From Oncomelania hupensis (Eukaryota; Mollusca; Gastropoda; Littorinimorpha; Pomatiopsidae): a DNA stretch of 64,000 nt. The DNA is taken from positions 24,770,887-24,834,886 of the forward strand of contig CM072525.1 of NCBI GenBank assembly GCA_036898135.1, given 5' to 3'. Every line of letters begins with the position of its first letter. The stretch's first letter is position 1. The notes under the pieces were generated by a model. It searched no databases. It was not told the DNA's origin and was given only the letters and a program-made list of their open reading frames with translations. Below are positions 1-64,000 of this stretch, piece after piece. The translations under genes and the position numbers were made by a program.

Positions 1-2
1 AG

Positions 3-722
3 TGTGAAAATTACCGCACCATCAGCCTCATCAGCCATCCCAGCAAGGTCCTCCTGAAAATAATACTCAACAGGTTGAAACCCCAAGCTGAACAAATCAT
101 AGCTAAAGAACAAGCAGGATTCAGGGCAGGGCGAAGTACCACTGAAAAGATTTTCAACCTCAGAATAATCTGTGAGAAATACCTACAGCACCAACAACAT
201 CTATATCATGTGTTCATAGACTTCAAGAAGGCGTTTGACCGAGTCTGGCATGCAGCTCTATTGGCAACAATGAAAGTGTACAACATCAGCCCTAAAATTA
301 TTGAAGTCATCAAAAGCCTGTATGACAAGGCTACCAGTGCAGTCCTCCACAACAGCGCCATCGGGAACTGGTTCAGAACAACAATCGGTGTGCGTCAAGG
401 ATGCCTATTCTCTCCAACACTCTTCAACATCTTCCTAGAGCGCATCATGTCAGATGCTCTTGCAGATCATGAAGGCACAGTCAGCATAGGGGGTAGAGCA
501 ATCTCCAATCTTCGTTTTGCGGATGACATTGATGGATTGGCTGGAGAGGAACAAGAACTTGAACAGCTGGTACAGAGGCTTGACACCACCTCCAGAGCTT
601 ATGGAATGGAAATAGGTGCAGAGAAGACCAAAAGGGCTGCTGAGGACAGAGAAAGATGGAGTATGCTGGTTAAACGATCATCTGTGGCGCCCTTACGACC
701 TCCGGGTTACGGGACAGGATAG
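3..722 (+). pseudogene. RTE-like LINE reverse transcriptase, 5'-truncated and internally deleted
   Basis: The reading frame is already open at the window edge and encodes the central palm of a non-LTR retrotransposon reverse transcriptase. Visible motifs, in order: NRLKP, EQAGFRAGRSTTE, the first catalytic-region block FIDFKKAFDRVWH, GVRQGCLFSPTLFN, and the catalytic FADD box in LRFADDIDGLAG. Soon after GAEKTK the frame jumps to RERWSMLVKRSSV, which is the extreme C-terminus of the same protein, as seen in a separate fragment at 4.2 kb. About 250 residues are therefore deleted. The copy ends in a short GGATA repeat tail, typical of RTE-type 3' ends. It is a dead insertion, not a host gene. 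The assignment to the RTE group is by protein motif and tail; the clade is inferred. Confidence 0.85.
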
Positions 723-769
723 GATAGGAACCAGATATACGGTACCCAGCTCGAACGCAGTTGTAATTT

Positions 770-1108
770 TTGGACTATTTAGGACTCATCTTTCACAGAT
801 TTGCAAAAATAGGTTGTTGTTTTTTGTTTAGTTTTTTTTTTTGGGGGGGGGGAGGGGGAGGGGGGAAGTTTTTTTTGGGGGTTGGTTGTATTTTTTGGTT
901 CGTTTTGTTGTTGTGTGGTGGTTATTTTGGATGTTTCTTTTTTTTGGGAGGGGGTGGGTGGGTGGGTGGGTGGGGGGTTGGGGTGGGGTGGAGGAGGGGA
1001 GAAGTGAAGGAGGGGGGAGGTCCGACCCTATACCTTCCCCCCCCCCCCCTTCCAAAAAATCCCTATTTTTGCAAATCTGTGAGAGATCTAAATAGTCCCC
1101 AAATGACA
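770..1108. repeat. Foldback element with G/T-rich core
   Basis: An arm near 771-812 (GGACTATTTAG...CACAGATTTGCAAAAATAGG) recurs in inverted orientation near 1062-1101, so the stretch can fold back on itself. Between the arms lies a strand-biased G/T-rich block with many runs of four or more G, then a C-run. The same arm sequence occurs again near 57.63 kb next to another G-rich block, so this is a dispersed repeat. The open frames here are low-complexity artefacts. Confidence 0.6.
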
Positions 1109-1109
1109 T

Positions 1110-1460
1110 CTTTAAAAAAAAATGTCCGTCCCTCCGTCTGTCCGACGTTTGGCTGTGCAAAACTTGCAAGTATATAAATATTTCAGACCATCTTTCAACC
1201 ATCATGACCAAACTTGGTAAGATGGTGTATACCCATGAGATCTCATAAATGATCAGTGAATGAATGACTTCATTTCAAGGTCAAGGTCACCAAAAGTTGG
1301 CCAAAAAAATAAAAAAATTGTCAATTTTTTATTCTAGCTTATTAATATTGGACTTATGGTTCTTTGATACACGATAAATATCAAAGAGACATACGTACAT
1401 ATTATACAAATTTGGTCAACCTCACTCCAAGGTCAAGGTCACTGGACCTGTTCAAAGTGG
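1110..1460 (+). repeat. Dispersed repeat with GTCAAGGTCA motifs
   Basis: The repeat contains GACCAAACTTGGTAAGATGG, CCCATGAGATCTCATAAATG and two CAAGGTCAAGGTCAC motifs (near 1277 and 1431). The same blocks appear in reverse orientation at 57.3-57.6 kb. No coding potential is visible. The AAGGTCA units match the half-site core bound by monomeric nuclear receptors (ERR/SF-1 type), but function here is only a possibility. Confidence 0.6.
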
Positions 1461-2515
1461 GTTATTTGCTAAACAATGCATTATTTGCGTAAACAATTCA
1501 TTGTTTAAGGATTGCAATTTCATTATTTATTTATTATTTAGGGGATCCTAGGATTAAAAACTTGGTTTTTATAATATGACTGCTTTCTACCATTAAATGC
1601 AAGGTCTTTCCAAAGATTGTGCATCCAACATTTATGTTAATTATTTATTTTTCAAAATAAATCACTCCACAAATTCGCAGATAAATTGTCGCAGATAAAA
1701 CATCTGTAACGTCCCGAACACAAACGAAAGCTCAAGGTCAGATTTGTGCGGGAATGATCAGTGTCTTCAGTATCTCCATCAGAAGAAAACAAAATGAAAT
1801 ATTCTTTCTTTTTGTATTTATTTACTCCCAAATACAGAGATATGTGTATAAGAGGTGGCAATAGTAGGAGTATTGAATTGTTGAAAAACTGAAATCAACT
1901 CTTTGCTATTGTTTTCACAAGATCACCGTTAACTTGCGAGTTCTCCATGTTTATTTTCTCTAAGACAATCCCGCCAATGCAGAAAAAAATGATGGATCCT
2001 TCTTTTCCGCAGCCATTACTGTTGCAGTTTCCTATATTAATATTGTTGCGAACATATAAAAAATAAGAGTTAAATAAATTAGTTGCCACACTTTAAATCG
2101 CAACACAGAATAAAATAACAATTCTCACTACACACAATCTTACAGTAACACGCCTGGTTTCTGTGATAAATAAAGAAAATTTCAGTCCCTAAACAATAAA
2201 TTGTTTACTTTAAATATGCCTTATTTAGAAACATGTTCTAAATAATACATTATTTAGCAAATTCTGATAAATAATGCATTGTACAGGTAAACAAATCATC
2301 ATTTATAAACATTTTAAAATAATACATTATTTAACACAATGTGCTAAATAATGCATTATATAAGTAAATAATTCCCCCTTTTTTTTAGTAACACCTTATT
2401 TCCTTATATCATAAATGTATTTACCTAACAATTTATTATTTAGGTAAATAACAACCAATATGTTGTTTAGGTAAATAAGTTATTTACCAACAACATAAGT
2501 ATTATTTCGAGAAAT
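1457..2515. repeat. AT-rich region with many near-palindromic ATTATTTA/TAAATAAT motifs
   Basis: Clusters near 1462-1505 and 2185-2500 contain repeated near-palindromes built on TAAATAATRCATTATTTA and AGGTAAATAA. The middle (about 1550-2180) has no such motifs. The layout, with motif clusters at both ends, could mark subterminal repeats of a transposable element, but no clean termini or target duplication were found. No gene is supported; short open frames here look random. Confidence 0.45.
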
Positions 2516-3180
2516 CTTACATTGTAAACAAATGACCATTCAAAAAACATGCTACTAAATAAAAATTATGTAGCTGAAAGTGGTAAAAAATATTTTATTG
2601 ATAGAATTCCATACTTGTTTCTGATTACATGTGCTAAATGCCAAAAACAAAATGGCGGTATCGATTTTTTTATGGCAGATACTGCCCCTCCCACCAGAAT
2701 AACGAAATCTGGCACAAACAGTAACGAAGCTCCACACATTGTATAAAGCACGCACAGGCTTAACAGGTCATCGTCTGTTTTCCAGCAAAACGGATTAATT
2801 ACTCATAAACACGCCTTCCAGCAAGGTGAGATGATACACGCAGATAAACAATCACAAAAACCTTTCAAAGAGAACTAATTGTCTGTAGAGTTAACCAAGC
2901 ATAGCTAAGTGACAGGCACTGTTCAACACCATGAACCAATAATGTGCAATACGTCTTTATTTGAAACTGTTGCCTGCGCTTCGACAAAATGACTGTTTCT
3001 TTATAGTGCAGAAAAGGAAACCTGCGCGTTACATAGACAGAAAGCCAATTCGTAATGGTATGTGATTTTGAACTTTGCTGTAGAACAAATTGGACATGAG
3101 AGGCAGGTAACTAACCTAATGTTCCTATAAAGTTCTCAGGTCAAAATCCTTTCAGTGGATCTTGATATATTTGGTATCCA
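2516..3180. other. Stretch without recognisable gene
   Basis: Nothing coding, RNA-like or clearly repetitive is recognised, apart from a phrase near 3140-3180 (GGTCAAAATC...) that resembles one near 19.21 kb and so may be old repeat. Confidence 0.4.
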
Positions 3181-3259
3181 ACGGACTGACAAACCAGCGA
3201 CCAACATTTGGCTCGTTCAGGTTTTTTACTATTTCAAAGTATTTCCAGGTAAGTCTTGA

Positions 3260-3790
3260 AAAGAAGAAGAAGTAGGAGGAAATTTATAGTTTTCTTACTC
3301 AATGTCACCAAGGCACATACATAAATAAGATAATAGAAGACAGCAAAATGTTTGTTCCCAAAAACTGGACAAGAAGATAAAGAAAGCACTAAGAGGAATC
3401 TAATACTAATACACAAATACTCTCTCACACACACAAACACATAATTACTCAAGATGTCAGAATTTTATTGGAATATCAGGACAGCAGTTACAAAACTTAT
3501 GCATTACAAAACGACAAATATTCAAATACGGTGAATGTTATCACAAATGCCATTTGGATGTGTATTTACTCCTTTCAAAACGCATTTTTCCGGCACAAAC
3601 ATACTAAAAGCATTTATGACAGCAAGACATTGTCAAAAGGCTGTCCCATATTTTTCACATTTCGTACAATATCACTGTTCACTGCAATTACTACTCATAT
3701 TTTACCACACAATACATTCTATACCATGATGCACACAATAATTATATACTTTATTTTTGCTAACATATTGTGTCGAATCTTTCTATCATA
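3260..3790. repeat. Dispersed repeat, copy 1 (second copy near 48.2-48.56 kb)
   Basis: Phrases such as TTTATTGGAATATC-GGACAGCAGTTACAAAA, AGCATTTATGACA and TTTTTCACATTTC-TACAAT occur in the same order near 48.34-48.54 kb. The two copies have diverged in sequence and by small indels. No protein or RNA family is recognised. From 3790 to about 4190 nothing further is seen. Confidence 0.6.
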
Positions 3791-4204
3791 ACCCAATGTA
3801 TCTAACACAACCAAACAACTTACAATTTTCATGTCTACAGAAGTGTCTAACAAACCCTTTGTCCTCAGTCATACAAAATTAATGTAAAAATAGCAGTAAT
3901 ACTATAGTGATTAATGTTTTTGTTTGTTTTTTAAATACAAAATCAAACCAGTCATAAAAGTCGCATATTTTGCTAAGCAATTAATGTATCAATTGACAAA
4001 TGGCTAAGAATAATTCCATAATGACGGTCACAGAGTAAAGTTTGAATTCCACTGTTCAATCACTTTAACATATATCTTTAAACACATCATATTCAGCAGC
4101 CATCTCAAGTTAAAAAAACAACAACACAACAGCAGAAAATAAATTATCTAATACTTAGCAGGGATTTTTTTTTTCTACATGGGGACTTTGGAATAATACT
4201 AGGT

Positions 4205-4442
4205 TATTTTATACTGAACTCCGATGGTATGGCCATGTTACCAGATCATCAGGCCTTGCAAAGACTATTCTGCAAGGCACAGTGCAAGGAGGTAGAAGAA
4301 GAGGGAGACCGAAAAAGAGGTGGGAGGACAACATTCGAGAATGGACTGGTTTGACACTGAGCGAAGCCATCAGAGAAAGATGGAGTATGCTGGTTAAACG
4401 ATCATCTGTGGTTCCCCTCGACCTCCGGGTTGATTGATTGAT
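4205..4442 (+). pseudogene. RTE-like LINE 3' end (C-terminus of reverse transcriptase)
   Basis: The frame reads LRWYGHVTRSSGLAKTIL, then an arginine-rich GRRRGRPKKRWEDNI block, REWTGL and RERWSMLVKRSSV. This is the conserved extreme C-terminus of the element at the start of the window, and RERWSMLVKRSSV is shared by both. The copy ends in CTCCGGGT followed by a TTGA/TGAT repeat instead of the GGATA repeat of the first copy. It is a 5'-truncated dead insertion. Confidence 0.8.
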
Positions 4443-4447
4443 TGATT

Positions 4448-4985
4448 TATTGTTGCTTTAGGTCCAGCGGACTCTTCCGAGCCAAATCAGGACCGGACAA
4501 CCCCCGATCTGCATAAAAGATCTGCTGAAACAACCCCAGTGGGAAAATTGAATGCCCTCCACCGGCCAGTCACTTTACAATAAAGACATCCCACGCGGGG
4601 GACGGCTGAGGGTTGACCTCAACTACGCGAACACCCCGGTTACAAAAACAAAATAGAATACAAACATCATTATAAATCATCAACCAAACACATACATATA
4701 AAATGCCTATAGTGCTAAATAGTACATTCATAGGAAGCCCTAGTGACCACCCGGCAGAAAGCGTCCAACACTCCCAAGCTGATCCAACAGACCCCATACA
4801 CAAACAAGGAGTCTTGTCCAGGAAGAGTTTTCAAGAAAAAAGGTAGGTCATTGATCTAGCGAAGAAGAAGATAGTATAGCAGAGTGAAGGACAGAGCAGG
4901 AATAGGAAAGAGTAAATGAGGAAGACAGCGACAGTGGGAATTTAAAGCACTAAATTTCCATAAAGTGGGGATACTATTTATACTG
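4448..4985. repeat. Dispersed ~540-bp repeat, copy 1 (copy 2 at 26270-26820)
   Basis: The block begins GCTTTAGGTCCAGCGGACTC and continues through CAGGACCGGACAACCCCCGA, a shared AAAATAGAATACAAACATCA phrase and GACCACCCGGCAGAAAGCG. It is nearly identical over its whole length to 26270-26820 in the same orientation. Copy 1 starts directly after the LINE tail. It continues to about 5170, where it ends in the same CTCCGGGTTACGGGACAGGA-TAGGATAGG tail as the first LINE copy. This suggests a non-autonomous element that borrows the LINE 3' end. Confidence 0.75.
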
Positions 4986-5179
4986 AAAACCCCCGGCACT
5001 CCAACGGGGGTACTGTTGCCGCAGTGAAGCGTCTTGCCTATAAAGGAAAGACAGGTTTTCAACTGTGGCTTTCACTGTTCCCTTTATAGGTTTGAACAAT
5101 CTACAGTGGCAAGATTGCTCATGACCCCAAGGGGTCTCGACCTCCGGGTTACGGGACAGGATAGGATAGGATATTTCAT

Positions 5180-5660
5180 ACTGGCACCTCCATAAGCACA
5201 CTACAAACGATATGTTTTCAATCCATACAGCAGATAAACTACTTGCAACACAGAACAAATTTGCAATGAAGAAAAACCCAGTTGTGATCAGCCAAGGGAT
5301 TAACAAATTGTATTTACTTCAACTGTGCTTACAGTACTGCACTGGTGCTGAAAGAAATACAGGTACTAAACAAGATTACAAATCATCGTCACAGTACATA
5401 CAGGCAAAAGACAAGATCCTCAAAATGACAGGTGTGCAGGAAGCACCACTATTCCCACACAACATCAAGATATAAAGTAAATTTTTTTAATAACTTAAAA
5501 TTATTTTTTTTAACTTTTATTTATATTTTGGCAATAATAAATATGTGAGAAAATGAGTAATATAAAACAACATTCTTTATTAATTTACTGATCTTGTGGC
5601 ATTTGAATAAAGCCACGACCACCAGTTTTACCAAACTTTCATTTTATTAATTATGTAATA
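5180..5660. repeat. Local duplicated repeat, copy 1 (copy 2 at about 7060-7570)
   Basis: The order of shared phrases matches the stretch at 7.06-7.57 kb: TTTTCAATCCATACAGC, a GAAAAA-tract followed by GTGA-CCAGCC, GTGCAGGAAGCACCAC, and AAAGCCA-GACCA. Similarity is broken by indels. No function is recognised. The CR1-like fragment and SINE at 5.77-7.05 kb lie between the two copies. Confidence 0.5.
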
Positions 5661-5769
5661 AAGCCAACAAAATTATAGCAGTAATTAAAAGGACTTTTAG
5701 TTTATTAGATGAAGATATTTTCTGCAGACTGTACAAGTCAATTTTTAAGTTAGTCATTGTTTACAGGGT

Positions 5770-6340
5770 CAAGCGGACTGCGTATACAAGTCAATGGTTA
5801 GGCCGCATCTCAAGTATGCCAATACAGTATGGTATCCAGTGTTAAAAAGACAGTCTATTGTGATTGAAAGAGTACAGAGGACAGCTACGAAAGCTTAAAG
5901 TACATAGGACTGCACTCATTGTAAGGCCATACAATTAGAGGGGATTTAATACAAGCATAAAAACGAACTGGATGATTTAAAATGGTCTGATTTCTTTGCA
6001 TCGCCTCATTGCAATATTACACGCGTGTCCGAAGAAAAAGTATTTATTCAACATCCCAAATACTACTATAAGGAAGTTAATACTACTATAAGAAATTTTT
6101 CATTTGGTAACAGAGTTGCTACTAACTGGAATAATCTACCAGTTTCACTTAAGAATGCACCAAGCATAAATACAATTAAAAAACCAGTTAGACTAACTTC
6201 CAGTTATAAAAATTATGTGTTATAGATATATGATGAATGAAATGCTTAGGAAAAAACACACCCACCGAGTTATTGCCAAGACAAGTTGAGGAAGGGGCAT
6301 TGAGAAAGGCTTCACGGCCTGTTTAGCCCCCGCACTAACA
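5770..6340 (+). pseudogene. CR1/L2-like LINE reverse transcriptase C-terminus, broken
   Basis: Reading across frame breaks gives SMVRPHLKYANTVWYPV, ERVQRTATKA, RGDLIQA and then FSFGNRVATNWNNLPVSL and SINTIKK. These are the thumb and C-terminal blocks of CR1/jockey-superfamily reverse transcriptases, with stops and frameshifts in between. It is an old 5'-truncated copy. The 3' end (TTCACGGCCTGTTTAGCCCC) resembles the end of another fragment near 56.2 kb. Confidence 0.75.
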
Positions 6341-6356
6341 CTACCACTACGCTTTC

Positions 6357-7052
6357 CTATACAGCGCTTTTCCAGCTCTAAAGATGCTCAAGGCGCTGGC
6401 CTATACAGGATCTAATGCAAGCCCGAGGTTCCCACTTGCAGCACTTGATAAGACAAGAATATTTATTAACCAAGTAAAAACGTTACAAGGATTTTGGTGT
6501 GGCATGGCGACAATGAAATACATCCTTTCTTGCACAGTCACACATGCATTCATCGTTTCATACACTTCATTGGCATACAACATATATACAGCACTAAAAG
6601 ATAGGTAAACACAGTGTTAAACATATATACGCATAGTCTGACGCCCAGATGACTGAGCACAATCCTGGGCGATCAGGGATAAGGGGAGAAGAGACCTAGT
6701 GCTGACTGGGTGCTTTTTAAAGCCAGAACTAGCCTGTCTAGGACAGGAGATTGGGGATCTTTAAAGTGGGACTAGAGTAGAAGACTTCAGTTTATACTCT
6801 CATCGGAAGTTGAAGGAGTATGAATAAACATTGAAGTTTAACATCCACACTCACCATTGGCGATAAGACAGGCAGGACCATCCCAGGGAAGAGGGAATAG
6901 GGACCTAAATCAACACTGAACCACCAGAGCAATCACTGCTATGATGGACAGTTGAAAAATAGCCACTTTTATGTTGCCCCCCACGAGATTTGAACCTGGG
7001 TCACTGGTATGCTGGGTGAACGCTCTACCACTTGAGCTAAGACGGTGGTCGG
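6357..7052 (-). repeat. tRNA-headed SINE, antisense, with adjoining SINE-like segment
   Basis: On the minus strand from about 7050 the sequence has a box A-like TAGCTCAAGTGGTAGAGCG and a box B-like GGTTCAAATC at tRNA spacing. It is followed by a body containing the antisense of GAGAGTATAAACTG, CTTTAAAGATCCCC and TCCTAGACAGG. The same body occurs in the copies at 32.95 kb and 38.5 kb. The clover-leaf is degenerate, so this is a SINE and not a tRNA gene. The segment at 6357-6420 (GCGCTTTTCCAGCTCTAAAG) recurs near 7.58 kb. Confidence 0.7.
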
Positions 7053-7059
7053 CCGAAGG

Positions 7060-7570
7060 AGTAAAAACCCCACACATTATAGAAACACTACAAATCGCAC
7101 GTTTTCAATCCATACTGCATACACAGTACAAACGCACAGTGACTGAAATTAGAAAAAAAAAACGTTTGTGACCAGCCTAGGTAATGGAATTAACACCAAC
7201 AACAACATTTTAAACTGTACTCGCAGAACACCAATGCCCAAATGGGGAAACAAGCACTAAAGAAGGTGGCAAACCATATCTTCACAGTTTATACAGGTGA
7301 AGACAACAACCCCAAAATGAAAAGACAACATGTGCAGGAAGCACCACCAATTTCAACAACAACACATGGATTTTTTTGTTTTAAGTTACAAGTAACTTTT
7401 CTTTTAAACAAAACAAAAAAAAATTTTTTGTTCACAACATTGAGATACACGGAGTAATGTTAAAAAAAATAAAAAAAATAAAAGAATTAGATACTTTTTT
7501 CTTATTTACTTATCTAAGTTCTGGTATTCATACAAAGCCAGGACCATCACAGCACTTCAATTTTATAAAC
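7060..7570. repeat. Local duplicated repeat, copy 2
   Basis: This is the partner of 5180-5660. It contains CACGTTTTCAATCCATACTG, GTGACCAGCC and GTGCAGGAAGCACCACC in the same order. No coding function is seen. Confidence 0.5.
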
Positions 7571-7841
7571 TATGTCAGCATTCTTATAAAGCACTTTTCC
7601 AGCTCTAAAGCTGCTCAAGGCACTGACCAGTAACTCCAAAGCACCCACTATTGTCTGAAACCCAGGCAATTGAGCCCAAGCCAGATGCCTAGACAACTAC
7701 GCACACTCTAGCTTGTGGGTCACTATATCAGACATTCATCGATGTGATGGGGGCATGACAAATGGTACCACAAGTACCACTACCCAGTAAAGCTTTATCC
7801 ATTAATTTTATTATCTGACATGATCCTGTAACACCAACTAA

Positions 7842-7912
7842 AGTCGACAAGGATTCTCAACATACAACAGTCGACAATAATGCTCAACGTATAAGTCGAC
7901 AATGGCGGTAAA
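7842..7912. repeat. Short tandem repeat with three GTCGACAA units
   Basis: AGTCGACAA recurs three times at about 25-30 base spacing, each followed by a CTCAAC-type phrase in the first two units. It is a small minisatellite-like array. Around it (7570-8980) only a SINE-like segment near 7575-7745 is noted; no gene is recognised. Confidence 0.5.
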
Positions 7913-9429
7913 AGAGTTAGCCATCCAAGGCTTTAATTTTCTCATTTATCTCCTTTTCCTAATGTATTCTTATTTTCTCATTTATTTCCATTTCCTAATT
8001 TATTTCTTATCTATTTTTGTTTTCTTTTACATACGTATCTATTATTTTATGTATTACTAGTATTAGTATACTTTTTATTGTTCCTACAGTAGTATAATGG
8101 CTTAATGCTTTCAGGAGTAAAGACAAAATTATTCCATAATGGAACAAATCAAAGCAATACCTACATTTTAGGACAATGACGCTCTAAGAGAATTACAGGA
8201 ATGTCAACTGAATTAAATTAACATTTTCTAAGTACAGCAATGGTTAAGGTCAATAACGTATGAGGTCATGAAAGTATATAACGCATAGTGCAATCAAACA
8301 CACTGAAAACTCAATTTTGGTAGCTGAGACAAACTATAAAGATAATGGGTCACCCATTAACCCAAACAGAACAAAAATCCCACCATACTATTTATCACAC
8401 TCATACTGTTTTAAAGGTCCAATGCTTGTTTGAGCTTGGGTAAAATTAACAAAACAGTTTTATTCAACGTAAACAAACCTTCAAGTTTCATTCAACATGA
8501 ACACACTCTAAAGTTTCAAAACAGACTTAATCGACAACAAAAACTCCATCAACAAGTTTCTGCTGTTTGACTGAATGGCTTCAGAAGCACACCCACAGAG
8601 AAACTTTCTGGCGCAGCGTTTATTATTGTCACTTGGTGGAATAAGCTCTGTATTCAAAACTATTTTTTATAAAACACACCATAAAGAAAACTAGGCTCAC
8701 ATTGGTTCACTCGTGCGAGTCAAAAGTCTCAAATAAAAAGAAAATTGCTCATACACTTATATCTTCTTCAATGTAATCATTTTCACTTCACTCGCAGAAC
8801 GGACGCAACAACCAATGCAACAACAACCTACAAAGAAAAATCAATCACCATCTCAATGAAGACTAAATTTCAATGCACTCAATATATATAAAACCTTGCA
8901 TTGTAGGTGCATATGCTTTCACAAGAGTTGATGCACTATTTAACATACAGGGCTTGTAATGGATCAAGATGAAGAAAGGAAACTTTACTGAAGTGGCAAG
9001 TGTGCGTCTGCTTAAGGGCACGTGATACGACGGCCTTTTATGTTCAGCCTGTTCTTGGTGTTTTGGGATGTTTGTATATACTTTGCACACGGGTGACCAA
9101 TAGTCATTTTTTATTTAGCCCTTTAGAACGCAAAGTTCGCACACATAAAAGGACATTTCCCATGCTGTTGCTCAAAGATGGTGAAATCTACACACACTGT
9201 CATGCTTCCGTCTTTCTATACTTTGCGTAGCTCAAGCGCACAAAGCATTCATGCTGAAGTATACATACGAGTACCTCTACTTTCAAACGTCGTAGTGTGT
9301 AGAAGCAACCCCCCCACCCTCCCTCCCAAAAAAAAGGTGGAAAAACCTATAATATTTTCATTTTAGAATACGCTTGCAACGTTCATCTGGCATTGACTAC
9401 TGTTGTTTCAAAGAGAGTGGGCTTCTAAC

Positions 9430-9516
9430 ATGGAAGGGGATGCTAAAAATGATACTAGTGGACAAAGTGGTGAAGAGGAAAGTGATGAAGATGATGCTCA
9501 ATTCCAGCGCTGCAGG
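9430..9516 (+). other. Possible orphan coding exon, acidic (low confidence)
   Basis: An ATG in the context AACATGG opens a 29-codon acidic frame (MEGDAKNDTSGQSG, then EEESDEDDAQFQRC) that runs directly into GCAG|GTATGAG, a good splice-donor match. No downstream exon that could join it was found before the cyclin T gene on the opposite strand. The acidic start loosely recalls transcription-factor or transposase N-termini. It could be a first exon, a transposon remnant or chance. No function is assigned. Confidence 0.25.
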
Positions 9517-9788
9517 TATGAGCTACAATTAGAGGGAGGTAACACCGTTTTCCACACCAATGAAAATGAATTGTTGCCTTCCTTACACAGCTGGTAGCTT
9601 ATTGTGTGGGAATCTGATGTGCAACTTTGGGGAGGAGGAGGAGAGGGAGTGGGATGAGGGGCTAGAGGAAAGGGGAGTGTTGAAAAACAAAACAAAAAAT
9701 CGGTCAAATCAAAAATCAAACTCTGCTACTGGTTAGTCCATTCTAATTTATGGACCTAAACTTTCAGGTCTTCACTACATTTCTTGTT

Positions 9789-9794
9789 TTTATT
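9789..9794 (-). promoter_or_regulatory. Candidate polyadenylation signal for the cyclin T gene
   Basis: AATAAA on the minus strand, about 250 bases past the cyclin T stop codon. It is the nearest canonical hexamer noticed downstream. Confidence 0.4.
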
Positions 9795-10041
9795 AAATAT
9801 TTAGTAATTAACTCATACAAATTAGCCGGTACTGAACGATATAAGAGGAAGCAACCCTCGCCAGTAGACAATGAGTTAACGAAATCTCTGCCATAATAAT
9901 AACACAAGAGTTTATAATGCAAATGCATCTCACAAGATATAGTGAATCGAGGTGTGGGTTCTCACGCATGCACACAGGCAAACAGACATACGTCCACTGA
10001 ACTTGGAAGAAGTTGAAAAATCATGCCTACGACCAGATTCC

Positions 10042-11685
10042 TTATTTAGGAGGAGGTGGGGGTGGAGGTGGGGGGTTGACCGGTAGAGGAGGGGGAAGGG
10101 GTGGGTACTGGTTTACAATGTGGTGAGAGAATGAAGGCATAGCCATTGCTTGCTGCGGCTGAACACGTCCTTGTGAAGCGGAATATATCTGCTGCATGTG
10201 ACTTGATACAAGATGGATATTGTCTTTTGTTGGAGTGATGGGGATGCCATCGGGCGTGTCAGGTTCATCAAAGATCATATCTGGCAAAGTGGAGGGAACA
10301 TTGCCGAGACTATCAAAGGAAAAACCGCTGTGCTGTGACTTCAAAGGCGGGCGGAAAGATGAATTCATGGAGGAGGACGTTGCAGCTTTGGGGTGAGATG
10401 ATTTGTGTTTCTTTTCGCCGAGCCCCATTTCAGTGGACATGGAACTACTAGTACCTGACTCTTTACCCAGATAAGGATCGGGGGTATGCTTGCGTTTCCT
10501 CTTCTGGCTGTCCTCTCTTGGGTGGTCACTGTATTTGCTGGGGTGAGAAAGCCTGCCACCAAGCTGAAGTTTCATCTTCAGCCCACCTGGTTCACCAGAC
10601 ACGCTTGCCTCACGCTTCGCTGACTCTGAGGAGGCAGAGGACGACATTCGAATCTTTTCTGAGGACGTGGAGAGAGTTCGCATTTTCTCTGCAGATGGAG
10701 GCTTTACTTTTTCCGAAGCCCCTTGCGGGAGTCGAATTTTGAGCTTTATTGATTCTTTCTCTTCTTTCGGGGGAAGCATCCTCGATCGATCTTGCTTCAA
10801 AGCAGACGATTTAGAATCATCATGGGATGTTCTGTGAGATGCATGGCTACCACTATGTTCCAGCTGTGGTTTACTTTTAGATGAACTTTCCGATTTCACT
10901 CCCACTTTCTGCACTTTATCACAGTCCGTGCTGTTGCGGCGCTGAGCACTGGTGTACATATTGTATAAAGAACCACTGGAGTCCTTGAGGTCAGTCAGGG
11001 CAATCAACGGTTCCTTGAGATGCACTTCAGAAGCGGCGCTAGAAGAGCCCTCCTTCTTAATATGCTTCATGTGTTTGGCCTCACCAGAAGCATCCAGGGA
11101 GTCAAGAGGATCCAGAGGAAAATGCATCTCCTTATACTCTGGTCTGGAGGAGCCTGAGTGAGGTGCCCTGTCCTGATTGCGCTGCAAATAATCTTGAACA
11201 CTGATACATTTGGTTTTGTTCTCATTAATCAAATTAGGCATTGACTGTGAGATATGCAGTGTTTTACTATCACTAGGACTGTGCGGCTCTTGCTTGACAG
11301 GAACCGCAATGATGTTGTTCACAGTGGTCGAGGCCCCAAGTGCGGTGCCACAGGATTCTGATGAATCTTTGGGCTCCTCCTTAATACCTCCATGACTGGG
11401 ACCAGGCCTGGGTGCACTGTGAGCAGGTTCGTCAACGCGAGGATGAGAATGGGTTGGGTGGCCATGTTGGTGAGCAGAGCCGGGGGCAGCTGCAGCATCT
11501 TTCTTTTCCGCATCATGGCCCTGTACAGATCTCTGTTCTCGAGCCAACTGATGACGAGAGGTGCTGGGGGCAGTGGTGGGGGCGCTCCAACTCCTGCCGG
11601 TCGTGGTAGGCTGTTCATCCATTCGCACCTTTTTAGGATCCGGCCCTTGGCTAGTTGAAGGTCGCTTTCTGTCGTGGCCAGTGTT
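10042..11685 (-). CDS. CCNT: Cyclin T exon 10 (last coding exon): disordered C-terminal region
   Basis: Residues about 291-837 in one uninterrupted frame after the acceptor GTGCAG|AACACTGG. Visible: a nuclear-localisation-like KKVRMDE, a His-rich patch (HQHGHPTHSH), two LK(M/I)(K/R)-type motifs (SIKLKIRLPQG and GGLKMKLQLGG) that correspond to the repeated LKMRI motifs of vertebrate cyclin T, a KRKRKHTPD basic patch, and a terminal PPPPPPPPPK. The stop is TAA. In vertebrates this region binds regulators and substrates. Confidence 0.92.
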   Translation of the reverse strand, partial: NTGHDRKRPSTSQGPDPKKVRMDEQPTTTGRSWSAPTTAPSTSRHQLAREQRSVQGHDAEKKDAAAAPGSAHQHGHPTHSHPRVDEPAHSAPRPGPSHGGIKEEPKDSSESCGTALGASTTVNNIIAVPVKQEPHSPSDSKTLHISQSMPNLINENKTKCISVQDYLQRNQDRAPHSGSSRPEYKEMHFPLDPLDSLDASGEAKHMKHIKKEGSSSAASEVHLKEPLIALTDLKDSSGSLYNMYTSAQRRNSTDCDKVQKVGVKSESSSKSKPQLEHSGSHASHRTSHDDSKSSALKQDRSRMLPPKEEKESIKLKIRLPQGASEKVKPPSAEKMRTLSTSSEKIRMSSSASSESAKREASVSGEPGGLKMKLQLGGRLSHPSKYSDHPREDSQKRKRKHTPDPYLGKESGTSSSMSTEMGLGEKKHKSSHPKAATSSSMNSSFRPPLKSQHSGFSFDSLGNVPSTLPDMIFDEPDTPDGIPITPTKDNIHLVSSHMQQIYSASQGRVQPQQAMAMPSFSHHIVNQYPPLPPPLPVNPPPPPPPPPK

Positions 11686-14600
11686 CTGCACATCAGAAAC
11701 AAAAACTTATGTAGCTAAAGAACCAAATACATCCAGACCTGCCTACCCCCCAAATTTTTAGGAGTAACGACTTGGGACAAAAAGCGTAACATTTTGAGGG
11801 AAAATTGTAAAAAGCGTATTCACACCGCGATCGATCTATCGGTCTGTAAATCCGTTATATTTCTACACCAAATACTAACAATCTTGTAACATTTGCCATT
11901 AATAGTAAATTAAACAGGCAGCAAGACAAGAAAATAGAAAAGCAAACAATGAATTTTTTTCTTTGCTGCTGGTTTAGCAGTGGCAACATCACAATCGGAA
12001 TCCTCGTCGCTGACGCTATCAGTATCACGAACACGCTTCATTTTAATTACTCTATTCGGCAAGCGTGCGTCTGGGCCAGTGGGGAAATGTTGCAATTTCC
12101 CTAGTAAACGTAGAAAAGTTAGTGTTCCAGCAACTGGTGCGGTTGTAGCTATAAAAGTTAGCTTGCTCACCATTGGTTATTAAGCTAGGTAACCAATGAA
12201 AAGCCGCGGTTGAAAGCACACTGATTGGCTTCTAGCTCTACTAGCCTTTTACAACTGAGCCCTAGTGCGCAAATGGCAATTTAAAAATCGGAATGGACGG
12301 CAACTGAAAAATCGTAGTTTTTGCGTTCTGAAAATCGTAGTGAAATTAGGGAAATCATAAAAATCGTAGTAAGGGATGAATATCGTAACAAAATACGCCT
12401 AAATCATAACGGTAGGCAGGTCTGTACATCCCAGAAACAACTTCTTCTGGTACCCCAAATAGAACTCTGGGGAATCAGGTGAGATTTGTGCGTAGGTGAC
12501 CATTTTGTAACACTCTGTAAAGTAGCCACAATCCGTCTCTTCAAGGATGGAGCAAACAGGCTGTGTTTTTGTTGCTGGCTATCCATCTGTCTAGAACATG
12601 AGCATCAAAATTTTATAGTTCTGAGCGAAGGAATGCACAAGTGCACAGTAGGCCTTGGTTTATACTCCCATCTGAAAAGGTAGGGTCACTATTACTACAC
12701 TATGCTGCCAGATTTGAACATCAGGCTAAAGTTACTGGTACAGTAGTTGGGTCACCCATCAAAGTACTAACCATGCTCGGCATTGCTTAACACCTGGAAA
12801 TAAAGCCTTTATTTCCACCACTGGGCTACAGAGGACCCTCCATCAAAGATACTTAGGGGTCCGATGCATAGCAGCAGACTTCAATTGCGGAAAGTTACAA
12901 ACTTCGAAGTTATAAACTTTCAAATAGTTGCGAACTACAGTACAGCGCTATGCACATATGCAACCAATCTGTTGACTAAGAAGTTTTGACCTGATATTTT
13001 TAGGCATGGGAATCTCCGATAAATAAATAAATAAATAATGACATATTAACATCCGAAAACAAAGTGACGTAAATCTTATGTAATTTTATCATAATTAAAG
13101 TCATCTTTATGCGATGACTGTGTATGAAATATCATGATTGTCATTTTTATAGAAAATGTCAAACAGGACTATAAATGAAAGATTTCGCTATGATTATCCA
13201 ATAGTCAATTTTTTTAAAACTTTTAACAGTATGAATGTTATGTGGAATATATTGTTGCACTGCAGTCATGAATGATATGTTTTATAGTTGTATTATTTTT
13301 GCAAATGTAAACAATATCCTTGAGAGCATGTGTCAGGCTACAGCCAGTGGCGTATCACCGGAGTACATCAACTGCAACAAGGGGCTGATGACCTATTTCT
13401 TGCAAGGGGGAAATTCGATGCTGTCTAGCACATTGGCTAGCTCTAAAATCATGTTCTCAGCAATCAGTATCTTTTTAGAAATTGACTATTATTCCACACC
13501 TCAAATGGATGTGTTATGTCTCTAAATACTCGATTTCTTTGAAGCAATCGGCGATTTTGCTGCCTACACGAAAGAACGCACGCCATGTTTGCTTTCGCGT
13601 AGTTACTAACTTCGAGCTGGTAGTCCACTTCCGATGTAGACTACCGTAGTTGGTAACTTAGGTGCGGCCTACTGGCTCATGCATTACGAACTACCGCTCA
13701 AAGTTCGTAACTTGCGAACTAATTGATAACTTCGTGTGAAGTCTACCGCTATGCATTGGGCCCTAAACAACACACGTGCCAATTACAGGTCAATATATTC
13801 ACAGAAATTGGCAGGTACAGGTAGTTGCCTGGGCATCAGGAATGGTACCCAGAGAAGCAAGTATAAGAGAAGAAGCAAGTATAAGAGAAGGACCAAGACA
13901 AAAGCAAATGATAAATAGAAGATGTATTCAAGAAACAATTCTGACCATGCCTGCAAATAGATAAAAACAGATTTTGCAACAATTGGTTGGGACTCCTTAG
14001 TGGTAGTACTGTTCGGAAGGGAAAAAAATGTCTTACCTGTCGTACAAGTTCTGTTCGCTTATAAATAGGTGGAGCAAATGACAAGAGCTTCAGCAACTCT
14101 TGTCCCAGAACTGCAAGCAAACCAGACTACAGTTAAGTCAATTTCTAGGCAAACCAGACTACAATTTAGCAGTCAACTTTATCTGACGAGGATAAAAACT
14201 AATTCTGCTGTTTTACATGATCCTGTGTCCTGCTTACCCCCAACTATGGCTTTGCACAATAGTAAGGTCAAACACTGCAGAATTTATACATGCGGCAATG
14301 TGAGGAAGTGTGAAATCGGTGGTATATTTAAGACTCTCTAAATTCAACTTAAAACATGGACATTACCTTAAACTTGAGATGACTAAGAAGATCCTGATTA
14401 TCTAACATAATCGACTGACATGAAAATGTGATATAATACAATGACCTCGAGACCTTATGTACATCCTCATAAACCAGTGTAAATGCAAAGTGTTTGACAA
14501 ATATAACTGTGCCCAGTATAACAATAAATTCATATTTTTGTAAATGACCTTAACCTTCAAGTTTCACACAGATTTGAAAATATCTGGAAATTTGTTATTG

Positions 14601-17600
14601 CTGCGCGAGTACCACTGACTCGCTTTGCTACATGCATGGGAGTCAAAACTGTAACAAATAACAACATAAACAAACTTACCTTGCAGTCTTTGTTCAGTAA
14701 GATTGGGATCAATGTAGAACCACCAGTCCTTGTTCTCAGTGGACTTTGGTATCTGTAGATAAAATCATAAAACAATAAGATACATGTGGCTGCTACGCAC
14801 ACTGCAGCCAAATCAGCAACAATTTGGCAAGACATTCAACACTCATTCGCATAGCTAAAAATCTGCATTTTCATCAGGTTTCATTTTTGTGGTTCTGTTG
14901 TGACTCCGCTTTGTCATAAAGCAGCAAAATAAAATGGTATGGGCCACAACAGCTGAATTAGAAAAACTGGTCCCACAATTTTTATTTCGGGGGTAATTAC
15001 AGAGACTCGTATTGCTGCAGCATGTGAATAAAAATGTTTTGGAATGAAAAAGAAGAAAAAGACAAGGTGCTAGGCAAGCTTTAGGAAGCCCACATAATGA
15101 TTATTTGCATGTGGGAAATGTAACAGCGCTTTCAGCATCTCTGAAGCTTCATTCATGTATTTATATTACTTACTTGGTAACGAGCCCACTTTGAAGCAAG
15201 GTATATGCAGACACATGCGACTGTCTGCGGTGAGTACATTACGCACATGTAAGTCAGATGGACGCTGAAAAATAAATCATCATCATCACAACATCATCAT
15301 CATTATAGTCATTATCTTCATGTTGATACATTTTCAAGTATTCATGGGGACAAACTATCCCATCAAGTTGGGTTTCAATCTGATTGGATTGAATCAATAT
15401 TTATAACAAACTTCAGTAATTACCAACTTTAAACCATTTTTGCACAGACAAATATAGAGAACATATTTTGTCAGGCTATCACTATTATTTTTTATTTTTA
15501 AGCCATATCTCTTTTCACAAAATCCAAAAAAACGTGCATTTGGGGGACAGAATACAGACTTAAATGATTAAAAAAAATCATCTACAAAGCAAGCAAAGAA
15601 ACAATGAATAATAATAATTATAACGGATGCTTTACATAAAACTCAAAAAGTTCAATCATCTAAAGTGAAACACTATTAAAAAAGTGAAAAACCTTTTCTT
15701 TTTAATTTTGAAAATTTAGATAAAACAATACATATAGCAGGGTGGAGAACAACTGAATCAAGAAATCTCTGAAATCCGGCCGGGGCCCAGCCCCGGTATT
15801 CGCCCCTTGGAAGAAAATGAATTTATGTCTTTCAAAAACGTTATGAATCTTGATTTGTAGGCCTAACAAAGTTTGAGGTCCACAACTGTTACACACAAAC
15901 TCCACATTTCCAATTTTACTGGGCACACGTTTGTCTATTTTTTAGCTGTAAACAGGCAAGAATTTTTATAATTTTAGAGATATTTAGTGGTACGTTAGTA
16001 AAAACACCACATCTTAGGTTTTAGTGACTAGTGTATAGATTTAAATGAAATAAAATGCAAAATGAACAGAACTAAATTCTATTTTGATTATCTACCTTTT
16101 TATACTTCTCTTGTCATGTCTTGTTTTTTATTACTCCATGTGTATAAAAAAAAAAGTTTTAAAAAAACCTAACAAGCCCCCTCTTCTTCACTTTCATGCC
16201 ATTCTGAAAGATCGTATTCATGCACACTACTGACACTAATTCAGTAATTGTCTAATGTCAGTACCGATCTCTTTCTCCGACTCCAAGTCCATTTCTCTCA
16301 CTTTAATGTCTGATAAATGGAAGCCTGTAATCTCCCCTTCATCAATCGAAGAATCCAAACCATCCCTTTTAGGCACACACACAAGAAAATTTGAAAAAAA
16401 ATCGAAAAAACTAACGCATCACAGAGAAAACTTGTGGAAATGCAGTCGAATGTTTTCACAAAAGAATAAACCGGAAGTCAATTGCCGGAAGTCTCGAAAT
16501 CTTTAAAACAACGCGAGAATATAACCACACGGTTGATACGGACGCTTTTGGACGTTTTGCCTGTTTAGACCTTCGGCCGCTTTTGGCCGTTATGCCCAGT
16601 AAAGGGTAGTTTCTCAGCTTCTCACACTCGGAACTCAATATTTTTTTCTCGGAAATGCAAATGCCTTCCGCGGAAAGTTCTCCACTCTGATATAGGGAGG
16701 GAAGAAAATGGAGTACCACTGGAAATCCTCAGTGACCTGGCCAATCTCATACTCAAGAAGAACAGGTCATCCCTAAGGGGACGAACTTACAACCTTCAGC
16801 ATTAGAAACCAGCGTTCTAACCAACAGCACTACTGGTAACCACAAGTTGATTTTTATCTCCCCAGCGTATTTGAAAATATATGATACAATTTGGAATGAA
16901 AACAAGCCAAAAGAGTGTCACTATGAATCCGGGCTGTCTGTTAATCAACTGCATGCAATTTCTCAAGAACCACTAAACAGATTTAGTTCAAGTGTCATAG
17001 GAACATTACCGGGACCAGATTCCCCTGCTATCGCATTTGCTCTACCTCGAAGGTCACAGTTGCTGGAGCCAAACACCTTTGACTCTAGTCTATATCTTAA
17101 AAATGACGTAATCAAATTAGATTTTTGTGTGTGTGTGTGTGTGTGTAAATGTATACTTCAACCCAGGGCTGATAATTCGGTTGCAGTCCGTTGGTTGGTC
17201 CATCAGATTTCACTTTGTTAAAAACTATTGTTTTGCATTCTCTCAAAAATTACTTGCCAAATTTTTGTATCTTGATTCAGATATATTACATTTATCTCTA
17301 CAAGCACTTTGAAATCACCATTTTTCAAGTTTAGTCAACAGTTTTCTGTGTAGTGTGTCATATAGCCTGGTCCCGAACAACGCATGCCAGTCTAGAAACT
17401 GAAACTACAAGATTAAACGATGACTATACTTTTCTCTCAAGCTACGAAATGTCTGCCTACTACCTCTACTATTGGTAGCTGTTGGTGCTTTTCTAAACAC
17501 CTCCAGGAAAATAACTGGAGACTGATTCAGTTAACATGATAGAGAGAACTCACGTTGTGTGACCCGGGTCAGGAACCTGTAGACTTGGGACTGGAACAAC

Positions 17601-20600
17601 TACCAGGATACAATGTACTACATGACCTATTCTGGTTCAACACACAGAAACTTCCAACGGTCACAACACTGATCCTGGTAACTCACCTATTGGTGGCCAG
17701 GAAATAGGCTGTCTGAGCGAAGTCCTTGGAAGCTACAACAAGAGCAAAGGTAATTGACTAAATCCCAGGGGTATTATTCCAAATAAAAGAAAGACACAAA
17801 AGAAAAGGGAAAAAAAGGGAGGAAGAAAACCAAAACCAAACACAACAGAAAGGCATGAAAAGCACAGTAGGCAATACGCAGCAAATGGTATATAAATATC
17901 TTCATGCCCAAACTTTACTGTCCGTCTTCTTGGTCTTACTTTCAAAAACACCCTAAATTTCTGAAATATCTAAAATTACTGAATATCTTTCCCTAATCAC
18001 TCTAATGCATTATTCAACCTATTTCGGCAAATTTCCAACCAATACAAAACAACAGATGTTCAATCTAAATATGGAAGAATGTCTTGTTTAAAAAAAAAAA
18101 GGGGGGGGGGGGGTGGGGGGAGGGTATTTACAACATCTACAGTGACATTTCTGTGTGTTAGCACATAACAGCACAAAGCTAAACAGCGGTGGGAAGACAA
18201 CAGAAGGTCTATTCAACACCTATCGCACAAACACTTGCAACCAAATCTGGATATTATACTGTACTGTTAAAAGAAACACCATGATACAAACACTGTATTT
18301 GTTAAGTATCTTTTTCCAGACAGTGGCACTGAATCACAAGCGTACTAGACATACAGGAGAAAGTCTGAAGGTACAATCAAAATTAAGATGTTTACACACC
18401 TTTTATCATGTGGCATCCTTTTACAACATAGGCGTGAGGGTGATCCACGTGCACAGAAAAACCTGTAAAATAAAATACCTTGTATATAAACCGGTACATT
18501 AAAAAAAGTTAATGAATGCAGGACTCCATTTTTCATCTTCGTTCTCAAGAGTACAAAATGGCAGGTCATTCAAATGTATTTCCAGATACTCGTACACATT
18601 TAATAGTGTTGAGTTCTAGTTTGCTCTGCGGGAACAAACACAAACGCACAAAAGAAACCAAGATGGCAAGCCAGTCAAATGTATTTTCAGAAACTCCTAC
18701 GCATAGCCCAAAAAGAAGCATTTTAAAAAGTGGTCATTTCTAGGTGGTGTTGTGGCTTGGTTTATCCTAATAAAGTAAAATAAACACATGGAATGATGGG
18801 ACACAATCTGCACTCAAAAAATTATCAAAATCCGTTGAGCCAATGAATCTGTACATACAGTGCAAAACATGTTTAGAAAATGGTAATGCATAATGACCTT
18901 GACCTTTGAGAAGGTACAAATACGAATGATCCAACATGCTTAGCTAAGTAGTTAAAATATCACACAGCAAAAATGATTAATTTCTATTGAGCTATTTTTT
19001 AGATAAAAGGTGCGAAAAAAAAAAAAATGAAAATTTGCAGCCATGAACCGGACTGCTACTGAAGTAGCATGATCTGAGGTACCTGGCAAGTGCACCTTCA
19101 GTGCTATGAAATGCAAGGCTAGCAAAGATTTGAATCCCATGGCATAGTCCTTTTTCTTGGTAAAGCAAATTTGACATGGAAGACTGGCCACTAACAGAGG
19201 TAATGTTTCTACAAAGTTTGGTCAAAATCTGTTGGTTCTGGAGGTATTGTGTTCAAAGAACCAATCAACTGTTACAGATGGTCAGACATAAGGCTTGTTC
19301 TGAGTACCGACTATTTTAGAGTATACAAAAAGAATTAAAGCTTCCCTTAGTCCTATAGATTTTGCCAGTCCAGAAAGGCAGGAGGGGTGGCATGTTTAAC
19401 CCTCTAACCCCTAGATGTGCCTAAGCTTTATGAGCTATTTCCTAGGTCAAAGCAAGTAACTTCGTCAAATCCAGATTAGATATTCAATGTTTATAGGATA
19501 ATTCCGTCAAAATGCTACACCATGCGCACACAAAAATTAATAAAAAATACCCAACCTTAATTGGCGGACCAATCAGTGTCTAGGGAAATGACGTACGTTA
19601 CTAATTGTTGATGAGAAGGTAAAACCCATTGGTCAAAAGAACGTAGTTTGAACAATGCCTGTACCTATTTATAAATCCGGAAGTGACCCCAGCATGTTCA
19701 TGAGGGTTTCCTGTTTATTTTGGTATACGAGAATCCCCGAATCGTCCGCTAGACCTAGCGGTAACTATGCGGCGAAAATGACCAAATTTTGTACTTGTAA
19801 ATTTTGTTGATTAACTTTTCTGCACCCCCACAGCAGTTAGGGGCAATTTTTACATAAAATCATTGAGGATATATGCAAAAACACTTTACAGGATTGAAGT
19901 AGATAGTCTAAACATGCAAAATAACCAATAATCCCAAAACGCCCCAAAAATTTGGGGGGGGGGGGGGGGGGGGGATAAAAATGACTCACTAAATTATGTT
20001 CCACTCAACATTATTAATAAATCAACAACATGTTTTTCTTCAAAATGAAATACATTTGTACAGTGTGTTGCAACAGGGGAAAAAAAAGAGTCAACATTAC
20101 ATCCTGCCACGAACAATAAAGCACAGGCTCTTCTTCGTTGCTGTTGTTCAAATCCGATGGAAACAGATTGTCAAAGTGAAAGTCCAAATCACTTTCCTCT
20201 CCATCATTCACCTGCACCAAATCAGCCACCTAATATACTTCATATGGGCCATCCTCTTCGTTCGATTCTGCACCATAATTCTCCTCCTCAATTTTCGAAT
20301 AAACTTTGAAACTTCACTGTGTGCGATCTACAAACTCTAACAATACAGTGAAAACTCGTATTACTACTGTCAGCTCGCGGTCGCCCTGCGAACGCACACA
20401 TAGCAAAAATATTGGTCGCTGCACGTGTAAGAGGGTTAACATGCCCTGGGACAAAAAATAACCAGAAGCATCTAATCCATTGATACCATGTGTTTTCTAT
20501 AATTTAATTTAACAATTAATGAATAAAAGTGCATGTAGGAAGAGGTCAGACATAGAACTATGACCTAAATGAAGTAGCATGAATCAATCCATAGATTACA

Positions 20601-23600
20601 CTTCATCCCACCATGGTTACAGATGAAATTAGATGGTTTAACAATGGAAGCGTCCATCGTCTTCTGAAAACTCTTCACCACACTATTGTAAGCTGCCAAG
20701 ATGTGGGTTAAGATAACAGAGATCCGGACAGGATATTAAAGTGAATGAATACTCACCGACAGCTTTCAGGACTACATTTTCCAGTACCTTCATCTCCTCA
20801 ACTGTCGCATTAATGTCTGCCTGAAAAACAAAATCAAGACACAAAATCAGGCATAAGATCTGAGAATATTGAAATTAACTAAAAATTTAGTGGGGGGTCA
20901 AGGGGTGAATTTAGCAGGTCAAGGGGTACAATTCTTTGTGAGCTGAACGTGAAGCTGAACGTTTTTCCTATTTCTGACTGAAAAAGTATCACTCTCCTGA
21001 CATCTAAGCTGTGAAACGAAGCATATTGTTTTGTCACCAATCACTTATAATCAAAGTCAAACACTGAAGCTGTGCTGATGGTTATTTGGGTGTACATTTG
21101 AACACAAGCAGACGGCATTATGTATTCCTATAATTATAAAGAAATATACTATGCTGAAAATTTAGATGTCCTGAATTGCTGTATCTCAGTTCTATTCATA
21201 ACTTGCTCATGAATCTACCTGTAATAAAAAGGAAAGGTTTGTGGTGCAAGGTTGGGTTGAAAAATGGTATAGTAATATATATTTATGTTGTCGTGCCATA
21301 TCAGAGTATGTGTAGTACAGATGTTGGATGTTACACATATGAGACGCAGACATGCCTACCCTCAATTTGAAGTTTCCGTATTAGCTTTTTCAAATTTCAG
21401 TATTACTATTGTAACAGCATAAATATTGACGACAAACATGTAGGAAATTACCTTAGCGAAACAGAGATACCAGCGAAACGAAACTGGACATTAATACAAC
21501 AGTTAGCTAACAAGCAGCACACACATGGCAGATTAACCTCCTTGAAACAGTCACACCGCCGCCAGCTATTGATACCATCAACAGGCTTGGCGACCACGAA
21601 TGTTAAATAGCATACTTTAGTCAAAAACTAACCATAGCGTTGTCTTCGATTAAATAACTTACTGCACCATGAGACACTAAGTAGCTCACTCCAGCCAAAA
21701 GTTACCAAGATGATGTCACCCGTATTGGGCAGACACCGCTTATCGTTATTGAATCTGTTCTTCACTCTATCCCTGATACTCCACTTGAAAGATAATTATG
21801 CGTGTCCAGTGACAAGAGAGAGGGGGAGGAACTATTCAAATAAGAACCATAATTCTGTAGATGCGAGAGTAAAGAAAACGAAAGCTAAAAACGATTGGTC
21901 AGAAGACTATTGGGAACTTTTGCATACCTTTGGGGACCAAATCTCAACTGATCAGTCGCAAAAGAACTGTTAAGCTGTGAGGGTCGACCAAAGGAACAAA
22001 CTGCAGTGTTCGTCTATCTCCATCTCATCAAGAGAGTGCTAGAGACGTAAAAGACGATTTCACGAGTCCCAGAGTCTACAAGTAAGATAACACTAGCAGT
22101 TTTGATATGTGTATGTTTATTGTATATTGATTGCCATGTATAAATAATATGTTCTTGATATATAGTTACAGAAACAGATTATTGTTTCTGAGACAGTATG
22201 CATGTGGTTTGATGTACCTTAGCCTTAAGATTCGAATTGAATTGTGCATATGGGAACCCTGCAGGTGTCTGATGCTATAGACACTTTGCAGAGGAGACCG
22301 CACCCTTATAGCTAACGAGAATACTGTAGCCAGAGCTCCGACTTTTACAGGTCGGGCCTGGGATCATCACGTTTGTGGAGACGAACGCCTGACCGTCGCT
22401 CCCGTGGAACCAAGGAGAACTACCACGATTCTACCTGACCACGTCCAAACCCCACAGCTTCAAGAGCGACCCGACTTACCTTAGCTAAGTCACCCACCAA
22501 AACTGAGTCATACCCTCGAGAAACTAGAACCTTTGAAACTTACGAACAGTGAAAATCGTAACCGCAGGTAGCAAATGACGAAAGAAACCTGTCAAAACAT
22601 TTTCCCAGCACTTGGAACTATATTACTTATTAATTTACCGATTAATGCAGAAATGTTAAAGTTTGTGTTGAATATATAAAAAGTGAAATTACATACATAC
22701 GACTGGTGTCATTCTATTTGTATTGTTGTGTAGTTATTAGTTTTCTTCTCTTGAGACATAATAATCTAGTCTTTTGATTAGTCATCACCGGTTCTCAAGT
22801 TGAGCCAAATGATACTAAAATTCCCGAGAACAAATATAAATTTTATGTGACCAAAGTACCGTGACCTGTCTCTCACACCACTTTAGGACTTCTGGTAAAA
22901 GAACGATCGATAGTGGTAGCGCATCGCCCATCTATCAATAAGTCTTACCCCCTAGTAAGATAAACGTATCTTCCCCAGAATATCATCACAACTATTACGA
23001 TTTCCGTATGTACTTTTACTACCTATTGTTTTTGCACTCATCCTTTTTGATATTATGCGAAGAATCCAGTGATAGACTGATTTGCTGCCACAATGTTTTT
23101 TTTCTTCTCCAAAGCCTCGTAATTCTTCATATACTGTGGGCCTTCCGCGTGCCGCTTGATGTCGTTTATATCACCGGCGGAGATGCCAAACTGGTTGGCA
23201 CAAATCGTACTTTTGAGACAGTGCTGCCGCAAATAACGAAAGGACACTTTTCCGAATACGAGGCAAGAAATGTCTGCCCCTTGCGCGTTTTTTTTGTTGA
23301 AGATTCAGATTCACAATCACATTTCTTAGCCATTCGTTTGAACGCCATGTTTTAAATTCTGTCTCACGAGCACCGATCTTTAATGCGACTGTGCAAAAAC
23401 GGGTTCGGCAAACTTCGGTGCCTCTACCGGAAACTTCGATGTCACAGGTCTCCACTGCGACTGCGCATTGCGGCATTAAACCTTCGGAAAAAGGTCATGC
23501 AGTGCATTACCACAAACCAACGATTTCGATTTTTTTCTTTATAATTTTTTTTAAATTTCCGTACCGTAAAACAAATATCCGTATTTTCCGTAGCGCTTTC

Positions 23601-26600
23601 CGAGTTTTTCAAATTTCCGAAAAAAATACAGAAATTCTGTACGGGTAGGCATGTCTGGAGTCGCAACAAGTAACTCGGCCAGGAAGGCATAATACAGGTA
23701 TTAGACTGTATTTAAACACATCAGAAGATCAAGGACACCGATGGAAAATATATAAAGTAAAACCAAATACAGTGGAACCTCCGGTATCCGTCTCTCTGGT
23801 ATACGACTCCCTCCGTTATGTGACCTGAAAACTACTGACGGATTCACTTCCAATAATAAATGACCTCTGGTATGCGACAACCTCGTTTATGCGACCAGTG
23901 ACCGTGTCTTAAGCCCTTTATACGACCGTCTTAGGCAAAGAAATATCAGTTAATTTATTGTCTGTACCTTTCGCTTTTTTCTCCCATGCTATTGTCTGCT
24001 ATTTCCGGTTTGCAAGTAAGGGACATTACTCGCCTACACTGGCTTGTCAAAATGGCGTCGCGCAAGAGAAAAGTTTTGAGTTTGGCAGAGAAAGTTTTTC
24101 CCTGTTCAAAATGTCTGAAGACATGAATGTTTTCTATTTTTGAAGTTGTGAATAAAAGACAAAGCTAAAAATTAAACATGTTTTACAGTTTTCTTTGTCA
24201 GAGAATACATACTGGTGAGTGTGAAAATTATGACTACATACCCCTCCAAGCCTGATCCCCCCCCCCCCCCCCCCACCCCTTGTTTCCGGTATAAGACCAC
24301 CTCTATTATAAGACCGTTTTTTCTCAGATTTTGGACGGTCGTATACCGGAGGTTCCACTGTAATAGAAAACAAAGATATTCGTTTGTCACTGCACAGGAC
24401 ACACAGCCTTCCCAGGAATGTCAATTTTAGTGCTAGTGTCTCTCACTTCAAAATCAAATTTCTTCTTTCCCCACAAAAGTGTCACAGATTCCTCCACCCA
24501 CATCCAAATCAAACAGTTTTTGACACTTCCTTTCTGGTCTAAATCTCTCGCAAGAGCTTGTTTTCAACTGTATCAATTTCCGAAAAACAGGAATTCTCAA
24601 ACGGTTCGTAAAAAAACGTTGAAGGCAATAGAGTATTGAATAGTAACTAGAAGTGCCGTTCTCAAATGGTTTATAATTTGAGGATAATCTGCTTTGGGAA
24701 TAAAAATCGTCTGCTCAAGCTAAAGCAAAAACGAAACCTCACCTCTTCTCCCTTTCCCAAATTTTTTTTAGGAAGTAGAAAGATCAACACTGATCATGGG
24801 AGTCCTCCCTTACTCAACATCACAAATAACCTTATTAATCACACATGCTGGTACTTCACCGGCAACTTTTGTGAGCCGTCTCTGGTCACATAAGGGTTTC
24901 TTCAGGTACTTTGGCTTCCTCCATCCCTCTTTTTTGATTTTCTTTCCATCTTCTAATTATGATCTCTGTCTTTCCACCACATTTTTGTGGACGGAACGTG
25001 CATTTGTTGTGCATGTAACGTGTCAGTTTGCTTGCTGGTTACAGATCACTCACCATCAAGTCTTATTTAGGGTGGTTGTATTTCACCACTGTGTTATGGC
25101 CAACAGAAGAAGCAGGAAGAAATATACAGACTTTGAGATTAACTCATGTAACATACCCGTCTTGGTTCGAGACAAGGTGTTGGAAGATGTGACAGCTTGT
25201 GCTTCACTCTCAGCACTGCATCAGCAACAAGCTCAATTTTCCTCGGTTGTTCTTCTGTCTTGGCCGCAATGAAGAAACATGTTGCAGCAATGGCCTGAGA
25301 GGGCAGAGTTAAAGTACAGAAACATAACAAACTAAAACAACATAATAGCTTGGTTAAAAAAAAAAATTAAATTATAATTCAAAATTATAACAAGGGGAAA
25401 GTCCATGACTCAACTTAGCCTTTAGGAAATCTATTATGTACACAGTACAGTAACATACTAACAATAATTTATTTAAATAACAAAAACGTTGTAAATGAAA
25501 TAGATTAACTCTTAGCGTCCTGTTAGGTTTTCCATACATTTCTGCCTCAATCCTGTAAGGATTTCAAGTTTTGAGCAATAAATTGGGTTGTTACAATGTT
25601 AGTTTTAAAAAAAAATTAGTATAAATGTATTTCTTGTCACAATTACTTCATATTTTAGGATTTGTTGTCTGCGTGGTTATTCTGCATACCTAAAGTGTCA
25701 TTTTGAATTTAGCACTGTTTTTACCTGTACAAATCTTGAAACTAATAATTACAGGTAAACCTGTCAACTGTGTTAATAAAACAACAAAAAAAACACAATA
25801 CAGTGTGATTTGCATGTGAATGTGTCCACAGTCAACACAAAAAAGAGAACACTTGCAAATCAGTCACCTATCAATCATGAGGGTCGATGTATTGATGAAT
25901 AAAATCACAGGTAACTGCAGACAGTTATATGACCGAAAAGTTACCAAATCCAAACCTTAAAAAATATATATGATCACTAAAATCGTCCACAAAACCACTC
26001 GAAACTTGCAGAATAGATCGCGACAAGCAAACACGAGTCTTCCCGGAAGTGGACTAACGCTTCTCTCACGTACTAAAAGAGTTCTTTCTTCCTGTGATTC
26101 ATTACTAAAAATAGCACTATAGCGAAAAGCGCTTTACTGCGCTTCGGGAATAGAGGAAAGGTGCGCATTACTGCGTTACAGGACGCTAGGAGTTAAAAAC
26201 ACACAAAAAAACTTTTAAGAGTTATGGATTTCAAATTTATTTTAATTTTTTTTCGATTACATTACATTATTATTGCTTTAGGTCCAGCGGACTCTTCTGA
26301 GCCAAATCAGGACCGGACAACCCCCGATTTGCATAAAAGATCTGCTGAAACAACCCTAGTGGTAAAACCGAAAGTTCTCCACCAGCCAGTCACTTTACAA
26401 TAAAGACATCCCACGCAGGGGACGGCTGAGGCTTCACCCCAACTTATCGAACCCCCGTTTACAAAAACAAAATAGAATACAAACATCATTATAAATTATC
26501 AACAAAACGCATACATATAAAATGCCTACATTGCTAAATAATAACATCATAGGAAGCCCTAGAGACCACCCGGCAGAAAGCGCCCAAAATTCCCAAGCTG

Positions 26601-29600
26601 ATCCAACAGACCTTGATACACAAACAAGGAGTCTTGTCCCGAAAGAGTTTTCAAGAAAAAAGGTAGGAGACTGGTCTAGCGAAGAAGACAATAGTATAGC
26701 AGATTGATAGAAAAGAGCAGGAATGAGAAAGAGCAAATGAGAAAGACAGCGACAGTGGGAATTTAAAGAACTAAATTTCCAGAAAGTGGGGATACTATTT
26801 ATACTGAAACCCCCAGCACCCCAGGTAATTTATTTTCAAGTAGAACCACGGACTGATGTAACTGTACATTAAAACACATGGTCATCTTACCATAGAGAAC
26901 ACAGCAAATTTTAAAAAATCATATAGCAATGTAAACCTCATTAAAAAAATCGTAGTGACGTAATTTCTCTTAAAAATCAAGGGTAAACAGGTCTGACAGA
27001 AAGATCTACTCAACTTCACAACGACACAAGCAACAATAAAAACTAAAACACTTACAGATTTGGAAAACAAATTAGCAGGGATGGTTGTGGCGTAAGCGCG
27101 CCTCATTATCGTGCAACCTGTGTTGATGCAGAGCTGGGACCTGCAAATGGCGCACATCAGAATAAATTACTAGTTTGTGCACTAAATGGTTGGTTCTCTA
27201 TTATCTTACCAAATACATGCTGGTGAGTAGAGACACGATGATACCAAATACTCAGTGGCGTGCATGGACAAGATTATGACAAAAACTCACAGGCGGATAG
27301 TTTCTATATTGTTGTATTTTAAGGCAACCCCAAGGAATTATATGATGAAAGATACCTCTTGTTATACTTCAATGAAAAGCTCGGTATCCCACCTTCTCAT
27401 TGATGGTTAGTTTTTGCTATCCTGCTTCTCAAAAAGACAGAGAAATAACTATGTTTTGCGAGACGTTCTGAATGGCCTCTTCAAATTTCTCTCCGGATTA
27501 GCCTAGCAGTGGCAGTGTTCGAGTAAATAGCAGGAAATAACATGAATTGTGGGCAAAATAAACTAGTGAAGTTAAGAAATGCTTCATGAAGGTTGTATGA
27601 ACATAATCATGCAACACATTTATTAACCCCTGAATTTTATCCATGCAGGTTGTCTCCCTTAAGTTGACTTTTTTTTTCTGGTAAACTATGAATTGAGTGA
27701 CCATTTCATAAAATTATGTTGCAAAACTTTTGTTGCCTTCTGTTTTCCTCCTAAATTTACAAGCATAAAATTAGTGGTGTGATCACATTCTCTCTCTTTC
27801 TCTAAATAATAACTCTTAAGGTAGGTACTCCAAGCCCTTCATTGGCTCTTGTCCGCTCTGTAGTTTTGACTCAGTTTTCACTTCACTTTCAACACTTATT
27901 ATTAATGTAAAACTGCATCAAAACGAACAGTGGCTGTATTCAAATAAAAATTGAAAGCTTTATCTTTACATCTGTGTTGTTTTTAATGCATGTTTATGCG
28001 AAAGATTCTGAGAAAACAACTGACAGAGAGTTAGAGTTTCTCAAATCTTGGCTACTAGACTTGCCTACTGTACCAAGTCACTACTGCCGCAATCTCCCGT
28101 CTTAGAGAGACAAGCGGTTTTTGTACCCGGGGACACAAATTGCATCTTTGTATGATCAGTATGTTGCTGAGTGTGGGGAAACGGGGGTGAGAGTGGCAAG
28201 CATCACATTTTTCAGGCAGGTGTTTAGGACCATGGAAATGTCCATCTTTGTTCCCAGAAAGGACCAGTGTGACGTGTGTGTAAGTGCCAAGTATGGCAAT
28301 GCTCAGCCCCACAAATATGCCGCTCACATTCGCGGAAAAGAAGAGGCTAGAGAGGAAAAACGCAAAGACACAGAGAGTGCGTCTGACGAACTCTCAGTGT
28401 GGACAATGGATGTCCAAGCTGTGTTGCTTTGTCCACGCACCAAAGCAAGTGCCCTCTATTATAAAACAAAACTCCAGGTACATAATTTTACTTTCTTTAA
28501 CATGAAGACCAAGGAAGGGTTTTGCTATGTATGGGATGAAAGTGAAGGGGGGTTGTCAAGCGAAGTGTTTGCTTCCATTCAGTTTCAGCATTTTGATGCT
28601 TACCTTGATGCCCACCCAGAGGTCAAAACCCTAGTTGTGTGGAGCGATGGCTGCAGCTATCAGAACAAAAACACAAACGTCGCCAATGCCTACATACATC
28701 TGTCAAAACAAAGGGGGGTGGTGATACAACAGAAATATTTGGTCTCCGGGCAAACCAAATGGAGTGTGATTCCATGCACAGCACGATAGAGCGCCAGATA
28801 GCAGTAGCAGGAGATATCTTCACACCGCGTGAGTATGTCGTTCTCATGCAAAGTGCGAGAAGAAACCCTTTCCCCTACACGGTCAAAGAGCTGTCATTTT
28901 CCGACATGAAAGGTTTTTGTGGTGCCTACATTACAGGCATTCGTCCCGGCAGAGTCGCGGGCGACACCACAGTGTCAGACATAAGGGCACTCCAATATGA
29001 GCCGACTCCCCTTGTCCAATACAAAATACAGTTTTCTGATGTGTGGGAAAACCTTCCTCAACGAATGGTCCACACAACTGTCATGTGGGGAAGGCCTCTG
29101 TTCAACAGCCGTCTCCCAATCAAAGAACGAAAGTACAAAGACCTTCAATCACTCAAACATGTTATGCCCACCAGTGTCAAAGCCTTCTTTGACAATCTCC
29201 CATATCAGTAGTGACTCGTAACAGCTGAGTACTGATTTAACACAGAACTTTTTGCAACTTTAATCCTAATCTTGTAGAGGTTGATGCTGCTTTCTAAGAA
29301 AATGTTACAATAAAAGTAAGATAATACTTTTTAAGTGGGTGCAGTTAGAAGGGGAGGGGAGAAGATCTATGATGCATTTGAGTCAAGTACAAAATTAGTT
29401 TTACCGTTGATATTGCAAATTACATGAAGTTTTTTGTTTATCTTTATGTTATTGATGAAATTTTAAAAAAAATCAATATTGCCTATCTTGTGTTTTTGTC
29501 TTTTAAAAACTGTCTTATGCCTATCTCAAGTTTCACTTCTTGCCTATCTCAGCTTTTGTTAGTGCTCATTCTGCCTAAATCAGTTTGCAGGCAAACGAAC

Positions 29601-32392
29601 AAACATTTATCAAAACTGGCTTCAACATACATTGGCAACTTCACTCTGTGAAGATATATATATGAGTTCTTCTTCAATACTGGTATCACAGAGGGTGCTT
29701 CTAAAATAATTCATATTAAAATAAAAATATGAAAATAATCAACATAATGGTTATTAAGCTAGACTAACATAATGCAGACCTATAAATCTGTATGGTTTTA
29801 GCTATCTATATTACCTGTATCTTTAGAAAATGAAAAAAATATAGCTATGTGGAGGCACAAAATGGCGTTCTAAAACGGACTCAGTTGCAGTCGTTATTTT
29901 CTATGAAGAAAATGTATTGGAAAGGATATCGTAAATGAATCAATTATGCTAAATTTATTGAGTATATATAAATAACTTCTTAAATGAATGCAAAGATTTT
30001 TATATGGAGTTTGATATTTGCATAATATTTGATATTAAAAAAAAGCATTTCGGATGCTTCCAATCGTGTCCCGAAGTCTGATGTTTTTTTTCGTCATTGC
30101 TATGCTATTTTCGAAAAGGCTTTTTCAAATCGACGCATCCAAAACAAAAAATCCATAAAAACATTGTATTTTGCAAAACATTTAAACAAATAAACATTAC
30201 AGTGCTGTTTACTACGTAACGATTTATAGCTTCGCGTCCCAAATGTAGCATCCGAAATGCGAAATCATCGCAAACATTTTTTAATTCAAATTCACTTCTT
30301 CAAACTATCGTAGGCCTATACATTCATTCGCAAGGATATTCTTCACAAAATGATGACGTATACACAGGAAATAGGGAATTCCTGTGCATAGAAAAACACA
30401 ATTTACAGTGACGTGTCCCGATTTCCGGTAAGGTGTACATCCGAAATGCCATGTGCTTTCGAAGCAGTGTTTTGAAGACGACTTGATTTTCTTTGCCATT
30501 AAACTTACTTTTTTCCAGTAATATTTTAATCTAATTTCTCTATATATGTATCTTTGTATTCATAAATAATTATATGTAACAATAAATTTTTGTTTGTAAA
30601 AGAATGTTGCTGACTTTAAAAAAAAGAATTAAATTATTTTTATTTATTTTTGTGTACGTTTAGTGTGCAGCGTAATTTTGTCCCATTGTTTTTACAACAA
30701 TTAAGGTAAAATACATAAAATTAATGCCAGCCATACTACATCATACTTGATTTATATATTTTTTAAGAAATAAACTATACATCAAGCAAATAAAATATTA
30801 ATTTGTATAACTTTCTGCTAACAGCATTTCGGATGCTGCGGTGTCCCAATATTTCAAAGATCATTAAATGGACTCTAACAATACACATAAAATTTAATGC
30901 CAACCATCTTACAACATCATATTTGACTAATATAAAGCAAAAAAATAAACAAAATCATCAAGCAAATAAAATAATCAATTAAATAAAACTTCTTACCAAC
31001 AGCATTTCGGATGCTGCGGTGTCCCTAAATTTCAAAGCTCATTATTAGTTTTTAAAATGAGTTAAAATAGCTATTTCTTGCATAAACATTAAAACTCATA
31101 TGCCTTTTACATGTGACATGTAATTTCAATGATTATTATACTTTTTTTTATTTAAAAAAAGCATGTGTGGTGTCCCAATGATACATCCGAAATGCTTGCA
31201 TACACCCTCTACGTCAAGTACCTCTGCTAGCTCAGCAAGTTAACAAATCCATTTTCTTTTTTAATTATCAATTTCATTAATATTTTAACTATAAAAATTT
31301 ATGCTTTAAATTATATTTACTGTACTTTTATATTTCAGCCTATTTTACCCCTTTCAATCACCAGTATTGAAGAAGATCTCATATGCAAAAAAAATTCCGA
31401 AAGAATCTTTAAGTACAAAAATAACATGTTTTTATCGTTTATCTCAAAACTATGAAAATTGAGTTAGGCAATTATCTTATGAGCGTGACGATTTGGCATA
31501 TGGGGCGAATAAAACAATGAATATAAAAATACACACACACTCACGAGTCGCAAGGAGAGAACATCAAGATAGATAAAACAAAGACCTAAGATGAGTCATC
31601 TCGCTATAATGTCGGAGAAGTTGTCTCCTATTTAATTTTGTACTTTTTTTTTCACGGTACATCTTAATATTTTTTACGAAGATTCGACAGACCAAATAAT
31701 TATTGGAAGTTTCGACATTGGAATATTCAACGGATCAGTCAAACAAGCAATTCGTCGGAACTTCCAGTTACCTCAAAAACTACCATGCCCCTTCGGCTTC
31801 GTATAGGCCTACGTGTGGAAGGATTTATCATTTTATCATTTATGTTGAGGAGCATGGTTATTCAGCAGACACTGAGACAGTGTCCTAAAAAGTCCATCCC
31901 TGCTGACTAGATCAGTAGATGATAGATCAAATGACATAATTTTAAAGTATACCATATTTGCTTGCAGAAAATATATTCTAATTAACTATGAAAGCTCCAA
32001 TATGTTTTTAAAAATAAAGGTTTTGGCTACGGTAACTTGGGTAAGTCTACAAAATCAAAATGGCGCCGTATAGAAAATTAGCGTCTAACATTTAACAATT
32101 TAGTAATACGAATTAAACTAAAACCAACAAGATTTTACCGAAGAAAGCATACTTACGAATTCAACTTTTGCCCAATGTGCTGCTGTACGGTGCAGTTATA
32201 CTGCAAAGCTTGCTTTTCATTTTCGGCGCTCATACCATGTAAACGACTTGGGGTACGATTTAGCATGTAGTCTTCAGTGAGCCTAAATTGTTGATCACTG
32301 GATTTCTTCCATACTGGTCCTTGATAACCTTCCAGGCGCTGAAAATCGTCATAGGTATGTTCCAGTTTGGGGGTCTCGTTTGTCTGGGCCAT
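10042..32392 (-). CDS. CCNT: Cyclin T-like protein (P-TEFb regulatory subunit), complete, 10 coding exons
   Basis: Cyclin T pairs with CDK9 to form P-TEFb, the nuclear kinase that releases paused RNA polymerase II. The joined frame is 837 codons, against about 730 in vertebrate CCNT1/2. It starts MAQTNETPKLEH. The first cyclin box (about residues 50-155) includes NRTPSRLHG, GQKLNSSQLCINT and FFIAAKTEEQPRKIE. The second (about 175-265) includes HVDHPHAYVVK, ASKDFAQTAYF, VACVCIYLASKWARY and TENKDWWFYID. The tail is disordered, rich in Ser, His, Lys and Pro, and ends in a polyproline run plus Lys as vertebrate cyclin T does. Exons in transcript order: 32157-32392, 27056-27140, 25157-25294, 20757-20820, 18400-18462, 17687-17732, 15174-15264, 14680-14752, 14037-14110, 10042-11685. 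All introns are GT..AG and every junction keeps phase. The first box is unusually divergent (MRRAYA where MHRFYM is usual). Cyclin K was considered and rejected on the C-terminus. The exon chain is read by eye and untested. Confidence 0.92.
11734..12424. mobile_element. hAT-like non-autonomous element A, 6-bp TSD TACATC
   Basis: Perfect 14-bp terminal inverted repeats CAGACCTGCCTACC/GGTAGGCAGGTCTG, flanked by exact TACATC duplications (11728-11733 and 12425-12430). On the minus strand at about 11958-12042 it encodes MKRVRDTDSVSDEDSDCD followed by a Lys/Ala-rich stretch, like the start of the ORF in element G. No zinc finger or catalytic domain follows. It lies in cyclin T intron 9. Confidence 0.8.
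12590..12835 (-). repeat. SINE with fused tRNA-like and 5S-rRNA-like head, copy 1
   Basis: On the minus strand, TGTAGCCCAGTGGTGGAAAT resembles the box A half of a tRNA. After a short linker comes GTTAAGCAATGCCGAGCATG and GTTAGTACTTTGATGGGTGA, which match the internal control region of 5S rRNA. The body includes the antisense of CCATCTGAAAAGG / GGTTTATACTCCC, a motif shared with the SINEs at 6.8 and 32.95 kb. The head order is the same in the copy at 46.8 kb. Confidence 0.65.
12853..13766. mobile_element. TIR element flanked by TA
   Basis: TAGGGGTCCGATGCATAGCA near 12854 is inverted as CTATGCATTGGGCCCTA near 13749-13765. The inverted similarity continues inward through the AGACTTC/GAAGTCT pair and the AACTTCG/CGAAGTT repeats. 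The bases TA sit outside both ends, so a TA target site is possible. The interior holds an unrecognised 96-codon frame (13235-13525, +) but no transposase. A separate AGGCATGGGAATCTCCGA piece near 13002 matches one end of hAT-like element F. Confidence 0.55.
14037..14110 (-). CDS. CCNT: Cyclin T exon 9
   Basis: Residues about 266-290: GQELLKLLSFAPPIYKR, the end of the second cyclin fold (vertebrate HEFLQILEKTPNRLKR). Acceptor TTGCAG|TTCTGG, donor CAG|GTAAGA, ending in phase 0. Confidence 0.85.
14680..14752 (-). CDS. CCNT: Cyclin T exon 8
   Basis: Residues about 242-265: IPKSTENKDWWFYIDPNL, matching the IPVSTDGKHWWEYVD block of vertebrate cyclin T. Acceptor CTACAG|ATACC, donor G|GTAAGT. Confidence 0.9.
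15174..15264 (-). CDS. CCNT: Cyclin T exon 7
   Basis: Residues about 211-241: VHLTYMCVMYSPQTVACVC then IYLASKWARYQ, the second-box core helices. Acceptor TTTCAG|CGTCC, donor CAA|GTAAGT. Confidence 0.92.
15738..16689. mobile_element. hAT-like non-autonomous element J, 6-bp TSD ATATAG
   Basis: Termini CAGGGTGGAGAAC and GTTCTCCACTCTG (12 of 13 paired) with exact ATATAG duplications at 15732-15737 and 16690-16695. A GGGGCCCAGCCCCGG palindrome lies near the left end. A minus-strand frame at about 16236-16374 reads PKRDGLDSSIDEGEI and VREMDLESEKEIGTD before a stop. It has no ATG at the expected place, so it looks like a decayed transposase N-terminus. It lies in cyclin T intron 6. Confidence 0.8.
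16686..16845 (-). repeat. tRNA-headed SINE fragment, antisense
   Basis: On the minus strand: TAGTGCTGTTGGTTAGAACG (box A-like), GGTTGTAAGTTCGTCCCC (box B-like), then a tail with GGTACTCCATTTTCTTCCCT. This tail corresponds to the GGGTACTCCGGTTTCCTCCC motif in the SINEs near 40.1 and 52.6 kb. It abuts the right end of element J. Confidence 0.55.
17687..17732 (-). CDS. CCNT: Cyclin T exon 6
   Basis: Residues about 196-211: ASKDFAQTAYFLATN, matching vertebrate ASKDLAQTSYFMATN. Acceptor TTGTAG|CTTCC, donor ATAG|GTGAGT. This 46-base microexon is confirmed by phase and homology. Confidence 0.9.
18400..18462 (-). CDS. CCNT: Cyclin T exon 5
   Basis: Residues about 175-196: GFSVHVDHPHAYVVKGCHMI, matching [20 protein letters not shown]. 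Acceptor TTACAG|GTTTT, donor AAAG|GTGTGT. Confidence 0.88.
18830..19310. repeat. Probable old dispersed repeat
   Basis: It contains ATGACCTTGACCTTTGAGAA and GTTTGGTCAAAATCTGTTGG, phrases shared with repeats at 1.3, 3.15 and 53.5 kb. No coding function is seen. Confidence 0.4.
19396..20439 (-). mobile_element. piggyBac-like derivative P3 (TTAA-flanked) with transposase N-terminal remnant
   Basis: The ends are TTAACCCTCTAAC and the inverse GTGTAAGAGGGTTAA, with TTAA at both sides, the piggyBac target. On the minus strand at 20014-20229 is MADLVQVNDGEESDLDFHF followed by DNLFPSDLNNSNEEEP, an acidic stretch like piggyBac transposase N-termini. It ends without the catalytic DDD core. Poly-G and poly-T tracts interrupt the element. 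It lies in cyclin T intron 4. Confidence 0.65.
20757..20820 (-). CDS. CCNT: Cyclin T exon 4
   Basis: Residues about 154-174: ADINATVEEMKVLENVVLKA, corresponding to the LQQVQDLVILESIILQTLG helix. Acceptor TTCAG|GCAGA, donor TCG|GTGAGT. Confidence 0.88.
21347..23657 (-). mobile_element. hAT-like element B, 2.3 kb, near-exact 6-bp TSD (GAGACG/GAGTCG)
   Basis: Perfect 15-bp termini CAGACATGCCTACCC/GGGTAGGCATGTCTG, of the same family as A and G. The minus strand at 23053-23348 holds a decayed N-terminal transposase region in two frames: MAFKRMAKKCDCESESSTKK with YSEKCPF, then STICANQFGISAGDINDIKR. The zinc-ligand Cys/His pattern is partly lost. About 21.7-23.0 kb is unassigned internal sequence that may be a nested insertion. 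No catalytic core is recognised. It lies in cyclin T intron 3. Confidence 0.7.
23769..24360 (+). mobile_element. pogo/Tigger-like deletion derivative (TA-flanked)
   Basis: Termini CAGTGGAACCTCCGGTAT and ATACCGGAGGTTCCACTG are perfect inverted repeats between TA dinucleotides. CAGTGGAACCTC ends are typical of pogo/Tigger elements. Inside, an ATG at 24052 opens MASRKRKVLSLAEKV, the start of a CENP-B/pogo-type N-terminus, and the frame stops after 24 codons. An AATAAA follows near 24152. The DNA-binding and catalytic domains are deleted. A poly-C tract sits near 24250. Confidence 0.8.
25157..25294 (-). CDS. CCNT: Cyclin T exon 3
   Basis: Residues about 108-153: AIAATCFFIAAKTEEQPRKI, the KVEEQPKKLEH block that defines cyclin T box 1, then a less conserved helix. 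Acceptor CTCAG|GCCATT, donor CGG|GTATGT. Confidence 0.92.
25505..26196. mobile_element. piggyBac-like MITE P2 (TTAA-flanked)
   Basis: The ends TTAACTCTTAGCGTCCTGTT and, inverted, TTAACTCCTAGCGTCCTGTA match at 19 of 21 positions and include the TTAA target. No ORF of note lies inside. It is in cyclin T intron 2, just upstream of the ~540-bp repeat. Confidence 0.75.
26270..26820. repeat. Dispersed ~540-bp repeat, copy 2
   Basis: Collinear with 4448-4985 and nearly identical (GCTTTAGGTCCAGCGGACTC to AAAGTGGGGATACTATTTAT). It ends at CCCCCAGCACCCCAG and lacks the LINE-like tail of copy 1. It lies in cyclin T intron 2. Confidence 0.75.
27056..27140 (-). CDS. CCNT: Cyclin T exon 2 (divergent box-1 segment)
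   Basis: Residues about 79-107: SQLCINTGCTIMRRAYATTI then PANLFSKS. SQL-INT aligns without gaps to vertebrate [20 protein letters not shown], but HRFYM is replaced by RRAYA. Acceptor TTGCAG|GTCCC, donor TCT|GTAAG. Confidence 0.82.
27985..29211 (+). pseudogene. DDE-type transposase-like gene, inactivated
   Basis: One long frame can be followed from about 27985 (PTVPSHYCR) to TAG at 29209-29211. It is broken by an in-frame TAG at 28103-28105 and by a one-base loss near 28770, where QKYLVSGQTK should continue into MECDSMHSTIE. Visible blocks: CDVCVSAKYG (zinc-like CxxC), WTMDVQAVLLCPRTKAS, YVWDESEGGLSS, VVWSDGCSYQNKN, MECDSMHSTIE and FTPREYVVLMQSARR. The acidic residues in WTMD, WSD and HSTIE could be the catalytic triad of a DDE nuclease; that reading is inference and the family is not named. 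It sits in cyclin T intron 1 on the opposite strand. Confidence 0.7.
29662..31382. repeat. 1.7-kb AT-rich block bounded by a 23-bp inverted repeat
   Basis: ATGAGTTCTTCTTCAATACT at 29662 recurs inverted at 31360-31382 (22 of 23 bases paired). No target duplication is clear. The block encloses all copies of the CATTTCGGATG motif array. No coding frame of note is present. Confidence 0.5.
30045..31195. repeat. Array of six CATTTCGGATG motifs paired with GTGTCCC
   Basis: CATTTCGGATG lies at 30046, 30825 and 31003 on the plus strand. It lies at 30249, 30438 and 31184 on the minus strand. Five have GTGTCCC within about 20 bases, always on the plus strand (30066, 30413, 30841, 31019, 31170); the sixth has CGTCCC at 30235. 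When the motif is on the plus strand GTGTCCC follows it; when on the minus strand it precedes it. Part is a tandem duplication with a ~178-base unit (about 30710-31066). Function unknown. Confidence 0.7.
32157..32392 (-). CDS. CCNT: Cyclin T exon 1 (start codon)
   Basis: Residues 1-78 from ATG at 32392. The start gives MAQTNETPKLEHTYDDF; an in-frame ATG 18 bases upstream is possible but this one gives a cleaner N-terminus. FRLTEDYMLNRTPSRLHG and QQHIGQKLN match vertebrate WYFTREQLENSPSRRFG and LQDMGQRLN. There is an extra ~35-residue N-terminal extension. Donor TTC|GTAAGT. Confidence 0.88.
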
Positions 32393-32399
32393 ATTCAGC

Positions 32400-32620
32400 T
32401 TGAGATACAACGAAGAAAATGAATACGTTTCAAAAATCTATACACAAAAACACATGCTTTCCTCAAACTACAGCAGGAAAATAAATGGCGGCAATACTGC
32501 ATCCGGTGAGATTTAGGTTTTATTTATTGTTAGGCTTTACTACATCCGGTAGGGGGTTTATGACACGACACGACGCCAAGGAACGTATTTATAAGCATGA
32601 CACAAAGACACGCGTCAAAT
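32400..32620. promoter_or_regulatory. Candidate shared promoter region between cyclin T and KANSL2
   Basis: The interval upstream of the cyclin T start contains AAATGGCGGC (YY1-like) near 32484 and two CATCCGGT Ets-like sites near 32500 and 32551. CCG|GTGAGA at 32505 could be the donor of a non-coding first KANSL2 exon, joining the acceptor at 34648. All of this is inference from motifs; no TATA box is evident. Confidence 0.35.
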
Positions 32621-32939
32621 TTTATTTAAAATATATTAATATGTATATTTAGTTTTTTATTTTATTTTTATTTATTTAATTTCCAGTTTTAATTTGTTGA
32701 AACCGCAGTGCCGCGGTGAATGACACTTGCTTGAACTGAAATGAAAGGGAACTGAAAGGTGTGTTTTCTGTTTTCTTCGTCCATAATTTGTCATGTATTT
32801 TTATACACAATAAGTACTAAACAGTGAGAGGATAATTTGAATTGCGTTTGGGGTTTGCTGACTAGAGGCAGAACTGAAATAGATCCATTTGTAAAAATTA
32901 CGTGTGCTTGTAATTTATTATTGCATTTATTTACTCCCG

Positions 32940-33095
32940 TTTCCTACTCCTTCGGATGAGAGTATAAACCGAGGTCTAGTCTGTGTCGCATACATTCCAT
33001 CTTAACGGACTTTAAAGATCCTGACGCTCATGTCCTAGACGGGTGAGTGCCGGTAACAAGAACACACCCAGCATGCACCTAGGTAAAAAGTTTAA
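32940..33095 (+). repeat. SINE body fragment
   Basis: CTTCGGATGAGAGTATAAAC, CCGAGGTC, ACTTTAAAGATCCTGACGCT and TGTCCTAGACGGGTGAGTGC. The first part matches the conserved central region common in mollusc SINEs, and the last part is repeated in the copy at 38.52 kb. No tRNA-like head is seen here. Confidence 0.6.
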
Positions 33096-33106
33096 CACAT
33101 TCGCTG

Positions 33107-33170
33107 CCTTGGACCAACAATAATAATAAACAGTTATTGTTGGTCCATGTTCGCTGCTAAGGGCAAAATT
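33107..33170. repeat. Small hairpin with flanking TTCGCTGC direct repeats
   Basis: TGGACCAACAATAA and TTATTGTTGGTCCA form a perfect stem around a short AT loop. The direct repeat TTCGCTGC lies on both sides, like a target duplication of a very small palindromic insertion. Between here and 33.88 kb nothing else is recognised. Confidence 0.45.
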
Positions 33171-33884
33171 ACCCTGTGTTAAAATTTTCCAAACAAATCA
33201 CAGGCTTTGAAGTGTCTTCTTTCGTGTTTGTAAACTTGTAGGCCTCATACAAAAAAGCTTACAAAAACGAAAGAAGAGACTTCAGAGCCAGTGGGCAAAT
33301 CTAGCTTGTGATTGTAAAAACTAAAATGTCCACACAAATTCTAGCTTGAATAGTAATGAGAAATAACTAGTTAACACTTATAGTATAAATTTCTAAAAGG
33401 TAATTTAATTTTCAAAATCAATAATTATATATGGTATTTGAAAAAAGAAAATTAATATAATACTTTTTTACTTGTGTGCTTTTTATTTATTTATTTATTT
33501 ATAATGTAATAGTACAGATGACCGATAGTGGAAAAAGTGAGAGGGAGGTAATTGCACCGTCTTTGCTGTATTTTTTATGTGTCGGGGGCTACCTGCCAAT
33601 GAAAATGGATGTAATACCTAACTTATGAAATGTTAACTAATGTTCTGAGCTTTGCAACTGGTGAGTATTTGTGTTGCTGACCATTTAACTATGTTGAGAA
33701 AAAAACGTTACAATGATGATGACGAAATAACACGTCATTGAGTCTTGACATAATTATTTCATCACACTGTTTATGACAAGTCATCATAAGCAGTCAACAG
33801 GTTATTTGGTCATACAGACATAACAGAGAGATAATAATAAGTAAACCATGGACTGTAATATGAAATCTATAAAATTTTGTTTGT

Positions 33885-34560
33885 GGAGAAGTGTAAAAAA
33901 AGGCGAAATATAACCTCAAAATGGATAATAAAGACAACAAAATGTTTAAGGTGTGACGAGGACAAAGATCTAAGGATCATATTTGATTCTAACGTGTAGT
34001 TAGATTTTCATACAGAAAAGTATTAATAAACTTATAAAGCTAACAAAATGATGTAGTTGATCATGCAGAATAGTATTAATACATAATAGTATTAATAAAG
34101 CTAACAAAATTATGTAGTTGATTTGGTTACTTGGATAATAATATGCTTATTAAGTTACACAAAGCCTTTGAAAGGCCTCATGTGGAATATGGCAAAATAA
34201 CAATTATGGTCACCTTACAGTAAAAACAGTGCAGCAGTTGAAAAAGTTCAGCACAGAGCAACCAGTTGGTTGAGAGAGTGCTATAATGTGCATCACAGTG
34301 AATAGTAATTAGCAGGCTTCAAAAACCAAAGTGCCTGGGTCTGTGTCCATCAGTCCGAGATAACATGAAGACAAAAGATTATGTCATGCTATGCTATGCT
34401 AAATATATGAGCAACCAAGACTAACCATCTTCTTTAGACTTTACACAGCAATAGCTCCTTTAGAAACTAATTTGCTTAGAAAGTTAGATGTACCTTATGA
34501 AACAATGGTGGCAAGCAATGCATCATTGAATATTGTCATCTAGGATTTAACCACCTTCAT
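33885..34560 (+). pseudogene. CR1-like LINE reverse transcriptase C-terminus, heavily decayed
   Basis: Across many stops and shifts one can read DEDKDLRIIFDSNV, INKLIKLTK, FERPHVEYG, AVEKVQHRATSWL and RECYNVHH. These are in the order expected for the end of a CR1/jockey-type reverse transcriptase. It lies between the cyclin T start and the first KANSL2 coding exon. Confidence 0.6.
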
Positions 34561-34653
34561 TAGGTTTAAATGTAGTTGTTAATAGGTAAGATAGCATGGA
34601 AACGTTAAATTAAAATGGTTTTACTGATGTGTCGGGTTTGATTTCCAGACAAA

Positions 34654-47626
<12,973 letters not shown>

Positions 47627-47735
47627 CACACAATTCCAAGAGCAGCTCTTTTAGCTTGTCGTAGCACTGTAGAAGATCAATCATTTTACTTAGAATTTGG
47701 GGTAATATTTTGTCACGTATGTGCGAGTGTTAAAG

Positions 47736-47741
47736 AATAAA
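47736..47741 (+). promoter_or_regulatory. KANSL2: Polyadenylation signal of KANSL2
   Basis: AATAAA about 110 bases after the stop codon, the first canonical hexamer in the 3' UTR. Confidence 0.65.
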
Positions 47742-48199
47742 AAGTTCTGAAAGAGAGATCATCTTAGAACTGGAAGTGGAACATATTTGAAAGTATCTTT
47801 GAATCTTTATGTTTGAAAGAACTTGAAAGCTGTGGTAGGCAGTTTGGGTGGGACTGTCAATGTTTATGCGTTTCATACATGTTTATTTCTTTCATAAAGT
47901 GGACCCTGTAGGTGACGTTGCAGAATTATAATGGAGTGGTTGATCAAGCTGTGCAATCTTATCTACCGTTACTTTCAAGTTCAGTGCATACTCCAGTTCT
48001 ACCTATGTTTCAAACAAAAAAATTATAATAATGCTACTGGTGTTCCTAAAAAATCCAAGTACTTTTTGAAGCAGCATAATAGGTAACCTTCGTCTGAATA
48101 AATATTTTGTGAAGAAAAACAAACAGAAAAACTGAAAGGGAGTAAGGAGGAATGCAACACTTCTAATTAGTGCTGATACTCCATGTCATCTGAGGATGC

Positions 48200-48560
48200 T
48201 CAGTTCCTGTAGAGAAACAAAATAATAAAGACCGCAAAATATGTGTTCCCCATAAAAGAGAGGTTCGAAGTAGGAGAAGAAGAAGAATGTGCCAAGTACA
48301 ATCTTGACACAAACACAGGCACCGTCCAACAGATAATGTCCGAAATTTATTGGAATATCGGGACAGCAGTTACAAAATCTGTGTTTTACAAAAATACATA
48401 CAATATTCAAATCTCATGCATGATGAACATTATCACCTTTTAAAACATGTTTTTATGATACAACGTACCAACAGCATTTATGACAATAGACATTGCCAAC
48501 TGGCTGTCATATTTTTTCACATTTCATACAATGTCATCATTTACTACATGCATTAGCCAT
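48200..48560. repeat. Dispersed repeat, copy 2 (partner of 3260-3790)
   Basis: It shares TTTATTGGAATATCGGGACA-GCAGTTACAAAA, AGCATTTATGACA and TTTTTTCACATTTCATACAA with the earlier copy, in the same order. No function is recognised. Confidence 0.6.
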
Positions 48561-48708
48561 ACTTGAACACAATATTTGAAGAAGAAATTGTGAATAAACC
48601 TTGTTAGGGTGTCTGCACACTTGAGTCACTGCATAAAGATGAACTTTGCACGAAATGAGTTTACTTATTTATCTCGACCTTACAGTCGATTTCAGAAGTG
48701 TACATTTT

Positions 48709-49551
48709 CAGAGTTGCCAACCCCCAAAAAAGTTTTCAGTAGTAAAAATTCTGAATTTCAGTAGTTTTATGACATTTTCAGTAGCCATACGTCCTCGCTT
48801 TTTTTTTTTTTTTTTTAACGAAGACATGCATACACACAGTCTGCAACGAAGGTCGTGAAGAGTGTTTCCGCACGAATTATTGAGAGATCCATATCGGGCT
48901 TGAAGAAGGTGGCTACCGACTGAACAGGGACTAACTTTTCTGGATCAGGGCAACGACTTTTGTGACGGTTGCCATTCACGTGTCGCGTCACATCGTGGAA
49001 GCCGCCATGTTGACTGCTAAAATCTGCCAAGCACGCTGTACAATTAATACATGCTGTGTTTTGATCTCGATGACGCAGTGATGCACGGAAATTTTTCAGA
49101 ATACTCTTTCCTGTACTCTTGATTTGCTGTCCTCTTCTTTTTTTTCTGGGCTTTCATCGCTAGTTTTCTTTCTTTTTGGCATCATGGATTCAAAATACGC
49201 CACACACAAACTTTTCTTCTCGCGCTGTAGAACGTGACCCGGAAACGAAAGTGTCACAGAAAGGTCGAGATTTTGTTCACACATTGGCCGTTTGCAAAAC
49301 CACTTCACGGTGATTGGTCAAATTTCCTAACATGCACTGGCAGCGTGATCTATTACACCGTGCACGTAAACCGAATGACCGTGACCTTGAGGTGCTACGG
49401 AAGGCACAGGCGCTCAATAAAACTCGTTAAAACTGTAATACTATCGTCGAAAAGTGACTTTCCGTAGTAAATTTTCGATTTGCGTAGCTCCGTAGCCGCG
49501 TATTCATTTCCGGAGTAAACTACGGAAATTCCGTAGTGGTTGGCAACCCTG
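48709..49551 (-). mobile_element. hAT-like non-autonomous element D, exact 6-bp TSD CATTTT
   Basis: Termini CAGAGTTGCCAACC and GGTTGGCAACCCTG (13 of 14) flanked by CATTTT at 48703-48708 and 49552-49557. On the minus strand a decayed transposase N-terminus reads MPKRKKTSDESPEKKEED, then after frameshifts YSEKFPCI, then INCTACLADFSSQHGGFHDV, TRHVNGNRHK and MDLSIIRAETLFTTF. The CxxC...H...H pattern is a BED-like zinc finger. The catalytic core is absent. It lies between KANSL2 and HAT1. Confidence 0.82.
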
Positions 49552-50289
49552 CATTTTTGCCGTCAGAAGTCACAAGGGTTAAGGCCAGTCTTTATTAAAA
49601 AGTTTGTGGTTCCTGGAACCTAGGTTTTTGTTGTTGTTGTTGTTGTTGTTTTTTTGGGTCCAAAAGGTTCAGGATCTAAGAACTTTGAAAAAAAGGCTGA
49701 TGAACCTCCACAATTAAGACAGGCCATTAGAGTGTGGTTTCACAATCGAAAGACATGCTTAGGTGTAAGCTTAATCTTAGCAAGCACCGAGTCTTTGGAG
49801 GAAAAAAAACTTGCAATCGAACATCCTGCTATTTTGTGAATATTTATAGTTTGAAATATTTTCATGGGTTTCTTTAGTTTATTCAGGTTTATTTCTTTCG
49901 CTTACTACTATTACCACAGCCAGACTATACTTTTTTCTGCTACTACTTTCAGTTTCACTATATTTTGTCTTTCATCTTAGTTTTTTAGTGTATGCATGTA
50001 TGTGAAGAGACTTGGAAATAAACTACTGAGAAAAAATATTAAAATATTGTTATTTAGTGGGTAAAACACTATGATGAACATGATACATTCAGAAGAACAG
50101 AACATTCAGTTTTATTTATTTGTGGTTTTATTTATTTAGAATTGTTACATTAAAAGGAAAAAATGGGTTGGCGGTGGTGAGACGCAGCAGTTTTAGTAGT
50201 TGTGGTTGTGTGTGTGCGACGAAGAGAGGTTGATAACACGCTAACTGCAACTCCGACAATAGGCTCTTCATATACAACAAATAAAATTT

Positions 50290-50575
50290 TTTTTAAATAA
50301 CTAGAAGGGACAGCCATATGATACATACTCCTTGTGGAACTCGCCATATTTAAAATGAAAATTAGTGCCACTTCCATCCCCCCAAAAAAACTGGCATTAA
50401 ACTGCAAAGTAATAGACTTTAATCTTTCTATGCTCTTGACCTTGAAATGACTTTCGGCTCCAAATACACTCATGTACTATCAAATAAATTACAGCAAAAG
50501 TTGTTTTATGCCAAAAATATGGTGACCTTTGGATGACTTGACCTTCAGTGACATTGCTATACATGCGAGTCAAAA
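50290..50575. repeat. Dispersed repeat with TGACCTTGA-type motifs, copy 1
   Basis: Collinear with 53.40-53.66 kb: ATGAAAATTAGTG, GGCATTAAA-TGCAAAGTAATA, CTCTTGACCTTGA, CTCCAAATACACT-ATGTAC, GTGACCTT-GGATGAC. The stretch between 49.56 and 50.29 kb contains only AT-rich unassigned sequence. Confidence 0.7.
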
Positions 50576-50589
50576 AATGGATTGTTCTT

Positions 50590-50760
50590 ACATAGTGCGC
50601 TTATAAGTTCAGAGAACTTCTCAAGGCGCTGGCCATTAATATCCAGCATGCACATAATAGTTTGATGAAGATAGTATTCAAACCCACGTCGCCCAAGACG
50701 CCTGCACAGTTGGCTTGCGTCCTGAGCCACTGTGCTATCCCTGCCTCCAAAATAACAAGA
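50590..50760 (-). repeat. tRNA-headed SINE fragment, antisense
   Basis: On the minus strand: GGGATAGCACAGTGGCTCAG (box A-like) and GACGTGGGTTTGAATACT (box B-like). The other end (GCGCTTATAAGTTCAGAGAA) resembles the segments near 6.36 and 7.58 kb. Confidence 0.55.
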
Positions 50761-50769
50761 CATTTACCA

Positions 50770-52430
50770 ATGAACAGCACATTACTTGCTTGTCAAAATG
50801 GTATTTTGTATAACATTATGAGTGAATATGACACTATGCACAATGACAACAAGACTCAACGTATGCAGGCCAATGGTTTAGCTTGAAGCCCAAGCGGACA
50901 CCAAGGGAAGTAATCTAGCTGCAAAAGGTCTTTCGGGTAATAAAATGACAAATTATTTAACATGAAAGAGTTGCGTTTTAAACATCACACAGACACTGAA
51001 GGGCCTGTATGTGAATTAATTCTACATGGTGAGTACACGATTTGCATTTCACAGAAGTAAACACAAGACACTTGTTTTTTTTTTGGAACTATCATTTATT
51101 CAAACATACACATTTACAGCTTGCTTTTCAACCCAAATACATTTTCAAAAGCACTTACCCACAATGCATGCACAAAATGTGTGTCCATCCTGTCACCACC
51201 ATCTATACAATTTTAAGAAAAAAATCCATTTTCATTCTTAGGCACACACATACAAACAAATAGCAAATAACATTTGTCTTGGATTCCATTGTGAAACCCT
51301 TTATTGGTTCAATTCTAACTGAAAACGTTTATTTGTGCAATTCTAATGCTTAAATTAAAGGAGATAAAACCTGTTTAAGTATTACTTAGTTTAGATCAAA
51401 CCATGTACGTTCATAACCACCAACTGATGAAGAATGACGGTGGCACAGAGCAAAAGATTAAATTTAGAGTCTATTTAATGCAGAGCCATTTCTCTCCACT
51501 GAACATTAAAGCTCGAATGAAAAGTTTAAAGAATAAAAACATTAAAAGACAAAGACTTGCAATGTTAAAAATAGTTTAAGGAAATAAAAAGAAATGCCTA
51601 AAATAATCATGGACAGCATAACACATTTCTCACACTGTTAACATAGTGACCATGGACAGATTTTAACATAGCGATTCCTGACAGGTAAAATAATAACAAT
51701 CCTCACAAAGCTAATCTGCTAAATATGGATAGTTCGAACAAAGTGAGAGCCATTCTTGCGCCTGAAAGTATTGCTGATCATCTTTCAAACTCCATTTCAC
51801 GTTTTCGCTTTTCACTGCAACATTCCAAATTTCACACTAAATAATTCCATATCTGCGAAAGATTGCATTATCACCACCCTCACCCCTACCCCCCTCAACC
51901 AAAAAAAACACCAAAACAACAAAACAACTTTATCGAACTATTACATAGTTATGGCATTTTTATTTCTGGGCTGTAACATGTGGTTCCACATTCGCCAACT
52001 TTAACTTTGTGATCACCATTTTCCATTTGCCAAACATTTATATGTACTTCCACAATACTGACAAATTCTGAATCTGACAGTTCCATAACTGCAAAACAAC
52101 ACAAAATGATATAGTTCCACTTGCCCAAATACAATGTTCATGATCACCGACCACATTTGTTAGAAAACAGTTCTGGAACACAGTCTCAAATGCAGTACAT
52201 ATTTCCGCACACAAAATGTTGAATAAATAATAATAACAATACATAATAAATCACATAGCACTTTAATGAAACCACTAAATACTGCCCACAGGGAAAAAAT
52301 GCTGTCAAATTATTAACCGAAATTGGCATTAATTAAAATGCTGAAAAAAAGGAACCATAACAATGAAAAGAATACAGTCGAATCCACTGTGCAGAAACCT
52401 TGTTAACCCTTGACCAAACATGAACCACTA
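50770..52430. other. Intergenic stretch without recognisable gene
   Basis: Low-GC sequence with only short unconvincing frames. It may include the far 3' UTR of HAT1, whose poly-A signal was not located with confidence. Confidence 0.4.
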
Positions 52431-52439
52431 AAACCATTT

Positions 52440-52710
52440 TTTGATCAGTGTCAAAACATACAAGCACGTTCGAGTGTTGTAACCACGTGATCTAAGGCGG
52501 GCTAGCTTGCCTTGTCCACAGGCTAGAAACCCATGGCACCTGACAGGTGTGGGATCGAAGCTGCCTCTGGGCGTTATATTTCTCCGAATATTAGTTACTT
52601 TCGACTTGGGCAACGTCTCGGGAGTTTTCTCCGGGTACTCCGGTTTGCTCCCTAAGCAAAATTTCAAAACCACAACTAATATTAGGTAGGTTGGGTTTAG
52701 GCGCGCCACA
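52440..52710 (+). repeat. SINE fragment with GGGTACTCCGGTTT tail motif
   Basis: GTGTGGGATCGAAGCTGCC (box B-like) is followed by TTTTCTCCGGGTACTCCGGT-TTGCTCCCT, the tail motif shared with 40.06 and 16.7 kb. It lies just downstream of the HAT1 stop on the opposite strand. Confidence 0.55.
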
Positions 52711-53091
52711 GGCTGTGACTACGCCATGGGAGCTGGCCCAGAATTTACCGATAAAAATGGACAATAAATTGTCACTAAAAAAAAAAGACAGAAAATTCAA
52801 AATCAAACTCTGGAACTACCAAGTTAAGTACTACCACACTGCCATTTCCCACCTTTCTCCTCTCCCCTATGCAACTTTACTAATCCTCCAGTACAAAATA
52901 CTAATCTCCTCTTTGTTTATCCACCCTGAAATACTACCCACACCCCTCTTTACATAACATTTCCTCCCATTCCAATACAACGCAAAGTACGAAGTACCCC
53001 TCCCCACCACCTGTAACTCCCTCCAGCCCTACCGTACTCCCCTTGCCACCCCCCTCCCCTCCTTCCCTGCAACAGAACGGTGTAAAGTAAT

Positions 53092-53265
53092 TCACACAGA
53101 CATGGCAGCCAGGCGTTCCAAAATGTGTCTGTATTCCGTCACATGCTCCTGGAACTGCTTCTCTAGCTGGGCATGGCGCTGCTCAGGTGTGATGCAGCTG
53201 AGTGTCTGGGCCAACTCGTCAGGCTTCAGGGCCTTCTCCAACTTGCTGAAGTCACGCTTGCTTTT
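53092..53265 (-). CDS. HAT1: HAT1 last exon (stop codon)
   Basis: KSKRDFSKLEKALKPDELAQ, then LEKQFQEHVTEYRHILERLA and AMSV. The acceptor ATCCAG|AAAAG gives an ungapped match to human RLISPYKKKQRDLAKM. An alternative acceptor CCCTAG at 53284 would add six residues and fits less well. Stop TGA. Confidence 0.88.
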   Translation of the reverse strand, partial: KSKRDFSKLEKALKPDELAQTLSCITPEQRHAQLEKQFQEHVTEYRHILERLAAMSV

Positions 53266-56200
53266 CTGGATAGACAGAGCAGCCTAGGGCCATCAGCACT
53301 GTTAGTAGCAATATAAACAAATGTGCCTTAAAAAAAAAAAAAGAAATCAATAGAACTTAAAATTGTATATGGGTGAGAACAAAAAAAAATAGAAGGGCAA
53401 AGCCCATATCACACACGTGCTCCTTATGGAAAGCGCAATATTTAACATGAAAATTAGTGTCCAGAAAAAACATAAAAAAACGGTGGCATTAAAAATGCAA
53501 AGTAATACCGACTTTGATCTTAATGTACTCTTGACCTTGAGATGACCTTGACATCTGGCTCCAAATACACTTATGTACTATCAAATAAAGTACAGTAAAA
53601 GTTGTATTGTGCCAAAAAATGGTGACCTTGGGATGACCTCGACCTTCAGCGATCTTGACCTTGAGAGGACCATGACCTTCCTGTGACCTCTCATGCATGT
53701 CTGATCAAATAACCCAATGTAGTTGCATACTATGGGTTAAATAAAACAGCCATTCCACTGTGCAAAGACCTATTTTTTAAATGTTTTTGCAAGGCCTAAA
53801 ATGACATTGACCTTCAAGATCAACGCAAAAAATGGAACACATATGAAAGATCAACTTATCATCTCTAAATACAAAAGGTTTGGACTATATCTATCATAGT
53901 TTAGGGTCAAGGTCACTTCAAAGTACCTATATTAACTCTTTCCCTGCCAATCGACGATATACAGGCATGGGAATTAATTTGAATGAAAAAAGAGGAAATT
54001 TGGCGAGGCCCGAAGGGCCGAAGCGTCTGTGGTCTAGGGGGTCTGGGGGAGCGCCATAAGCTCACCCAGCGGGGTCCGGGGCGGAGCCCGGGCCGCCAAC
54101 GCATTTCGTGCATTTGAAATGCGTTTTCCTGCACTCTCAGAGTGCCTTCAAGAAGGAAATGATTTTGTTTTGCAAACAAAATACATTCATGAAATGTAAG
54201 AAATTTAGAAAATGTGAGAACAGTAACACTGTAAAATGCTCTGTTTAGCTTAATTCTACAAAAGATAAGGTCCATACAATCAGCAATGTCCAAGACACTT
54301 TTCATACCTTTAGCAGAGCAGTTCAGCCACTTACTATCAGCCATAGAATCAGTTTGTGCGTTATCACCCCAAAAATTGTATAAAGGTAAACAATTAAGTT
54401 GAAAAATGTTTATTGTACAGCAAGTCCAACTTCAAAGTACCGAGAGCTTACTTTTTAATGTTTGAATTGTGCGCTTTATAAAATAAAATATTATTATTAT
54501 TATTATTAGTAGTAGTAGTAGTAGTAGTAATCCAAAATGTCATGTTCACAGTCCAGGACACATATTTAATATTAATGGCAGCCAGCCAAGGCAAAGATTA
54601 TTTCACACTTTGTACGATTTGACAGCTAACTGCTTTTGTTGCTGCAAGGTGTTTAGCACTGCCCATGTGCTCCACGAGCGCCGTCAGTCCACGATGTGAG
54701 TAGTCTACATCCTTCGGACACATTATGCACCTCGCCATTCCTTCAGCTTGAAGTTTTCTGAAGCACACTGACACGCGCTGTTCGCCATCTCCAACTTTCG
54801 CATTTTTCTCCGTCCATTCCCACCTCCACTTATTCTTGACGTTGCCTTCTGAATACTGCTCACCCCTCTTTACAATGTGCGACATCTCGAAACGATTTTC
54901 TTTTAAATTTCACAATTAATAGCTACAAATCACAAAAGGAATCTTCGCAGCGTACGTAGTTTGAAAAACAATGGCCGCCCACAGTCCATTCAAAATTGTA
55001 GTCGCCCGCTGTGCGCCCGCTATTGTTCACGTCAGTACCGGCTGCGGGCGCACATATGCGCAAAGCGGGATTGGCTGGGAAGGGTGTAAGAAAGACAACT
55101 CTGCGAAGAGGCGAGCAGACGACGCATTCGCTCTCCCAGGGTACGGACTCGACTTTGGTTTTTGCAAAATTTTAAAAATCGAAAAAAAAAATCTCGGAAA
55201 CGATTTCTTTTTCTCGGAAAAAGCGATCGCTTGCCGATGAAATCCTCGGATCCGAGGAAAATTCCCATGCCTGGATATATCATCGATCTGAGCTGCCATG
55301 TTTGTGCCAATCGACGATATATCGTCAATTTCAGTATTCCGTTTCGTTCCGGTTTTTTGCGCAGTCTAATCCAAGTTTTATTTTAACCAAAGAGAGATAA
55401 CTCTTTCTACTTTCGTTCTCGATCGACACACGCGTGGTTTCTTCAAATTGATTCGTTTTTAGAGTGTTTTTTGTGCATTTTACTAAGCATTGTGATGGGC
55501 ACAATCGACAGTGTGTCAAACTCTGCTAATAATCAATATAATTTCAAACTGTAAAGTGTATTTTGATCCTAAATAAATTTTCTTTCTGGTGTGTGAAGCT
55601 GATTCAGTGATTGGAATTATTCCTCCAGATTTTTTTTATCACTGTGGTATGTAGAAATATTTTTATTTTATTTTATCATTTCAAAAAGATCAACATGCTT
55701 TCAAAACACATATTTCAATAACATAATCAAATTAACATTTTTGTGGTTTTTTTTTCTTATTCTTCACTCTTTTACCTTTAATTCAGGCCTGCCTACCCAA
55801 GATTTGAAACTTCAGGGACATTTTGCACGGCCGACAAGCAAGGGCGACCAATACGCGCCCAAGTAAATAGTGGGGTCCAAAGGACCCAAAATCATGCAAT
55901 CTGAGCAAGAATTTGAATTAAACAAATTTGATATAACAAGAAACTCTGTTAACAAATTATTTATTAAGCATAGCCGTACTAATTTTAGAAAACATACTTT
56001 TAGTAATAGAGTTGCACCTCTATGGAACAAACTTCCACAAAATATTAAACAGGCAAAAACTTTAAACAGTTTCAAAAATCTTATTGATGAACAAGAATTT
56101 TAAAATCTATAAAATACGATTTTGATAGTTGAGCGTCTTGAGCCGGCTTAAATCAGACCTGAAATATATGTGCTAAAGATGGGACATTAAATAATAAATA

Positions 56201-59200
56201 AGCCGTGAGGCTTAATCAGTTAATGATCACCATGATCTAGTCCCTACACTACTACTACTACTACTAAGGAAATTGGCACTTAATCATCAGGATCCCAGTC
56301 ACACTAAAAGTATCAAATGCATGCAAGCTTACCTTTTAGCTATATTTACACTATGTACACCACTCCACTACACCACTGAATCTACTTGGACATGGGAAGA
56401 GACCTGCTTGAAACCTCTGTTAAAATTAAATTTGTCCAATGATGCCATCGGCAAATTTAGCTCGACCACGATATCCACCATCATGGTTTCAGCTCTTATT
56501 ACGTCCAAATCATGGTTATAAACTTGACTTGGAAAATAACTAGTCAACTTTTGGTTTGTTTTGTCAAGATTTTTTAGACTTTCCAAGCTCGCTTCTTTTT
56601 TCAAATGCTTCTTTCCCTCGACATGCCGGTTCACGTCATCCATACCACCGTACATCATGCAGCCGAATTCACTGGCACATATTGTGCAAAACACCTTGTA
56701 TTCCACACTTCCACGTTTGATACACGGATATCTTTCGGTGTATTTCTCCTTGTAAGGCTGCAGACGCTTTGTAGACTTTTTACCACCGGCACCAGCGGAT
56801 TTGGATTCACTTTCAGTTTCATCGGAAAATTCATCATCAGTCGCCTTACGTTTTGACGCCATTTTCGATTCGAACGAGTTTCTATGCCCATGCGCAGTGC
56901 GGCTCAAACAGCTGTTCGGCAACACTCGGAAGGCCGCGTCATCATCGTGTGCTGTGACTTTGGCCACTGTCGGAACTGAAACCGCGCGTCATTTGTCTTT
57001 TTTTTTCCCCCGACACGCACGCTTAAAAAGTGTGTTCCAGACTTTTTTTAAATTTCCGGAACGCGAAAAAAACTTCCGTATTTTCCATAACCAATTGTAA
57101 TATTTATTTATATCCGGGACAAATCCGGAAATTCCGGAACGGTAGGCAGGCCTGTTAATTTGATATGAAATATGTCTATTTAACAACTATTATTGAAAGA
57201 ACAGTAGCTTAAATGCCTAAGGTACTGAACTTTCTTTCCGGTGCCAGAGAAATGTCTGGCACAAACGTGGAAACATGCCTGGCAGGGAAAGAGTTAACCT
57301 ACTTTGGACAGCTCCAGTGACCTTGACCAAATTTTTATAATATTTTTGTCTCATTGACATCTATCATGCATCATAGATTCATAAGTTCAATACTAATAAC
57401 CTAGATTAAAAAAGTGAATTGTTTTTTTAATTGTCATTTTTGTACTAACATTTGTTGACCCTGTGACCTTGACCTTGAGGTAAAGTCATTCATTCATTGA
57501 TCATTTATGAGATCTCATGGGTATACTCCATCTTACCAAGTTTGGTTGTGATGTTCTGAGTATTTAGCCACTTTAAAGTTTTTTGCACAGACAGATGGAA
57601 GAACAGACATTTTTTCGATATCAATTTTGGACTATTTACACAGATTTGCAAAAATCTAGAAACCTGGGGGGAGGGGAGGGGAGGGGGGGGGAGGAGAAGT
57701 ATGTAGACTCACACTACTATGCATGCGAGTCAAAAAAAAGGGTGAATGTGACAGTTTTTAGAGCTGTTGGTGAGCTGTTGGTGAGTAATTCGTAGAAAAC
57801 GGTTTGTTACTGGACATTGAATAATTATATTATAAATGGAAATTAGGACTCTGTGCCCCAATCAAATATTTTCTTCACTGTATCACAAGAAAATTGTTTT
57901 GATGTTCGTGTCAGCAACTGGTATCTTTGTCACCGAATCAATCTGTTGATGTGTGTGAATCAAGTTCATCATCAAACAAACCACTTGATTGAGGTCCAGC
58001 TCAGTTTGCCTGGCTAAAAGAGTACTTTTAATATCAAATCTAAACCCATCTCAAAATGTCCACAGAGCTATACTAAATAATTACCTGAAAAGGAATGTTG
58101 AGGCGCTTTTTCACATCCAGTCTGTATTGTCGGAACATGGACTTGTTACTCTCGTCTGTAATTTTCAGGCGCAAGATCTCGTACACTCTCCGAGCTTGCC
58201 GCTGGGAACAGAAATGCCAACCACGCCTTTAAAACAAATGTGCGTACCATATTGACTTACTGTTTCGCTTCTTTATAAATGCCAATACTGGTGTGGTTTT
58301 TTTTTTTGGCAAATGACTTTTGCTTAATTTTTGCTGTTTTACCAGCAGTTATGGATACTTGAAGAGACAAACACCTTGTGTAAAACATCACATGAGACTT
58401 CCGAAAGTGTTCTGCAAGGCTAACGAATTCATAAGAAGCAAAATAAAAATAACATGTTTAAATAACATGTTTATTAGTTTGTTAAGGCTAAGCATATTCG
58501 TGTTCTTCAAAGCTGCAACCAAAACTAAATAAGTAATCTTCTAATTTATTTTCTGAGCATTCTCACAACGCCTGTTTTATTTTGTATAACTGAAAGACGT
58601 AACAAATAAATACAAAAATAAATTTGGCTCATCCTACTAAGCTTTAGTATTAATCTCAGTCGGTCCAGCTGGAAACTAACAATGACGAAATGGAGAAATA
58701 AATAATAACTAAAAGTTGACTCACTCTACTCAGCTTCAGAGTTTTCTGTGCTTCTAGCGCCATGGCAGAGTCAAAGCCCTCTAGCAAGTAGTCCGGCTGG
58801 AAGTTCTTCAACTTCAAGCAGTTCCGGGCGTCCACATAGTCGCGCAAGCGCTGGAAGTTTTCTGATGGATCTTCCACTGTACAACATGACAACATTTGAA
58901 ATTATAACATATTTTCCCCATTTGACAGCAAAATGCCATCAAAGCCAAGTAACAGACTACATATCGAGCACCTGTAGTTTTACGACTAGCATCATATATT
59001 TAACCATCCCAAACCATGCCTTCATCGCATGTTCAGTGGGGCAATTTTTCTTTCCTTACAACCGACACACATTCTACAATTATTTCAACCAATAGCTTCC
59101 TCACAACTGTATTTCACAGGGGTTCTGAAAGAGCTGATCCCTTCAAATAACAAAGGCATGCAGCTCACTCATCTGAGGGGAATCCTTTTTCTTCCCACTT

Positions 59201-61918
59201 GTCCCTTCTATTCTTGTATAACTCACAATACTTCCATCAAATTTCACTGAATCATGCACTGGAGTCTCATGGCTGGCAGACACATTTGTACTCGTTTATT
59301 TTAATATTGTGTACAAGTTGTTAACCTTCGCCATACTTTGCTTTCCGGGGTTAAAATGTGATTTATCTGTCACTTAGCAACGAATGAACATTGACATTTA
59401 CATTTTTGGGCTTGTAAACACTCGTAACTATTCTTGAGAAATGCATGGAATCTCAAAGCAAATGAAGAAAACTTGAATTATTTAATTATTTATTTTCAGT
59501 TTGGGGTAAAACTGACTATGAAATATGGCACTGGTTAAAAATAATGCGCTAGTTGGAATTCTGATAAACTTCTGACTGTATTGGTGTTTGGGCACTATAC
59601 TAGTGAGAAAGTGAAAGTTTTGTTTTTAGCAATCCTGCTTCACTAAAAATCCTACTAAACAAATTAAGACCAATACTTACCCGTGATGTCAACTACTGTG
59701 GCATCAGGTACAACGTCATTGTAGAAGGTCTGTAACAACTCTGCACCATGACCTTGTCTCTGGAATGGTGGCATGATCAGGAACTGGCTGTAAACAAACA
59801 AATAGTCAATAGAAAACAGTCTAAATGCTTTATAAATGGTCATCATCATCATTACCATCACCATAAGCATCATCATCATTGCAATCATCATCATCATGCT
59901 AACCTCAGTCTTGGCCTGGTGTTTTCAGGGTAAGCGTAGTATCTGTAAGCAGTCATGTAACCTGCTGTTGCATACATGGTCTTCCCATCACGCTTGTACT
60001 TCTCAAACCTGCAAATATCACACCACAGCTCTAAATGTGAAGGAAGCCAGAAAGACGCTATTCCAAAGCGTAAGAAGAATAAACAGGTAAAGGCACAACT
60101 AAATGTATAATGAATGTAGACTGTTTTGTTCTGTTCCCCGATGACAACTCAAAAAGCTTGTAATCAATACTGTACCAAGGTTACTACGGTTCAAAATGTT
60201 CCTTCCATACACAAGCCTGTTAATTTAGCTACATAAAAGAAGCTTATAAACTAGAGCTGCCAAAGTAAGTATCGGCTACTTACAACTAACATAGTCAATG
60301 ACCACAGCTACATCTTTATTAACAACAGCAATACAGATTCTGTGTTAAACACAAAGTATGATGAAGCTAGGATAAATTCAAGGAGATGATGAACATGAAT
60401 CAGTTTGCTGTATTCAATCTGTTAAAAAAAAAATTATAACAAATTACAAACTTGGACCACTTTCACAGTAACCTAATCAAGAACATTCTATTCCTACAAT
60501 GACATCAAAAACACAACCAAAACTCCCTCAAACACAGTATGAGATGATTAAAAAAATTTAAATCCAAGACAACCTAATTAACAGCACAATTCCTACAATT
60601 TTAACACCAAAAACTATCAAAACTCCAACAAACGCATTGCAGTCCTGAACTTACAAGAGATAGAATGTCCACTTATCGTCTGTATCGTCGATGAAGGAAG
60701 CGGCATCAATGAAGAAGAGAATAAAGAGCTGAAGGCGCTGGTGGAACTCTCTGAAGCCAGGGCATTCAATGTCCGTTTTGTAGATCTGAAATTCCCTCTC
60801 AATGCCATCTGAAAGTTGGGAACACAAAAACAATTATATGAATGTATGTGTATGTGTATGTGTATGTGTGTGAGTGAGTGTGTGTATGTATGTACATACG
60901 TATGTATGTATCTATTTATATATGAGAAAAAGAAATGGGGCAAGGTTTTAGGGATGCAAAAGCCCTGGGCAGGATGCAGGAAAGGAGCTAACTAATTTGT
61001 TAAAAGTGATGTAAATTTATGGGGTTTCCAGAGTTATACAGTTCAAATGTACCATAGATGATGAATACTGCAGAATACAACAGCACCAAGCTAGCCTACC
61101 TCCACTTGGCTGGCTTAAATAATAACTACTGACCTTTCTGAATTTTGTAGGAGTGGACAAGGTTGCCGAACGGCTGAAAGCTGTCGTCTTTTCCCACTTC
61201 TTTCATAAACTCGTCAAGATTTGTCAGAAACCCAGGTGCCATCTCCGTCGTCAACACCTTGCTCACATTGTCTGCCTATGAAAACAACAAATACCGTGCT
61301 CTTTCAAATTTAAATCAATTTTCTCAAAGCGATTTTTTTATTTATTCTTGAAAATTAAAAGGGGACAAAAGCTACAATTTCTAAGATGTGAAATTGAGAT
61401 GCAAATACCAAAAACATAAAATAATAATAATGATTCAACATTATTATCATTCCCATGATTATACAAATTTAACAGAAGAAATAAGAAATGTATCCACAAG
61501 TAGGAACATTCATTGATGAACAATGCTTCTGTGGTTGCAAACAATAATAATGTTGATCTTTTATTGGTTTTTTTTTTTCAGTGCTAGCAAAATCAAACCT
61601 CAAAATCGTGTCTATGTATTTGCAGTTTTAGCTTCTGTCATACAGGAGTGCCATGGTACAAGTGAGCATAACATCATCAACTAGTCCTTTTACTGCTTCC
61701 GGCAATGATGTTACTATGATCAGAAATCAGAAAATTTTCCACGACATCAACAACAACAATGACATTTACAGCAGCCCTCTCCTAAGCACTCAATACTCAC
61801 AAAGAGACCATCCTTGCCAGACACCTTCTGTGAGAATTTAATGTTGAGATAGGGGATGAGTCGCCCTGCTGTGTGGTAACATTGTACCTCCAGATCCTTG
61901 TAACCGAATATGTTTTCC
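53092..61918 (-). CDS. HAT1: Histone acetyltransferase type B catalytic subunit HAT1, 5'-partial, 8 exons seen
   Basis: HAT1 is a GNAT-family enzyme that acetylates newly made histone H4 at Lys5 and Lys12, with RBBP7/4, before chromatin assembly. The joined frame has about 355 residues from ENIFGYKDLEVQ to RLAAMSV; human HAT1 has 419, so roughly 60 N-terminal residues are missing. Visible: the N-terminal lobe (GFLTNLDEFMKEVG, FQPFGNLVHSYKI), the GNAT strand with YATAGYMTAYRYYAYPE, the acetyl-CoA loop QRQGHGAELL, the acidic VEDPSENF that corresponds to human AEDPSKSY, and the C-terminal RQARRVYEILRLKITD and KRDFSKLEKALKPDEL. Exons in transcript order: 61801-61918, 61134-61275, 60655-60808, 59904-60008, 59681-59787, 58725-58876, 58085-58201, 53092-53265. 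All are GT..AG with matching phases. The last intron (4.8 kb) is swollen by nested transposons. Confidence 0.93.
53395..53930. repeat. Dispersed repeat with many TGACCTTGA-type motifs, copy 2
   Basis: Collinear with 50.29-50.57 kb and extended rightwards. Half-sites of the form TGACCTTGA, GACCTCGACC or the inverse occur about ten times in 450 bases. It lies in the last HAT1 intron next to the exon. Confidence 0.7.
53962..55273 (-). mobile_element. hAT-like non-autonomous element F, 6-bp TSD GATATA, inside P1
   Basis: Termini CAGGCATGGGAATT/AATTCCCATGCCTG-type (14 of 14 allowing the terminal run), flanked by GATATA at 53956-53961 and 55274-55279. On the minus strand at 54598-54885 is MSHIVKRGEQYSEGNVKNKW, then KNKWRWEWTEKNAK, RVSVCFRKLQ and MARCIMCPKDVDYSHRGLTA, LVEHMGSAKHL. 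The CxxC...H...H spacing is BED-like. A GC-rich palindromic patch lies near 54.0-54.1 kb. No catalytic core. Confidence 0.8.
55870..56260 (+). pseudogene. CR1-like LINE 3' end inside element G
   Basis: The frame to 56103 reads FELNKFDITRNSVNKLF, then NFRKHTFSNRVAPLWNKLPQ and KTLNSFKNLID, the very C-terminus of a CR1/jockey-type reverse transcriptase. A GTGAGGCTTAATCAG region and a TAC repeat (56248-56267) follow, likely the 3' tail. 5'-truncated. Confidence 0.75.
56368..56862 (-). CDS. hAT-like transposase N-terminal region with zinc finger (truncated, in element G)
   Basis: From ATG at 56862 an open 164-codon frame reads MASKRKATDDEFSDETESES, a basic linker, KYTERYPCIKRGS, VFCTICASEFGCMMYGGMDD, VNRHVEGKKHLKK and QKLTSYFPSQ, DLDVIRAETMMVD, ELNLPMASLDKF. 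The CxxC...H...H cluster is a BED-like zinc finger, and the layout is that of the N-terminal fifth of a hAT transposase. The RNase H-like core, insertion domain and C-terminal dimerisation region are missing. The frame is intact, unlike the equivalents in B and D, so a DNA-binding fragment could be made; that is inference. Confidence 0.7.
   Translation of the reverse strand: MASKRKATDDEFSDETESESKSAGAGGKKSTKRLQPYKEKYTERYPCIKRGSVEYKVFCTICASEFGCMMYGGMDDVNRHVEGKKHLKKEASLESLKNLDKTNQKLTSYFPSQVYNHDLDVIRAETMMVDIVVELNLPMASLDKFNFNRGFKQVSSHVQVDSVV
57300..57730 (-). repeat. Dispersed GTCAAGGTCA repeat, inverted relative to 1110-1460
   Basis: GTGACCTTGACCTTGAGG, CATTTATGAGATCTCATGGG and CTTACCAAGTTTGGTTGTGA are the reverse complement of the block at 1.2-1.3 kb. 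GGACTATTTACACAGATTTG-CAAAAAT and a G-rich patch near 57.67 kb follow, as in the foldback at 0.77 kb. It lies in the last HAT1 intron. Confidence 0.65.
58085..58201 (-). CDS. HAT1: HAT1 penultimate exon
   Basis: RQARRVYEILRLKITDESNK then MFRQYRLDVKKRLNIPFQ, matching human HARRVYEILRLLVTDMSD. Acceptor TCCCAG|CGGCA, donor CAG|GTAATT. Confidence 0.93.
58725..58876 (-). CDS. HAT1: HAT1 exon with VEDPS motif
   Basis: EDPSENFQRLRDYVDARNCL, then LEGFDSAMALEAQKTLKLSR. The Glu-Asp of VEDPS corresponds to an acidic pair implicated in catalysis in human HAT1. Acceptor GTACAG|TGGAAG, donor AGA|GTGAGT. Confidence 0.92.
59681..59787 (-). CDS. HAT1: HAT1 exon with acetyl-CoA loop
   Basis: QFLIMPPFQRQGHGAELLQT then VVPDATVVDIT. 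QRQGHGA is the GNAT motif A loop (human QGQGHGA). Acceptor TTACAG|CCAGT, donor CGG|GTAAGT. Confidence 0.94.
59836..59897. repeat. Imperfect CAT/ATG trinucleotide repeat
   Basis: CATCATCATCATTACCATC and similar triplets fill this short HAT1 intron up to the next splice donor. Confidence 0.85.
59904..60008 (-). CDS. HAT1: HAT1 exon, GNAT beta strands
   Basis: FEKYKRDGKTMYATAGYMTA then YRYYAYPENTRPRL, matching human FATVGYMTVYNYYVYPDKTR. Acceptor TTGCAG|GTTTG, donor TGAG|GTTAGC. Confidence 0.93.
60655..60808 (-). CDS. HAT1: HAT1 exon, N-terminal lobe end
   Basis: GIEREFQIYKTDIECPGFRE, FHQRLQLFILFFIDAASFID, DTDDKWTFYL. It matches human CRGFREYHERLQTFLMWFIE. The motif reads FID where human has FIE. 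Acceptor TTTCAG|ATGGC, donor CTT|GTAAGT. Confidence 0.93.
60835..60920. repeat. TGTATG/TG-rich microsatellite
   Basis: Alternating TGTATG, TGAG and GTATGTA units just upstream (minus strand) of the HAT1 exon acceptor. Confidence 0.8.
61134..61275 (-). CDS. HAT1: HAT1 exon, second seen
   Basis: ADNVSKVLTTEMAPGFLTNL, DEFMKEVGKDDSFQPFGNLV, HSYKIQK, matching human GFCTNTNDFLSLLEKEVDFK and PFGTLLHTYSV. Acceptor CATAG|GCAGA, donor AAAG|GTCAGT. Confidence 0.92.
61801..61918 (-). CDS. HAT1: HAT1 exon, first seen in the window
   Basis: ENIFGYKDLEVQCYHTAGRL then IPYLNIKFSQKVSGKDGLF, matching human TAFGYKGLKILLYYIAGSL. Acceptor TCCAG|GGAAA, donor TTT|GTGAGT. The previous exon must end in phase 2. Confidence 0.9.
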
Positions 61919-64000
61919 CTGGACGCAACATAACGTCGACAGCATAATGATAATAATAATACTAATATATGCATGAATTAAAATCTGACTAACACTAACA
62001 TAATATGCATTAGCGGAGTACCCACACCTAGTGCTGGCTAACAGTAGATACTGGTTCCTCTCAAGTAAACTCTCTCTCTCCCTCCCATTCTTGATTCTAT
62101 ATGTTTCGCACTCGGTCTGCATCTTTCTGTTTCGGGAGACATGGAAAGGACTTGTCATCACTATCAATATCTTCTTGGTTATGAGAGAGAAAGAGGAAAA
62201 GATAAAAAAGTAGGTACCGGCAGGCCCTTCATAGCAGTAGGTCACGCTTCTAACATTTGCCCTCCAACCTCTTTGTTTCAAACTGGTCTAGCTCTTTTAT
62301 TTAATGCTTTTATGCAATAAACCTTGTATGAATTTTAAAGATGATGTTTTATTCTTTCGTTTGAGTGCATGTGTGAGTGTGGATATGGTACCGTTATTTA
62401 AAAATCCGTTGTTGAAAATCACAATTTTTGTCAAAAATTGCAGCGGTGGTCCGATTTCCAAAGCAAGACGATTTTAGCTATGTTGTTTAAAACTCTCGCC
62501 GGATGTGTACTATAAATAGAACCATGCAATGGCATATATCACTGAAAAGTGCGTTTCGCGATCTTTAAAATGGTGTCAAATATGAGATATAAATTTTAGT
62601 TTTAACGAATTTTATTGCAAATTGAAAAATTTAAACTACAAATTCGTCCTCTTGCTGAAATATTAGGCATATCAAATAAGGTATCATTCGAAAGATAATT
62701 CATTTTTCTTTCTTAAAATCTCGTTTCCGACGAGATTAAATGTATCGTACGCGTCCATTGGTTGAAATGCCGAGGTCACGCGTGATCAAATGTGGCGACG
62801 CCAATTTCAAAATGGCAGCATCCAGTGTGCTAACAATTTCGCCCCAAATCAGCAAACAGCTAGGCAAGTTCACACCATTATCGCTGTAAATGTCTTCTAC
62901 ATCCAATTCTATACAATGCCAAAGTATTTTTAAGAGTGTTATGATGTTTAATTTTGTGTAATTGCGTACAATTTGATAGCAGTGCAAACAGATAAATAAC
63001 TAGTCTAGAATATAGTAAACCTCACTAGTGAAGCAGGTTTTCGTTTTTTTGGGGGGGTTCGATTTCTGACATAATATTTATAATGTTTATGTTGAAAAAT
63101 ATAATTTGAGGTTTCTAATGTAAATTATTATAGATGAAAGTACAAATTATCCATCCGATTTTGTATATTTTACAATATAAAAGGGTCACTGGCGATTGTG
63201 TTTCAACTTCCGGTAATGGTAGGCCTATTGACTATGCGTCGTCTGCTAAGTGAAGAAGTAACATTCAGTAATTTATTTCACCAAGTGACACATTTAAAGA
63301 TATCATATGTGCACCAGAAAAGTTAATGGTTGAAGTTGGAAAACAGCAAACAATGCACACACCCAATTATTAAAAAGTTAACTACAAAATTCAGAATGAA
63401 CTAATGAAGTCCATAAAACCTAAAAAGCCTCAGAAAAGCTAATGTGATAAAAGAAACTATTAGGGCACATTTATTATGACAAATATAACCATTTAAAATC
63501 ATTTATAGCATTTTAATGGTTTTGTAACTTCTGATCTGTGAAAGGCAAGCATTATTCATGACATTCCTGCAATTACTAGGGAATACTAACCTCTTACGTT
63601 ACCCGTGAGGGAAGGTGCGGGGTGGGAGGAAGGGGTGGTGGGTGGGGAGAGGGGTGAAATTTTAAATCTATAATACTACTGTGTTGTATGATGTCAATTT
63701 GAAGCATTTTAAAAGTTATTCACAGAACACTTTAAATTTTTACAATTGGACAAGAAGTGTACAAGTTGTGTCACTTGGAAATTCTTTTGTTTTTGCCGCA
63801 TGCGATTTTAGCTCGCAAGGCATTTTTGGCTGACTGGCAATCAAAAACCACTATTGCCATCCCACCCCAAAAAATTGGGCTTATTCTGAACAATACTTTA
63901 TTCAGAATCCCAGAAGTTTGATCAATTTTGACAAGAAATTAAGAAACTGTGGAATGTCAAAGTATGCTTACCATGCAATTTGCAAAAAATGGCCTAAAAC
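61919..64000. other. Upstream part of HAT1: intron or 5' flank without recognised exon
   Basis: No segment encoding the expected HAT1 N-terminus was found on the minus strand. A stretch at 62.45-62.85 kb is somewhat richer in CpG (CGACGAG, ACGCGTCC, CACGCGTG) and contains AAAATGGCAGCATCC near 62810, which resembles promoter-type sequence. No gene is claimed. A poly-G tract lies near 63050 and a G-rich patch near 63615-63655. Confidence 0.4.

Follow-up and report, generated by a model that had tools for sequence, protein, structure and literature searches.

Seven hAT-like elements with 6-bp target duplications in a snail genome window, four with a putative transposase N-terminus

We analyzed a window of 64,000 nucleotides from Oncomelania hupensis (contig CM072525.1, positions 24,770,887 to 24,834,886; coordinates below count from its first letter). 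The window contains an exon at 10042-11706 that presumably belongs to cyclin T; a frame with a zf-C3Hc3H domain at 34642-35061, which we take to be the KANSL2 gene; and a HAT1 exon at 58740-58874, which matches histone acetyltransferase type B chains at E = 1.9e-5. It also contains seven short elements, A, B, D, F, G, H, and J, that an earlier note had recognized as hAT-like. All seven were reproduced at the coordinates claimed for them, with CAG starts, matching ends, and the claimed flanking target duplications (TSDs). One of them, G, carries an insert.

11734..12424, minus strand: element A, 691 bp, TIR CAGACCTGCCTACC, TSD TACATC (11728-11733 and 12425-12430)
15738..16689, minus strand: element J, 952 bp, TIR CAGRGTGGAGAAC, TSD ATATAG, without a detected transposase piece
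21347..23657, minus strand: element B, 2311 bp, TIR CAGACATGCCTACC, TSD GAGACG/GAGTCG (1 mismatch)
36809..37875, no strand assigned: element H, 1067 bp, TIR CAGGGCTMGAAATTA, TSD GTTTAT, no transposase piece above chance
48709..49551, minus strand: element D, 843 bp, TIR CAGRGTTGCCAACC, TSD CATTTT
53962..55273, minus strand: element F, 1312 bp, TIR CAGGCATGGGAATT, TSD GATATA
55784..57154, minus strand: element G, 1371 bp, TIR CAGGCCTGCCTACC, TSD TTAATT
55867..56266, plus strand: LINE-like 3' fragment inside G, ending in (ACT)n at 56248-56266; we take it to be a probable LINE 3' fragment

We scanned the whole window for sequences of the form CAG...CTG with at least 11/14 terminal matches, a length of 80-6000 bp, and an exact TSD. 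There were 169 terminal pairs, versus a mean of 112 per dinucleotide shuffle of the window. Exact TSDs occurred five times at 3 bp, once at 4 bp, once at 5 bp, six times at 6 bp, and never at 7-12 bp. In 20 dinucleotide shuffles taken together, a 3-bp TSD occurred 38 times, a 4-bp TSD 9 times, and a 5-bp TSD 3 times, and none of 6-12 bp was seen. Because the window has six exact duplications at 6 bp and the 20 shuffles have none, chance is ruled out as the origin of the 6-bp duplications, and the set is far beyond chance. The six exact cases are A, J, H, D, F, and G, so the count of six exact duplications out of seven in the earlier note was right; B differs by the one mismatch given above. 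If one TSD mismatch is allowed, the scan recovers B and one other place, 35078-36626, which we consider to be a chance match (11/14 terminal matches and a mismatched TSD).

Members of the hAT superfamily have short TIRs that start with CAG. All seven elements do begin with CAG, but the scan itself demanded CAG...CTG. The usual hAT duplication of 8 bp is absent (0 at 8 bp versus 6 exact at 6 bp). A search for nested elements in all seven gave one weak candidate with a 2-bp TSD in each of J and B, and none in A, H, D, F, or G.

Judging by their ends, there appear to be about three groups of elements, {A, B, D, G}, {F, J}, and {H}, rather than the five or more TIR families that had been proposed. 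A pattern, CAGNNNTGCCWACC, is common to both ends of A, B, D, and G, and J has subterminal sequence in common with F; together these rule out five or more families. When we searched the window for CAGNNNTGCCWACC with at most one mismatch, the sole extra match was an orphan at 58209. It adjoins the HAT1 exon, lacks a partner at that threshold, and is probably due to chance.

To compare the subterminal regions, we aligned bases 15-100 of each end locally, in 84 pairs with 200 shuffles each, and considered the best 18. The minus-strand ends of B and G, B and D, D and G, and J and F scored above all 200 shuffles. For B, D, and G, the likeness of the minus (5') ends thus extends beyond the TIR (0/200 shuffles for each pair), and the minus-strand end of J resembles that of F. 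The plus ends are only weakly alike: B-D was matched by 10/200 shuffles and B-G by 23/200, and D-G is not among the best 18 of the 84 pairs. A is grouped by its TIR alone (13/14 with B and 13/14 with G). The grouping is not clean, because some cross-group pairs also beat the shuffles. The minus end of B scored above 200/200 shuffles against the plus end of H, as it did against the plus end of D, with lower scores; the pair of H minus and G plus was reached by 2/200 shuffles. The pair of A plus and H plus was reached by 4/200.

Using the frame in G as a query, we found a hypothetical protein from Batillaria attramentaria, BaRGS_00003805 (683 amino acids; P0001 below), at E = 1.6e-22 and 45% identity, and a second protein, P0002, at E = 1.1e-14. 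Batillaria attramentaria is a gastropod. P0001 contains the hAT C-terminal dimerization domain (PF05699, 31.1 bits versus a cut-off of 21.4). It is full-length, whereas B, D, and G match its N-terminus only: G covers residues 1-137 and is unrelated beyond, B covers 1-41 and 51-95, and D covers 47-125. A structure model of P0001, built from 3 sequences, had a mean pLDDT of 40. Short relatives were found with the G frame alone: P0003 (76% identity), P0004 (79% over 47%), and P0005 (41%). These lie on contigs of 943, 1149, and 989 bp and may be truncated genes or reflect contig edges; P0004 departs from the family past residue 78. No relatives came from viral contigs searched with the G frame or with A2, nor from prokaryote genome contigs searched with A2.

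The putative transposase pieces, along with a possible leader in A, are as follows.

11913..12041, minus strand: possible acidic transposase leader in A, 43 amino acids, ATG 384 bp from the 5' end; marginal
23059..23348, minus strand: N-terminal piece in B, P0001 residues 1-41 and 51-95, across two frames
48839..49185, minus strand: N-terminal piece in D, reaching P0001 residue 125, with matches in three frames
54598..54885, minus strand: open BED-like zinc-finger frame in F, 95 amino acids and a stop, ATG 389 bp from the 5' end
56368..56862, minus strand: open N-terminal frame in G, 164 amino acids and a stop, ATG 293 bp from the 5' end

We built an N-terminal profile from P0001, P0002, and P0005 and ran it on the six-frame ORFs of at least 20 amino acids in the window. 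It matched G (E = 1.2e-40), D (1.4e-13), B (1.6e-7), and F (0.0034). The only ORFs outside the elements, two of them, fell below threshold (0.12 and 0.96), and the profile found nothing in the ORFs of A, H, or J. Judged by protein similarity, four of the seven elements (B, D, F, and G) have a recognizable transposase start, and the claim that every element carries a trace of it was not confirmed.

The remaining three are weaker. The acidic leader in A is a marginal candidate: among 1000 composition shuffles, 20 scored as well against P0003 and 13 against P0004, but 172 did as well against G and 571-938 did as well against P0001, B, P0005, or D. In H, tblastn of five proteins gave a weak match (P0004, E = 0.062; P0003, E = 0.18) with a 10-residue gap, which we took to be chance. 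Neither H nor J has a trace above chance.

The F frame scores 16.5 bits against zf-BED in Pfam, versus a cut-off of 20.6; a protein search with this finger returned 20 candidates, none at E of 0.1 or below. The N-terminal frame of G has no Pfam match, and that of D has only an unrelated weak one. In G, a domain of strands and one helix is predicted: pLDDT is 82-90 by block over residues 41-90, the model is confident over residues ~31-100, and the mean for the whole model is 61. In a Foldseek search with this model, the first three rows are spliceosomal or snRNP proteins and ranks 4-6 are ZBED2, a ZBED3 complex, and ZBED1; the best E value is 0.46 and none is significant. In the finger of B, a tyrosine replaces the second zinc-ligand histidine.

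As in the earlier note, we detected no catalytic core in any of the elements. We searched the seven elements with tblastn, using the parts of P0001 after residue 140 and of P0002 after residue 170, and found no hAT core (best E = 0.12, in B). A profile of relatives of the G transposase found none in the whole window. Pfam found none in nine stop-masked frames from H (six frames) and J (three minus frames), nor in nine minus-strand stop-masked frames from F, B, and A; for D and G, the Pfam input was the N-terminal frames only. Nothing below E = 0.1 in the filler sequences is a hAT core, which argues against a core hidden there, although tblastn and the profile could have missed a diverged core in F, J, or H if it came from a distant lineage. 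The hAT C-terminal dimerization domain was not detected inside the elements, even though it is present in P0001.

We think it quite likely that all seven are internally deleted, non-autonomous elements of the hAT6 type that kept more of the 5' end, and that the N-terminal fragment is a passenger. Transposases of the hAT superfamily would join the element to the two strands of the target with a 6-bp offset, as in the hAT6 group of Repbase. Full-length elements would have lost internal sequence, most likely because gap repair following excision was interrupted, and both ends would have stayed since the transposase needs them. The shortened elements may then have been moved by transposase supplied in trans. 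If the 5' side was retained more deeply than the 3' side, this would leave about 95-137 transposase codons with a BED-like finger in B, D, F, and G, and the fragment would most likely decay after insertion. A longer requirement at the 5' end than at the 3' end fits, because the similarity among B, D, and G reaches deeper at the minus ends than at the plus ends. Some observations count against parts of this reading: G and F have open frames, ~1.7 kb of filler in B lacks an explanation, and neither trans-mobilization nor full-length partners were seen.

Would random deletion keep the N-terminus so often? The earlier note had argued that this was improbable. In a toy model with one uniform deletion per element, we asked how often B, D, and G would each keep at least 200 bp of N-terminal code. 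We removed the LINE-like piece from G and set B at 750 bp with its filler excluded, so the percentages are indicative. All three retained it with a frequency of 0.044, 0.035, or 0.010 if 50, 100, or 200 bp were required at each end; other assumed lengths gave 0.041, 0.032, and 0.009. (If 250 bp is required, B cannot retain the frame by construction.) Because the model gives 1.0-4.4%, plain random deletion is a little strained, and some 5' bias in retention is hinted at, given n = 3, strong assumptions, and assumed lengths for G and B.

The earlier note offered two causes for this retention, selection on a DNA-binding fragment or simply the way these elements delete, and the latter is the better supported of the two. 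Under selection, a BED-finger protein would bind the shared ends and block or titrate the full transposase, as KP does. The piece is retained in four of the seven, and in G and F its frame is open. The predicted finger of G is confident and brings up ZBED entries (short of significance), and in the toy model B, D, and G all keep the N-terminus in 1.0-4.4% of cases. Among small P elements, a coding frame for a repressor is common, as in KP with its 207 amino acids (PMC7776569), so there is precedent for a repressor, though in a different superfamily. But the frames of B and D are broken, since B matches in two frames and D in three; the finger of B lacks one ligand; A is marginal; and H and J have nothing above chance. 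In this sample of one copy per element, nothing so far indicates a function for the retained piece, and we consider selection on it to be unlikely.

About equally unlikely is that the piece was retained as DNA and not as protein, with the 5' end needed in cis as far as the first codons, for subterminal sites or a promoter. At the 5' end, B, D, and G resemble one another past the TIR, while at the 3' end they hardly do, as this would predict. On the other hand, the 5' sequence that B and G share spans just 112 bp and the ATGs lie at 293-389 bp. Because the likeness of B and G ends before the ATG, a requirement in cis need not reach the frame. Also, J and H have no recognizable frame, yet they have intact ends and TSDs.

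A stronger version of the selective reading is slightly less probable again: that self-limiting BED-finger fragments like KP evolved more than once outside the P elements, in at least two terminal groups of the hAT6 type, with those of G and F functional and those of B and D decayed. Selection on the finger fragment, if real, would suggest that DNA transposons other than P evolve their own truncated repressors.

Finally, it is very improbable that some of the elements (H, or F and J) are members of a different superfamily such as IS3EU or GingerRoot, even though H and J have no transposase match above chance and both of those superfamilies make 6-bp TSDs (PMC10045372): their termini are described there as TA..TA, or occasionally TG..CA for GingerRoot, while all seven elements start with CAG, on which ground we rejected these two identities, and F matches the hAT N-terminal profile (E = 0.0034).

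Returning to internally deleted hAT elements with a passenger fragment, how do they compare with known systems? The retained fragments can be likened to KP and the small P elements of Drosophila, which are small and non-autonomous and still encode a DNA-binding protein derived from the transposase (PMC7776569). The difference is that those belong to the P superfamily and their repressor activity is reported, whereas here the elements are hAT and the protein is predicted from sequence. In the literature that we searched, which most subscription journals fell outside, we found nothing closer on truncated repressors in hAT elements.

As to the elements themselves, the earlier description of them as hAT-like with 6-bp duplications was borne out, both by the match of B, D, and G to a protein with the dimerization domain and by precedent. 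PMC12730594 describes hAT groups with 5-, 6-, and 7-bp TSDs. Those with 5- and 6-bp duplications are named hAT5 and hAT6, citing Repbase Reports from 2007 (for hAT6, Kapitonov and Jurka 2007, Repbase Reports 7:1192-1204), and they are placed in one lineage with Blackjack and other animal hATs. Because a 6-bp hAT group was named in 2007, the 6-bp TSD is no anomaly. A hAT6 sequence from Nasonia is included in the tree in PMC3942097, and the 6-bp case in PMC3630058 is an LTR element. Nothing closer on 6-bp hAT elements turned up, again with most subscription journals outside the search.

By TSD, then, the seven elements are of an already named kind. Like hAT6, they combine hAT-like ends with 6-bp duplications (exact in 6/7, and with one mismatch in 1/7); unlike it, they have no detectable core. 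Their assignment goes by TSD. They make up an ordinary, well-marked sample of a group that is rarely mentioned in the literature that we searched. With its seven 6-bp insertions in 46 kb, which represent about three terminal groups, this genome is well suited to the study of hAT elements with short TSDs.

The non-autonomous hAT-like element F may have inserted into a short dispersed host repeat, because sequences from its flanks recur. TATATCGTCGATTGGCA is found on either side of F, at 53945 and 55305, while GGCACAAAC and GGCAGGGAAAGAGTTAA, both of which are in F's flanks, occur again at 57258 and 57281. The stretches that carry these sequences are:

53932-53961
55300-55321
57258-57297

A longer direct repeat, of 557 bp, begins with TTATTRTTGCTTTAGGTCCAGCGGACTC and has copies at 4447-5003 and 26267-26823 (89.8% identity). 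It is a dispersed element.

Three other hAT-like elements deserve comment. About 48 bp separate the end of element A from a likely splice acceptor downstream of it (11686-11734), near enough for contact with the branch-point region. We take the exon with this acceptor to be cyclin T's. In element B, the filler of about 1.7 kb (21347-23058) has no similarity to transposases. In element D, an 18-nt run of A (48799-48816, minus strand) lies between the 3' end and the remnant of the transposase's N-terminus.

The window also contains other transposon-like frames. At 28106-29211, two frames of 227 and 200 amino acids overlap each other, and they look like a single protein that was split by a frameshift. 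Pfam gave no match for these frames; the protein looks like one encoded by animal transposons of a different kind. The remaining feature is:

43563-44215, frames with a LINE-like appearance

By their appearance, these are presumably a fragment of a LINE reverse transcriptase.
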